From Heligmosomoides polygyrus polygyrus (Eukaryota; Nematoda; Chromadorea; Rhabditida; Heligmosomidae): 64,000 bases of DNA. The stretch is taken from the NCBI GenBank assembly GCA_947396885.1, contig OX377204.1, positions 89,476,728 to 89,540,727 on the forward strand, in the 5' to 3' direction. Below the pieces are notes generated by a model. The model was not told the DNA's origin and did not search any database. It worked only from the letters and a program-made list of their open reading frames with translations. The position numbers and the translations under genes were made by a program. This document shows positions 1-64,000 of this stretch, in pieces (position 1 is the stretch's first letter; each line of letters opens with the position of its first letter).

Positions 1-131
1 TTGCGGCGGCGGAGTATAAAAGCGATGCGGCGCCGCCTCGCGGCGCGAAAAATCGATAGCCATGCCGACCATCACGCCTCTATCTCGACTAGCGTGCCGC
101 GTCGCGCAGCGGCGCAAGTATAAATTTGGGC
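1..131. mobile_element. Harbinger-like MITE, one end at window edge
   Basis: GC-rich palindromic sequence. The right end reads GCAAGTATAAATTTGGGC followed by TAA, and the left part carries an inverted GTATAAAAG. It matches the better preserved 135 bp copies at 26290-26424 and 56218-56352, which have TWA-type 3-bp target duplications. It has no coding capacity. The PIF/Harbinger assignment rests on the target duplication and the GGCC termini of those copies. Confidence 0.5.
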
Positions 132-657
132 TAACGGGCGTCTAGATTCTGAAGATGTGTTAGCGATGTACTGAACCAAGTGCTGTTGAGCATGAAGACG
201 GTCGCGGAGCAACCTGTGCCGCAGAAATACTGATGGTGAGCACCACAAGCCAATGCCGTCACTGGACGGTCAGGAGAGAATGCCCATTTTGAACGTTCGG
301 AAGTGGTGAACGGCATCATGTCTAAAAGTACGCAGCAGGACCTAGATGTTAGCGGATTTTAAGGTTTAGAAAAATTGCTTTCCATAGATTAGCGACACTG
401 CAGGATCACGCGAAGCGCGCAGGTGGATCTCCTGTACATTATGTTTCCCTTGCTATACCCTATGTCAGACTGCGATAGCTTCAAGGGGCAGTAGTCAAGC
501 CACGCCTATAATAGTTTTTTCTTTTCCTGCTGTAGCTTTTTTCTACAATTTGTTCGTTTTCTTCGTTTAGTAGGTTTATGCCTCAAGATTTTTTGATGCA
601 ACGTCTTCTTACGGAACGGTTTTAGGTATAAGCGAGCTGGTACCTGCTGCACACTGG

Positions 658-1932
658 CATAGAATTCCGGACTCATGGAAGGAATGGAAAATAGTTCTAA
701 TCGTCAAAAAAGGTCAGCGGAAGGGTATCAACAACTATCGACCCATCGGTCTTCTCTCGGTTGTGTACAAGATCTTCACCAAGATACTGCTTAACCGCTT
801 GGAGCGTTGCTTGGATGAATATCAGCCAGTGGAGCAAGCAGGGTTTCGCAAGGATTTCTCCTGCATGGACCATATTCAGACTGTCTCACAGCTCATCGAG
901 AGGAGCCGCGAATACCACCTCCCACTTGTCCTTGTCTTCGTGGATTACCGGAAAGCGTTCGACTCTGTGGAAATCAACGCCGTTTTGAACGCACTTGTGC
1001 ACGCTGGTATACCATCGCCCTACATCCGACTTCCTATCGGGAAAGGAGTACGGCAGGGTGACACGATTTCTCCTAAGCTATTCACAGCGGCACTCCAGGA
1101 TGCCATGAAAGACTTGAACTGGGACGATAAAGGCTACCTTGTCGACGATAAACGGATCAGCAACCTTCGCTTCGCCAACGATATTGTTCTCATCTCTACC
1201 AGCACGGCAGAAGCCGAGGAAATGCTGAACGAGCTCAATGTGGCAGGTATGAAGATTCGACTGGACATGAATATGTCCAAAACGCAGTTTATGGTCAACC
1301 AGTGGTGTGACACGGAACTCCTAAGGTTAATAGGAGTCGTTCTACAACAGTTCGACTCCTACGTCTATCTGGGAAGAGAGCTGAACATGGATAACGACCT
1401 CACTCCTGAAATCGCCCGCAGGAGACGCGCAGCATTGGCAGCCTTCAGTTCGATTCGCGAAGTCACCGATCAGGTCAAGGATCCCGGCCTTGGGGCCTCG
1501 ATACTCAACGCCTCTGTACTGCCTGCGATGTGTTACGCGACGGAAACCTGGCCCGACAACAAGGCAATCGCCAGAGCGATGCAAACTACGCATCGTGCAC
1601 TGGAGAGATGTCTTCTGAGGACAGGCCTTCGTCAGCAATGGCAAGAAGGCCTACGAAGCTCGGAGATACAGGAGAAGTCGCAATTAGCAGACCCGCTGCA
1701 GTACATGAAGAAGTCCAAATATCGCTGGGCCGGACACCTGCTTCGACGAAAGGACGATAGTTGGAGTCTCCGTGTCACAGAATGGCTCCCGAGAGACCAT
1801 AAGAGACCACTGGGACGAGCGCCAACGCGATGGGCAGACTCATTCTCAAGATCTTTCGGAGAGCGGAGTCTGCCTCACTGGATGCAAGCAGGCAGAGATC
1901 GAGCGGTCTGGAAGAGTTGTGGTCCCCGCTGA
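658..1932 (+). pseudogene. RTE-type non-LTR reverse transcriptase, 5'-truncated and dead
   Basis: The open frame runs from a stop at 571-573 to a stop at 1930-1932. Recognisable RT begins around 658: PDSWKEWKIVLIVKKG, then NNYRPIGLLSVVYKIF, FVDYRKAFDSVE (motif A), IGKGVRQGDTISPKLF and FANDIVLIS, with the RTE-typical C-terminus ending near RAVWKSCGPR. This enzyme class copies its own RNA at a nicked target. Two defects show it is inactive. About 20-25 residues are missing between YIRL and PIGKG, and the catalytic F-A-D-D box reads F-A-N-D. The endonuclease domain is absent, as expected for a 5'-truncated insertion. Confidence 0.85.
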
Positions 1933-2199
1933 GAAGACCTCCAGCCGACAAAAGGACTATCAAAGTATCAAAGCTAAGTAAGTAATACTGGTATGGGCAT
2001 GCTGCACCTTGTAGGTATGGAAATTTTCAATGCACAGCTGCAGTAGAATAGAATACTTCGCTTTCCTAACGAAGGCCCACCTCCACGTTTGGATTCTTCC
2101 AAAGAGCAAGAAAATTTCGTCGTCGTAGGGGTGCACCTCCCACGCACGCGTTACACTGTCTACTCTGCTCGTTTTCTATAGAAAAGCTTTATAAAGCTC

Positions 2200-2598
2200 G
2201 TCTGAGGCGCGCCCAACAACCGCCACGCTACCGTAATCGAAGGGTGCATACTCGCTACCGTACCCGGCTGGACGCCGGGCGGAGGCGGAGCGCGGCGCGG
2301 CGCAGCCGCACGCCGCAGGCTGCTCCCTTGCCGCGATCGATTCGCATGCCGGTCATGGCGGTGTGCGTAGTTTGATCGCGGACGCCTGTCCGCTCCTGTC
2401 CGGACGGATCCGTGCCCGCGCGGCGGCGTCCCTTCGCCGAGCTTGTCCGACCGGTCGTGCTCCTCGGGCCAGCGCCAACCGCCGTCTTATCAGTCCATTC
2501 GAGCCCTTGTTCGGTCGCGCGGTCGTTCTCCGTTCGTTTCTGCTGATCTCCGGCGATGTGCTCCTCCCAGCCGTCTTCTAATGCGTCTTCGTTTTCAG
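2200..2598 (+). promoter_or_regulatory. GC-rich upstream region and 3' splice acceptor of the large gene
   Basis: A GC-rich stretch precedes a TTTTCAG acceptor ending at 2598, 26 nt before the ATG at 2625. In nematodes this layout fits either spliced-leader trans-splicing or a join to an upstream non-coding exon. No core promoter element can be assigned with confidence; the TTTATAAAG near 2188 is only suggestive. Confidence 0.4.
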
Positions 2599-2624
2599 AT
2601 ACTGGTGAATCTTCACTGAGCAGG

Positions 2625-2645
2625 ATGGGTCGCGGAAAGAGAGGT
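2625..2645 (+). CDS. Exon 1, N-terminal MGRGKRG
   Basis: ATG at 2625 reads M-G-R-G-K-R-G and ends in phase 0 at a GTAAGT donor (2646). I chose this start because it follows a TTTTCAG acceptor by 26 nt and joins in frame to the next RG-rich exon (GRGRRGGFDD). Exon lengths, RG composition and phases agree over three exons separated by more than 4 kb, which is unlikely by chance. Confidence 0.6.
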
Positions 2646-2740
2646 GTAAGTCGCTAAAACGCCCCTATTCGTCTTCTTTATGGTTCCTCTGCAGCTGTAC
2701 GGTTTCGTGATTTCAGTGGACTGAGAAACTCCTGAAACAT

Positions 2741-2922
2741 TTTGGCGCAACTAGGGTCGGAAGGGGAGGGGGAGTTGTGCATTTCAACCCTGATTTGTCC
2801 CATCCGTAGTGAACAGAAGTAGGCCATTTCTGGTGTACCTGGACGTACACACACCTTCTTACCAAGGCGTAGAACCACTGAGTAGGGTAGGGGGTAACCT
2901 CCCCCAACCCAATTTGCGCCAA
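2741..2922. mobile_element. MITE with GGCGCAA termini
   Basis: A roughly 180 bp element. Its ends are inverted: TTGGCGCAACTAGGGTCGG on the left and CCCAACCCAATTTGCGCCAA on the right. It belongs to the same family as the elements near 3540, 5540 and 9081. It is non-coding and lies in the first intron of the large gene. Confidence 0.6.
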
Positions 2923-2970
2923 CGTTTGAAGCATTCGAAAGTGCCTGTCTAGAAGGGGGGTTGTGGCTTA

Positions 2971-3065
2971 TTAACCCATTGACGACCGCGAGAGCCGATT
3001 TCGGTCCGCAGGTTTTGGTCGCGTGGGACCGCGCGGGCCAATTCGGCCCGCGGTCAAAGAACTGT
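2971..3065. mobile_element. piggyBac-like MITE end (partial)
   Basis: Begins TTAACCCATTGACGACCGC and contains a GC-rich inverted stretch around GGTCGCGTGGGACCGC. It resembles the complete TTAA-flanked element at 29146-29592. Only one end is recognisable here, so this is a truncated or diverged copy. Confidence 0.4.
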
Positions 3066-3539
3066 TCACTGTGGCCCATTTCTCGGTTTTTCGTAGTTTA
3101 CGAGTATTCATTAGATATGTTGGATCCTACCAATTTTATCTGCGCGGCGGTTTGAGAGTCATTTACTTCTATGCTTCTATTTCTACGCTTTGATAAAAAC
3201 AATCAACCCCATACCCTATTCAGGCTTCACAAAAATCGATACTACTTACAAACAGCTTCTCACACTTTACATTCTTGTGGAAATTTCGGAGCAAACCAGG
3301 TGGGGGGAGGGGTCAACATGGCCTGCCGCGGCGAGTAGCTACATACAGCGATTACATATCCGTGTTTTCTGTGCTTCCGAATTGGGCAAGGGAGGAAACT
3401 CCAGGATGTAGGCAATTCTAACACGAGAGCGTCACTTGAGCCACATCCTGGAGTCCCTTCCCCTCCCCAAATCTGTGCTCTCCTCCGCGTCAACGGAGAA
3501 GAGCCCAGAACAGAGCTATATCATTGTTTGTACCTATTC

Positions 3540-5572
3540 TTGGCGCAATGTGGCTCGGGGGGGGGTCACCCCCCTACACAACGGTTTGTGCTTTTTGACA
3601 CCGGAATTTTTTTGCAGCACTGGTGTGTTCTACCCCTACAGTGAACTGAGGTAGGCCATTTCCGATGTAATTTCACACACACGTATCCTTTACTAAGGCG
3701 GACAACCACTGAGTAGGGGGGTGACCCCTTCCCCCCCCCCCCCCCCGAGCACAAGAATCTAGATTACGGAAAATGCAGTGCCGACTTACCGTAACCCAAA
3801 ATTGCGTAAGCGGTGTGTTGTGCAAACACGACACGCCCTGTTTCACGGTGAACGCTTAGGGAAAGCACTCTTCAACAGCTCTTACGACATCGGGAGACAG
3901 TGAATGCGATGGAAATGCACTTTGGAACTGCTCCTCGAACCGGGGTTTTAAAATTCAGTTCCTTACTGAGTTTATGTGTCACGCAGTCGGTTTTGTTCAT
4001 GCAGCCCTCCTAGAATCTACATTTTCTTAAGGAATCGCGTCCACTTCAACGTTGTTGTTCTATTAGTTTGATCGAAGGCTAACGGATTTAAGCCGTTACA
4101 TTCAAATTGAAGTATCTCCGCTCAGACTCAATCTTAATGAAATCTATCGAGATCTACAGAATTGCCGGTAAGGTCTACGGAGTCCAATGTGCGTAGTGGT
4201 TCAGAAGACGAGCCGGTCACGGCGTCCGCTGTGCGTAGGGGTTCAGAAGACGTATCGAACACGTCCTACAATGTGCGTAGGGGTTCAGAAGACGAGCCGA
4301 ACACGGCGTCCAACGTGCTTAAGGGCTCGTATGATCGTCTACAGAAGGACTTCACAGCAGGGAGAACAATCAATGCCGATCGATATTATCGGAAGGATAA
4401 AGCGCTAAGTTGTGCATCGGCTGGCCACCGCAAGTCATCTTCTATATGCTACAAGTATTTGCTCACGTCTTCGTTTCATTGCATCGTAAGAGGTGTTCCA
4501 ATATAGAATTCGGAGAGTGGTAACTATTCCAGAGTGTAAATTCACTTGCTAGGTCTGCCTTAGATATAAATGTGTACTAAATTCACCAGTAGTTCACCAC
4601 GTCGGCGTGCTCCGCGCATTGTACTTCCACTTGGTGCTCTTGAAACTGAATGTTAATCGAAGATCTCCATCAAGCTGGAGACAAATTCACTGTTTTACCT
4701 TTTCTGAGGGCAATGCAATGCTTCATTTCCTTACGTAAGGTAGCTCTTGGACCGCAGCTGCGCTACCTCTCCATACTACACGCAAATCTATGTAGAAACT
4801 TGAGTGGGATTATTCAGGCAGGCAAACATCTCCTGCTCGTCCACATTTTGCTGTTAAAATGCGGTATTCCCATCACGTTTTCCTTCTTTTAGCGTTGTAA
4901 AGCGATTACACTTTGTTCATGAGAACTCCGTAGCACAACGTAAAAGTCTTGAAGATAATCAAAACATAAAACACATTGAATGAGACACAAATATGGTTTT
5001 GATTTACATTCCAGTAATTAGTCTTCGTTCGTTTATCTAGTTTAACCTTTTTCGTCCTGATACCAACAAACAAAGAACCGTTCAACTGTGCTACGATTAA
5101 GAGAATAGAGATGTTACGATGACCACAAACTCCAAGAAGAAGAAACCGCGTTAAAGGAAGATTAGAAAAAGCGTTTGCCTGATTTTACACAAGAAATTCT
5201 ATGATTCGGTAACCGGTAACCTTAAGATACTAACAATTAAGTGCTTTTCTTCGAATAAAACTGGTTTTATACTAAACATCTGGACAACTTCACACTATTT
5301 CTTATCTTTAATCAGCTGGAGAATTATTCCCAAAGCATGCTCCTCGTACATCGCGTGAAAATCCCGTGGAACAGGGCGTGTCGTGATTGCACAACACACC
5401 GCTTACGCAATTTTGGTTACGGTAAGTCGGCACTGCATTTTCCGTAATCTAGATTCTTGTCCCCCGAGCCACATTGCGCCCTATTCTTTACTATCAGTAT
5501 GTTTTGTCGCTTTGTTTTTGTGTTGGTAATACTTTTTTAGGAGGTGATCCCCCCGAGCCGATTTGCGCCGAA
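3540..5572. mobile_element. Nested inverted-repeat elements in intron 1
   Basis: Two layers can be read. Outer ends: GGCGCAATGTGGCTCGGGGG near 3541 and its inverse CCCCCGAGCCACATTGCGCC near 5461-5480. Inner arms: about 100 bp from 3755 (ACAAGAATCTAGATTACGG) repeated in inverse at 5367-5460, giving a roughly 1.7 kb unit with long TIRs. A further MITE end of the GGCGCAA family closes at about 5570. No transposase frame is present. Confidence 0.6.
4161..4410 (+). repeat. Coding-like minisatellite, about 39-42 bp unit
   Basis: Three to four tandem units encode variants of NVRRGSEDEPNTAS in one open frame (4162-4506, TTG start). The units stay in frame with each other and differ mainly by substitutions, as if translated at some time. 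The repeat lies between exons 1 and 2 of the large gene, but the only nearby acceptor (CTACAG at 4159) does not give the phase 0 used by its neighbours. I therefore do not include it in the gene model. Confidence 0.5.
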
Positions 5573-7065
5573 ATTTCGAAAACTAGTCAAAAATATTTTT
5601 GGACACTAGCTACATTGTGTGGTAACCACCGCACATGATTCGTGGCGACCATGCACCTTTCTCTCTGCAGATCTTCTTATATTAGCAAAGACATCTTCTA
5701 CGTTCCGCTTCCTTTTCTGGCCTTCTCGAGCAAGTAGCTGAGTAGTCTACGGAAGTACATGTGGTGCAATCCTTGTTCGAAGGGCTTATCGATGTCGCAA
5801 CGAGGAGAAACACAACAAATAACCAATACTACATCGAAATAGGCAAACTACGCCTGCCTGGCTGCCCAGATAGTAGCAGTTTCTGATTGTAAACCTCTAG
5901 CTCACTGTTCTTTTCACAATTGAGATGACATGGAACAATCAATATAGGTCGATATTACGGTTATTCACGGTTAATTGATCAAAGTGGAAGTGGTTCGAGC
6001 GTATTGCCTACAGACAACATATTGAGATATATTTTGCTACAGGATGTCTTGTTGAGATCAAAAATCTTGCGCTGAGTGGGGCTTGATCCCGCAACTTCTG
6101 CTATCCGGGCAGCGATGCTACGCCCTTTACCACCTGCGCTGTTTATCTGCACTTAACATCCGCGATATTTTAGGATAACATATAGCCTCTTCACACAGCA
6201 CAATATATAGTCCCTCTACCAGCTGTTCAGGCTGAAGCAAATGTGTTTAAAGTGTACTCAGCGATTAAAAAACTATCCACGAAGCTAGGTGGATATTCCT
6301 TTAGGCTTTCAGAAGTCCAAGTGACCTAGCACAAGGATGCTGCGTATCAGTGTGGCATAAAATGTCGAATTTCCTGGCGAATTTACAAGATCCCACTTTC
6401 CCGGAATCATTCATTGCCGGCTCCTGAAACATTTCGAACATACATATGAAGTAGAACGAACTGAGAAGGCCGAGAAGAGTCTGTATACGTTAAGGTTTCA
6501 ACTTGCCAGGGAAGGAAGTCAGGCGTTTCTCTGAACGGCAAAACTGAAAACTGAGAATCTCCGCCTTTCAAATAGTGGAAAGGTTCTTTAAAAGTCCTTG
6601 AACCTACCGAGTTGGGGCAATTATTTGCTATTGAATCACCCAGTCGCCCAACATTTTAAGCATGGACTATGCAGAACAATGCAGATTACTGTTTCGTAGA
6701 TCCGGGATCAGGTCTCGATTTTGATGTTTGGAAGGTAGCTTTTAGGCGACTATGCTAGTAATCTTTCTGAGCCCATACCACGGTAGCTTCAAAGACTTTG
6801 CAAAGATAGAGCATGCCTTTTACTATGTGGAAAGTGGAGATTTTAGCTGTGATATTCATTTTCACCGTTCAGAAATACACCTGAGCTCCACTGGTTAGTA
6901 ATATGAACGCTTTTTCGCTTTGTTCCACAGTATCAATATATAGGCGAAACTGAGTCAATTCTTGCACTTACGATTGATTCTTTTAATACTAATGTTTGGG
7001 CACACCTTCGGTGTATTGAATAAATGAATAAATGAGTGTCACCGTTAAATGCTGTGTTGGTCTAG
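5573..7065. other. Intron sequence without a gene
   Basis: AT-balanced intron of the large gene. It contains the tRNA-like sequence at 6064-6141. Near 7010-7036 there is a short AATAAATG tail repeat, such as retroposons leave. I see nothing else. Confidence 0.6.
6064..6141 (-). other. tRNA-like pseudogene or SINE fragment
   Basis: On the - strand the sequence has a degenerate A box (GTGGTAAAGGGCG) and a B box (GCGGGATCAAGCCCC), bracketed by a short GCGC/GCGC pairing. The arms do not fold into a full tRNA, so this is most likely a tRNA-derived retroposon remnant. Confidence 0.4.
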
Positions 7066-7143
7066 GGACGTGGTCGTCGTGGTGGATTCGACGACAGCTT
7101 CGGTGACAGCGCGGGTGAAAACAGCTTCAACAGATATAGCCCG
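7066..7143 (+). CDS. Exon 2, RG-rich (GRGRRGGFDD)
   Basis: 26 codons in phase 0-0. The acceptor is GGTCTAG (7065) and the donor GTACGT (7144). Reads GRGRRGGFDDSFGD and then SAGENSFNRYSP. The RG pairs continue exon 1 directly. RGG/RG boxes bind RNA and are arginine-methylated in many proteins; function here is inferred from composition alone. Confidence 0.65.
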
Positions 7144-7412
7144 GTACGTTGATGACCTTATTTATTAAGGTGTATTCGTTTTGGTAGAGTAGGGAAGCGG
7201 TGCAAACCCAGGCAGGAAAAGGAGGTATACCTCTATGACATTGCGCTTTTCTTTGTCCTACTTCTGCTTAGCCTTCTATATTTTGGCGTCGTCCTAGTTC
7301 GTAGATGGATTACCGTTATGGAAGCGAAACACTATTCTTTTGTTGACTCCCAAACACCATTCCATCGCCCAGATTTCCTCCTACCGTTTCGAGAACATTT
7401 CGTTTTTTACAG

Positions 7413-7637
7413 GATGAAAAGAGAAATCGAGGAGGTAGAGGCCGTGGAGGAAGTCGTGGTGGACGTTATGAAGGTCGAGACTCGGGTGGTTATAGCGGAG
7501 GAAACTATAACGAGCGTTGGCGTGAAGAAAGAAATGACAACCAGACTGGTTGGCAGGGACGGCGTCGCAGCGGTGGACACTCTGGCTTTTCGACAGGTTC
7601 ATTTGGAGTGATGGGAGACGCTGACAGCATAACCAGT
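7413..7637 (+). CDS. Exon 3, RGG box (RNRGGRGRGGSRGGRYEG)
   Basis: Acceptor TTTTTTACAG ends at 7412. The 75 codons start DEKRNRGGRGRGGSRGGRYE, continue DSGGYSGGNYNERW and QGRRRSGGHSGFSTGSFG, and end at a GTTAGT donor (7638). An earlier donor at 7608 (GTGATG) would also keep phase 0 and drop ten residues. This is a textbook RGG/GY-rich low-complexity segment. The other reading frame over this stretch is a shadow. Confidence 0.65.
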
Positions 7638-8161
7638 GTTAGTGATATTTCCATAATACTATGCGTTTGCTATTTATACTTTAAAAAAAAAGAATTTGCA
7701 CAAGGAAAAGTGCCTATTAGGTTGGCCGGAAAATTCTGGCGGTTTCTGTTTAACCGCTTCTCGTTTGTTTATTACTGAATCAGTGTTCAACATCACACTT
7801 TTATAACCTCTAATACGGAATTCGCGGGCTCTTCACCGCTGTGCACCGGCAATGTATCATAACACGGGCATGGTAGATCAACTACACCCCGGAGTTTCCT
7901 TCATTGCCTAGCTCTTGCTCTCCTCCGCCTCAGCGGTGTGGAGATCAGAAACCGTGCTTATTTGAGTATCCCACTTTCATGGTCTCATAATGGACCGAGC
8001 ACCAGCCCGCTTAGTACCATAATGTGTTTCGCCTATGCTTAATAATTGTGTTTTTCGAAGACTTGTTGAGGTGTGACGCAAGAGCAATCCTGAACGATGT
8101 TTAATCTCAATTTCAAACTGGGCCAATCGGCCATCGAAACAGCCCGGCAGGTAAACCATGT

Positions 8162-8551
8162 GTGGGACCATGTGTGTATGTGCGTGTTGGAGGAAGGACC
8201 GTGCAACGGTGGTTCGAGAAACTTCGTTCTGAATATTTCAACCTGAAGATGCACCCAGAAACGGCAAGCCTACACAATCCAGGGCGACGATTTGAAGGCC
8301 TGAAGGCCTTCGTCGAAGCTGATCCATTGCAAACAGTCCGTGAGATTGCGGAAGGTGTGGTAGTCAGTAAAACTGCTGTTACAGATGGAATGAAACTCAT
8401 CGGAAAGCGGAGAAAAGTTCGAAGCGTCGGTCACGATTTGAGTGATCGCCAGAAATTGGCGCGTTTCGAAATCTGTTCTTCATTGCTTCTCAGGAATCAA
8501 AACGACCCGTTTTGGGTCCAGTCGTTACATGTGATGAAAATAGTGATTTGA
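8162..8551 (+). pseudogene. mariner transposase fragment, DNA-binding region
   Basis: A 129-codon open frame. The stretch GRTVQRWFEKLRSEYFNLKM and the following ADPLQTVREIAEGVVVSKTA resemble the paired-type helix-turn-helix of mariner transposases, then DLSDRQKLARFEICSSLL. A frameshift follows (the expected TCDEN motif with the first catalytic Asp is in another frame near 8527). Confidence 0.7.
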
Positions 8552-8641
8552 ATTTCCACATCATCTCACCGACAACGGTCGATGTAATCGGCCGGAATGC
8601 AGGCACCAGGGTTACGGTACCATTACCTGCGGTGTCACCAG

Positions 8642-10463
8642 GGGCCGTATGCTGAGGTCTCCCCGGCCGGGCACGCCTCCCATCGCTGCCCGGCCGGGGC
8701 GATTCCCGGCATGCTGAGCTCGCGGGCGTGGCGCGGGAAGTTAAAGCGCTATAGCTGACGCCGTGTTGCAGAAAATCGATAGCGCCGGCGCGTACGATTG
8801 TAGCTGACGTACAAGTGCGAAGGGAGATTCGAAGAGATCTCGGAAAAGCAAATGTTTTATAGGTTCGACGGTATCCTGTATCAGTATACGGAGTGCTTCG
8901 AGCATCTTAAACAGGGATAAGGGCGGTCTATCACATTTACCTTTAATGGTGAAGGTCTGTGCGTGATGGTAGCTTTTGCACTTGACATCAAGCCCTTATG
9001 TTCTGTGGTTAGCGTCAGCATTTGAGTCGAGGCGCTTGTGGCTCTGCCAAGATCTTGGGTAACATAAGTCACATGGCTATAGGCGCGAATTGACTCGGGG
9101 GAGGGGGTGAGTCACCATGTACTCAGTGGCTATCAGCCGTGGTATGAAGGGATATGTATGTCGGATTACATCAGAGACGGTATAGCAATCGCACAACACT
9201 AAATGCTGCATAGTGCTGTCGTTCAGGGTGACCCCCATCCTCCTCGAGCCGATTTGCGCCTGGCTGCGTTACTGACCTAACGTTTTTGTGACTTGTGAGC
9301 TGCTCCATGCACTCTTCATTATACGGAAGATCTTACTGATGAGAGTGAGAAAGTGTTCATGAACTCATGGAAAGGAAACCGAAACACATATGACCAACAT
9401 TCTTCAGCTCAATCAAGTTCTCCAGCTTTTCGAGCTGTCCTAGAATATTTACACTGAATCAGTTTGTGTCGATTCATGTCACTCCATTCTCGTAAAGGCG
9501 GTAGTGAAGATTTTAGTAGCGCTGGTAGACCTCACTTATGAGTATTATCAGGACATTGAGTTGTCTAGTCAGCCTTCCTAAGTTCAAAAGAGGACACAAA
9601 ACTTTCGTACATCCTAGGACAGCTCTCGAGTGTGGTTAGAGAAGTTATGTTATCTGCTTGGTGATATGAGTCGTGATTACCTTTTTCACTCCTCCTTAAA
9701 TAATCTTTCCATCTTTCTCTCAAATGCTTCAATGTAATCTCCTAAAACTGCCAATGCAATCGGCCTTTGCGTGATGTGATCGGTATCCGTCCCTGTAGGT
9801 AAGCCGTCATCGTACTTAGATTAGTAAGCCGCCACATTGCTTAGATTTGCAATCTGTCATCGTGCTTGGAGATTCGCTCATCACAAGCGTGAGCTCATGA
9901 TTCGCACGTGGGCCAAATATGGAAACAATTGCGCCTGTGTGCTCCCTTCCGTCCCAAATCTGATCTGCTATGCTCGCAACTGTGCTCGTCGCGGGGCTCA
10001 TCCGGGTTACGTTGTCTAAGTCAGCAGTCGGATTCTTATAATACTGTTCAACTGATAAAAAACAGTCGACCGAATTGATAAAAATTGCAGTGAATAGAAC
10101 AAGGCGAGAGGAAACGAGCACATTCACGTGTTTCTAAGGTCTCTGTGAAGTTGAATTAGACGAAAAATAAGCGCAGTGTTGCCAGTGATTACTTCTGCTG
10201 CATTACGTCGTCGATTTTAACCCAATTGCTGTCAGACAATACTCTTAGCCCTATCAGCCGTTGAACACTTCCGCGCCCTACCGCTAATTTGGCGCGCGCA
10301 TGCCATTTCCCCCTGTTCAAAGCGGCGGGGAGACCTTCCCCGGCCGTTGAGGGCGTGGCCTCCCCGCCGATCGACGCCGGGAAGGGCTCAGCATACCGGG
10401 AAGGCGCCGGCGTGGCACCCACCCCCGGCCGGGTACCGCCGGGGAGACCTCAGCATACGGCCC
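8642..10463. mobile_element. 1.8 kb GC-ended inverted-repeat element with known empty site
   Basis: Left end GGGCCGTATGCTGAGGTCTC, right end GAGACCTCAGCATACGGCCC, flanked by a 3-bp direct repeat CAG (8639-8641 and 10464-10466). The duplicated mariner at 55628 reads straight across the site (GTGTCACGAGGCTGCGCC), so both boundaries are exact. A second copy of CGG(C/T)ATGCTGAG lies just inside each end. There is no transposase frame, so it is non-autonomous. The superfamily is uncertain: a 3-bp duplication suggests Harbinger or CACTA-like, but CAG is not the Harbinger TWA. Confidence 0.75.
9081..9261. mobile_element. MITE with GGCGCAA termini, nested
   Basis: A 180 bp element. Left AGGCGCGAATTGACTCGGGG, right CTCGAGCCGATTTGCGCCTG. 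Same family as 2741-2922. It sits inside the 8642-10463 element, giving a three-deep nest (MITE in TIR element in mariner). Confidence 0.6.
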
Positions 10464-11204
10464 CAGGCTGCGCCTCGCACTCGCCGAGGTCAGCAAGCAT
10501 CAGTGCTGACGAGGGAGGGAGAAGTCCCGCTAAACTCATTCCGGCTTTTCTCGTTTATCGTTCCCACCCACCCTCCCATTCGAAGTCAAAAAAAACCTAA
10601 AGAAAATAAAATCTGATTTACGGCTGAAATCTGCAGTCTACACAACAGCTATTTCTGAGAGGGTTCACATAGCGCCGACAGTGGCTCTTCGACAAGCAGC
10701 CACCATTATCACCCTCGTATTGATGTCATGGTAGCACCAGGAACGCTCAAAATCTATGCGATGCAGTTGACTTCTATCTTCGCTTCTTCACAGCGCCGGT
10801 AGCATCTGTATGGACATGGTGGCCGATACAACCACAGCGTCATCAGCCTTCTATTGATTCCCACAGTTGCTATATGTTGTATGAGGGGTGGGAAGGCTTT
10901 ATATCTCGTCGTCGTGTAGAAATTTCAAAGTGAAAGTTTCGCCGGAGAATATCGGAGACGAAAAGTGGGTTCTGTACGATAATCGAAGACGATGAGGACA
11001 GTGGGTTGGCGAGACGAATCCTCAGACACTTCACAACCAGAACGAAATCCCACTAGAGGAAGACGATGGTAACAGTGTGGTGGTCGTCGGCGACGGTGTA
11101 ATTCATTGCAACATTCTGGAACCAAGCCGGTCCATCACAGCAGAGCTCTGCTGTGACGAAAGCGGCGAGATGTACCGAAGCAGCCGGGACTGAACAACTG
11201 AAGA

Positions 11205-11394
11205 GGTTGTTTTGCACGACAACGCTCGCCCACACGTTTCGCAGGTCACCATACAAAAGTTAAATGAACTTGGAGATGAAGTTTTGTCTCGCCCGCCATA
11301 CTCACTTGATCCCACGCCAACCGACTACCACCTTAATCACATTCAGAACTTCCTCGCTAGTAGAACCTTCAAGACCACACAAAAACAGACTTTC
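11205..11394 (+). pseudogene. mariner transposase fragment, catalytic end
   Basis: Contains LHDNARPHVSQVTIQKLN with the second catalytic Asp, then PPYSLDPTPTDYHL with the third. The spacing is that of DD34D mariners. The frame ends at 11395 within the mariner C-terminal region; the rest is degraded. Confidence 0.75.
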
Positions 11395-11831
11395 TAGAAT
11401 TTCTCACATTCAACCACTCAGTTCTTTTGCTGATAGAATCAATCAACCAGCATAGCGTTGGAAAAGGTGTGCAGAAATGTTTATTTGGACCGAAACGGAT
11501 GAGCATGAAGAAAGTTGTGATCGTTTGATGTGGACCAGTCAAAACCGCCAGAACTTTCCTGCCAACATAATAACGGAGTGTGCCGTCAAAGGTAGTCACA
11601 AGTCTGCTACCATTTTATCAGCCACAGAGTGAGAGAGCAATTAGATGGCCTGGGGTGACCTGAATCAAGAACTTCGTTCGGGTACACGCGACACCGGTGC
11701 CTTCCCCGACTGCGATACCAAATTTACTCTTATTCGCCACAAAACGTTTGCATTCTTAGCGCTGTGGGGTAGGTATGAAAGGTATACTTTAGTTGAAAGG
11801 ATCAAAACTCTGTGGTCACTAAAGTAGAGCA

Positions 11832-13055
11832 TATCACCGTTTTCACGTCAAAGGACACTTCTCAAACCAAATTGGACACAAGTCAAATCAAATTAAACAC
11901 TTTTCACATTAAATTGAACACTGTTATAAGCTAGCCTAACCAGGAGACTACCTCAACGGTGGGTCGGAATGGCCCAAGTGTTGTATATGGGCAGAAGCGC
12001 GTCTCTCTGGGAAACAACAAAATGCAATTATCTCGACCCCAATACAACTCTGCTCAGAGTTAGGGACGACGGCATTTGGGCCGCTGGCTGCGTTAACCCT
12101 CTGCCTGCAGGCAGAGGGCGGACTCAAGTTGGCTGGAAACAGTGATGATGGTGGCGCAGTGGGAACAGGGGCGGCGTAATCTCCATAATCGCTGTTTCCA
12201 GCCAACTTGAGCTCGCTCTCCGCGTGCAAGCAGAGGGCTAACGCCGCCAACGGCCCAACTTCTGTCGTCCCTAACTCTGCGCAGAGCTGTATTGGGGTCG
12301 AGATACTTGCATTTTGTATCAAAGCGAACTCTTCCAATTAGAAATGACCTTTAAGCAGGTTAAACTACACTCTCCCTAAAAAAGTTAGAATAAATTTTTG
12401 TTCAAGAAAGATTTGGTAGAACTTTCTTTGAAATTTTTTAGTTCAGCTGCCCCAACAAGTGTGATAATTGTAAAAAAAACATTGAGAAAAATAATAAATT
12501 AAATTTTGGTTTGAAGCGCAACAAGGCACCAATCAAGTAGTGCATTAAAAGACTGGATCGCGCCATACACTCGAAAAGCAAGTCGCAATCTTTATTTGAT
12601 TGATAGGGTAAATACTGCTCGCATGCGGCAAGAAAGTTAGGATATGTGTTTTTTGCAATTGTTTATGCTGCACCACATGCAGGTGCAATTTGCATGCAAA
12701 CAAACTTTGCTATCAATTGAATAATAATCGCGAAGTTTCGGTCGGAGACGTGCTTCAATCACAGTTTTGGCAATATAAAATGGCCGCCTTCTTGCTCTTC
12801 AAAACAAGTTTTAAATCATCGCTTTTGCTCAAAAAAATTATAAAAGTTTTGTGCTCTCTTAATGGGAAATAAACTAAAACATCAAAGTTATACTAGAATA
12901 AAAAATTATTCGAACATTTTCGGAGAGCCTCTAGTTTAATGTAGAAGAAGCTCATTTCGGTTTGGAAGAGCTCTTTTTGATTTGAAAAGTCTTAGGTTAG
13001 CTTAGAAGAGTGTCCAATTTGACTTGAAAAGTGTCTAATTCGACGTGAAAATTGT
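11832..13055. mobile_element. Long-TIR element holding a foldback element
   Basis: The left arm (11835-11925, GTTTTCACGTCAAAGGACAC) is repeated in inverse at 12930-13050 (GACGTGAAAATTG at its end). The arms contain irregular repeats of a TTTGAAAAGTGT type. The interior includes the foldback at 11938-12318. No protein is encoded. The equivalent copy is at 57080-58345. Confidence 0.5.
11938..12318. mobile_element. Foldback element
   Basis: A near-complete palindrome. CTCGACCCCAATACAACTCT on the left arm is inverted at about 12285-12305, and TCAAGTTGGCTGGAAACAG at about 12124 is inverted near 12200. It shares its end (CTCAACGGTRGGTCGGAAYG) with the long-TIR element at 42443-43764, so both belong to one family. 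Confidence 0.6.
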
Positions 13056-13403
13056 ATATTTTTGAGGTGTCTGTATGAGGTCTTTGCTTTCGTATCCTTT
13101 TCTTTGAAGCTCAATTATGAGCACTGTTCCACCTTTTCGTAGAACATGGGGCATGCTTGCGACAGTTTGTACCTACGATTACTTCTGTGTAATATCCGAT
13201 AAACCACCGATTGAACGAGCGCATGTGATGCGTTGACATGGTTATCTACCGCGTATCGTGTCCTTGAACCCCAAGCCCTAGTTTAGATCTTGGCGCGGCT
13301 ACTCTCCTTGTTAAGAAACTCGATATCTTTTCGTCTAAAGCTTGTGCATTTGATTCACCTTTTTAATGATTTGTTTGTACTATCACTTAAGAATTGACTT
13401 CAG

Positions 13404-13484
13404 AGCGGAGCTAATTCGCCAGAGAATTGCCCTGTCGAGCCGCCGGCCATCACTGTTGAAGACTATGACGCAGGAACCGGACCG
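13404..13484 (+). CDS. Exon A, SGANSPENCPVEPP
   Basis: 27 codons in phase 0-0. Acceptor TTGACTTCAG, donor GTAATA. Reads SGANSPENCPVEPP then AITVEDYDAGTGP. The exon is repeated without any amino-acid change at 58687-58767, while surrounding intron sequence has diverged, which supports it as coding. Confidence 0.65.
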
Positions 13485-13585
13485 GTAATATATAGTTTCC
13501 AACATTTCATTATTATTTTTATTTCGGTTTAAGGATGCTAATGTCACATTCGTTTGCAGTGTCAGTTTAAGGCTAGCTGTTTTAG

Positions 13586-13684
13586 AAGCAAGTAATGAAC
13601 GAAAGTTTGGGAGACGGCATTCGTGCTGCCAATACTGACGGAGCTGAGCATGTCCCTATGGATCATGAGCCCAATCATAACATG
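13586..13684 (+). CDS. Exon B, KQVMNESLGDGIRAAN
   Basis: 33 codons in phase 0-0. Acceptor CTGTTTTAG, donor GTGAGT. Acidic and polar: KQVMNESLGDGIRAAN then TDGAEHVPMDHEPNHNM. Four residues differ in the duplicate at 58869-58967. Confidence 0.65.
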
Positions 13685-14414
13685 GTGAGTACACTGTGTA
13701 TAGGCTCAACCGCCTGACATGACCATGTAGTAGGCCTGTAACCTTCCGACAGAAGATATGAATTAAACCTCAGATTATTAGGTTGTTCAAAACAATATCC
13801 TACACACATGTGCTCATTATTCCTCTCCCACATCTGTTGTACTTATGCATACAACAGAGAATATCTGGGGATAAGACCTCACTAATAATCGGGGAATGTT
13901 CTTTGTCTTCACACTCTCTTCATGGTCACATATTTCATTACTATAGTCATACTTTATTTTTTGATAAATATCTCGTCATTGCATGCGATTTTATATAAAT
14001 CTACGTGTAATAGCGGTTAGGACGCGACTCCCGTTATAACACGGATTTTCTTCGGTCGCTTCAAACGCGTTGTAACGAGAGGGACTGTAAATCAAAACGT
14101 AGGTCAAGTGGTGTTTGTGCGCGAAAACCTTTTGAATGAGGGAGGAGCAGCAGTCTTAGTAAGCTTTAAGTATACTAATCCGGCCTGACAGCGAATGAAT
14201 TCCGTCTGACTGATGTTCTATGTCTAGAAAATGAAAGCTTTGTTTTGCTTTAATGCGGACATGTAATTTATTTCAAACTCCGGATAAATGGACCATCCGG
14301 ATAATGACCCTTTTGAATGCCCGACCTCAGGGAGATTCAGAGAAAGGTGATTTTCTTTCAGAACTGACTTTTGGAGGTTTCTATAATTTATTTTCTTTAC
14401 ATCGGATATCCGAT
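13685..14414. other. Intron sequence
   Basis: No gene. The segment around 13750-14095 has no counterpart in the duplicate (58.98-59.21 kb carries different sequence there), so one copy has had a replacement or insertion. Confidence 0.5.
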
Positions 14415-14970
14415 CAGGGGTGTGCGTTTCCGTTAAATCGTTTAAATTTCATTTTAAAAAAAACATAGATGGCTGCGCAGTATTGTTTTTCGAAAAATAT
14501 CAGTGGGACTGTATTATATACCATTTTTACGACAGATGGGCACTTTCAATCGAAATCTTTGAATGGACTTCTGCTATTTTGACAACTATCGAAATAGAAC
14601 CGAACACCTTTAACAAAAGAAATTATTAAATTGTTAAAAAATAATTTCAACAGGCTCTCATACTCATTGTCACTATTATATGATGTAATAATATTGGAAA
14701 AAATTCCAAAGAAGAGGAAAGGCTGTTGAAATTGTTCTTAATAATTTAATTTTGAAGGTGTTAGTCTTTATTTGGAGGGTGTTTAGTTTGCTTTCTAAAG
14801 TTGTCAAAATTAACGACGTTTCAAAGGTTTCATCTGAAAGTGACCACCTGTCGTGAAGACATAAAGGTACATAATACTGCCCCGATAATATTTTTCAATT
14901 TAAACAAGACTACGCAGCCATTTATACTTTTTGACGACATACAACAATTTTACGGAAACGCACACCACTA
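14415..14970. mobile_element. hAT-type palindromic MITE
   Basis: Begins CAGGGGTGTGCGTTTCCG and ends with the inverse CGGAAACGCACACCACTA. Flanked by near-identical 8-bp repeats TATCCGAT and TACCCGAT, as hAT elements make. The interior is largely self-complementary (CGACAGATGGGCACTTTC near 14531 against CCACCTGTCG near 14846). Also present in the duplicate (59543-60105). Confidence 0.65.
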
Positions 14971-15794
14971 TACCCGATTTGGATAAGGTATCCGATTTTT
15001 TATCAAAATGAATCATCCGTTCAGTGAAAAACACCCTTTTTGAGGCATCCTAAGGTCTGGCTTTCTCAAAACCCCTTTATCCGAATGAATTACTTATGCT
15101 GAAAAAATAAAGCGTCGGAATCAACGCCGTATCCAACGTATGGTTGTCTCAATCGTGTGACTCAAACTCAGTCCCAAACACCGAACTTTATCCATATGGA
15201 TATCAGCGCACAACCTGAAGTCCTTTGTAGGGCCCATAGGGCTAGTACAAGATCCGGTCCTAGATCTGTTTACCTGCTTACTTCATGACACGACGAAGAA
15301 GCAGTGCATATCGTTCTTTGTGGTGCGTGGTTAGCTCAAACAGGCAACACGCTCACACCTGTGGACGTGCCCTAGGGTGTTGTGTCAACCTATGTCGTCT
15401 CCCCATCCCGGCACGCGCCACCAAACCATAACTACGTCTGGTCTGTGGGTACGATAAAACACATGAAATGGATTAGGTGACTTAATTGCAAATTAGAAAT
15501 TGCTCCTCCCGCACTAGGATGAATACGCAGTATTATACGCGTCGGCTTTTCTGAAAAAAGACCTTCTGGAGCATGATTTGCTCATTATTTAAATTATTTA
15601 CAATACCGGCCGTATCGTTTAGTCTCGGGCGGAAAGATGGAAAAATTATTCTCCGTTTTTTTGTGTTGAATGCTCTTTCAACTTCTTGCTTTGAAAAGTA
15701 AATCAGATATTTGGGATCAACATCGAATGGTCAATTCGATGAAGCGAAAAAAGCCCAGTAAATGTTAAAAATCTTGATTCGATGCTACATTCTA

Positions 15795-15949
15795 GGGTCG
15801 GATTCGTAAGCGACTTACATAACTTTAACAGAGAATTCGCAGTGGAAAGCTCATGTAACGCGCCATATCGCGTGATAAGCCGTGTTGTCTGAGTTTTCCG
15901 CTGTGAATTCTCTATTAAAGTTATGTAAGTCGTTGATGAATCCGACCCC
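15795..15949. mobile_element. MITE with GGATTCRTMARCGAC arms
   Basis: A 155 bp palindromic element. GGGTCGGATTCGTAAGCGAC on the left, inverse ending GATGAATCCGACCC on the right. It is absent from the duplicate, which reads straight through near 60870. Same family at 25660-25847, 30680-30847 and 36440-36580. Confidence 0.7.
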
Positions 15950-16840
15950 TGGTCGGTTTGAAGAACCCCTCCCTCACGGGAGATAATTACAGTTAAAGGT
16001 CACTCTGAAAATAGCCCATCAAATCAACATTTTAAGCATTTACGGGGCGGTTTTAACTTTATTGCACAGATTATTCGGTGCCGATTCCAAATACCAGATT
16101 TATTTTTCAAAGCACGCAATTTGATGAGCGCCATCAAAAAACGGCGAAAAGACTTTTGCGATTTTCCGCCCAAAGACCATAAGATGTGGCCGGTATTGCA
16201 CTTCACGTAGCGAGTAGTAGCATCGCGCAGAATTGTAATCTCCCATAGTCAGACAGGCATCAAGGTGTCGGAAGGAACGGTACTGTAGGACAGAATCATT
16301 TTTGTGAAAAGCAGAATGACGTGAAATTAATGTGCCACACCCTAACCTCCTGGCAAGGTCTCACTTACGTAAGATCAATCAGACATTGGTACCTAACTTT
16401 GTCTTCGTTTTTTCGACTACTGTTTCCATTTTTGTGCGATGCAAGTCTAGAGAGCGTGGTTCACACTGTATTTCTTTCAAACCCGGCAGCTTAACCCCAT
16501 CTTAAACAGGCTTAGATTTCCTATGCAGTGATTTTATGTATTTATCTGAGCTTACCGTTTTTATATAATAATGTTTCTGGACGAATTCCTTTGCCTTTCT
16601 GAGAGAGAATTAGTGTAGACCCCCATTTTCTAGTCTTGCACTCACCGTTCTTGAGTTCTCAACACGAGTTGAGACTTAACTGCCTGTCGCAATTACATGC
16701 GGACATGACGGCCCTTGCACGTCACCTGAGGTACCGGTAGTCCAGTGACGACCCATCCCCGTTGCCATTGCACCACTAGACCATTGACCTCTGTTCCAAC
16801 CGCGTGTGGTCGATATCTCAATTATTGGATCTGCTTTCAG
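15950..16840. other. Intron sequence
   Basis: No gene or clear element. It aligns by eye with 60880-61764 of the duplicate with many small differences. Confidence 0.5.
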
Positions 16841-16936
16841 AGGACATCTAGGGAGAATATTGATCCCTCTGTGAACACTGGAGAATTTCGCTCCAGCAAA
16901 GCAAACGTGCAAGTCGACAACGGTTCTCTCGGCAAG
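16841..16936 (+). CDS. Exon C, RTSRENIDPSVNTGEF
   Basis: 32 codons in phase 0-0. Acceptor TGCTTTCAG, donor GTATGG. Reads RTSRENIDPSVNTGEF then RSSKANVQVDNGSLGK. The R-T-S start and the later Ser residues foreshadow the repeated exon. Five residues differ in the duplicate (61765-61860). Confidence 0.65.
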
Positions 16937-17011
16937 GTATGGAGTTTACATTTAAAAGACGGCTGTTAGTTTATTGATGTAGTTGTAGTGCTTACTTTTA
17001 ACTCGTTATAG

Positions 17012-17101
17012 GCTGAAGCACGCAACGAAATGGATGTGAAAACTGCCATCAGTGTGATGGAACGTGGGCGTAGCTCGAGATCGTTGTCGTTCCACTCTAT
17101 C
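17012..17101 (+). CDS. Exon D, ends RSSRSLSFHSI
   Basis: 30 codons in phase 0-0. Acceptor GTTATAG, donor GTGAGT. AEARNEMDVKTAISVMERG is followed by RSSRSLSFHSI, which parallels the SRQSI end of the array exons and suggests common descent. One residue (M to I) differs in the duplicate at 61939-62028. Confidence 0.7.
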
Positions 17102-17224
17102 GTGAGTTTATGAGTGAATTTCACTTCACAATTTCATTTCATTATTTTAATTGCATTAAAAATGATGACAAAGGATGTGGACAATTTAAGTGTCTCAAAC
17201 GGGAATCTCCTATCTTGTTTACAG

Positions 17225-17320
17225 AGCAAGAGCGATATTTCGCCGGAGGTCATCAACAGGCGATATTCGTCGCATGTGGTTATAGACAGCAATGGAAGAG
17301 AAGGGGTTGCTGAAGCTCAG
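17225..17320 (+). CDS. Exon E, INRRYSSHVVIDSNGRE
   Basis: 32 codons in phase 0-0. Acceptor TTGTTTACAG, donor GTACGT. SKSDISPEVINRRYSS then HVVIDSNGREGVAEAQ. The central RRYSSHVVID resembles HAYSSRGDLH of the array exon. Identical in the duplicate (62152-62247). Confidence 0.7.
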
Positions 17321-17871
17321 GTACGTTCTTGTGTCTCAACGATGCTTTCAGAGATCAGCCTTTGTAGGATTGATGCTAGTGGGGGGGGGGGGGGGGACGA
17401 CACCTTACTCTGTCTGCTTCACAGCGGCGACAAAATTAGAAACGACAATTTCAGAAAGATAGCACACTGAACTAGACTACGAGAGGATTTTCTTTGCGAT
17501 TTGTTGTCCAGAGGAGGTTGCATTGTTTGTGCCTGTTTGGCTTTTCTTGCGATTTCCTTTGCACTGAAATACACATGGTAATTGGTTGACGCAATCTCAA
17601 CGAGCTTCTTCGAATGTTAAAGTTTTTTCTTATCCATGTTATGTAGTTTTTTACCAACTCTTTTGCTGTCCTTCTGGCCAAGTAAGTAGTGCTGAGTTTT
17701 TTTTTCGAGTGTTCAAAGTAGCCTACGGTTTAGAATATGAGAGTGTCGTAGTCCCCCTTATTAAATGTAGGCAGTCTATGCTCAAGGTTGAGGTTGAGAT
17801 TACGTCTCTTCGGATATTGTTACGGCTCGGTTGAACTTGGAAGAAGACCGCTTTCAAACTAATCTTTATAG

Positions 17872-17955
17872 CTCCTGAACGACACATCCCAACGGCGTGT
17901 GAGCGAAACTGCACCAATGGAGCTTTCTCAGCGCCGAGTTCGCTCCTATTCACAG
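17872..17955 (+). CDS. Exon F, Arg/Ser-rich
   Basis: 28 codons in phase 0-0. Acceptor CTTTATAG, donor GTGTGC. LLNDTSQRRVSETAPMEL then SQRRVRSYSQ. Two RRVS/RRVRS sites fit basophilic kinase consensus; this is inference only. Identical in the duplicate (62798-62881). Confidence 0.7.
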
Positions 17956-18001
17956 GTGTGCTTGTCTTTCATCGTTAGCTTTGGACTTTACTTTCTATAG
18001 G

Positions 18002-18749
18002 GATTTATTTCTTCACCAATTCCTACTCACCCAATTAGCTGTAAATGAGCCTGGCATATGGACTTGTGGAGCTATATAGTGTCAGATGCGAGAACAACTA
18101 CCTGCAAAGCTGACTATTTTAATCCCTTCAAATGGTACAGATCGGCGCAATCGCGCTACACTTTTTCAAGCTCGACAGCCATTTCGTGCGGCTTCTATTT
18201 CAGAAGATAGCTGGGTATAGGGAATACTGCGTCTTTGCTTATTCCTCTATGGATTTCTGTCTGTAATCTGGTTTCATTGCACTAGTTCATTCAGTGTCAT
18301 TTTAGAGTATTCGGTAGCTGCCCCATTGTCCTGTTAAGATACTGTAAGATGACTGTTCACTGAAAGGGATGTAGCGTTTACGGTCGGCTGCCGCACAAGT
18401 GCTGTCAGACGCTTCTGCGGCAGCTTGGTTGTCAGGCAGGACTACTGTACCACTTATCTCCCTATTAGTCGTCGAAATGTCAGGCGGGTGACAGCAACGG
18501 TATCACTATGTCCTTGTTGCGTGCCATTGTAGTTCAGGGGGTCCTTTCTCGCTTACACAACATAAGCAGCGCCACATATCTCGAGCAGAGGTTTTATCAT
18601 CACGCATAAGAAGAACGATCATTGATGGAACGTCAGATGAATGTTTTCCTGCGATCAGAACTCATGCGTCAGATACGGCTTGAACACGCACCCTCTGCTT
18701 TCCGGACAAAAGGCTAGCCCATCATCCCACCAGTGATGTTTTATCGAAC
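18002..18749. other. Intron sequence
   Basis: No gene. Closely matched by 62928-63687 in the duplicate. Confidence 0.5.
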
Positions 18750-18869
18750 CAGGGGTGTGCGTTTAAAGGTTAACGATTTACAGTTTAACGGATATGCCGG
18801 CATTTTCGCGATAAATTCTCTTAACGAAAATTTTCGGTAAATTCCCAAATTTACCGGAAAATTTAACGA

Positions 18870-19001
18870 CTTTTTTCATACAAATACATTTTAATAATTT
18901 GAAGAACCAAGATAATAACTTTTATGGTTCGTTTCGCCACCTTCCTTCAGACGAACCTTGTAAATTATAACACCTCCCCGGTGGCTCATCAGTGAAGAAA
19001 G
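18870..19001 (-). ncRNA. Hammerhead ribozyme candidate
   Basis: On the - strand, CTGATGAG (18985-18992) and CGAAA (18932-18936) are separated by a 6-bp stem II, GCCACC/GGTGGC. Stem I pairs CTTTCTTCA (18993-19001) with TGAAAAAAG (18870-18878), 8 of 9 pairs, immediately 5' of the core and 3' of the cleavage triplet GTA. Stem III is ACGAA/TTTGT with one wobble. All conserved core positions are present. Penelope-like elements are known to carry hammerheads, and this one lies downstream of the RT in the same orientation. The roughly 35-nt stem II loop and roughly 43-nt stem III loop are unusually long. Confidence 0.5.
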
Positions 19002-19016
19002 AGGTGTTATAATTTA

Positions 19017-19550
19017 TTTATTTATTGTCAATATAATAATTTTGTATTTTTATTTTTTAGTTTTCCATATTTTCAACTATTTATTTATTCATTTATTCTA
19101 TTTTTATGACAGCATTATTTTTTAAATTTTTTACCATAAAACGTTAAAACGAAGAAATTTATAAAATTGTACACATATTTAATTTTAGAAAAGATTTTAT
19201 TACAATTCGTTTAAGTTTAAAATAATTTTAAAACATTTTTTGTTAAATATTGTTAGTGAAAAATAATAAACTTACAAAATTCTGTTGCTACAGCCACTCT
19301 CTTTCTTCTTTCTATATAAAGTAATTCATACTGTGCTCTATTGTACGGTATCAGGATAGATATTGTGATATATGTTATCATTACGGTATTCATTTCATTC
19401 TTTACACGCTGAGAATGGAGGTGCTACTTACAAGTGATTCTATTAAAAAATCACTACTTTTTTCAACGTAATTACGATGTTTATTTATTTATTTGTTTAT
19501 TCAGAATAAATTTATAAGTTCAATGGAAGGAGATGGAAAACTACTTCGAG
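19017..19550 (-). other. AT-rich 3' non-coding part of the Penelope-like element
   Basis: Lies between the RT stop and the hammerhead candidate. A 16-bp perfect inverted repeat (AAATTATAACACCTC with its inverse, 18961-19016) brackets the ribozyme 5' strand. No frame of note. Confidence 0.5.
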
Positions 19551-22469
19551 CTATTTGAGTGTTTTTATAAAGTTTATTGCTTTATTATAGTTATCTAACA
19601 TGCTGTACTTATATAGTATTTGCCTGTTTTTATTTAGACACTTTCTTATATTTTCGGTAATAAATTCTGTGCTATATCCATTATGTCTAAGTATTCTGTG
19701 AAGTTCTCTTATCTTAGTGCAAAAATATTGAAATGTTGAACAGACAGTAGCTATTCTAAGTGTTTCTGTATAAATGACATTATGTTTAATTCTGATTGAA
19801 ATCTGTGAGTCTACGTGTGGAAACCTATTTACTTTAAAATTGAAAGAATCTGTTTTGTTGTATAGGTTGTTTTCAATTTTATTATTTACGACTTCAATAG
19901 TTAGGTCGAGATAGTTACATTTGTATTCACTTTCGTGTGTTTTTTTAAATTCCAATGTGTTTTTATAAACTAAAGTAAGTATGTAATCAATATGGCTTTC
20001 TTTGTAATTATGAACTATAAGTATGTCGTCCATATATCTAAAAGGCTTAAACAATTGGTTTCTATTTAAAATTGTATTCTTAGAGTATTCAAATTCAAAC
20101 ATAGACATGGTTAAGTCAGCGAGTAAAGGGCTGAAGTTACCTCCTTGAGGAACTCCTTTATTTTGTTTAAATACTATACTGGCGAATATGCAGTAACTAT
20201 TTTTCAATAAGTAGTCTATTAAATATAAAAGATCCGTTATATTATAATACCTATATTTATTATTTTGAGTTGAGTTATCAGTATAGAAAGTTTTATATCC
20301 ATTACAGGCTATGAAATTTTTTCCAGAATTTTTGAAGCAAAGAATAATAAGATTTTTCATTTTTTCCATTATAACAGTATGAGGCATGCTAGTGAACATG
20401 TCTGTAAAATCAGCGGAATACAATTTAACATTATCTGCGTCAATACTTGCTAGTTCTGGTGTTATGTTAGAATTTTTGATAGCCCAATATGTTTTAATAG
20501 ACCTTGTATTACTAGCTACGTTATTGGCGTAATTAATAAAGTGTGTTTTTAGAAAAGTAAATATACAACAAAGTTCTAGGGCTAAGGGCTTAACACTGCT
20601 ATTATATGCCCCGGTAATAAATCTAAATTTCACAGGGTCTTTATGAAGTTTAGGCAGTGAATAAATAATTGGTAAATCTACATTTGAATCTACGCTTAAT
20701 TTATTTCTTATTTGGAATTGTTGATGCTTTTCTATTATGGGCAGCTTATTAGAAACGTTCAAATTAACATATGTATTATTAGTGTTACTGTTGTTAAAGA
20801 CATCATTTTCGTTATCATATGTAATTCCCATTTCTTTCATTAGGTTAAGTATGTAAAATTTTTTGCAAATAATACCATAATTATTGCTTGCTTTATCCAA
20901 TGGACAAAATATAAAATCTTTTTGTAGTCTTTGTATTGTATGGTACGGTATATAAACTTTATTACTAATGTTAATATGACTTAGCAATGGTTTTATTTTG
21001 TTTCTGTATTCTATTGCAAAGAAATTGTTCAATTGGTTCTTTTGGTCTGTCGAAATTCCATGGGATCTACTTATGTGATTAATAACTTTTTCGACAGTGG
21101 ATTTATATGTGTTATGCACTATATCTCTGGTGTAACCTATTACTGGTCTATATTTTGTGCCTTTTACCATAATTTCTTTCAAGTGTTGGTGTTCTATAAT
21201 GTTTAGATTACCTGTGATAATATGACAATGAGTAGTGTCAATGAATGAGCTGTATTTACTTTTTTCTGTTTTACATATGCATTCTCTATTGAGTATATCT
21301 TTATAACTTTCAAGATTTGCGTTTTTTAGAAATTGATTATAGTTGAAAATAGTAGTAGATATAGGTCGCTTATAGGTATACACTACTCTGAAAGGAATAA
21401 ATTCTTTTGTGGAGGTACTTCTGATTATTTCTTTAACTTTGCTGCTGTTGAATATTTTATTAAAGTTAATACGGTCAAAAATATCACCTTTATATTCCAT
21501 GTCTACATAATTAAATAATTTTTTTTCTACTTGTTTGATGTTATTGTTTGTATTGTATTTTATATGTGTCAGCAAGCACAGAACAATAAGCTTAGTTTTT
21601 TGATTAACATTGCCAAGGAAGTCTTTACTTAAACTGAGATTAACAAGTGTATCCAAATTTTGTTTATTTAGCATCTTGATTTTGTTATAAACTTCAAAGA
21701 CTTTAATGTTTTCTTCGTTACTGAGATATTGTATAAATTGGTTTGTATTATAACAATTTTTGTTTTTACTTCTTCTTTTACTTCCTCTATTTGTTCTTTC
21801 TTTTACAATCTGAAGTGAGTAAAATGGATGATTTGTTTTATAATCAAGTGGATTAATTATAGAAGATATATTTCCATAGCCTTTTATGTTGTCATTAAGA
21901 CCAAATGGATAAGCACTATTTAGAAGTTTAATCCAAAATAATTCTTTGTTAAATAATTTGTTTTTGTCTATGTTTTCTTCTAAGGCGTCTAAAACTGTAA
22001 ACTTTGGAATTGACCCACATTGATGAAAATGTTCATAGAGTGGAGTGTATTTCTTTTTGTTATTAGTGTAATAAATGTGCTCTCTGATTCTTTCTTTTAA
22101 TGATCTAGTAGTTATTCCGACATATTGAAGCTTACAAGAGTCGCAGTTAATACAGTAAACTACAGATTTAGTTTTACAATTAGTATCTTCCTTTTTATAG
22201 GTATTTATATAAACTTTAGTAACATAAGAAATAATGTGGTTTTCAAAATTGATTTGTTTACAGTACCTACAGTCAGAACTGCAAATTGACCCTTTACTGG
22301 AGTTTCCAAAATTTTTAATGGAATATTGATTGCTCCCATTTTTATATTTTATGAATTTGTTTAGGGTATGATAGTTAGCTATGTTATAGTTAAATTCATT
22401 TGCAGACCTAGTATCAAAGTACCTGGGAGGTCCAGCCCAAGTACAGTGAGCAGTTTCCCATAATGGGTT
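19551..22469 (-). CDS. Penelope-like element protein with N-terminal GIY-YIG nuclease and RT (Naiad type)
   Basis: A single open frame of 972 codons on the - strand. Residues about 60-70 hold a Cys motif (CSSDCRYC). Residues about 103-190 form a GIY-YIG endonuclease: VVYCINCDSCKLQYVGIT, LKERIREH with the catalytic Arg, KELFWIKLLNS with the Glu, and PFGLN. RT follows: CPLDKASNNYG, SLPKLHKDPVKFRFITG, YSADFTDMFTSMPH (motif A), GVPQGGNFSPLLAD and FRYMDDILIV (intact YMDD). Classical Penelope elements have the nuclease at the C-terminus. The permuted N-terminal order is the Naiad/Chlamys arrangement. The first ATG is at 21674, after the nuclease. No ATG, GTG or TTG occurs in the 265 codons before it, so the true 5' end is missing or the start is non-standard. 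The intact frame argues for recent activity. Confidence 0.85.
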   Translation of the reverse strand, partial: NPLWETAHCTWAGPPRYFDTRSANEFNYNIANYHTLNKFIKYKNGSNQYSIKNFGNSSKGSICSSDCRYCKQINFENHIISYVTKVYINTYKKEDTNCKTKSVVYCINCDSCKLQYVGITTRSLKERIREHIYYTNNKKKYTPLYEHFHQCGSIPKFTVLDALEENIDKNKLFNKELFWIKLLNSAYPFGLNDNIKGYGNISSIINPLDYKTNHPFYSLQIVKERTNRGSKRRSKNKNCYNTNQFIQYLSNEENIKVFEVYNKIKMLNKQNLDTLVNLSLSKDFLGNVNQKTKLIVLCLLTHIKYNTNNNIKQVEKKLFNYVDMEYKGDIFDRINFNKIFNSSKVKEIIRSTSTKEFIPFRVVYTYKRPISTTIFNYNQFLKNANLESYKDILNRECICKTEKSKYSSFIDTTHCHIITGNLNIIEHQHLKEIMVKGTKYRPVIGYTRDIVHNTYKSTVEKVINHISRSHGISTDQKNQLNNFFAIEYRNKIKPLLSHINISNKVYIPYHTIQRLQKDFIFCPLDKASNNYGIICKKFYILNLMKEMGITYDNENDVFNNSNTNNTYVNLNVSNKLPIIEKHQQFQIRNKLSVDSNVDLPIIYSLPKLHKDPVKFRFITGAYNSSVKPLALELCCIFTFLKTHFINYANNVASNTRSIKTYWAIKNSNITPELASIDADNVKLYSADFTDMFTSMPHTVIMEKMKNLIILCFKNSGKNFIACNGYKTFYTDNSTQNNKYRYYNITDLLYLIDYLLKNSYCIFASIVFKQNKGVPQGGNFSPLLADLTMSMFEFEYSKNTILNRNQLFKPFRYMDDILIVHNYKESHIDYILTLVYKNTLEFKKTHESEYKCNYLDLTIEVVNNKIENNLYNKTDSFNFKVNRFPHVDSQISIRIKHNVIYTETLRIATVCSTFQYFCTKIRELHRILRHNGYSTEFITENIRKCLNKNRQILYKYSMLDNYNKAINFIKTLK

Positions 22470-22472
22470 TTA

Positions 22473-23170
22473 GGGGGCTGCCCTACGGGGTTGTCGAACC
22501 CGTTTTGTACCACATGGGTACGGTTAGTACTGGAGGCGCCAAAATAAACTGCTCACGACTATTTTGACTTTTATAAACCCCATCAGTACTAACCCCTATT
22601 TTTAGTAAGAGGGTAGGTCCTCTTTTTTGTAGTTAATGAGTTGAAAGCGGGATGTCAAGGTTCCCTTTAAAAACAACAACAAAAACGTAAATAACAACAA
22701 CAAAAATAAACGGGGGAGGGGGATACTGTGTTGTAATTAGATATGGAGCAAATCAGTAACCATATATAAGGTCTTATGTGTTAGACTATAAGTTATTAGG
22801 TACAAGATATTAGTGTTTAGAGTTTTTGTTGATAAAATACAGGATTGGATTAGGTACATGATATTAGTGTTTAGAGTTTTTGTTGATAAAATACAGGATT
22901 GGATTAGTGCTTTGAACATTTTTGCCTTTATTTAATAAAAATACAGAACTAAAAAGAGCAGAAAGGTGTAATGTATGCTTAGTCAATAAACAAATTATCG
23001 GTTAGCAAATAAGTAATTAGATTAAATTTAAAAGCGTCAACTTGACGCACAGACCACTGGTCCATTAAATCACCACTGGTGACTGAGGCAAATTTCCTCC
23101 ATAATTTGTGTTAATAAAAGATAAAAGATATTAAGTAAAACCCGAAAATCGGTGCTGAATAATATGTGTC
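22473..23170. other. 5' flank of the Penelope-like element
   Basis: Contains inverted repeats near 22437-22600 (GAGCAGTTT with AAACTGCTC, and CAGTACTAACC with its inverse), so the transcript could fold strongly here. It also has a direct duplication at 22797-22919. I find no complete ribozyme core. Confidence 0.45.
22797..22919. repeat. Two tandem copies of a roughly 63 bp unit
   Basis: TAGGTACAAGATATTAGTG and the following 40 bases are repeated almost exactly once (second copy begins TAGGTACATGATATTAGTG). A simple tandem duplication upstream of the Penelope-like element. Confidence 0.8.
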
Positions 23171-23174
23171 CTCG

Positions 23175-23380
23175 GGTTAAACTCATGTTCCTATTTATCA
23201 AATGGAGAAAGAAACGTACTACTCCCAGTTTAGAAGTGATTGCTTCTATCTTCTCCGATAACTTGCTAACAGCGTTCGTGATCCTCAACCTCATAAAAAC
23301 ATCTACGTCCACATCACGTGGTGGAAATGGTGTGCACCAGTGTTTAAAACGCGCTCCACTGGTATAGGACTTCGCGCTGA
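23175..23380 (-). other. Unidentified coding-like segment shared by both duplicates
   Basis: A 127-codon frame (23070-23453, - strand) includes LRITNAVSKLSEKIEAITSK, a likely amphipathic helix. The same residues are kept in the duplicate at 63815-64000 despite nucleotide changes. It lies inside the hAT-like element and could be a transposase remnant. I do not recognise it. Confidence 0.3.
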
Positions 23381-24229
23381 GATTCCCCACACAACATGAG
23401 ACAATTTGAAACAGAGATGTATAAACTCTCAGAATAGACGTTCGCCACAGCAATAAGGAGAAGATACGCTCATGTCTTGTTCCCGTAATTTAGTCCAACA
23501 TGTAAGGCATCGGAATGTACTCTGCTAGTCTACCTGGTCTACCTGATCTAGTGGACTCTTAAGCTGTTTTACCATATAAGAAAAGAAAGAAGCTCGCTAG
23601 CGTGTCACATTTCGTTTTTTAAAGTGTCTGGCTTTGCTTTAAAATACAGTTTAATAGTTCAAAAAAGTAGTAGTGTAAGGTGTAATTTTGTAAGGTGTAT
23701 TATTCTTTTTATCGAATGAAATGACGATAATTGTGATAATTTCTAAACGCAGTTGGAATATTTTTCCAAAAGAAATATAGCAATATTCGACTGAATGTCG
23801 GATGTTCCAGAAATTTTTTTTTGTAGTTTCAATTAAGCTTTCTTCTTTTTTAAAGCACCCACAAAATAAATCGTTATACTTGTGCATTGATAGGCTTCCT
23901 CTTGCTTTGTTTGTTGTAGGATGCTCGCTGCTTTCACTGCGTTGTTTGTCTTAGGATGAAGTATACAGCATGATAAAAGGAAGATGATATGGTTTCTCTG
24001 AACGTGATGATGTTTCAATGGAAAGCTTTACTCCTTTTTTAAAGCACCGCCACTTAAAACGAATTGTTTTTGAGGGAATATTAAACTTTAAAAAATTAAC
24101 GGTTTTACCGAATTTACTGTTAAATTTCCGCACTAAAAATATGCGGTAAAAAAATTACCGGCGGCAGGTCAGCGCACACTCTTCGATCGAACGCAACGTC
24201 CAATATATCCTCAGCATTCAAATGAGTTT

Positions 24230-24510
24230 CTTTAAGCCTCAAGTGGCTGGTATCCAGGTTGTAAACTGTCATAACGATGTTTTGTTGCGATCAAAACTTC
24301 TAGTGCTAGGCGGGACTCGAACCCGCACATCCTGCTGACCGTACGCCGCTACGCCATCGGCACTGTCTGATCGAATGCCACATCCGGTCAGCGGAAGGTG
24401 CGGGTTCGAGTTAGAGTTTTGATTACAATAGAATGCGAAATAAACTCCAATCGGAACGTTTTGAAGCTTTAGCTGCAAGTACGAGAGGGTCTTTGTGAAA
24501 AAGAAGGTCA
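24230..24510. repeat. Palindromic tRNA-like element
   Basis: The - strand of 24303-24363 has an A-box-like GTAGCGGCGT, a perfect T arm GCGGG-TTCGAGT-CCCGC and GTGC/GCAC ends, but only about 61 nt, so the anticodon arm is truncated. A second B box (GCGGGTTCGAG) lies in the opposite orientation at about 24393. The element at 45075-45320 has the same layout. Confidence 0.5.
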
Positions 24511-24537
24511 TAGCTATTCAAATTGTTAGACGGCTGT

Positions 24538-24622
24538 TTAACTACGACAAAACTCTGGCCGGGATGCTGCGCCTAACAACACCGGCTTTCCGCCTGGCGC
24601 AGGAGTTTTGGTCGTAACTAAA
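24538..24622. repeat. Hairpin repeat
   Basis: ACTACGACAAAACTC and its inverse GAGTTTTGGTCGTAACT bracket a GC-rich core. A compact foldback of about 85 bp with no other feature. Confidence 0.6.
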
Positions 24623-24728
24623 AATCCATATTTCTCAACTTATAGCCTCCATAGGAGTCGCTCTACGGATAAAAACATTTCTGTTTGTGATGTGGTTTCA
24701 AGTTTGCAATTACTGCCTCTATTTTCAG

Positions 24729-24765
24729 ACGCTGGTGAATAGCCCAGATGAGATAGGCCTGAGAG
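24729..24765 (+). CDS. Exon G1, TLVNSPDEIGLR
   Basis: 37 nt. Acceptor CTATTTTCAG, donor GTATGA, ending in phase 1. It is the only non-symmetric junction found, and it joins exactly to the next exon to make Asp (G|AT). Confidence 0.55.
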
Positions 24766-24829
24766 GTATGACGACTTCAAGTGTGAATCTTAACAATAGC
24801 ATTTGTGTTTGACTTTTTCTTTCTTGCAG

Positions 24830-24906
24830 ATGACGTCAGAACCGCGAAGCACTCATCTGTTTCAGAAGCTGTCGAAGAAGGAGATAATTTTGATAGCTAT
24901 GATGAG
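24830..24906 (+). CDS. Exon G2, acidic/Ser
   Basis: 77 nt. Acceptor TTTCTTGCAG, donor GTGTGT. With the split codon it reads DDVRTAKHSSVSEAVEEG then DNFDSYDE and returns the gene to phase 0. Confidence 0.6.
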
Positions 24907-25525
24907 GTGTGTACGAAATTCTTCATATTTGTTTGCGTCGACGATGGCTTACGCATCTGGTAATTCAGGTACCTATCCGGACTGTTCATAATGATGGTCA
25001 CTTCAATCACCATCGCTTAAGCAAGGTAGTTAGCAGATTGTACCATTCGTACCCACTCATTTATCTCGGAGAGTGATTGGATGTGTCCTAGTCAGGGGAA
25101 GGGACAACCCTGAATTGGCGGCACATCGCAACTCCCTCTACGCACCAGCGAACTTGCCATGTAGCCGTCACATCATTCGTCAGATACTGAGCCTCTCAAC
25201 GAAATTTAGGAAAGGGGATAGTTAAGGAAGGCAACCTCTTCTCCCTTCCAATTAGGATAGATTCGGATGCTTCAATTCATAGCAATACAACACGCTTTCA
25301 GCTCTCCATTCACACGAACAACGATGAATTCTTTTTTTGTTGGCGGGCATCCTCCATCTGATGGTCGGACTAGCCTTCGGTCTCGAACAAGTGTTAGCAG
25401 ACAGGTGCTTTCATGACATTGGACTGCAGTCTAGGAACCTTTTTTGGATATGATAGTGGAAAGATGGACGGCGGCGTCAGATGGACAACGGAATAATTTG
25501 CTGATTTTATTCTCTACCGATTTAG

Positions 25526-25612
25526 AGTATGATGCGATCCACAGATTTCCTTTCTGGTGCAAATGAGGATGAGTGGAACGACGACGAACTTCAGCCAGCC
25601 TACAGTCGACAG
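25526..25612 (+). CDS. Exon H, SMMRSTDFLSGANEDEWN
   Basis: 29 codons in phase 0-0. Acceptor CCGATTTAG, donor GTATTT. Ends DDELQPAYSRQ. Composition and phase match neighbours; there is no second copy to confirm it. Confidence 0.5.
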
Positions 25613-25659
25613 GTATTTCTGATGGGTTGTAGAACATTGGCGTAAAATGTGAGAATCAG

Positions 25660-25847
25660 AGGCCAGATTCTTCAACAGCTTATCGGCCGGTAATGGTGAA
25701 TAGTGCCGCCAAACCTACTGATACCGCGATTCATCAACATGCGGTGTGGTAAATTTGGAGTCGAACTCTCTGTATCGGGTACTACGTAGGCGGGTATGGC
25801 GAATTCGATACCATGATACCGGTGCTATCGTTGATGAATCGGGTCCC
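25660..25847. mobile_element. MITE with ATTCATCAACGA arms
   Basis: GGCCAGATTCTTCAACAGC on the left and the inverse GTTGATGAATCGGGTCCC on the right; interior partly self-complementary. Member of the family at 15795, 30680 and 36440. Confidence 0.5.
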
Positions 25848-26189
25848 AGCACTACCGTCCTAATGTGATAAATAGGGGTAAACAATGCGGAGAATCTTAA
25901 CTGAGGGCAGCCAATGATACGTGCTAGATCTGGCGCCAGCCTGTTAACCCAGGATGAAAGGTGGATTGTTAGGTGGGGTGAAGTCGAGGGCAACGCCCAT
26001 TCGTGCACTTGCGTTAGCAGCCCTTTTTGTCGTCAGCACTGCTCTGACTATGTATCGTTTAAAAAAGTTCAGTCACAGGTCTATAAAACAAGGCGACAAT
26101 GTGAGGGCAATTATTTGCATTATTGAGACCTGTTACGAGTGCCTCAGGCGAATTTGTGGTCCGATAAAGTGAATTTGTGAAAATATCGT

Positions 26190-26690
26190 GCGAGACCTGG
26201 AAGAGAAGGCATGGGAGCGAAGGCCGACGAGCGGTAACAGCACCATCCTCGCCTCGCCAACGACATCATACTCGTAACGCCGAGCTTTAGGCCCCGTTTA
26301 TACTTCCGACGCCGAGCGACGCGACGGCATGTAAAGTGGCAAAATTGATCGATCGCGTCGCTCAATCAATATGGCCACTATACACGGCGTCGCGTCGCTC
26401 GGCGTCGGAAGTATAAACGGGGCCTTAGACAAAGCGGAGGGAATACTGTTCGGCTTATGTGGAAACGTAGTCCAAAGAGTCGGAGTCCAAACAAGATGAA
26501 GTTGATGAGGAACGGAGGGGTTTCATGAAAGCCCTCAACGATGGTTCTGAAGGTGTTCCTCGAACGACTGAGACCGATCGACTTTCCAGTTTTGTACACT
26601 ATAGATACGAAAGGAAACGTGACTGGCAGCAGTGCGAGCAATTTGATGGTCAGCGTGGCAGACCGATGATAGAAGTGAAACGGCTGTCGT
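26190..26690 (+). pseudogene. Decayed RTE-type RT fragment split by a MITE
   Basis: Before the MITE the frame reads LANDIILVTPS, and after it (with one TTA copy removed) it continues SLDKAEGILFGLCGNVVQ, then after a frameshift NKMKLMRNGGVS. These match the RT active-site and following region of nematode RTE elements. As in the fragment at 658-1932, the second catalytic box has Asn for Asp (A-N-D). Confidence 0.65.
26290..26424. mobile_element. Harbinger-like MITE, 135 bp
   Basis: Nearly perfect inverted arms of about 38 bp beginning GGCCCCGTTTATACTTCCGA. Flanked by TTA at 26287-26289 and 26425-26427. Removing it with one TTA restores the surrounding RT frame, which fixes the insertion point. 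Confidence 0.85.
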
Positions 26691-27050
26691 GACATGAGTG
26701 CTCTGCGCTTTACTCAGGAGTTGGCAAGTGACTGGTTAGCCGAACGAAGTACAAGTCGAGCACAATTCACTGATTATTCTCAAGATCGCTCTGATATCAT
26801 CCATCAAGGGGATGCCCTACATCGACTGGGATGGCTAACCAGGGAATGCCGTCAGCTTCCCATGGAACTTCGGCATGATACCTATATCACGTGAAAGAGC
26901 TCGAGACGCTGATCACAGATATGTAGACCAAATTTGCTAAATGGATCTCCTAAGCGAGTTATGGCCGGCGGAAGCCGCCGTGTCTTCCATGTGTTAGGCG
27001 CGCTCAATGGGCGCAGTATTGTGCGGTAAGAAGTGGTTCGGCTATTAGCG

Positions 27051-27133
27051 CCGTCAGCAGCGGCGGCGGCGCAGTGGTAGGGTGCTCGCTTCACAGGATT
27101 GAGGTCAGTGGTTCGGTTCCCGTCGCTGACGGC
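27051..27133 (+). ncRNA. tRNA-like Pol III unit in left arm
   Basis: GCCGTCAGC pairs with GCTGACGGC at the ends. The A box reads GGCGCAGTGGTAGGG and the B box GTGGTTCGGTTCCCG, and a T6 run follows directly, as in a Pol III terminator. The T stem is imperfect, so it is a tRNA-derived sequence rather than a working tRNA. Inverse copy in the right arm at about 28448-28530. Confidence 0.45.
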
Positions 27134-27424
27134 TTTTTTGCATTTTGTAACTTATCTTCGACGAGGACCTATAATTCCATTTTTAGCACATTTTTGAGCG
27201 AACGGCGATGGCGACTTGCATTTACGTCTATTTGAAGACGGAAACGTGTTTCAGGTAAAATGTTTTATTCAAGACGTGAAGTAAGTCAAAAATTCAAAGC
27301 AAAGCAAAAATAAAAAGTAAAAATGAAATCAAAAATCAACAAAACTTAATAAGTATAATAAATAAAAAGTAAAGGCACTAGTTAAAAGTTCCGACTCCAC
27401 CGACACGACTGCGGTCGAAAAAAG

Positions 27425-28160
27425 GGGGGTTATTTGGGGTGCTGATCACGAATCTGACATCCGTTTTTCACGATTCGGTCGGAGACCATCCAAACCTTTA
27501 ACAAGGGTGGTCCAGGCAGATTCACCGATTTCGCTGAAACTTCGTCTAGGGGGGTTATTTGGGGTGCTGATCACGAATCTGACATCCGTTTTTCACGATT
27601 CGGTCGGAGACCATCCAAACCTTTAACAAGGGTGGTCCAGGCAGATTCACCGATTTCGCTGAAACTTCGTCGAGGGGGTTATGGGGTGCTGATCACGAAT
27701 CTGACATCCGTTTTTCACGATTCGGTCGGAGACCACCTATACCGTTACTACGACCGAATCGTGAAAAACGGATGTCAGATTCGTGATCAGCACCCCAAAT
27801 AACCCCCCTCGACGAAGTTTCAGCGAAATCGGTGACCCTGCCTGGACCACCCTTGGTAACGGTACGGGTGGTCTCCGACCGAATCGTGAAAAACGGATGC
27901 CAGATTCGTGATCAGCACCCCAAATAACCTCCCTAGACGAAGTTTTATAGGTGGTCTCCGACCGAATCGTGAAAAACGGATGTCAGATTCGTGATCAGCA
28001 CCCCAAATAACCCCCCTCGACGAAGTTTCAGCGAAATCGGTGACCCTGCCTGGACCACCCTTGGTAACGGTACGGGTGGTCTCCGACCGAATCGTGAAAA
28101 ACGGATGCCAGATTCGTGATCAGCACCCCAAATAACCTCCCTAGACGAAGTTTTAGCGAA
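27425..28160. repeat. Satellite core, roughly 118 bp units in both orientations
   Basis: Direct units containing TGATCACGAATCTGACATCC and GGTGGTCCAGGCAG run to about 27735, then inverted units to 28160. Related units occur at 29315-29480, 42840-43215 and 44215-44560. Confidence 0.75.
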
Positions 28161-28447
28161 GAAATTTTTTTCGACCGAAGTCGTGTCGGTGGAGTCGGAA
28201 CTTTTAACTAGTGCCTTTTTTTATTATGTTTATTAAGTTTTGTTGATTTTTGATTTCATTTTTACTTTTTATTTTTGCTTTGCTTTGAATTTTTGACTTG
28301 CTTCACGTCATGAATAAAACATTTTACCTGAAACACGTTTCCGTCTTCATATAGGCGTAAATGCAAGTCGCCATCAGCCGTTCGCTCAAAAATGTGCTAA
28401 AAATGGAATTATAGGTCCTCGTCGAAGATAAGTTACAAAATGCAAAA

Positions 28448-28530
28448 AAGCAGTCAGCGACGGGAACCGAACCAATGACCTCAATCCTGTGAAGCGAGCA
28501 CCCTACCACTGCGTCGCCGCCGCTGCTGAC
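28448..28530 (-). ncRNA. tRNA-like Pol III unit in right arm
   Basis: Inverse copy of 27051-27133 with several substitutions (CGACGGGAACCGAACCAATG is the B-box side). Also followed on the - strand by a T run. Confidence 0.4.
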
Positions 28531-28924
28531 TGCGCTAATAGCCGAACCGCTGATTACCGCGCAATACTGCGCCCATTGATCGCGCCTAACACATGGAAGA
28601 CACGGCGGCTTCCGCCGGCCATAACTCGCTTAGGAGATCCATTTAGCAAATTTGGTCTACATATCTGTGATCAGCGTCTCAAGCTCTTTCGCGTGATATA
28701 GGTCTCATCCCGAAGTTCCATGGGAAGCTGACGGCATTCCCTGGTAAGACCTTCACCTCTTAATTGACTCACTTCACGTAGAACATAGAACATTCATTGA
28801 GCCAAAAGTGGTACAAAATAGTTGAACACAAAAGAACAGCTTAAAAGTTGGCTCTTCAAAGATCAGCAAAAGTGAAGAGCAATTATTGTGCCAAAAGAGA
28901 TACAAAATGTGTAACCAAGAAGCT

Positions 28925-29040
28925 GCCCCCGTCAATGAACTGCTCCCCGCTACCACCCACCCACTTTACTCCTACTTTCATAGTACTATATGAAAGTAGG
29001 AGTAAAGTGGGTGGTTGGTAGAGGGGGGGGGGGCAGTTTA
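28925..29040. repeat. Hairpin repeat
   Basis: A roughly 110 bp palindrome centred at 28987. CCCACTTTACTCCTACTTTC and its inverse flank ATAGTACTAT. Adjacent repeat sequence (ATTGAGCCAAAAGTGG near 28796) recurs near 31400. Confidence 0.6.
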
Positions 29041-29145
29041 TTGTAGGAGTGACGTTTCGATCGTTTCGCCTTCTTCAAAGGTACAGCAATCGACCGCGCT
29101 GAGACGCAGCGATTACCTTATCGCTTAATATCGCATATCCATTAA

Positions 29146-29592
29146 CACATTGACGACAATGTGAGCCACTGCTGGCTCATACGTGTCTGTCCGCGTGGGA
29201 CAATATGAGCCACAGGTGGTTCATATTGTGCCACGCGGACAGACATGGGCTATCCTCCCACTAAGGCTATCGACAATTACCCGTACCTACCGTAACCTAC
29301 CATACTCCACCTCAATACCAAAAACGGATGTCAGATTCGTGATCAGTACCCCAAATAACCCCTGGGCGACGTTTGGGACCTCGGCAGCCTTAGTCACCCG
29401 TACCTACCGTAACCTATCGTAATCAGCCGAAATTTCATAAACGGATATCGGATTCGTGATCAACACCCTAAATAACTCCTCTGGTCGAAGTTTGATAGAA
29501 AAAAACAAAAAAGTGGTCCGCGGGGGATATTATGAGCCGCCGGTGGCTCATAACGCGCTCGTCTGCCGCAAAACGCGATTGTCGTCAATGTG
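29146..29592. mobile_element. piggyBac-like MITE with TTAA target
   Basis: CACATTGACGACAATGTGAG on the left and inverse GATTGTCGTCAATGTG on the right, each flanked by TTAA (29142-29145, 29593-29596). TTAA duplication is the piggyBac signature. Non-coding. Confidence 0.6.
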
Positions 29593-29689
29593 TTAAAGAG
29601 TACTTTTTAACAAGAACACAATATCTACACACATGCCCTGGTTCAAATGTGAGAGAAATAGAAAATGCGATGATAAACTGTCGTTAAAA

Positions 29690-29820
29690 ATTGGCATGTC
29701 GTTGATATCAGTAGGACTGCTCGAGCTGTGGAGCTAAGATGGAGAAGACGAAACGTCAGCTGAATAAACCTTAGATAACAATCTTGGCTCCACAGCTCGA
29801 ACAGTCCTATCGAAATGAAA
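29690..29820. mobile_element. Foldback of the AAACGTCAGC family
   Basis: TAGGACTGCTCGAGCTGTGG and its inverse flank GACGAAACGTCAGCTGAATA. Same family as 38148-38640 and 48770-49052. Confidence 0.55.
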
Positions 29821-30243
29821 ACGGAAATTGTTGTCTATATAACTTTATTTTCACCTCCTCCTGATCACTTGTAAAGTGGTATTTTCAATGGAATTATATA
29901 AATCTGAAATAGCTGACTCGCTTTTCAAAGCGTTGCAATTTTCATAGCGTTGTTTTTAGTCGCTGAAGTCGAACGCGTTCGACAGTGCAGCGCACGACTT
30001 TGTGGGTAACGACGTTTTTGAAGATGCTCTTCAGGTAGGAGTTTACTGAATGTTTCACCTCAAACTCGGTGCATATTGTTCCACATTCAGTCCGATCAAT
30101 GGTCTCGCCAACAAAGTGTTCATACAGTCTTCACACATGGAAAGACATCCGGTTCTAGCATGGTTTGCGACTTACTGCTCTATTTACTTCTTTTACTGCA
30201 ATTACACAGTTGAGAATTCGTTAAAATATGCAATTACTTTAAG

Positions 30244-30351
30244 ACGTCTTCGTATTATGTGACTGCCCAAGAAAGCAGTAAGTCTCCGAGGCCAGGAGGT
30301 GATAATCTTGAATCTATGGTTTCGAGCCGTCATCAGCGCACTACCAGCAGG
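30244..30351 (+). CDS. Exon I, TSSYYVTAQESSKSPRPG
   Basis: 36 codons in phase 0-0 using acceptor ATTACTTTAAG and donor GTGAGT. Ends SSRHQRTTSR. The acceptor is weaker than its neighbours, so the 5' edge is less sure than the frame. Confidence 0.45.
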
Positions 30352-30679
30352 GTGAGTAAGACACACGTACCTCTCCGAGCGCAAACATCACATTCCAAAT
30401 TTTTCGAAGCCACTGCTGGTTATGTGAAAAGGTCCTCATTTTATGGCCATATCCCCTCTTAGTAAAGTGTAGGTCTGAGGCACCGATGCGCATAGGGTGC
30501 GTGATGTATATTTGGTAGAATCGCCTTCCTCTCAGAAGTAACGAAATACGAGTGCCTCGCTCCTACTACAACATTGAGCAGAGTTGAGGTCAGCGAAAGA
30601 TTCACCGTAGAAACGGAACGGTGCGGCTGGACATAGCCGACATGCTATCACTCTCAAGTTCATTCTTTTATCGTATACA

Positions 30680-30847
30680 GGGGCGGGATTCATCAACGAC
30701 TTACAGCAATTTAAAGGAGAACATGCAGCCGAAATCCCTGATAGCCTGGCTGATCAAGCGATATGGTGGAACATTTCAGCCGCACTATCAGGGATTTCGG
30801 CTATTTTCTCCGTTAAATTGCTGTAAGTCATTGATAAATCCGGCCCC
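30680..30847. mobile_element. MITE with GGATTCATCAACGAC arms
   Basis: GGGGCGGGATTCATCAACGA on the left, inverse on the right, plus a second inner inverted repeat CCGAAATCCCTGATAG. Non-coding. Confidence 0.65.
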
Positions 30848-30879
30848 AGCTATCGAACAGTCGGCCTAGTGGATAGTGT

Positions 30880-31345
30880 GCGCATCCTACGTGCAGTAGA
30901 TGAAGGGTTTGAGTCCGGTGCGGGCATATATTGTATGCCGCATTTTTTTCAAAACATGTTCTGCGAGTGGCGTGGGCGTTAGCAATGTAGGAGGCAAACA
31001 ACCAGTTTAGATGTTATCCACCTTTAAGCAGTTTATCATGAACATTAGCTTTCAATAAACCCAGGTTATTCTCCCTACTAATGCAACAAATATATCGCTG
31101 AACTGATCACTTTCGGTCACTATGGTCTCGGAGATTAGCCTAAGTTTATTGAAAACTAATGCTCATGATATATGAAGGCCTAAGGGTGAATAACATTTAA
31201 GCTGAATATTTGTTTGCCCAATTATCACCTCCTGAATCGCTCGCGTGCAGAATATGAATTTTGAAGAAATGCAAAATGGGTGCTCCGAACAGGACCCAAA
31301 CCCCTGACCTACCGCTTATAAGATGACTATGGTAACCATTAAGCC
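30880..31345. other. Two weak tRNA-like sequences
   Basis: At 30886-30945 (+) there is an A box TAGTGGATAGTG and B box GGGTTTGAGTCC. At 31285-31345 (-) there is GGCTTAATGGTTACC and GGGGTTTGGGTCC. Both are degenerate and probably retroposon debris. Confidence 0.3.
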
Positions 31346-32028
31346 GACTGATCGAGACCTGGTTGCAAGGACATGGAAGACAGAACGTAGAACATTTATT
31401 GAGCCAAAAAATGGTACAAAATATCCAAAGGGACTCATCAGTTGACTCACTGAAAAGAGGTACCCAATCAAAATATAGCTCTTTTTAAAACTAATTGTTA
31501 GTTAATTTCTCAAATGTCCTTTCTGCTCAGAAAGTTTTTGACCTGTAGTTGAACGTCCTTGACAAAGAATTGAGAAACTCTGCAGGAGGTTTTATCACAA
31601 TTTCCAAGAACACGAGCAGAAAAAGATTCGTGAAACTTTTTGAGTGCCGTTTTACATTTGACGAAGGCCACGATTTATTTTACAAATATAAATTTTCCTT
31701 CAGCCGGAGCGATTACACTATTAATTTATGAAAAAGTTAAGTACAGTCTCGTATGAATAAAATGTATTTTGTACGAGAAATCTTCATTTTACTATTCGCC
31801 TATCTCCCCATAACGCCCACGATATCGCGAATGATTAAGAGGAATGGTTTTGACAGTAGCTTACACGGTTTCAGCTTTCACCGGCTGCATTTCTGCTCAA
31901 TGTTGTACCTGGGCGAGATAAGCATATCGTTGCTTTTGAGAGTGGGACGATTTTGCCCATCTCCATAGTATCGGTGATTTATACCTACACTTCAGGTAGT
32001 TCCTTAGTAAGCGAATATCTTTTTTCAG
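31346..32028. other. Intron sequence
   Basis: No gene. Includes a second copy of the ATTTATTGAGCCAAAAAATGG repeat also present near 28790. Open frames here are short and lack coding features. Confidence 0.5.
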
Positions 32029-32160
32029 GGTTCGAATTCCAACGACGTCACTTTTGAAGGTTCGTCTGAACGTACTCAAAGATCGACAAATTCTGTGAGT
32101 GTTCAAGATCTGCACGAAATATCGCGGGCTCGTTCAGTCTCGAGGTCTCGTCAGAATATT
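32029..32160 (+). CDS. Repeat exon 1 (divergent, 44 codons)
   Basis: First exon with the array length of exactly 132 nt in phase 0-0. Acceptor TTTTTCAG, donor GTGAGT. Reads GSNSNDVTFEGSSERTQRST, then NSVSVQDLHEISRARSV and SRSRQNI. QDLHE and the SRQNI end match the array pattern; the first half has diverged. Confidence 0.7.
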
Positions 32161-32218
32161 GTGAGTTTTCCTCAGATTTCATGATCGTTTTTTGTGAATT
32201 TTGAAAAGAATGCTTCAG

Positions 32219-32344
32219 CAGCCAACCACTACTGAAGCGATAGGCGAGACCTACACTGGAAGCACACAGATGTCATCTGCCAGTTTGCATGAGCCTACAG
32301 CTGTAGTGGGCAGCTTGCCAATCGCAAGATCAAGGAGCAGTATT
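32219..32344 (+). CDS. Repeat exon 2 (divergent, 42 codons)
   Basis: Acceptor ATGCTTCAG, donor GTACGC. Ends IARSRSSI; middle reads QMSSASLHEPTAVV in place of YSSRGDLHASD. Confidence 0.65.
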
Positions 32345-32409
32345 GTACGCGATTCAAGCTTTTTGACTGGGTACACTAGCGTTTCCTACTAATCTGCGCC
32401 GAATTTTAG

Positions 32410-32541
32410 CGCTCGAGTGGGATTGAAGTTTTTCCGAAAGAGCACCGCACAAGAGCGAACACGTACTCATCTCATGGAGAATTCCGTGCTTCTGATGCAA
32501 GTTTAAGCGATCAGGCGCTACGCGCCTCGTGTCGGAGCATT
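32410..32541 (+). CDS. Repeat exon 3 (44 codons)
   Basis: Acceptor GAATTTTAG, donor GTAAGT. RSSGIEVFPKEHRTRAN, TYSSHGEFRASDASLSDQAL, RASCRSI. The first exon with the clear array signature. Confidence 0.75.
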
Positions 32542-32601
32542 GTAAGTCTGTTGGCACCGATTAGAGGCATATGACTAGTTGCAAAATGAATATTTTCTTA
32601 G

Positions 32602-32724
32602 CGGGTTAGCAAACCCAGCATCTTAATGGATGACGAAGTGACTACAGCTCGGGAGTACTCATCTCAGGAAAGCTTCCATGCAGCTCGTCAAGACGATCAA
32701 CTATTCAAATCTCAGGCTAATGTG
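32602..32724 (+). CDS. Repeat exon 4 (41 codons)
   Basis: Acceptor TTTCTTAG, donor GTGATT. RVSKPSILMDDEVTTAREYS, SQESFHAARQDDQLF, ends KSQANV instead of SRQSI. Confidence 0.65.
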
Positions 32725-32949
32725 GTGATTTTTATGTACCTTGAACAATTTTGTTTACAGTCAAGGGTATATTGGTACCAAGGCGCAGAGATCACCGTGT
32801 GCCTTAACCAAAACAGCTTCAGCTAAGAAGCTCACGTAGACTGTTCGGTGAAATCCGCACTTTTACGAGAGATTGATCCTCCATCAAAAATTTTCTGGTA
32901 CTTTGCGTGATTGGGTGATTATTAGTGGTGACGATAGGCAGTCGTCTGT

Positions 32950-34053
32950 CTAGTTCTTCGCGCGTGCGGCATTAGGAAGGCCATCTATATCGATGACGTT
33001 ATGCGTGGGCCCCACAGGAATCGTTCTCAGACTGCCTTGCTTCATGGTTGTTGGAGCAAGCAGCTGCAAATGTTGAAAGGAGACGAGTAAACAATGGAGC
33101 TGAGAACTCACATTGAGGATCACATTCAAGGAGCGCCATCTCTGAGATCTCTGAGGTGTCTCTATTGATGTAGAATAGTAGAGTGAAGAATCGAAGGGAG
33201 CATGTAAAGAGCTTAGTCCCAGGTTCAGTGGCTTACGGGTCGCCAAACGTCTGCTTAGGGCTACTCAGCCAAACTCTAAAAACAGAACGACTAGGTTTAC
33301 TGGACTTCACGACCTTTCAACCTTGATCAGAAAGGAAAACTCACTTGTTGCATAGGATAGGGTAAAATAAGATCCTCAAAACGGTTGGCGTGAGAATTGG
33401 CTACGCTCTATCGTATTTGTGCGATCTCGTTACGGAGTGTCGGATCTGCAGAAAAATCGATAAATCGGTATTGTTCGGCCGGTCGATACAGTTGTGTTGC
33501 TGTAAATCCTGTCTGAAGGCCATCATATTGGAGTAATTCCTGCAAGCCATAGTGATTCTTTCGAAGAAACGGCCGCGTGATTCCCACCTCAGTGGATCGA
33601 ATCTGAGCGAAAACCAGCAACACCGGTAGAAAAATCAATACCGTCGATCGATATTTGCCGCATTATTGAACCGTACCATCTGCTGTGAAGTCGATCCATC
33701 GGCCATCATAATCGCGTTCCTCTTACTCCAGTCGAACAAATCTGGGCGAAAACTGATAACTACGGCGGAATATCGATAATGTCGATCGACATCGGTCGTC
33801 CGATCGAGTTCCTCCTCCCTTTTTGGATCTGACCATTTTCCGCCAATTTTCTCCATTTTCATCGACTGCGCTTGATGGAAACCTTGACAGGTTGTACATG
33901 TACGTGCAAGTTAATTCACGTTTCCAGTTCACGTGCAGGTTTCGACAAGTTTCACAGGTTTACACAAGTTTGTACACAAACGCACACACTTGTACGGGCA
34001 GACGGACTAACGCCTTTCCATTAGTAGGGCTATTATTCAATTTTATTTTATGT
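32950..34053. other. Intron with two unidentified - strand frames
   Basis: Frames at 33408-33638 (begins MIFLPVLLVFAQIR) and 33635-33862 (HYRYSAVVISFRPDLF) are adjacent on the - strand and lack low-complexity features. They could be a decayed element gene. I recognise neither. The sequence 33890-33990 is rich in short GTTTACAC-like repeats. Confidence 0.25.
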
Positions 34054-34168
34054 TGTTGGGTTGATCGAAAAGTCTTGCAACACTTTACGCTAGTGCCTGT
34101 TAAATTTGTTAAAGCTCTTACAGTATTGATCTCCTCAAGCATACTATATATGGCTTCGTCGAGCAACA

Positions 34169-34526
34169 ATGTCAACGATAAGCTGCATCCTACGACCTAA
34201 CGTCCACTACGAATTTTTGCAAGGCCATTCCGCAAGGACTGCAGCCTCCAACATCTGCGCTGCATTCAAGGAGGAAGTCGTTCACTATTCCACAGTGGCC
34301 CGTTGGTATCAGCCCTTCAAGGCTGGAGATATCTCTCTCGAAGATCGCCCTCGTTCCGGACGCCCATCTGTTGTGGAAGAAGACAGCCTTCGCGAAGCCT
34401 TCAAGGTGGAGCCAAATTCAACCACTCGCGAATTGGCGGCGACACTTGGATGGACGCAAAGCACCGTCGTGAGGCAGCTGGAGATCCTTGGGTACCGCAA
34501 AGTTTTGTCGTCTTGGGTATCACATG
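34169..34526 (+). pseudogene. mariner transposase N-terminal part
   Basis: FLQGHSARTAASNICAAFKE, RWYQPFKAGDISLEDRPRSG and ELAATLGWTQSTVVRQLE form the two helix-turn-helix motifs with the RPRSGRP hook between them. The frame reads to SSWVSH, where it is interrupted. It resumes at 35358 with ELRGSDKACRIG. Confidence 0.8.
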
Positions 34527-35348
34527 GGTTCGTACGTTAGGTGTTTTCCTGGGTTACGGTAGCGCGCCACCGCCGCCCGCCCCAATTACGGTAGCGTGGC
34601 GGGTTGTTGAGCCCGCCTTGGGTGAAGTGCAACGGACCGTTGCCGGAAAACTGGTCCGCTTGGATGATGCCGAGGCGGCGCGCGGTTTTTCGTCATGTCG
34701 TCTCGTGCACTCCACGCCTCCCTGTTCGCCACACCCCGGAGTCCCTTCCCTAGCCCAATCTGGATACTGACTCTGCTCATCTGACTCTCGCCGCTCGCGC
34801 GTGACGGAATTTTTCGGGGACCAGTTCACATGTAATCTTTTTTTCTCTTCTAGTTTTCATATGCTTTGGGCTCTGAGTGACTCCTGCTGGGGTTCATCTT
34901 ATTATGCACTTTAACGAAGGCAATAAGGATCACGTGCTAATAAGACTGCACTCACTAACGAACTACAAAACAAGTAAAAGAATACAAGGAGAAGTTGAAA
35001 AGGGAACATGGCCTGAGCGAAAGCTACAAAGCTGTAGTACACTAAAGAAGTGTAAAAAAGGAACAAATTTGACGTGTTGTTCTTATTATCATTTCAACAT
35101 TGGAATCTCAGAGGCGACATGTTGTCGGGCCCAAAACTTGCAGAAGAGAAGAATACAGAGCAAAAAATAAGGAGTCAGGTCCGGTATAGTTCTGCACGGA
35201 ATCTGCTCCACGGCGGCAATGCGCACTCTGCTCAACTCGCCTCATCTCCTAGTGAAATCTTGTCCGTGGTGGGCGCGACACCAGGTCTGCCTACGGTAAT
35301 CGAGCTCCGCCCCTACAGTAATGAGAGACACTTAACGTAACGCACTCG
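34527..35348. mobile_element. 822 bp insertion with 9-bp target duplication
   Basis: TATCACATG is repeated at 34518-34526 and 35349-35357. Removing the insert with one repeat restores the mariner frame (SWVSH|ELRG). The termini are imperfectly inverted (TTCGTACGTTAGGTGT against ACACTTAACGTAACGC). A 9-bp duplication suggests a Mutator-like element. No transposase. Confidence 0.75.
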
Positions 35349-35357
35349 TATCACATG

Positions 35358-35835
35358 AGCTGCGGGGCTCTGACAAGGCATGCCGAATCGGTGTTGCAGA
35401 GTCGCTGCTTCTTCGCAAGCACAGAAAGCATTTTCTGAAGGACGTTGTTACTGGTGATGAAAGCTGGGTTCTCTATGTTAACCACACCCGCAAGAGCCGA
35501 TGGCTCCCACGTGGAGAACTGGCTCGCAGACAACCTAAACGTAGACACCACGAAAAGAAGGCTCTTCCTTGTTGCTGGTGGGCATGCTTTACTGTAGGTT
35601 GCTGGATAGTGAGACCCCAGTCACAGCATCTGTCTACGCTACCCAACACCAGAGCTTGGCCGACGCCATGCGCCAAAAAAGTTCGGAACGGGAGAATGTC
35701 TACCTGCTGCACGACAACGCGCGTCCTCATGTCGCAAAAGAGAGTCGCGAGAAAATCCAGGAGTTAGGCTGGGAAGTTCTGCCCTATCCACCGTACTCTC
35801 CAGTCCTCGCTCCTTCTGACTACCACTTGTTCTGA
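35358..35835 (+). pseudogene. mariner transposase C-terminal part
   Basis: ESLLLRKHRKHFLKDVVTGD then ESWVLYVNHTRKSRWLP (first Asp); after a frameshift, ENVYLLHDNARPHVAKESRE (second) and YPPYSPVLAPSDYHLF (third). A stop follows at once, where active mariners continue about 40 residues. Confidence 0.8.
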
Positions 35836-36439
35836 AGCAGCATCTTCGAGGTAGAGAGTTCGATGATCGACGTCAACTGGAAATGGAGGTTTCTGAATTA
35901 TCTTCCTCTCAGTCCTCGGAATTCTGGCGGAAAGGAATTGAAAGGCTGTCTGAAAGATGGGCAGGATCTTAGACTTGGATGGGGAATATATCGTGGACTG
36001 AGTTTTTGTTTTAGCAATTAGGGACAAATTTGAATATTGTTGTGCTAGTGTTTCAAGACTTTTCGATCAACCCAATAATATGCATACCTTTTATTATCCT
36101 TGTTTACTTGAACGGTAATGTGTCCACTCCTCTCCCGCCAGCATCGTGGCAGCAGTGATGATAAAGTGCGACGCTAGTCAGTCTCCGCTTGGAATGCAAC
36201 ATGCGTTCTAGTTTTACAAGATGTTGTGAATGCAGTTCGAATGTGTATTAGGCCTACACAACGAGCTAGGGTGGCAAGCCGGTGGGCAAATCAACGTTTT
36301 ATTGTTGCCGACAAGTCGTAAGCCAATTCCTTTTTTGAGGTGTGGTTGTTACGGTTGGCTGGGACGAAACCCGGATCAAGAACTTAGAACCTTTCACGTT
36401 CAATGCTGATGGAGTGTTGCACGGTCACCATCCATTAAG

Positions 36440-36580
36440 GAGCCGAATTCATTAACGACTAAACCGCGGGTATATGGGGTAGACATACCCACGGTGAAAC
36501 CTTCGTCTCTGTCTTTTACCTTATCGCTACCCCTTATACCCCGCATACCTGCGGGATTAATTGTTGATGAATCCCGCCCT
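36440..36580. mobile_element. MITE with GAATTCATTAACGAC arms
   Basis: AGCCGAATTCATTAACGAC and inverse GTTGATGAATCCCGCCC; inner repeat GGTATATGGGGTAG with its inverse. Same family as 15795-15949. Confidence 0.6.
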
Positions 36581-36909
36581 TGATTCTATCGTCACACCCT
36601 GGTGCGCTACCAACATGGATTTAAATCGCTGCGCGCGGGAAAATGTTTGGACTGAAGAGGGCTGTTTTAAAGTAAGATCCGGGCGGTTTATTGGTGACGA
36701 AAACGTTCCGTAGTACAGTGACCGTAACGTGGTGAGAGAGTGCGAGCTAGTCGCAGCCCGAATTTCGTCATCCTGCGCTGCTTCCCGCGTTTGGCGCGAA
36801 TCGTAGCAGCCAGACGTGTGCCGCTTGCCTTCCCTACCGGTCTTATTGGTTTTATCACTTCTTGTCTTCGGTAGCGCCTGAGCTTGACGATATATTAGCT
36901 CTATTTCAG

Positions 36910-37044
36910 CGTACAAGCGAGATCAACATTGCACACGAAGGCCACATCGACACTGCTCCATTCAATGGATCGCACACAAACCTTCACGAGTCTGTTGCGA
37001 AATTGAATCAGGAATCCGTGATGGAAAGATATCATCAGAACATG
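36910..37044 (+). CDS. Repeat exon 5 (45 codons)
   Basis: Acceptor CTATTTCAG, donor GTGCGT. RTSEINIAHEGHIDTAPF, NGSHTNLHESVAKLNQES, ends RYHQNM. Divergent but same layout (R-T-S start, NLHES middle). Confidence 0.65.
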
Positions 37045-37105
37045 GTGCGTTTTTTGCGATTCTAAAGGAATACTCGATTACAAAGGTAGTAACTTATTCT
37101 TTTAG

Positions 37106-37273
37106 GAGCCGCAGACTGATGTCTTAAATGGCGCTCCGATTAGATCATACCAAAGTCGCAGCAGTCTTCGCTGCTCGGATGCACATCTGAATCAGCCATC
37201 TGTCGGCGGTAATCTGCACACTGTGGACACGAACTTAAATAACCAGCCGCTCGCTGCTTCTCGTCAGAGCATG
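37106..37273 (+). CDS. Repeat exon 6 (56 codons, duplicated middle)
   Basis: Acceptor TTCTTTTAG, donor GTGAGT. Longer because the LH..D..LN part occurs twice: SLRCSDAHLNQPSVGG, then NLHTVDTNLNNQPLAASRQ and SM. An internal duplication within the module. Confidence 0.7.
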
Positions 37274-37732
37274 GTGAGTTTTTCAGCATTCCGTTAATCC
37301 ATGGCTTTCCGAAAGACGCAGTGGCGACGTTGTAGTCTCATGACCTCAACGACTGAAAAAAATCGCTTCTGTGCGGCTGTAGGGGAAGGGAAGGGGAGGG
37401 ACCCTCCCTGCTGGATGTGGATCTCTTCGTATGTACTGCTCACTGTAGGTGGGAATGTTGCACTCACCTAGCCATGGCCCACCTTAGCTCCAGGCTCCCA
37501 TTGAAATATCATTCTGTTGCTTAAAAAATAGAGCAACTGCACGCCTGTAAATCCCATCGCAGCAAATCCTCCCCCAAACTTCATCTAAGCCACTGTTTCG
37601 GAATCTGACAAGTTTATAAAATTTCTACCGATCACAGCTAGTCCGGGTGATGGGGTCGAGATCATCTTTTTTTATTTATTTTTGTGTTGCGCTAATCACG
37701 ACGCCCTCTATATGATTGGCCTGAATATTGTG

Positions 37733-37930
37733 GTCCCTGGAAAGTGGCCTCGAGGGCACTTGAAGCAACGTTGGCTAGACACGTTGCTTTTGGATATAAA
37801 ATAGCTGATGTCCATCCCCATTAAACAGTTGATAACAGACCATGTTTATCGTAGTTGGCATCACTCCTCCAGAAGAGCGGACCCCAACGTCAAGCGGGAC
37901 ACGCTAAGGAAAATGATGATGATAATTTAT
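37733..37930 (+). pseudogene. Non-LTR retrotransposon RT C-terminal remnant
   Basis: PGKWPRGHLKQRWLDTLLLD, then after a stop RSWHHSSRRADPNVKRDTLR. This is the conserved C-terminus of nematode non-LTR polyproteins (PRGRP.QRW and RRADP..RD), followed by an ATGATGATG tail typical of 3' ends. Confidence 0.6.
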
Positions 37931-38147
37931 CTATTTCAAGCAGTGATGTTCGCGGACAAGGAACAGAACTGGAACAAAAATAATTTCCAACGCTAGGTGG
38001 TTGGCACAGTTAAAAAATACAGTGCGAGTAGCACTAGTGAAGCAGAAGTAACAGATTTTCCAAGAACTAAAGAACAAGAAACAAGGTATAATCTACATAC
38101 GTGTGAGAGAAAATGGAAGAATTCGGAGAGTTTCTAAAATGCGTCGA

Positions 38148-38640
38148 TTTATGTCGTCGTTACTTCGAATGTGTCAGTTAGCCGAGATGATACAGTTTTA
38201 TTCGACTGACGTTTCGGCCTAATCGCCTTCTCGGACCCTGGAAAGCCAGAAATGCGTAAAATGATCCCACCAAACACCATTTCAAACTGAGAGAATAAAT
38301 TCAAAGGGCATCTGTGGATTCTGACCTTTAGAGCCTCTTGTCAAGGGCCGCGGCACGTCTTCTGGGTCACTTGCTAGCCATTTGGTCTGAGGGCGACTCC
38401 AGCGAGTTCTTCTCCGCATCTCTAGGTGAGCGTTCTAGCTTCGGTTGCATGGTTCTTTTTTGGTCCACTCGGCCCTTCGAATTTGCTCTCTCAGTTTGAA
38501 ATGGTGCTTGGTGGCATAATCTTACGCGTTTCTGGCTTTCCAGGCTCCCACAAAGGCGATTAGGCCGAACGTCAGCTGAATAAAACTGTATCATCTCGGC
38601 TAACTGACACATTCGAAGTAACGACGACATATCCACCATG
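38148..38640. mobile_element. Foldback of the AAACGTCAGC family
   Basis: A palindrome of about 490 bp. GATGATACAGTTTTATTCG and CTGACGTTTCGGCCTAATCG on the left are inverted at 38560-38610. No protein encoded. Confidence 0.65.
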
Positions 38641-39240
38641 CCGAGATTTATGGAAAGTCGAACATGCAGTATTATGCGTCGATTTACTTCAAAACGAGGT
38701 TTTGGGTGCCGCTAGGCCTCTACGAGCACGCAGAAATATGTAATTTGAGATTTTGGGTGTCGGTGTTCCCTACCTCTACTAACCTAGCTCTAGACCTAAC
38801 AGAAATATGCGTTCAACACCTTATTAGCTGAAGGCTGCCTAGGAATGCGGCTTAGTGCTTTTAGAAATCGCAAAAAGCTGGTTGTCCCTCAGTAGCGCTC
38901 TTTTCCGTTTCATTTTTAGTCTACTTACATATCTAGCTAGCGGAAAGTGCCGTATTTGCTTTGCTTTGCTGTTGTAATATTTTTTAGGTTTACTTGTCTT
39001 ATTTATTTACAGCTTTATATGTCCGTCATAGATTTCTCCATTCTGATTTTCGTTTTTCTTTCTCAATATCTTCCAAAATTGCGATAGCGGAAGACTTTAC
39101 AATTAGAGAGATGGGGTTGCTTGAATTCTGTTTCCGCGTTTGTTTGTTTTAATGCCTTAACTTGTCCACCTACTAGTGGACGTTCGCGGATAAAGATAAA
39201 GATAAAGATAAATATGACCGTTAGAATTTAACTAAAGTGC
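38641..39240. other. Intron with retroposon tail
   Basis: No gene. Near 39188-39215 the hexamer GATAAA is repeated four times after CTAGTGGACGTTCGCG, which looks like the 3' tail of a retroposon. Confidence 0.45.
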
Positions 39241-39404
39241 ATCCAGGGATAAATTTTTCCTGAAGGAGTTCATGTTTGCAAGCACTTCAGCTGAATTTTA
39301 GCGATCCTGTCTCGGATGGGTCTTGCTTATCACAAACGTCGCCCATGGACGATCCCATGTGTTCGTATTGTCATCTATTCAAAAGATTAGTGGAAAGAGA
39401 TGAA

Positions 39405-39505
39405 AAGATTTTTCATCTATTGATGCTCCCGATGAAATCTTCACACCACGCATGCGCGGCTAAATATCCAGCCACTCACTGGAAGTCATCAGAGCATACT
39501 GCAGT
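39405..39505 (+). pseudogene. Broken repeat exon
   Basis: The array pattern survives at the DNA level (GAAATCTTCACACCACGCAT, then CCAGCCACTCACTGGAAG and TCAGAGCAT) but with a stop, indels and no donor GT. The same broken exon is at about 51760-51860, so it was already dead or was copied as part of a block. Confidence 0.55.
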
Positions 39506-39564
39506 TTCTCTACTCCAAACAAATTGCATTTATGGAAAGCATGACGAACAGTTTTCCTTTTCAG

Positions 39565-39690
39565 CGGAGTTCCTATGATGCCGCTCACGAAGATTTCGCC
39601 ACTGGTCATGCTTACTCATACCAGGACGATCTCCACGCTTCGGATAAAAATCTGAGTAACCAGCCGTTTGGTGCATCTCATCGTAGCCTA
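39565..39690 (+). CDS. Repeat exon 7 (42 codons)
   Basis: Acceptor CCTTTTCAG, donor GTAAGA. RSSYDAAHEDFATGHAYSY, QDDLHASDKNLSNQPFGAS, HRSL. Near-identical to 51921-52046. Confidence 0.85.
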
Positions 39691-39746
39691 GTAAGATTCC
39701 AAATTTTCGTGAGGTTAACATTTGATGAAGTACTGTGGCTATTTAG

Positions 39747-39878
39747 CGAGTGAGCACTTGTAATGTCGTCGGTGAGGGCGACCTTGCCACTGGTCACGCT
39801 TATTCGTCGCGAGGAGATCTTCACGCTTCGGATGCGAATCTGAGTAACAAGCCGCTTGCGGCGCCCCATCATAGCTTG
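39747..39878 (+). CDS. Repeat exon 8 (44 codons)
   Basis: Acceptor GCTATTTAG, donor GTAGGT. RVSTCNVVGEGDLATGHAYS, SRGDLHASDANLSNKPLAA, PHHSL. First of three units spaced exactly 352 bp. Confidence 0.85.
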
Positions 39879-40098
39879 GTAGGTATTTCGAAGAATTCAG
39901 TCCTAGTCCGGAGGGACAGCTTTATAAGGACAAGAGGACACACCTCCACTGCTTCACCAACCTTTACCAGGGTGTGCCCGTTCCTCATATTCTAAAGCAC
40001 CAAATGAAGCTATCAAACAGATACACGCAGTTTGTCCTACCAACTAGGGTTAATCCTTGCTTTCATATTCAAAGCTCAGTGTGAATGTGCCAGTTCAG

Positions 40099-40230
40099 CG
40101 TGTGAGCACGTACAGTGTTACCGACGAAGGCGATCTCGCCACTGGTCACGCATATTCGTCGCGAGGAGATCTTCACGCCTCGGATGCGAATCTGAGTAAC
40201 AAGCCGCTTGCGGCGCCCCATCAAAGCTTG
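40099..40230 (+). CDS. Repeat exon 9 (44 codons)
   Basis: Acceptor CCAGTTCAG, donor GTAGGT. RVSTYSVTDEGDLATGHAYS, SRGDLHASDANLSNKPLAA, PHQSL. Identical to exon 10. Confidence 0.85.
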
Positions 40231-40450
40231 GTAGGTATTTCGAAGAATTCAGTCCTAGTCCGGAGGGACAGCTTTATAAGGACAAGAGGACACACCTCCA
40301 CTGCTTCACCAACCTTTACCAGGGTGTGCCCGTTCCTCATATTCTAAAGCACCAAATGAAGCTATCAAACAGATACACGCAGTTTGTCCTACCAACTAGG
40401 GTTAATCCTTGCTTTCATATTCAAAGCTCAGTGTGAATGTGCCAGTTCAG

Positions 40451-40582
40451 CGTGTGAGCACGTACAGTGTTACCGACGAAGGCGATCTCGCCACTGGTCA
40501 CGCATATTCGTCGCGAGGAGATCTTCACGCCTCGGATGCGAATCTGAGTAACAAGCCGCTTGCGGCGCCCCATCAAAGCTTG
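40451..40582 (+). CDS. Repeat exon 10 (44 codons)
   Basis: Same sequence and splice sites as exon 9, 352 bp downstream. The following intron diverges after about 40620 (GGGACAACTTTATAATGGGC), marking the end of the tandem unit. Confidence 0.85.
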
Positions 40583-40671
40583 GTAGGTATTTCGAAGAAT
40601 TCAGTCCTAGTCCGGAGGGACAACTTTATAATGGGCGCACCTCCACTGCTTCACCAACCTTTACCAGGGGT

Positions 40672-41300
40672 GGGGGACTGAACTTACGGATGTTATCCTT
40701 AATTGCGACGACCTATGCCGCAACGTGGCAAGACCTTCCGACCCGCCGTGTTCAGCAGTCGCCAGCGCGACATCCTCCGCCGCAGCCGTGACGACATCGG
40801 TGGGTGTGGGGCAAATGAGAGGTGAAGAAGAACCAGGACAATTTCTAAAACACAATTTAAGAGCCTGGGAATCCTTAAGATCTAGAAATCTACTTTCATT
40901 AGGCATCCTCTTTACTTCTACCCGCCCTACTCGCTTCATATACCTTCTTTAGGAATATTTTGAAAGCTTTTCTTATGCTTTGTTGCAACAATTTCGCAAC
41001 CGGTTTCACCTTTATTTCCGTCCATGGGGTTCCATTACCAATTTGGATCCATTTTCCAAAAACATTTCCAAGTCTTACTAGTGGTCATGGTATATGATCA
41101 ATTAGCCTACTAGTTTTTTTACAACTTAGAAGGTAACCAGGGGCCTTTCTGACGAAAGGGAACCTAAGCTGGCTAAATAGCTGGGCAAAAACCACTGGGG
41201 GTCAGCTCAAGCGTTCTACACCCTCGTCCGCCTGACCCGCTCACCCCCGCCCTAACCCCTGGGCTTGATCAAGAGTCCAGTGGCTGCCTTACGAGATAGT
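40672..41300. other. Intron sequence
   Basis: No gene. A GC-rich patch (40720-40800) interrupts otherwise array-type intron sequence and may be inserted; no termini were recognised. Confidence 0.4.
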
Positions 41301-41360
41301 GGAGACTAGGTTTAAGCCTTGTTTGCGTATTCAAAGCTCAGTGAGAATGTGCTTGTTCAG

Positions 41361-41492
41361 CGTGTGAGCACCTACAGTGTTACCAACGAAGGCGATCTCG
41401 CCACCGGTCGCGCTTATTCGTCCCGAGAAGATCTTCACGCATCGGATGCGAATCTGAACAACAACCCGTTTGCGGCGTCTCGCCAAAACTTG
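41361..41492 (+). CDS. Repeat exon 11 (44 codons)
   Basis: Acceptor CTTGTTCAG, donor GTAGGT. RVSTYSVTNEGDLATGRAYS, SREDLHASDANLNNNPFAAS, RQNL. Confidence 0.85.
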
Positions 41493-41922
41493 GTAGGTGT
41501 TTCGAAGAATCAGTCGTAGTCTGAATGGACAACTAAATTCTACTTAAAATAACTACATTGACTATATTCTTCAAACATAAAATAAAATTTTAAGGATTGT
41601 GAAAATTGTAACGCATCCTTTCTTGACTAATGAGCCACCGAGGTGTTTCAATGTACAAGGTGCATCTGAAGAGAGGTGGCGAAGCTAGTTGTTAGAGTTT
41701 ACCTTTGCTATTATTTATCCATATAATTCAAGAGTATTCATAATGAAAAAAAAGGCTCCACCTCCAGTGCTTCACTAACCTTTAACAAGATGACCCGCAG
41801 TCCTCATATCATAAAACGGCAAATGAAGCTTTGAACAATTAGCAAAGCACGCAGTTTCTGCTACCGACTAGGGTTAATCCTTGTTTTTATATTCAAAGCT
41901 CAGTGTGAATGTGGCTGTTCAG

Positions 41923-42054
41923 CGTGTGAGCACGTACAGTGTTCCCAACGAAGGCAATCTCGTCACTCGTCACGCCTATTCGTCGCGAGAAGATCTTCAC
42001 GCTTCGGATGTGAATCTAAGCAACAAGTCTCTTCCTGCCTGTCGTCGGAGCGTA
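41923..42054 (+). CDS. Repeat exon 12 (44 codons)
   Basis: Acceptor CTGTTCAG, donor GTAAGT. RVSTYSVPNEGNLVTRHAYS, SREDLHASDVNLSNKSLPAC, RRSV. Confidence 0.85.
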
Positions 42055-42117
42055 GTAAGTTTCCTGGCTCTAAAACTTGAAGACTTGCCTTAACAGTGTG
42101 TTCATCTTAATCTAATA

Positions 42118-42231
42118 GCGCACACAGTGACATGAGCGAAGAAGCTGTCACGGGTCGTGCGTATTCAAGAGATCTTTACCATGTAACTGGAGATGTAGAT
42201 CTTAGTAAATCTAGATTCCTCGAGTCTCGAG
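42118..42231 (+). pseudogene. Broken repeat exon (MSEEAVTG type)
   Basis: Aligns with the intact exon at 53380-53511 (MSEEAVTGRAYSRDLYH), but it has lost bases after the acceptor, so the frame is shifted, and it ends in a stop (CGAGGGTAG) without the SRQS codons. Confidence 0.65.
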
Positions 42232-42442
42232 GGTAGGCAGCATTTGGAAGTGAAAACGCGGCAGACAGTCAGGCCACGTCGCCGGCGTGTCATTCAGCGC
42301 ACTCGGAACCTTATTGGCCGGCATGTATTCGGTAGATGTTGTGCTTGGTTGTGATTGGATGATGCCCACCTCCAAACGCTGCTCACCTTTGCGAAGTGGG
42401 CTTAAATCTCTATAAGATAGATCTCACCAGGGAAGGGTCTCA

Positions 42443-43764
42443 CCAGGATACTATCTCAACGGTAGGTCGGAACGGCGCAAGTGTTGTATATGGGCAGAAC
42501 CGCCTCTCCCCGGGAAGTAACAAACTGCAGGTATCTCGACCCCAATACAACTCTGCGCAGAGTTAGGGGCGACGGAAGTAGCCTGTTGGCGCCCTGTTGA
42601 TTCACGTGCTCCACAGCTGACGGGCGCACGCGGGATGAGGGCTGGTATTGAGGATCAGCGCAGTGCGCAGGTAGCGTAGTAGGGAAGAGCTCGGAGTCGT
42701 GAGCGAGGTGTGGGGGTTTGGATCCCGCAGATTGTGTTTCTTTCGCACTTTTGCACAATCCATGTTTATCATATAGGTAATCCACCTAGAGTATTATAGT
42801 GTGTTATAGAGTATGTTTACATATACATACCACCCAAACCGTTAACAAGGGTGGTCCAGGCAGGGTTACCGATTTCGCTGAAACTTCGTCTAGGGGTTAT
42901 TTGGGGTGCTGATCACGAATCTGATATCCATTCTTCACGATTCGGCTGGAAATATAAATACAGGACGGCACAGGATTACATTCTTAAAGTTTCAGCCGAT
43001 GACGGCAGGTAGAGACAGAATTGTGGAAAACGGATGTCAGATTCGTGATCAGCACCCCAAATATCCCCCCTCCCTAGACGAAGCTTCAGCGAAATCGGTG
43101 GCCCTGCCTGGACCACCCCTGCTAACGGTATGGGTGGCCTCCGACCGAATCGTGAAAAACGGATGTCAGATTCGTGAACAGCACTCCAAATAACCCCCCT
43201 GGACGAAGTTTCAGCAAAAAAAAATTTGTTGTTGACCGAAGTCTTGTTGGTGGAGTCGGAACTTTTATCTAGTGCCACAAAATATCTATCGTTACATAAC
43301 TACAGCTTCACACAAAATAGGCTTAAAATAAGTGACACACAGAAGAGAACATTTTAGCTAATCTGTAGTTTGAAGCACATGTTATATGTAAATATGCTCT
43401 ATAACAGACTATAATACCCCTAGGTGGATTACCTATATGATAAACATGGATTTTGCAAAAGTGCAAAAGAAACACAGTCTGTTGATCCAAACCCCGACCT
43501 TCGCTCACGAGCCCGAGCTCTTCCCTACTACGCCACCTGCTCACTGCGCCGGTCCTCGATACCAGCCCTCACCCGCGCGCGCCCGTCAGCTGTGGAGCAC
43601 GTGAATCAATAGGGCGCCAACAGGCGACTTCCGTCGCCCCTAACTTTGCGCAGAGTTGTTTTGGGGTCGAGATACCTGCAGTTTGTTACTTCCCAGGGAG
43701 AGGCGGTTCTGCCCATATACAACACTTGCGCCGTTCCGACCTACCGTTGGGATAGTATCCTGGT
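42443..43764. mobile_element. 1.3 kb element with roughly 360 bp terminal inverted repeats
   Basis: ACCAGGATACTATCTCAACG at the left is inverted at 43740-43764. Arms 42443-42802 and 43406-43764 match closely. The core holds the same satellite units as 27425-28160. The terminal 110 bp are shared with the foldback at 11938-12318. Non-autonomous. Confidence 0.8.
42840..43215. repeat. Satellite units
   Basis: Units with GGTGGTCCAGGCAGGG and TGATCACGAATCTGA in one orientation to about 42950, then inverted. Same satellite as at 27.4-28.2 kb. Confidence 0.7.
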
Positions 43765-43966
43765 CAGGCAAAGGTCTGAACGGGGGAAATGGATAGTACT
43801 GCGAGAATCGCCACCCTTCTTATAGTAGAAAAACACGTTTCGTTTTTGCTGAGTCTTTAAACCTAAAAAGCTACGGGCCTTCGAATGTGGGGGTACAGTA
43901 TTGCACCGTTAGCGCGTGCTCACGTTTCTGATGTGTATGACGTGGTGAAAAGCTGTGCGGTAAGCG

Positions 43967-44047
43967 GATCGGTGGCTCAGCAGCTTGAGAGGCTGCTTCG
44001 CTGGCGCTAGGTCAGATGTTCGACTCCCATGCTATGCACCCTTTTTT
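43967..44047 (+). other. tRNA-like sequence with T-run terminator
   Basis: A box GTGGCTCAGCAG, B box GATGTTCGACTCCC, then a run of nine T. The acceptor arm does not pair. Probably a tRNA-derived retroposon head. Confidence 0.4.
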
Positions 44048-44049
44048 TT

Positions 44050-44890
44050 TAATGACAGCCGCCTCTTTTACCAATTTGCTTCCTGCATATCTTCTCCACA
44101 CTTATTTTACTCTAAATTGTCAAATATGGGCCAGATTCGTGCTCAACGCGAAGTTTGGACAAAAACGGTGACCGTACCTTACCAGCAATCACCTCTACCT
44201 ACTCTAACGTAACGTACTCCAGCGCAATACGAAAAAGCGGATGTCAGATTCGTGATTACCACCCCAAATTACCCCACTGGGAGAATTTTTGGCGAAATCG
44301 GTGATTATTATTTCGACGGCCCTAGCCAGCCGTACCTACCGTAACCTACTTTAATCGGCCGAAATTCGAGAAACGGATGTCAGGTTCATGATTAGCGCCC
44401 CAAATAGTCCCCGACTCCAAAGGTCGAGGAGAGGTCGAAAAAAATTCCGCCCATACCTCGCTCAGGGGTGTTATTTGGGATGCTGATCACGAATCTGACA
44501 TCCGTTCTTCAAATTTCGGTCGATTACGGTAGGTTACGGTAGTACGGGTGACGGTGCAATACTGTACCCTCAATTCCGAGGACTCAGAAAAAACGAAACA
44601 TGTTTTTCTACTATGTGAAGGGTGATTGTCGCAGTGCTATACATTTCCACCGCTCAGACCTATGCCTGAGACCCTTCCCTGGTCAGTATCTGTTCCCCTT
44701 CCCTGGTCAGTGCCTGTTCTGGGCAAAGGCTTTCTGTTAATCTGAGAAGAGACAGGTTATGATTGAAGCCTTGACCTCGGCTGGACTCTGAGCAGCGTAG
44801 TTTGCTTTCCGGCCCGCATTGCTAACCGTTACGCAGTAGAGAATGCTAGGTGATTACCCCATTCAGGCATATTTATTAAAGTTTCCATGA
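44050..44890. other. Intron with dispersed satellite fragments
   Basis: No gene. Satellite-related motifs (GATGTCAGATTCGTGATTAC near 44238; inverse near 44480) and ACCTACCGTAACCTAC repeats. Confidence 0.45.
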
Positions 44891-44910
44891 ATTCTGGGGT
44901 GTTCATTTAG

Positions 44911-45024
44911 CACGCGAGCCAAGATGTTCTCACTGGTCACCTTTATTCATCTCGTGGAGAAGATCTTCATGTATCGGATGTGAATTTGAATGAACAACGT
45001 CTTGCAGCTTCTCGTCAGAGCATT
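44911..45024 (+). CDS. Repeat exon 13 (38 codons, short)
   Basis: Acceptor TTCATTTAG, donor GTAAGT. HASQDVLTGHLYSSRGEDLH, VSDVNLNEQRLAASRQSI. Six codons shorter at the 5' side, still in phase 0. Confidence 0.8.
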
Positions 45025-45074
45025 GTAAGTTACAAAGTTTTTATAAAGCCCCTGATTCAAATTGTTTTCTTTTG

Positions 45075-45320
45075 ACCTCAAGTGACTGTTACTAAGCTTG
45101 TAACCTGTTATAACAATGTATTGCTCCGATCAGAGCTTCCACGCTAGGCTGGGTTCGAACCCATATCCTTTGCATACCAGGCAGGATGTGATTACATTAT
45201 CGGTGCTGATTGATATAGATGTTGCGTTCGATTAAACAGAACAAAGTGGCGTAGAGCATCCTGCCCGGCTAATAGGGATTGCGTGTTCGAGTCCTCCCTC
45301 ACGCGGCGCTTTGATCGCAA
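45075..45320. repeat. Palindromic tRNA-like element
   Basis: Same layout as 24230-24510: inverted B box GGGTTCGAACCC near 45151 and direct B box GTGTTCGAGTCC near 45290. It sits in the intron between repeat exons 13 and 14. Confidence 0.5.
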
Positions 45321-45454
45321 CGAAAAGTCAAAACAACGAAAGGGCATAATTTTTCTTAGGCTTAGGATTGTATGCTGTGGTCAGTTTTTGCCAATTGCTT
45401 GTTCTTCCCTTCAGATTTTTACTGAAATCCTCTGCTGTTGATATCTTGATTTAG

Positions 45455-45583
45455 CGCGCGAGCTCATGCAGTGTTGCTAGCGGCGGTGTTGCTACCGGCC
45501 ACGCTTATTCGTCCCGCGGAGGTCTCCATGCTTCCGATGTAAATCTCAGCGATCAACCGCTCGCTTCGTCTCGTCAAAGCGTT
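45455..45583 (+). CDS. Repeat exon 14 (43 codons)
   Basis: Acceptor TGATTTAG, donor GTACGC. RASSCSVASGGVATGHAYSS, RGGLHASDVNLSDQPLASS, RQSV. Confidence 0.85.
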
Positions 45584-45639
45584 GTACGCTTCTGGCATCT
45601 CGTCAATTACAAATTTCCTTAAATAATCTTATCTTTTAG

Positions 45640-45768
45640 CACGTGAGCACCTGCATTGTTCCCACTGAGGAAGATCTCGCCACCGGGCGTGCCTATTCAT
45701 CTAGAGATCTTCACGCGTCAGACATGAATCTGAAGGCACAAACACCTGCTACACCTCATGGGAGCATT
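45640..45768 (+). CDS. Repeat exon 15 (43 codons)
   Basis: Acceptor ATCTTTTAG, donor GTAAGG. HVSTCIVPTEEDLATGRAYS, SRDLHASDMNLKAQTPATP, HGSI. Confidence 0.85.
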
Positions 45769-45825
45769 GTAAGGTTTCAGTACTTCACGAGGTCAAGGGA
45801 TTCTGTTATTAAGGTACTAATTTAG

Positions 45826-45957
45826 CGTACGAGTGCTTGCGATTCTGCCATTCAGGGTGACCTTGCCACTGGTCAGGTTTACTCGTCCAACGGAGATCTT
45901 CATGCTTCGGCTGTGAAGCTAAATGACGAATCGCTTGCAGAATTGCGTCAAACCATG
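45826..45957 (+). CDS. Repeat exon 16 (44 codons)
   Basis: Acceptor CTAATTTAG, donor GTGAGA. RTSACDSAIQGDLATGQVYS, SNGDLHASAVKLNDESLAEL, RQTM. Confidence 0.85.
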
Positions 45958-46013
45958 GTGAGACTCGATTAATTCTTAGGAAATAAATCCTTCTTGTAAG
46001 GGGATCCATTTAG

Positions 46014-46145
46014 CGCGCGAGTAGTACCAGTGTTGTGAAGGAGGATGGTCTGGCCGCAGGCCACGTCTATTCGTCTAGAGGCGATCTTCACGCTTCGGCT
46101 GCGAGACTGAACGACAGATCGGTAGCGGGATCACGTCGAAGCCTG
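46014..46145 (+). CDS. Repeat exon 17 (44 codons)
   Basis: Acceptor CCATTTAG, donor GTGAGA. RASSTSVVKEDGLAAGHVYS, SRGDLHASAARLNDRSVAGS, RRSL. Confidence 0.85.
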
Positions 46146-46202
46146 GTGAGATTTAACTGTTTCGTACAATTAATGAAACTTGCTATTAAGAAGCTCGTTT
46201 AG

Positions 46203-46325
46203 GTTGTGAGCAACTCCAGTGTCGCGAACGAACACGATTTGGCCATTAGTCACGCATATTCGTCTCATGGGGATCCGCGTGATGTGCTCAGTAGCGCGCC
46301 TCTTGCTGCATCATGTCGAAGCATT
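46203..46325 (+). CDS. Repeat exon 18 (41 codons)
   Basis: Acceptor CTCGTTTAG, donor GTGAGC. VVSNSSVANEHDLAISHAYS, SHGDPRDVLSSAPLAAS, CRSI. The LHASD core is altered to PRDV. Confidence 0.8.
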
Positions 46326-46413
46326 GTGAGCACTTCAATACTAGCCTCTAACAGTTCAATGTGGTTCATAGAATCTGCCGGGAAAGGCCCTTCTTATCAA
46401 AGCGCTTATTTAG

Positions 46414-46539
46414 CGTGTGAGCAGCTGCAGTGTTGCCAACGAAGATGACCTTGCTACCGGTCGGGCTTATTCATCCCGAGATCTCCATGCTTCGGATGCG
46501 GATCTGAGTAATCAACTTGCTGCCTCTCGTCAGAGTATG
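46414..46539 (+). CDS. Repeat exon 19 (42 codons)
   Basis: Acceptor CTTATTTAG, donor GTGGGT. RVSSCSVANEDDLATGRAYS, SRDLHASDADLSNQLAAS, RQSM. Confidence 0.85.
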
Positions 46540-46649
46540 GTGGGTTCCTAGCATTACTTCAAATTTCGAAATGCTTCAAATCGCACATCCTGCACGCAAG
46601 CGCCTACAACTTTACGGATGAGGGTGGCCTTGCCACTTTCTAACGTCTA

Positions 46650-47977
46650 CAGGGTGGCTGAAAAGTTCGGGCAATTTTTCAAAGTGTTTCAGCAGTACGA
46701 AAAAACTACATAAACGCCAAAGATTTACAAACAAAAATAACAGAAACTTCATTAGATCAACAACAACATAATACAACAGGAAAATTCACAACAAGTGCTC
46801 AAAATTTCCTCCTTTGGCTTCAATACATTTTCGCAGTCGTTTTGGGAAGTCGCTGATGATGGTCGCACACTGCTCCGCTGTAATCTCGTCCCAGGATCTC
46901 AACAACGCCGATTTCAGCTGCTCAACGGTGGCGTATCTTGTAGTGGAGATCTTCTGCTCCATGATCGACCACACAGAATAATCCATCGGGTTGAGATCAG
47001 GCGAGTTGGATGGCCAGATGTCCCTGCTCCAAAACCCTGGGAAGAGCTCCTCGCAAACGGCGATCGTGGATTTGGCGGAATGCGCTGGTGCCCAGTCCTG
47101 CTGAAGAGAAAATCCGGTTTCGCCAAAATGGCTCGTCGCCCACGGCTCCAGTACGTCGCGTAGGACATATTGCTGGTAGCTGGCAGCGTTAATTTTGACG
47201 TTCTGCTCCATGAAGACCAGCGGCGTCTTTCCGGTAGCGCATATTCCAGCCCACACCATCACCGAGGCTGGAAAATGGCGGCGGCTGATGGTCCTTGCGG
47301 CCGACGTCTTCTGCTGACCCTTCTTAAGCAGCTGCCTGCGATTCTGATGGTTGTGAACCGGCTGGACCGTGAAGATCTTCTCGTCGGTGAACAGCACCTT
47401 CGACAAGCGACCATCGCCGACCAGCTGACGCATTCGCCTGCATTTCCTCAACCTCTCAGCTTTCATCGCGTCGTTGAGGAAGTGAATACGAGCTACTTTG
47501 TAGCTGCGTAATCCCAGCTTCCTCCTGGCAATATGCTGGACTCGTTCCCTACTGATCCCGAGATCCGTAGCCATCTTGTTCATCGATACCTCAGAATTCC
47601 GGCTAATGCGACAACGAACCTTGTTGATGTTCTCCGGTGTTGTCGCAGTGGTGGGACGGCAGCTGCGGGGACGGTCCGAGGTCCCGCCAGTCTCCTTGTA
47701 GCGTCTTACAATCTTGTAGACGGTCCTTTGTTTGAAGCCGGTTGTTCGAACTATGTCCGCGGTCCTCATTCCCGTCTTGTGCAGCTCGACGACGGTGATA
47801 CGCTCACTTTCACGAGACATAACGCAAGCACAACTGAAAACGAGAAAACTGGAGCAACAGATTCTAGATCAAAATTGCGCGAGGAATACAACGGAAACAA
47901 CAGAAATAACAAAAAACCTCAATTTCAAGGCCAAAAGTAGCGCCGCAAAAAATTGCCCGAACTTTTCAGCCACCCTG
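46650..47977 (-). mobile_element. Intact maT-type (DD37D) Tc1/mariner transposon
   Basis: 1328 bp. Inverted ends of about 30 bp, beginning CAGGGTGGCTGAAAAGTTCG, flanked by TA on both sides. It carries one complete transposase gene. Arms and gene are intact, so the copy is young and may be autonomous. Confidence 0.9.
46786..47820 (-). CDS. maT transposase, 344 aa, apparently full length
   Basis: The N-terminal helix-turn-helix region spans about residues 1-105 (ADIVRTTGFKQRTVYKIVRR; ATDLGISRERVQHIARRK). Catalytic triad: D146 in KVLFTDEKIF, D242 in LQQDWAPAHSAK and D280 in DLNPMDYSVW. Thirty-seven residues separate the last two, the DD37D spacing of the maT family. These enzymes cut the element out and insert it at TA. 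The start is the first ATG after the terminal repeat, 157 nt from the element end, a normal distance. No stop or frameshift is seen. The opposite-strand frames here are shadows. Confidence 0.9.
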   Translation of the reverse strand: MSRESERITVVELHKTGMRTADIVRTTGFKQRTVYKIVRRYKETGGTSDRPRSCRPTTATTPENINKVRCRISRNSEVSMNKMATDLGISRERVQHIARRKLGLRSYKVARIHFLNDAMKAERLRKCRRMRQLVGDGRLSKVLFTDEKIFTVQPVHNHQNRRQLLKKGQQKTSAARTISRRHFPASVMVWAGICATGKTPLVFMEQNVKINAASYQQYVLRDVLEPWATSHFGETGFSLQQDWAPAHSAKSTIAVCEELFPGFWSRDIWPSNSPDLNPMDYSVWSIMEQKISTTRYATVEQLKSALLRSWDEITAEQCATIISDFPKRLRKCIEAKGGNFEHLL

Positions 47978-48055
47978 TATATGTCTCAGAGAAAACTGCA
48001 GGCTTCAAATGCAAACCTGAGTATGCGACCGCTTGATGCGTCGCGTCGAAGCATT

Positions 48056-48769
48056 GTGAGGCGTTGATGCCTTACAGGGCTAACTTCTGCATCCTAGTCT
48101 ATCCCCTTAAGCTGTTAGTCAAGATTGTTAGATCTTTTTCGATTTTTCGACTGAGGTTCAGTTTCCTGCATTTATTGACGACTTGGGAAGTCAAGGAACT
48201 GCTTTTAATGGTATCATCCCGAATGCAAAATACATCACTCTGGACTCGAAACAGGTCGTAGCGCGGCTGGAGGAGATTTCGGCAGTCACTTGAATTGGCG
48301 GTATTGGTTCAGTATCACCCAAGTCAATCGAGCTTTTTATCCCTCTGGAATCTTTGAAATGGTACCAGACATGTCTAGCAATGAACTTTCCGCGGAGATT
48401 TCTAAAGTGATCTACTGAATCTTGTAGAGGATTGTCTGGGAAGCACCGTAGTGGTTTTCAAATTTTCTGTGGACATCTGGTAGGTCAAAAATGTGCCCTG
48501 CAGCTTCGGGAGACCTAATATATTTTCAGATTTTCTAACATCTAAGCGTAATTAAAGCTCCAAACCTTTTGCAGGTTAATTTCTGAGCATAACAAGGTCA
48601 ATGCGTCTGTTTCGTCCCACCAGCCTGCACTGGAGTGCTACAGTTTTTGTAATTTTTCTACTCAGATGCCGAAAGGAAATTTGAAAACTGCAACGGTCTT
48701 TTCAGACAGTCCCTTATAACACTCAATAGGTTTATTCCATGATCGACTGTCATTGAATCTTGTTATGAC
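48056..48769. other. Intron sequence
   Basis: No gene or clear element. Confidence 0.5.
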
Positions 48770-49052
48770 GTTGATACCAATAGGATTGTTGGAGTCAAGA
48801 TTGTTAAACACACTTTATTCGGCTGACGTTTCGGCGTAACTGCCTTCTTTTGAGCCTTATGGAAGTAGCCAAGAGGCTGGTGCGTCACCCTCGGATGGAG
48901 GTGAATCCACGCAAACTGCCTCCATCCGAGGGTGACGCACCAGCCTCTTGGCTGCTTTCATAGGGCTCTGAAGAAGGCGGTTACGCCGAAACGTCAGCCG
49001 AACAAAGTGTGGTTAACAATCTGGGCTCCACAGCTCGAACAGTCCTATTGGA
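48770..49052. mobile_element. Foldback of the AAACGTCAGC family
   Basis: CGGCTGACGTTTCGGCGTAA and AGGCTGGTGCGTCACCCTCG on the left arm are inverted on the right. Perfect inner arms of over 30 bp suggest a recent copy. Confidence 0.7.
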
Positions 49053-49053
49053 C

Positions 49054-49739
49054 TCAATAGGTCATTTTGGAAATCTCCATGGGAAGTTCATTGACCCCCT
49101 TGAGGAAAGCACGAAGCACTGAATTTTTCAGCGGTCGGCCACCGCCTGTCAATACTCGAACATAACACTCTTTCATGGTATCCACGAGAAATGTGATGCG
49201 CGGATCATCCCAAAATGGGGAGAGGTTAACATTGTCCGTTATCCTGATCTTCCCAAGCACTAATTTATCCTCCAGCGTGGCGGTGGTTAAAGGAATAAGG
49301 ATAATGAACGGTGATAGTGTTCCCTTCTGGGTGCACCATGCTTTCTGCCTCTGCGGGATGTTGTGGAGGCAATTTGTATCAGCCTATAATAGAACTTGCG
49401 GTGGCCAGGAAATGGAGAGGTCCGTGCTGTATCCTTTCCATGCATGTTTGGCCCCAAGTTTTCGACCCCTGAGGGTGAAAGGTTTGTCTCTGGCTTGAGC
49501 AGGAAATCCGAATCAAAGGCCTGGACGGGGACGCATGCGACAGCCGGGTCCACCTCGCCTACATTACCCAAGCAATGTAGCGATGGCAGGAAAATGAAGG
49601 CTTGTTTGGTACCCTGCGATGCGTCTGCGTCGTCTGCGATGTAAGAATGCGTCTTAGAGCCTCTCAAAATTATAGCAGTCTTGGTAATCAGCTTAAGAAA
49701 GCATCTGGGAGATTGTGCAAGGAGCACGACAATACTCAA
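49054..49739 (-). other. Unidentified broken coding-like region
   Basis: Two - strand frames (49287-49739 and 49054-49260) follow each other. The second reads ITDNVNLSPFWDDPRITFL and ECYVRVLTGGGRPLKNS, which looks like ordered protein rather than noise. A frame break lies between them. I do not recognise the family; it is probably a transposon gene remnant in an intron. Confidence 0.3.
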
Positions 49740-49792
49740 TGAAAGTTCACAAGGTCTTTAAGGATTTCTTTTATCAATTATCACTCATCTAG

Positions 49793-49922
49793 CGATGAGC
49801 AGCTGCAGTGTTGTCAATGGAGTTGATCTTGCAACTAGTCCTTCATATACATTCCGATTAGATATACGTGCTTTGGATGTGAATCCGAGCAATAAACCGC
49901 ATGCTTCATTTCGGCAGAAGCT
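49793..49922 (+). pseudogene. Broken repeat exon
   Basis: Acceptor CATCTAG is present, but the first codons are CGATGAGC instead of CGNGTGAGC, a one-base deletion. The rest reads SSCSVVNGVDLATS then RALDVNPSNKPHAS in the shifted frame, and no donor follows. Confidence 0.65.
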
Positions 49923-50269
49923 TTCGAAGCGCTAAGCGTGGATTCCACTCCTGCTTGACACAAAAGTTCATCGCAATAGAGATTGCTCGTAACAGCATAA
50001 AATCTCCATAGCGGCCACTCCATGCCTAAATAAAAATGGGTAGAACTTGCTAATGTGGCTTACAAGGGGAGACAAGAGTGTGTCAGCCAATTAGGTCGGA
50101 TAGAATTGTCGTGCCAGCACAGCACGCGCGTTCGATCGGTGCTCTGATTCGATGAGGTCCTCTCGCTTCCTCCTGCTGTCCATCTTAACGACCAGTACCC
50201 CGAAAATGTAAATGTAAATCATTATTTGGTCTATTAGGGACTATAACAGAGAATAATCTGCTCGTTCAT

Positions 50270-50401
50270 CACACAAGCACCTTCAAGGTTGCCAAAGACG
50301 ATGATGTTTCAACTTGTCTCGCGTATTCGTCCCATGGAAACCTTCATGCTTCGGATGCGAATCTGGATAAGCAACCTATTTCGGCATCCCGGCAAAGCAT
50401 C
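50270..50401 (+). pseudogene. Repeat exon with intact frame but lost acceptor
   Basis: Exactly 132 nt open in the array frame (HTSTFKVAKDDDVSTCLAYS, SHGNLHASDANLDKQPISAS, RQSI) with donor GTGGGT. The acceptor position reads CGTTCAT instead of TTTAG. The nearest AG (50276) would shift the frame. Likely skipped. Confidence 0.6.
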
Positions 50402-50480
50402 GTGGGTTGCAAAAATTTTACTCTCGTATATGTAACCGTTCCATTAAAACTAATGGCTGGACGAAATTTACGACGTTTAG

Positions 50481-50603
50481 CGTGCCAGCACCTGCAATGT
50501 CGCTAGTCATGGTCTTGCTGGTCATCCCTATTCATCTCGAGGAGAACTTCATGCTTCTGATGTGAATCTAAAGCAACCACTTACGGCTTCTCGTCAAAGC
50601 ATG
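50481..50603 (+). CDS. Repeat exon 20 (41 codons)
   Basis: Acceptor GACGTTTAG, donor GTGTGT. RASTCNVASHGLAGHPYSS, RGELHASDVNLKQPLTAS, RQSM. Confidence 0.8.
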
Positions 50604-50666
50604 GTGTGTTTTTGAAATGCCATAAAGTTCTCTGGATTGGATACTCTGAATATAGTCCTCACTTAG

Positions 50667-50798
50667 AACACAAGCTCCTACAACGTTGCTAGCGACGGTG
50701 GTCTTTCTACTGCTCAAGTTCATTCATCCCGTGAGAATCTTCACACTTCGGATGCCAATCTGAGCAACAAACCACTCACTGCATCACGTCAAAGCTTG
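50667..50798 (+). CDS. Repeat exon 21 (44 codons, GC donor)
   Basis: Acceptor CTCACTTAG. NTSSYNVASDGGLSTAQVHS, SRENLHTSDANLSNKPLTAS, RQSL. The donor is GCAAGT, a rare but accepted GC-AG intron type. Confidence 0.75.
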
Positions 50799-50859
50799 GC
50801 AAGTTTCCAATTTTTAAGTTCTGTAAGTTTAAATATCGCTATCAAATGTGCGTATTTAG

Positions 50860-50991
50860 CGGGCGAGCACCGATGGCGTTGCTAACGAGGACGATCTTGC
50901 TACTGGTCACGCTTATTCTTTCCGAGGAGATCTGCATGCTTCGGATGCAAATCTGGGCTGTAATCCCCTCGCTGCTTCACGTCAAAGCGTT
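50860..50991 (+). CDS. Repeat exon 22 (44 codons)
   Basis: Acceptor CGTATTTAG, donor GTGAGT. RASTDGVANEDDLATGHAYS, FRGDLHASDANLGCNPLAAS, RQSV. Confidence 0.85.
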
Positions 50992-51043
50992 GTGAGTTTC
51001 ATCCCATTCGACGCCGTGAATTTCGCCAAAGGTGTTCTCGTTT

Positions 51044-51072
51044 AGCACCTGAGTCTTTGCAGTGTTGGGGCT
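51044..51072 (+). pseudogene. Truncated repeat-exon stub
   Basis: Acceptor CTCGTTTAG and the first eight or so codons (HLSLCSV) remain, then unrelated T-rich sequence. An insertion or deletion has removed the rest. Confidence 0.5.
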
Positions 51073-51589
51073 CTCCTCTTTTTTCCTGAATTCGCTCCTT
51101 CTCCCATCTTCTTTCCATTTGTTCCCCTTTCTCTCATTCTCTTCGCGCTTTCCTCTTCACAAAAGAGTTACATGAGAAATGGAAAACTAAGGTCTGTTTC
51201 ATGGGGGGGGGGGGAGTGAGGAAATCCGCCTTCATACTTTTTATTTCGATATTTTCTGACAGCCTGGGTTGAATGAAGAAATTTAAGTTGTAACTCGCTG
51301 ACAAGCAATCGAAGAGAGGTGTTATGTTTTAAAAAAGTTTGTTTAAAATGAATTAGCGTAACGAACCACCTGGCTTTTTGTATCCTTATTATCCTTATTT
51401 TTACTTGTCGTATTTTTATTTATTTGAGAATGAGAAAATCAACCGCAACAGAGTTACATGTTCCTCATTCATCTAGGAGCCATAGAGTTACACTGGGGCA
51501 GCCATGAGATCCTTCGGTTTAACACTGAAATTGGTGATAGGCTGGAACTCCTATTTGGCGGAAATATATGCATAGAGAGGAGTTAATCG
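51073..51589. other. Intron sequence
   Basis: No gene. A pyrimidine-rich stretch (51075-51170), a G11 run near 51205 and AT-rich sequence. Confidence 0.5.
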
Positions 51590-51920
51590 TTGTTTAGTCA
51601 AGGAGATCTCGCTGATCCTTTCCGACACGATTCAGCTGTGTGTGGAGATCGTTCTTGTTTCATAACCTTGCTGAGCTTCCTACTTCGTCGCTTTTATTTG
51701 TTGTATATATCCCATCTGTGTCAACATTGTCATCTGTTCAAAAGATTAATGGGCAAAGATGGAAAAATTTTCATCTGTTCATATTCCCGAAGAAATGTTC
51801 ACACTACTCATGCGCGGCTAAATATCCAGCTACTCACGAGTACCCCTCAGAGCATACTGCGGTTTCTACATTTTTAGGATTGCATTTGCGAAGAGCATGA
51901 CAAACAGTTTTCTTTTTCAG

Positions 51921-52046
51921 CGGAGTTCCCATGATGCAACCAAAGAAGATTTCGCCGCTGGTCACGCTTACTCATACCAGGAAGATCTTCACGCTTCGGA
52001 TAAAAATCTCAGTAACCAGCCGTTTGGTGCATCTCATCATAGCCTA
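51921..52046 (+). CDS. Repeat exon 23 (42 codons)
   Basis: Acceptor CTTTTTCAG, donor GTGAGA. RSSHDATKEDFAAGHAYSY, QEDLHASDKNLSNQPFGAS, HHSL. Paralogue of 39565-39690. Confidence 0.85.
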
Positions 52047-52102
52047 GTGAGATTCCAAATTTTCGTGAAGTTAACATTCGATGAAGTGCTGTGGCTATTT
52101 AG

Positions 52103-52234
52103 CGAGTGAGCACTTGCAATGTCGTCGGAGAGGGCGACCTTGCCACTGGTCACGCTTATTCGTCGCGAGGAGATCTTCATGCTTCGGATGCGAATCTGAG
52201 TAACAAGCCGCTTGCGGCGTCTCGTCAGAGCTTG
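52103..52234 (+). CDS. Repeat exon 24 (44 codons)
   Basis: Acceptor GCTATTTAG, donor GTAGGT. RVSTCNVVGEGDLATGHAYS, SRGDLHASDANLSNKPLAAS, RQSL. Paralogue of 39747-39878. Confidence 0.85.
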
Positions 52235-52462
52235 GTAGGTGTTTCGTAGGATTCAATCCTAGTTTGGTGGGACTTTATAATGGCAAATGGGCGCACCTCC
52301 ACAGCTTCACCAACCTTTACCAGGGTGTGGCAGAAGTCCTCATATCGGAAAGCAACAATTGAAGCTATCGAGCAGATAGTTAGCAAAGCACGCAGTTTGC
52401 CTACCGACTAGGGTTAATATTTGCCTTTGTATTCAAAGCTCAGTGTGAGTGTGCCTGTTCAG

Positions 52463-52594
52463 CGTGTGAGCACGTACAGTGTTACCAACGAAGGCGATCT
52501 CGCCACTGATCACGCTTATTCGTCGCGAGGAGATCTTCACGCTTCGGATGCGAATTTGAATAACAAGCCACTTGCGGCGTCTCGTCAAAGATTG
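52463..52594 (+). CDS. Repeat exon 25 (44 codons)
   Basis: Acceptor CCTGTTCAG, donor GTATGA. RVSTYSVTNEGDLATDHAYS, SRGDLHASDANLNNKPLAAS, RQRL. Confidence 0.85.
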
Positions 52595-52828
52595 GTATGA
52601 CTTTGATGTCTTGTAGTGTTTAGTCCTAGCAAGAAGGGAGAACTGCATAGTGACAACAGCGCCTCTATTGTCACTTTAATCGTAACTTGTACTTGCTCGA
52701 ATTTCTCCATATAATAAAACGAATGAAGTCCTCACATGAATAGAGAGGAGAACACGAGGTTTACCCTGCCGATTAGGATTAACCCTTGCTTGTATTCGGA
52801 GCTCTGAGCGAATAATGTCCTTCTTCAG

Positions 52829-52960
52829 GGTGTGAGTACCTGCAGTGTTGCCAACGAAGACGACCTTGCCACTGGCCACGCTTATTCGTCGCGAGGAGAC
52901 CTTCACGCTTCGGATGCGAATCTGAGTAACAAGCCAATTGAGGCGTCTCGTCAAAGCTTG
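52829..52960 (+). CDS. Repeat exon 26 (44 codons)
   Basis: Acceptor TTCTTCAG, donor GTAGGT. GVSTCSVANEDDLATGHAYS, SRGDLHASDANLSNKPIEAS, RQSL. First residue Gly instead of Arg. Confidence 0.85.
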
Positions 52961-53196
52961 GTAGGTATTTCGTAGGCTTTAGTCCTAGTCTGGAGGTACA
53001 GCTTTATAATCACAATAGGGCTCCATTTCTATCTATTGCTATATCAATCTTTACCAGGGTGCATCTGAAGTGCTTATATCATAAAGCAACAAATGAAGCT
53101 ATCGAGCAGATAGTTAGCAAAGCACGCAGTTTGCCTACCGACTAGGGTTAATATTTGCCTTTATATTCAAAGCCCAGCCTCAGTGTGCCTGTTCAG

Positions 53197-53325
53197 CGTG
53201 TGAGCACGTACAGTGTTACCAACGAAGGCGATCTCGCCACTGATCACGCTTATTCGTCGCGAGATCTTCACGCTTCGGATGCGGATCTGAGTAAGAAGCC
53301 GCTCCCTGCCTCTCGTCAGGATCTA
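53197..53325 (+). CDS. Repeat exon 27 (43 codons)
   Basis: Acceptor CTGTTCAG, donor GTAAGT. RVSTYSVTNEGDLATDHAYS, SRDLHASDADLSKKPLPAS, RQDL. Confidence 0.85.
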
Positions 53326-53379
53326 GTAAGTTTCTTCACTTTAAAGCCAGAAAAAGCCTAAACGATGTGGTCGTTTTAG

Positions 53380-53511
53380 CGTACCAGCGTGTACAATGTC
53401 ATGAGCGAAGAGGCTGTCACTGGTCACGAGTATTCACAAGGAAATCTTCACGATGTGATGGGAGATGTGAATCTCAAGAATCAGCCTATTACCAGATCTC
53501 GCCAGAGTCTA
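53380..53511 (+). CDS. Repeat exon 28 (44 codons, MSEEAVTG type)
   Basis: Acceptor CGTTTTAG, donor GTGAGT. RTSVYNVMSEEAVTGHEYSQ, GNLHDVMGDVNLKNQPITRS, RQSL. Intact counterpart of the broken exon at 42118. Confidence 0.85.
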
Positions 53512-53567
53512 GTGAGTCACTAACATTCTACGGAGTGAAGTTTCATAAAAATGTTCGATCGTTAAAG

Positions 53568-53699
53568 CTGGCGAATGCCAACGAAGGAGCTAGAGGAAAC
53601 GAAGTTGCCACGGCCCAAACACATTCTTGCCATGAAGATCTGCAAGCCTCGGATGTGAGCCTTAACCGACAGCCGCTTGCTGCCTCTCGTCAGAGTATT
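53568..53699 (+). CDS. Repeat exon 29 (44 codons)
   Basis: Acceptor CGTTAAAG (unusual), donor GTGAGC. LANANEGARGNEVATAQTHS, CHEDLQASDVSLNRQPLAAS, RQSI. Confidence 0.75.
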
Positions 53700-54781
53700 G
53701 TGAGCTTCTTCAACGCTAGGCAGCTGTAGTAGTACTAGTGTAGTTGCATCCTCAGCTGAATCGCATCTAACACCTGAAACTCTGTGTCTTGGGGTTCTGT
53801 CAGTTCGGTGAAATTTTTAAGTTGACTTAATTTTTGTCACATTTTAATTCAGTATGCTACTTTGTGTAGATTGAAAAAATCAACACAGTAATATCCTGTT
53901 ATATAAATACCATAATACTTACCTATCATGCTAACATAAAACTGTTAGTCCTTCTGTCTGGGTGTGTATCACAAACCTGTGTGAGCCTTGAAACGTATTG
54001 AATATGCAAAGGAGACGAGCTTGTGCAAATGGCGAACGTAGCCGAAAACTGGCAGAAAATGGCCGAGTTCGACAGGTAGAAGAGATGAACCGGTAGGGTG
54101 ATCTAGATCTAGGAGGGGGTCATTACATGAAACAGTCCTTACAAGAGGTTCTGTGTTGCTCGAAATTAAAATTTTTGTACAGCAATGGTGTTCTACCTCA
54201 GCGGTGAGCTTAGCTAGGCCACCTCTGTCATGCGTGTTCATACCGATGTAGATAACCACTTAACGCACGTTGACCTCCGAGCCAGAGTGTGCCTTAACAT
54301 CTAATGCGTAATATCATTTACCAGACGTTCTGCGTCCTATCGGCCGCTGACGTCTGGTTCTAATATAGGATCTGCCTTTTGTCTTTCCGTTGGAAGAAAG
54401 AAAAGAGGCGGAATTACATTCACTTGAAAAGAATATGAATATAGACTGTACCCTACAAGTAAAAGAGATTTAAGACTTCTTTTTGGAGCAATGTACAATG
54501 TACTGTAGGTGCTTTTCTTGTTCTTTTCTTCTTGTTCATGAAGTTACAATTCTGTAGAATTTCGAAATATTCGTTTTCACCATCCGACATGGAATATTGA
54601 AAACAACACTAGCATCCTTCTGTTTTCTTCAAGATTTCGGAGAATGCAATCCAAGATCTTAAAGATTTTTTGAAAAGTGTAACGTTTCGCCGCTGAGATC
54701 GAACTACATTCTATGCATTTTATCAGTGTCTTGGGACGCCTAATTTCATTGCTACAGTAAGTTATCTGTGTTCGATTTTAG
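53700..54781. other. Intron sequence
   Basis: No gene. 54100-54250 carries the GTTCTACC...TAGGCCA-type repeat also seen near 2820 and 3630. Confidence 0.5.
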
Positions 54782-54910
54782 CGCTCAAGCTCGCTCAGCG
54801 TCGGGAAAGAAGATGAGCTTGCCACAGCTGTATATCCTTCCCACACAGATTTTGACACCTCTGATGCACATTTCGGTCAAGAGGTGCTTTCTAGCTGCCG
54901 TAGAAAACTG
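54782..54910 (+). CDS. Repeat exon 30 (43 codons, divergent)
   Basis: Acceptor TCGATTTTAG, donor GTGAGT. RSSSLSVGKEDELATAVYPS, HTDFDTSDAHFGQEVLSS, CRRKL. Last array exon before the assembly gap. Confidence 0.75.
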
Positions 54911-55044
54911 GTGAGTACAGCATTAACTTCGAACGAAGGAGCTCAAAGCGTTGCGCTGTTCAGTTCCAACGTTCGAACTCTGTTGCAATCGCGGACGAAG
55001 CTGAACCGATTACCGTACGCGAGTCCTCTTCTGTTGCCAGCCTT

Positions 55045-55244
55045 NNNNNNNNNNNNNNNNNNNNNNNNNNNNNNNNNNNNNNNNNNNNNNNNNNNNNNNN
55101 NNNNNNNNNNNNNNNNNNNNNNNNNNNNNNNNNNNNNNNNNNNNNNNNNNNNNNNNNNNNNNNNNNNNNNNNNNNNNNNNNNNNNNNNNNNNNNNNNNNN
55201 NNNNNNNNNNNNNNNNNNNNNNNNNNNNNNNNNNNNNNNNNNNN
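55045..55244. other. Assembly gap, 200 N
   Basis: Exactly 200 N, the usual placeholder for a gap of unknown length. Sequence to the right belongs to the duplicated block. Frames running through it are artefacts. Confidence 0.95.
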
Positions 55245-55246
55245 CA

Positions 55247-56870
55247 AAGCGGCAAACCTACACAATCCAGGACAATGATTTGAAGGGAATCGTGGAAGCT
55301 AATCCATTGTAACCAGTCCGTAAGATTGCGGAAGGTGTAGTAGTCAGTAGAACTGCTGTTACAAATGGAATGAAACTCATCGGAAGGCGGAAAAAAGTTC
55401 GAAGCGTCGGTGCCTCACGATTTGAGTGCTCGCCAGAAATTGGCGTGTTGCGAAATCCGTTCTTCATTGCTTCTCAGGAATCAAAACGATCCGTTTTTGG
55501 GTCCAGTCTTTACATGTGATGAAAATGGTGTTCTGAATTTCCGCATCATCTCATCGAAAACGGTCGATGTAATCGGCTCGCATGCAGGTACCGATACCAG
55601 CGTTACGGTACCAGTACCTGCGGTGTCACGAGGCTGCGCCTCGCACTCGCCGAGGTCAGCAAGGTCAGTGCTGACGAACAAGAGAGAGGCTCCGCTAAGC
55701 CCATTCCGGCTTCTTCTCGTCTGTCGACACCACCCACCCTTCCATTCGAAGTCGGAAAAAACGTAAAGAAAATAAGATCAGATTTACAGCTGAAATCCGC
55801 AGTGTACACAACAGGTATTTCCGACAAGGTTCACATGCGCCGATAGTAGCTCTTCGAAAAGTAGCCACCACTATCCAGCCTCGTATCTATCTCATAGTAG
55901 CACCAGGAACGCTAAAAATCTACCGATGCATTTGACTTCTACATTCGCTTCTTCGCAGCGCCGGTAGCATCTGGATGGACATGGTGGCCGATGCAACAAC
56001 AGCGTCATCAGCCTTCGATCGAATCCCACAGTCGCTGAATGTTGTATGAGGGATTGGGAGGCTTTATCTCTCGTCGTCGTGTAGAAAATTCAAAGCGAAA
56101 GTTTCTGCGGAGTACATGGAAGGCGAAAAGTGGGTTCTGTACGATAACCGAGGACGGTCAGGACAGTGCGCTGAAGTCGACGAACCCTCCGGCACTTCGC
56201 GAAGAAGACGAGCGTAAGGCCTAGTTTATACTTGTTCCGCCGCGCGGCGCGGCAGGATGGTTGGAATAGATATCGACCGGGTGGCATGAAAATTCTATAT
56301 CTATGGCGATCGCGGTGCCGCGCTGCCTGACGGCGCAAGTATAAAATGGGGCTAACCGTGTGGTGGTCGGTGGCTGGCGTGATTCGCTACAACTTTCTAG
56401 AACGAGACCGAACTAGAGTCCTACTGCGTCGAAATCGACGAGATGTACCGAAAAAGGCGTAAACTGCAGCCGGCACTGACCGACAGAAGAGGTCCCATTT
56501 TTCTGCACGATGCCCGCCCACACATTTCACAAATCATCATGCGAAAATTAAACATACTAGGAGTTGAAATTCAGCCTCACCCGAAATACTCAACAGACCT
56601 TGCGCCATCCGACTACCACCTTTTTAAGTGCTTTTAGAGCTTCCTAGGTGGTAGAACCTTCGCAAATCAGAACCACTCAAAAACAGGCTTTCTAGAATTC
56701 GTCGCATCTCGACCGCGCAGTATTTTCGGTGATAGAATTAACCATACCGCGGTGAAAAGTGTGCTGAAATAGCGCTGATTTTGACGGAATCCGATGAGCA
56801 TGAAGAATGTTATGATCGTTTGAAGTGGACCAGTCAGAACCGCCAGAGCTTTCGAACCAACCTAATAAAT
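55247..56870 (+). pseudogene. Decayed mariner, second copy
   Basis: Same transposase pieces as copy 1: DLSARQKLACCEIRSSLL (near 55415), EKWVLYDNRGRSGQC (56120), PIFLHDARPHISQ (56495) and YSTDLAPSDYHLFKCF (56590). Multiple frameshifts and a nested MITE. The right end near 56864 matches 11571. Confidence 0.8.
56218..56352. mobile_element. Harbinger-like MITE, 135 bp
   Basis: GGCCTAGTTTATACTTGTTC to CAAGTATAAAATGGGGC, flanked by TAA (56215-56217, 56353-56355). Same length as 26290-26424. Inserted in the mariner remnant of copy 2 only. Confidence 0.8.
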
Positions 56871-57079
56871 GAGTATGGCGTGAAAGGTAATCACAAGTCT
56901 GGTGCCAGTTTAGCCACCACAGAGTGATAGAGGAACTAGATGGTCTGGCGTGCCTTCCTCGACTGCGATATCAAATTTACTCTTATTCGCCACAAAAAGT
57001 TTGCATTCTTCGCGCTGTGGGGTAGGTATGAAAGGAGTACTTTAGTTGAAAGGATTATAATTCTGTGTTCACTAAAGTA

Positions 57080-58345
57080 GAGCGTATCTACCGTTTTCAC
57101 TTTGAATTGGACACTTCTCAAACCAAATCGGACACAATTCAAATTAAATTGAACACCTTTCACGTTAAATTGGACACTGTTATAAGCTAGCCTAACCAGG
57201 AGACTATCTCAACGGTAGGTTGGAACGGCCCAAGTGTTGTATATGGGTAGAAGCGCCTCTCTCTGGGAAGCAACAAAATGCAACTATCTCGATCCCAATA
57301 CAACTCTGCGCAGAGTTAGGGACGACGGCATTTTGGCCGCTGGCGGCGTTAACCCTCTGCCTGCAGGCGGAGGGCGGACTCAAGTTGGCTGGAAACAGCG
57401 ATGATGGTGGCGCAGTGGGAACAGGGGCGGCGTAATCTCCATAATCGCTGTTTCCAGCCAACTTGAGCTCGCTCTCCGCGTGCAAGCAGAGGGCTAACGC
57501 CGCCAACGGCCCAAATTCTGTCGTCCCTAACTCTGCGCAGAGCTGTATTGGGGTCGAGATACTTGCATTTTGTATCAAAGCGAACTCTTCCAAATAGAAA
57601 TGACCTTTAAGCAGGTTAAACTACACTCTCCCTAAAAAAGTTAGAATAAATTTTTGTTCAAGAAAGATTTGGTAGAACTTTCTTTGAAATTTTTTAGTTC
57701 AGTTGCCCAACAAGTGTGATAATTGTAAAAAACATTGAAAAAAATAATAAATTAAATTTTGGTTTGAAGCGCAACAAGGCACCAATCAAGTAGTGCATTA
57801 AAAGACTGGATCGCGCCATACACTCGAAAAGCAAGTCGCAATCTTTATTTGATTGAAGGGTAAATACTGCTCGCATGCGGCAAGAAAGTTAGGATATGTG
57901 TGTTTTTTTGCAATTGTTTATGCTGCACCACATGCAGGTGCAATTTGCATGCAAACAAACTTTGCTATCAATTGAATAATAATCGCGAAGTTTCGGTCGG
58001 AGACGTGCTTCAATCACAGTTTTGGCAATATAAAATGGCCGCCTTCCTGCTCTTCAAAAGAAGTTCTAATTCATGGTTTTGCTCAAAAAAAATATTTTTT
58101 TTATAAAAGTTTGACTTTGTGTTCTCTCATTGGGAAATTAACTAAAGCATCAAAGAAAGTCGTACTAAAATTTTCCGCGAATAAAAAAATATTCGAACAT
58201 TTTTGGAGAGCCTCTAGTTTAATGTAGAAGAAGCTCATTTTGGTTTGGAAGAGTTCGTTTTGATTTGAAAAGTCTCATGTTAGCTTAGAAGAGTGTCCAA
58301 TTTGATTTGAAAAGTGTCTAATTCGACGTGAAAATTGTATATTTT
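57080..58345. mobile_element. Long-TIR element with foldback, second copy
   Basis: Counterpart of 11832-13055. The foldback is at about 57187-57570. Confidence 0.55.
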
Positions 58346-58686
58346 TGAGGTGTCTGTATGAGGTCTTTGCTTTCGTCTCCTCTTCTTTGAAGCTCAATTA
58401 TGAGCACTGTTCCACCTTTTCGTAGAACATGGGGCATGCTTGCGACAGTTTGTACCCACGACTACTTCTGTGTAATATCCGATAAACCACCGATTGAACG
58501 AGCGCATGTGATGCGTTGACATGGTTATCTACCGCGTATCGTGTCCTTGAACCCGAAGCCCTAGTTTAGATCTTGGCGCGGCTACTCTCCTTGTTAAGAA
58601 ACTTGATATCTTTTCGTCTAGAGCTTGTGCATTTGATTCACTTTTTTAATGATTTGTTTGTACTATCACTTAAGAATTGACTTCAG

Positions 58687-58767
58687 AGCGGAGCTAATTC
58701 GCCAGAGAATTGCCCTGTCGAGCCGCCGGCCATCACTGTTGAAGACTATGACGCAGGAACCGGACCG
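58687..58767 (+). CDS. Exon A, duplicate
   Basis: 27 codons, identical protein to 13404-13484; acceptor TTGACTTCAG, donor GTATTA. Confidence 0.6.
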
Positions 58768-58868
58768 GTATTAGATAGCTTCCAACATTTCGTTAGTATT
58801 TTCATTTCAGTTTAAGGGTGTCAATATTACATTCGTTTGCAGTGTCAGTTTAAGGCTAGCTGTTTTAG

Positions 58869-58967
58869 AAGCAAGTAATGAACGAGAGTTTGGGAGACGG
58901 CATTGGTGCTGCCAATATTGACGAAGCTGAGAATGTCCCCATGGATCATGAGCCGAATCACAACATG
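58869..58967 (+). CDS. Exon B, duplicate
   Basis: 33 codons; KQVMNESLGDGIGAAN then IDEAENVPMDHEPNHNM. Four replacements and four silent changes against copy 1. Confidence 0.6.
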
Positions 58968-59542
58968 GTGAGTACACTGTGTATAGGCTCAACCGCCTGA
59001 CATGACCATGTAGTAGTCCTGTAACCATCCATAGACGTACCTGGAGCGCACCCATGTTGTTAGTATGCATTGGAATGTTTACGCCGTATAAGCTAGAGGC
59101 AAAACAAGAGGTTCTATTAGAACCTCTTGTTACAACTGTTACAACTGACGTCTCTACAGCAAAGAGTACATAATATTGATTACGTGATAACTCCTAGTAA
59201 GTAAAAATGTAAGTCAAGTGGTGTTTGTGCGCGAAAACCTTTCAAATGAAGGAGGAGCAGCAGTCTTAGTAAGCTTCAAGAATGATAATCCTTCCCTGAC
59301 AGCGAATAAATTCCGTTCTGACTGATGTTCTATGTCTAGAAAATGAGAGTTTTGTTTAACTTTAATTCCGACATGTCATTTACTTTACATTACATTTACA
59401 TTTACTCACGATAGATGCATCATTTGGATAACGACATTTTTGAATGTCCTGATCTTAGAATGATTCAGAGAATGGCGATTTTCTTTGAGGACCGACTTTT
59501 GGAAGTTTCCATAACTTATTTTCTTTACATCGGATACCTGAT

Positions 59543-60105
59543 CAAGGGTGTCGTTTCCGTTAAAACGTTTAAATTTCATTGTTAAAAAACATAGATAGCT
59601 GTGCAGTATTGTTTCAATCGAAAAATATCAGATCTTTTATGTAATCTTTTATGTGCCATTTTCACGACAGATGGGCACTTTCAAATGAAGCCATTGAATG
59701 AACTTCTTGAATTTTGACAACTTTCGAAATAAAACCGAGCACCTTTCACAAAAAAATTATTAAATTGTTAAAAAATAAATTCAATAGGCTCTCATACTCA
59801 TTCTCACTATTATATAATGTAATAATATTGGAAAAATATTCCAAACAAGAGGAAAGACTGTTGAAATTGTTCTTAATAATTTAATTTTGAAGGTGTTAGT
59901 CTTTATTTGGAAGGTGTTTATTTTGCTTTGTAAAGTTGTCAAAATTAACGACGTTTCAAAGGTTTCATTTGAGAATGACCACCTGTCGTGAAGACATAAG
60001 GGTACATAATACTGCCCTGTTAATATTTTTCGATTCAAATAACACTACGCAGCCATTTATACTTTTTGATGACAGGCAACAATGTAACGGAAACGCACAC
60101 CCCTA
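59543..60105. mobile_element. hAT-type MITE, second copy
   Basis: Counterpart of 14415-14970; the right end CGCACACCCCTA is better preserved here. Confidence 0.6.
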
Positions 60106-61764
60106 TACCCGATTTGGATAGGGTATCCGATTTCTTATTAAAATGAATCACCCGTTCAGTGAAAATCACTCTTTTTTGATTTTTCTAAGGTCTGGCTTCC
60201 TCAAAACCCCTTTATCCGATTGACTCACTTATGCTGAAAAAAAAATCGTCCAAATCAACGTCGTGTCCAATGTGTGGTTGTTTCAATAGTGTGACTCAAT
60301 CGAACTCATTCCACATGGATATCAAGACACAACCCGAAGTCCTTTGTAGGACCCGTAGGGCTACTACAAGATCCTGTCCTGGATCTGTTTACCTGCTTAC
60401 CTCATGACACGGCGAAGAAGCAGTGCACATCGTTCTTTGTGGTGCATGGTTAGCGGAATCAGGCAGCATGTTCACACCTGTGAACGTGCCCAAGGTGCTG
60501 CGTCAACCTATGTCGTCTCTCCATGCCGGCACGCGCCACCAAACCACAACTGCTTCCGGTCCGTGGGTACGATAAAACACATGACATGGATTGGGTACAT
60601 AGTACTTACACACGTCGATTTTTCTGAAAAAAAGGCCTTCTGGAGCATGATTCGCTAACGAGCTGCCATTGTTTACAATACCGGCCGTATCATCTGGTCT
60701 TGGTCGGAAAAACGCAAAAAAGTATTTTCCGCCGTTTTTATTTTTGTTGATAGCCCTGTTTCAAGTTCTTGCTTTAAAAATTAATCAGATATTTGACATC
60801 AGCATCGAATGGTCTATTCGATGAAGAGAAAAGCGCGCAGTAAATGTTAAAAATGTTGATTCGATGAGCTACATTGTGGTCGGTGCGAAGAACCCCTCTT
60901 TCGCGGGAGATAATTACAGTCAAAGGTCACTCTGAAATTAGCCCATCAAGTCAACATTTTAAACATTTACGGGGCGGTTTTAACTATTGCATAGATTATT
61001 CAGTGCCGATTCCAAATATCGGATTTATTTTTCAAAGCGCGCAATTTAAGGAGCGCTATCAAAAGCGGCGGAGAAGACTTTTTGTGCTTTCCCCCCAAAG
61101 ACCAAAAGATACGGCCGGTATTGCATTTTACGTAGCGCGTGGTAACATCCCGCAGAATTGTAGATCTGCCCATAGTAAGGCAGGCATCAAGGGGTTGGAA
61201 GGCACGGTACTGTAGGACTGATTCATTTGTGAAAAGCAGAGAGACGTGAAATTACTGTGCCGCTAATCTCCTGGCAAGGTCTCACTTACGTAAGATCAAT
61301 CAGGCATTGGCAACTAACCACTTCACTTCGTCTTTTTTGACTACTGTCTTCTTTTTTGTGCATTGCGGTGCAAGTCTAGAGAACGTGGTTCACACTGTAT
61401 TTCTTTCAAACCCGGCAGCTTAACCCATCTCAAACAGGCTTAGATTTCCTACTGCAGTGATTTTGAGTATTTATCTGAGCTTACCGTTTTTATATAATAT
61501 GCTGGACGTATTCCTTTGAATTTCTGAAGGAAAATTAGTGTGGATCTCCGTTTTCTAGTCTTGCACTCACAGTTCTTGAGTTCTCAACACGAGTTGAGAC
61601 TTCACTGCCTGTCGCAATTACATGCGGACATGACGGCCCTTGCACGTCACCTGAGGTAGCAGTAGTTCAGTGACGACCCATCCCCGTTGCTGTTGCACCA
61701 CGAGACCATTGACCTCTCTTCCAACCGCATTGGTCGATATCTCAATTATTGGATCTACCTTCAG

Positions 61765-61860
61765 AGGACATCTAGGGAGAATATTGATCCCCCTGCGAAC
61801 ACTGGAGAATTTCGCTACAGCAAAGCAAACGTGCAAGTCGACAGCGGTTCTCTCGACAAG
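61765..61860 (+). CDS. Exon C, duplicate
   Basis: 32 codons; RTSRENIDPPANTGEF then RYSKANVQVDSGSLDK. Five replacements against copy 1; splice sites intact. Confidence 0.6.
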
Positions 61861-61938
61861 GTATGGAGTGCTCCGTTTAAAAAATGGCTGTTAGTTTATT
61901 GACTGCTTTATTGAATGCTTACTTTCAACTCGTTATAG

Positions 61939-62028
61939 GCTGAAGCACGCAACGAAATAGATGTGAAAACTGCCATCAGTGTGATGGAACGTGGACGTAG
62001 CTCGAGATCGTTGTCGTTCCACTCTATC
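61939..62028 (+). CDS. Exon D, duplicate
   Basis: 30 codons, one replacement (M to I); ends RSSRSLSFHSI with donor GTGAGT. Confidence 0.65.
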
Positions 62029-62151
62029 GTGAGTTTATGAGTGAATTTCACTTCACAATTTCATTTCATTATTTTAATTGCATTAAAAATGATGACAAAG
62101 GATGTGGACAATTTAAGTGTCTCAAACGGGAATCTCCTATCTTGTTTACAG

Positions 62152-62247
62152 AGCAAGAGCGATATTTCGCCGGAGGTCATCAACAGGCGATATTCGTCGC
62201 ATGTGGTTATAGACAGCAATGGAAGAGAAGGGGTTGCTGAAGCTCAG
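62152..62247 (+). CDS. Exon E, duplicate
   Basis: 32 codons, identical to 17225-17320. Confidence 0.65.
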
Positions 62248-62797
62248 GTACGTTCTTGTGTCTCAACGATGCTTTCAGAGATCAGCCTTTGTAGGATTGA
62301 TGCTAGTGGGGGGGGGGGGGGACGACACCTTACTCTGTCTGCTTCACAGCGGCGACAAAATTAGAAACGACAATTTCAGAAAGATAGCACACTGAACTAG
62401 ACTACGAGAGGATTTTCTTTGCGATTTGTTGTCCAGAGGAGGTTGCATTGTTTGTGCCTGTTTGGCTTTTCTTGCGATTTCCTTTGCACTGAAATACACA
62501 TGGTAATTGGTTGACGCAATCTCAACGAGCTTCTTCGAATGTTAAAGTTTTTTCTTATCCATGTTATGTAGTTTTTTACCAACTCTTTTGCTGTCCTTCT
62601 GGCCAAGTAAGTAGTGCTGAGTTTTTTTTTTCGAGTGTTCAAAGTAGCCTACGGTTTAGAATATGAGAGTGTCGTAGTCCCCCTTATTAAATGTAGGCAG
62701 TCTATGCTCAAGGTTGAGGTTGAGATTACGTCTCTTCGGATATTGTTACGGCTCGGTTGAACTTGGAAGAAGACCGCTTTCAAACTAATCTTTATAG

Positions 62798-62881
62798 CTC
62801 CTGAACGACACATCCCAACGGCGTGTGAGCGAAACTGCACCAATGGAGCTTTCTCAGCGCCGAGTTCGCTCCTATTCACAG
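62798..62881 (+). CDS. Exon F, duplicate
   Basis: 28 codons, identical to 17872-17955. Confidence 0.65.
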
Positions 62882-63688
62882 GTGTGCTTGTCTTTCATCG
62901 TTAGCTTTGGACTTTACTTTCTATAGGGATTTATTTCTTCACCAATTCCTACTCACACAATTAGCTATAAATAAGCCTGTCTTATGGACTTGTGGAGCTA
63001 TATGGTGTCAGATGCGAGATCAACTACCTGCAAAGCTGACTATTTAATCCCTTCAAATGGTACTGATCGGCGTAATCGCGCTACATTTCTGTACCGAAAA
63101 TTTTTCAAGCTCGATAGCCATTTCGTGCGGCTTCTATTTCAGAAGATAGCTGGGTATAGGGAATACTGCGTCTTTGCTTATTCCTCTATGGATTTCTGTC
63201 TGTAATCTGGTTTCATTGCACTAGTTCATTCAGTGTCATTTTAGAGTATTCGGTAGCTGCCCCATTGTCCTGTTAAGATACTGTAGATGACTGTCCACTG
63301 AAAGGGATGTAGCGTTTACGGTCGGCTGCCGCACAAGTGCTGTCAGGCGCTTGTGCGGCAGCTTGGTTGTCAGGCAGGACTACTGTACCACTTATCTCCC
63401 TAATAGTCGTCGAAATGTCAGGCGGGTGACAGCAACGGTATCACTATGCCCTTGTTGCGTGCCATTGTAGTTCAGGGGGTCCTTTCTCGCTTACAGAACA
63501 TAAGCAGCGCCACATATCTCGAGCAGAGGTTTTATCATCACGCATAAGAAGAACGATCATTGATGGAACGTCAGATGAATGTTTTCCTGCTGATCAGAAC
63601 TCATGCGTCAGATACGGCTTGAACACGCACCCTCCTTTCCGGACAAAAGGCTAGCCCATCATCCCACCAGTGATGTTTGATCGAACCA

Positions 63689-64000
63689 GGGGTGTGCGTT
63701 TAACGGTTGAACGATTTACGGTTTAACGGATTTACCGGTATTTTCGCGATAAATTCTCTTAACGAAAATTTTCGGTAAATTCCCAAATTTACCGGATTAC
63801 AAAGTCGTGTTTCTATTTATCAAATCTATTTATCAGAAGGAAACGTACTACTCCCAGTTTAGAAGTGATTGCTTCTATCTTCTCCGATAACTTGCTAACA
63901 GCGTTCGTGATCCTCAACCTCATTAAAACATCCACGTCCACATCAAGAGCTGGAGATGGTGCGCACCAGTGTTTAAAACGCGCTCCACTGGGATAGGACC
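63689..64000. mobile_element. hAT-type element, second copy, runs off window
   Basis: CAGGGGTGTGCGTTTAACGG start as at 18750; goes directly from the left arm (TTTACCGGATTACAAAG) into the segment that in copy 1 lies beyond the Penelope-like insertion. Confidence 0.6.

Follow-up and report, generated by a model that had tools for sequence, protein, structure and literature searches.

A nematode locus with at least 44 symmetric phase 0-0 module exons: a probable gene for a long intracellular repeat protein

What kind of gene carries dozens of tandem copies of one short exon, and are those copies coding? We addressed this question in a window of 64,000 nucleotides from Heligmosomoides polygyrus polygyrus (contig OX377204.1; positions count from the first nucleotide of the window). 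The original prediction of about 37 copies, with 30 intact phase 0-0 exons bordered by AG and GT and about seven broken ones, agrees with our count of 30 intact and seven broken copies in 32029-54910, one donor being GC (Table 1). An nhmmer search of the + strand, with a DNA profile made from these same copies, detected 35 of the 37 at E ≤0.0073, and the two divergent first exons (32029 and 32219) were recognised by eye, on their splice borders and reading frame. All 30 intact exons follow an AG acceptor, with the ending TT[TC]AG; the donor is GT in 29 and GC in one; every length is divisible by 3, and all are phase 0-0. Their lengths range from 114 to 168 bp, 16 of the 30 being exactly 132 bp (44 codons). 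The broken copies have lost the acceptor or the donor, contain a stop or lack a part. Recent copies (identical neighbours) are interspersed with old and broken ones. The span originally given for the array, 32029-54910, does not mark its limits, as the array meets an assembly gap at 55045 and resumes beyond it.

Under a first-order Markov model the mean chance of an open frame is 0.22 per exon, and the product over the 30 exons is ~1e-20. Of the two remaining sense frames, one is open in 3 and the other in 4 of the 30. A splice-plus-codon scan, partly circular in that it was trained on 28 of the 30 exons, recovered 28 of them and gave no opposite-strand candidate at the same threshold; lower thresholds, with all phases allowed, gave 3 and 4 weak opposite-strand candidates.

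Table 1 Features in and at the borders of the module array, in window coordinates
Feature	Position	Strand	Basis or remark
Candidate first coding exon, MMTKDVDNLSV...GVAEAQ	17162..17320	+	open frame, ATG, phase 0 end, donor gtacgt
Module exon 1, 0-0, divergent	32029..32160	+	by eye and splice-plus-codon scan; frame-shifted in second copy
Module exon 2, 0-0, divergent	32219..32344	+	read by eye
Module exon 3	32410..32541	+	DNA profile, scan
Module exon 4	32602..32724	+	DNA profile, scan
Module exon 5, 45 codons	36910..37044	+	DNA profile (partial), scan
Module exon 6, 56 codons	37106..37273	+	DNA profile, scan
Module exon 7	39565..39690	+	DNA profile, scan
Module exon 8	39747..39878	+	DNA profile, scan
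Module exon 9, identical to exon 10	40099..40230	+	DNA profile, scan
Module exon 10, recent copy of exon 9 in 352-bp tandem unit	40451..40582	+	
Module exon 11	41361..41492	+	DNA profile, scan
Module exon 12	41923..42054	+	DNA profile, scan
Module exon 13, 38 codons	44911..45024	+	DNA profile, scan
Module exon 14	45455..45583	+	DNA profile, scan
Module exon 15	45640..45768	+	DNA profile, scan
Module exon 16	45826..45957	+	DNA profile, scan
Module exon 17	46014..46145	+	DNA profile, scan
Module exon 18	46203..46325	+	DNA profile, scan
Module exon 19	46414..46539	+	DNA profile, scan
Module exon 20	50481..50603	+	DNA profile, scan
Module exon 21, GC donor	50667..50798	+	DNA profile
Module exon 22	50860..50991	+	DNA profile, scan
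Module exon 23	51921..52046	+	DNA profile, scan
Module exon 24	52103..52234	+	DNA profile, scan
Module exon 25	52463..52594	+	DNA profile, scan
Module exon 26	52829..52960	+	DNA profile, scan
Module exon 27	53197..53325	+	DNA profile, scan
Module exon 28	53380..53511	+	DNA profile, scan
Module exon 29, weak acceptor, missed by splice-plus-codon scan	53568..53699	+	DNA profile
Module exon 30	54782..54910	+	DNA profile, scan
Beginning of another module exon, truncated by assembly gap	54964..55044	+	by eye
Broken module copy	39389..39498	+	
Broken module copy (stop, no acceptor)	42111..42242	+	
Broken module fragment	46593..46660	+	
Broken module copy, unrecognisable 5' part	47966..48055	+	
Broken module copy, no donor	49792..49923	+	
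Broken module copy, frame open, no acceptor at usual place	50270..50401	+	
Broken module copy	51760..51855	+	
Assembly gap, 200 N	55045..55244	.	
Start of second locus copy, probably other haplotype	55245..64000	+	continues to 84781 outside window

Among the matches listed (at least 300 bp, at least 80% identity), the sequence at 55245-84781, which lies between two 200-N gaps, is collinear with 8259-41582, and both of its ends match inside that range. Identity between the two locus copies is a mosaic of perfect runs, the longest of 648 bp, and blocks of about 80%. Because this piece begins and ends within its twin's range, between gaps, and its identity is mosaic, we read it as probably the other haplotype, left uncollapsed in the assembly; for the same reasons a true duplication is less likely. 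The available part of PMC10682056 describes removal of residual haplotypic duplication with purge_dups, which counts against the haplotype reading if the same assembly is meant. Between the shared anchors 39565/82039 and 41361/84560, anchors counted, one locus copy has 5 intact modules and the other 7, so the array appears to gain or lose modules as whole exons. Were the second copy a duplication, this difference would be one between paralogues.

The comparison of the two copies bears on whether the modules are under constraint. Over 11 exon pairs dN/dS is 0.40 (Fisher p 1.4e-4); the absence of a silent-change excess had been named at the outset as grounds for abandoning the coding interpretation, and an excess was found. 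It is also seen between closer module copies: pN/pS is 0.47 for 60 close pairs, and it is 0.53 when all 435 pairs within the array are taken. In 24 same-length pairs of >80% identity, which are not independent, the first, second and third codon positions differ 82, 111 and 224 times. Between the locus copies in 31991-39720, seven exons are 97.1% identical, non-exon sequence 95.0% and short introns 92.0%. Two of the exon pairs carry indels, of 3 and 6 bases, that keep the frame, and in the pair at 32602 all 7 changes are replacements and none is silent. The seven broken copies, and the frame shift that the second locus copy has in its first module exon, indicate weak constraint on single units. 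Open frames, splice borders and the silent-change excess bear out the earlier description of the array as protein-coding and modular.

Beyond the interruption by the assembly gap and the apparent alternative haplotype at 55245-84781, the array continues with 14 further 0-0 module exons, all 14 with AG...GT/GC borders and a length divisible by 3. This brings the intact module exons to at least 44 (30 in the window and 14 beyond), 44 of 44 in phase 0-0 and 99-168 bp long. Unique exons follow the last module, and the phases can be reconciled from it via 101628, 105131, 105358, 105610, 105817, 118872 and 119058 to a stop at 125375, the ends of these 3' exons having been picked by eye. Some of their splice sites score low with our own matrices (acceptor/donor 0.2/3.9 at 105131, 0.2/3.8 at 105358 and 1.9/4.1 at 118872; donor 2.6 at 105817). 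An automatic exon chain over 86.5-156 kb, whose codon model was partly trained on module exons and which contains some doubtful exons, scored 276 on the forward strand and 35 on the reverse. The best candidate for the start of the gene is the exon at 17162-17320, its putative link to the array being one of strand and phase; in a whole-genome search the exon matched only itself and its repeat at 62089-62247 in the second locus copy. The last exon likewise had one genome match, and with one module as query 29 of 29 genome matches fell in this locus. A signal-peptide-like start at 31762 was rejected, its beginning being absent from the second copy.

The modules, of 33-56 residues each, are rich in Ser, Ala, Arg and His and poor in Lys. 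They open with R-x-S and close with SRQS, and YSSRxDLHASD occupies the middle. In 44 modules R-x-[ST] occurs 56 times against 30.7 +/- 4.8 in shuffles, an excess due partly to the copying of a single motif. For R-x-x-[ST] enrichment is not clear (34, with 30.7 expected), and [RK][RK]x[ST] falls under expectation (1 against 3.5). The modelled protein of 2348 aa has no hydrophobic segment (highest 19-residue hydropathy 0.82), and its putative start, the candidate first exon, shows no signal peptide by eye and hydropathy. The predicted disorder holds in part: AlphaFold2 gave one 44-residue module a pLDDT of 62 and no secondary structure, and disorder-promoting residues make up 67%, but the mean hydropathy, 0.429, is just over the charge-hydropathy boundary of 0.422, on the side of ordered proteins.

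That the protein matches no family, as first proposed, still stands in Pfam, in PDB sequences and, for the parts other than the modules, in NCBIfam. No single stretch of the protein exceeded the Pfam cut-off. Whole-protein totals did so for AbrB-like PF14250 (27.6, cut-off 25) and VirK PF06903 (25.4, cut-off 23.7); since no single stretch passes in either, we took these totals as summed weak repeat scores and rejected membership. Among PDB sequences, searched up to E 5, a five-module stretch matched only a LAG-3 chain (E 0.32). The portions of the printed literature available contained nothing matching such a gene, and those on Clarinet, anillin and PAT-12 nothing bearing on it; PAT-12 as an identity lacked support.

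Taken together, these results make it reasonably probable that the locus is one protein-coding nematode gene, whose transcript would join at least 44 symmetric phase 0-0 exons to one another and, at either end, to exons for unique N- and C-terminal parts. The predicted product would be at least ~2350 aa long, would reside in the cytoplasm or nucleus and would have little structure by prediction; we read it as an intracellular multivalent repeat protein that may act as a scaffold or linker. Such an array may grow by exon duplication: since every unit is a complete exon flanked by phase-0 introns, units could be gained or lost by unequal crossing over with the frame unharmed. The same short motifs of basic residues and serine would recur in every module, perhaps as sites for a kinase or for docking, and the number of exons would set the valency of the putative scaffold. 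More tentatively, the modules may be an undescribed exon-borne family that builds a multivalent scaffold inside the cell, with a valency that is naturally polymorphic: the haplotypes of one wild worm would differ by whole exons, protein length would vary within the population, and phase-0 introns would guard the frame.

Duplicated symmetric exons also underlie giant repeat proteins such as nebulin and titin, the latter in its PEVK region. The array resembles these in having one module per exon, a single intron phase and length gained via exon duplication, and differs in that its Ser/Ala-rich, Lys-poor modules show no sequence relation to them in PDB or Pfam. In the polymorphic mucins of Schistosoma mansoni, secreted flatworm proteins, the number of repeat units varies, a feature that the array may share. 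The arrayed exons of Dscam encode mainly Ig parts. They share with the present locus the arrangement of homologous exons in tandem and are mutually exclusive, according to the part of PMC1397879 available. Schistosome micro-exon genes also carry many short exons per gene; in the available part of PMC10526429 these are 3-81 bp long and the products secreted, whereas the array exons are 99-168 bp, none being ≤81 bp, and the model, from its putative start, shows no signal peptide.

Another use of such a locus, as in both schistosome systems, would be an exon cassette for protein diversity from which each transcript takes a subset. Any subset would stay in frame, all intact modules being 0-0; module copies diverge (median pairwise DNA identity 0.58), and their number differs between the locus copies. 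Yet 14 of the 29 introns between intact exons are ≤70 bp (22 are ≤500 bp), and introns of such minimal length in nematodes usually accompany constitutive splicing; nor does the model, from its putative start, provide a signal peptide, the signal-like frame at 31762 not being conserved in the second copy. We regard the cassette as unlikely. Somewhat less likely still is a decaying relic, coding until recently and now losing its modules. Seven of 37 copies are indeed broken, the first module exon is frame-shifted in the second copy and dN/dS is only moderately below 1, but 30 exons remain intact, the indels of two exon pairs between the locus copies keep the frame, and the silent-change excess extends to closer copies.

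The next gene on the same strand is apparently a separate anillin: its homology domain lies at 147820-148011 (Pfam, 144001-154000), and anillin-like frames reach 152323. The array could be an N-terminal extension of this neighbour on its own strand; a weak donor just before the stop at 125375, used by the automatic chain, would allow read-on splicing. Against this, the preceding exon is closed by that stop, and an ATG at 126936 stands 3 bases after an acceptor, as in a trans-spliced first exon; on the stop and this start we dropped the extension as improbable. The array gene has its own stop, with the anillin homology and PH domains after 125375 and the weak donor as a small doubt; Pfam found no anillin domain in the modules or unique exons. 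A non-coding minisatellite, open by chance, would account for the tandem copies and local duplications; given the frame retention, splice borders and codon-position bias, we assign it a negligible probability.

Growth by copying one symmetric exon offers a clean system for unit gain and loss in repeat proteins, and exon gain and loss would be directly measurable here if the two copies are alleles. Automatic annotation can easily misread a locus of this kind, and this one points to a haplotype that the assembly probably left uncollapsed. Elsewhere, Rfam gave no match at gathering score over the whole window, and Pfam nothing at E 0.01 on the + strand of 2001-31999. A 42-bp repeat frame at 4141 was rejected as a module, being a dispersed repeat with at least 170 matches (150 scored of 12,931 candidates). 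Pfam detected one transposase in 94001-104000, and transposase-type domains with one weak HTH match in 124001-134000.

A DNA profile built from the array copies themselves found 35 of them on the forward strand, with E values no higher than 0.0073; its reverse-strand matches were all weak (E 0.5 or worse). Together with two divergent first exons (32029 and 32219) read by eye beyond the profile matches, this bears out the original prediction of about 37 copies of one exon in 32029–54910, of which 30 are intact and seven broken; because an assembly gap begins at 55045, the copy number is a lower bound. All 30 intact exons follow an acceptor AG, are open in phase 0-0 and have a length that is a multiple of three (exactly 132 bp in 16), and the donor is GT in 29 and GC in one. 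Under a Markov model, the product of the chances that all thirty frames are open is ~1e-20, and the alternative sense frames are open in 3/30 and 4/30 exons. When one module was searched against the genome (656,174,362 bases, 1130 contigs), in which the window occupies 89476728–89540727 of the sequence C52, at least 29 matches were found at E 0.001 or better, all within this locus.

The piece between two 200-N gaps (55045–55244 and 84782–84981) is collinear with 8259–41582 at ~80–95% identity among the matches listed (at least 300 bp and 80%), and each of its ends matches within that stretch. This piece (55245–84781) is probably the other haplotype, uncollapsed and placed in line with its twin. 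PMC10682056 reports hyper-divergent haplotypes in both Heligmosomoides polygyrus and H. bakeri; its authors ran purge_dups, which would speak against a retained haplotype if this assembly is theirs. A segmental duplication is the less likely reading. Between anchors shared with the probable second haplotype, the window copy holds 5 intact modules versus 7 in the other.

An excess of silent over replacement change had been set beforehand as the refutation test of the array, and this excess is present. In 11 exon pairs between the locus copies, a set that omits the first module exon, which is frame-shifted, as well as exon 2 (32219), and in which four pairs are best matches, not positional partners, we counted 35.3 silent changes over 362 sites and 44.7 replacement changes over 1108 sites (dN/dS 0.40, Fisher p 1.4e-4). 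Within the array, pN/pS is 0.47 over 60 close pairs and 0.53 over all 435, and differences at codon positions 1, 2 and 3 number 82, 111 and 224 in 24 same-length, non-independent pairs.

Exons 9 and 10 do not differ in sequence and belong to a 352-bp tandem unit that also spans intron sequence, and the block at ~39.4–42.2 kb is found again at 51.7–53.5 kb. Unequal crossing over would be the simplest mechanism for gain and loss of such exon-plus-intron units, and the phase-0 introns flanking each unit would preserve the reading frame.

Modelled exons of the array gene beyond the window array and modules between the shared anchors of the two locus copies (the analysis took in 100 kb of flank at either side of the window; positions above 64000 continue the window numbering into the 3' flank)
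Feature	Position	Remark
Start exon candidate	17162–17320	phase 0 end; donor gtacgt
Modules between anchors (anchors included), window copy	39565, 39747, 40099, 40451, 41361	
Modules between anchors (anchors included), other copy	82039, 82221, 82540, 82894, 83264, 83632, 84560	
Additional 0-0 exons (14)	86547–94326	AG...GT in 14/14
3' unique exon	101628–101753	
3' unique exon	105131–105247	
3' unique exon	105358–105474	
3' unique exon	105610–105744	
3' unique exon	105817–105895	one base over
3' unique exon	118872–118984	two bases first
3' unique exon	119058–119210	
Last exon	124950–125375	carries stop

The best start exon candidate is reported in the genome only at its window position and in the twin piece; it sits within a long tract identical between both locus copies, where sequence identity cannot be taken as a sign of coding. 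The gene may have further exons between 17320 and 32029. At 31762, a signal-peptide-like frame was discarded because the second copy lacks its beginning. Past the second gap, the additional exons are more divergent, with an unchanged plan. The ends of the 3' unique exons were picked by eye to make frames and phases fit, and splice scores are low for several; for the last exon, the genome search reports a single location. An automatic exon chain over 86.5–156 kb, whose codon model was partly trained on these same exons, gave 276 versus 35 on the opposite strand, including a few doubtful exons and missing some hand-read ones.

The model joined in silico, with the gap-cut exon excluded, has 2348 residues (Ser 16.9%, Ala 10.1%, Leu 8.0%, Arg 7.5%); its top 19-residue hydropathy is 0.82, and a membrane segment is therefore not expected. 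The module consensus, RxSxxxVxxExDLATGHAYSSRGDLHASDANLSxxPLAASRQSL, comes from 23 of the 30 window modules, excluding six divergent or odd-sized ones and one exact duplicate, and is weaker over 35 modules, some of them from outside the window. AlphaFold2 gave a single module without secondary structure (pLDDT 62.3, pTM 0.14). Pfam totals for AbrB-like and VirK passed their respective cut-offs with zero single stretches doing so, and all remaining Pfam matches fell below; the unique exons had zero Pfam matches above cut-off, one weak NCBIfam match and nothing below E 0.17 among PDB sequences. Novelty was gauged by comparison with Pfam, PDB sequences, this genome and literature listings, and for the unique exons also with NCBIfam. 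R-x-[ST] is enriched (56 versus 30.7 +/- 4.8 expected), enrichment of R-x-x-[ST] is not clear (34 versus 30.7), while the dibasic motif falls short of expectation (1 versus 3.5). As an inference, we favour a flexible and multivalent scaffold in which serine sites recur.

Downstream, a Pfam anillin domain (147820–148011, E 7.9e-11) lies at the only location reported for it in the genome, and human anillin (4xh3) is matched at E 9.5e-19 by joined open frames that reach ~152.3 kb. This gene, treated as separate from the array gene, appears to start at 126936, with an ATG no more than three bases past an acceptor. Upstream of the array, RGG-rich open frames at ~7066–7641 may belong to a gene for an RNA-binding protein.

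Mariner-like transposase frames, recognised by eye, lie in array introns and just past the array (34150–36000; 46789–47868, reverse strand; 55300–56800), and a 452-residue open frame at 574–1929 looks reverse transcriptase-like by eye. A 972-residue open frame (19554–22469, reverse strand) contains a stretch that we take to be GIY-YIG-like, perhaps from a Penelope-like retroelement. Tandem repeats of 83–208 bp, built from related units, occupy 27423–28155 and 29279–29494, with similar translations near 42.9–43.2, 110 and 118 kb. A 42-bp minisatellite at 4177–4325 (14-residue, RRGSEDEPNTASNV-like) is dispersed across the genome, with dense matches over ~0.6 Mb of the genome sequence C60 (48.17–48.76 Mb), many within long open frames, the longest listed being 2013 aa.
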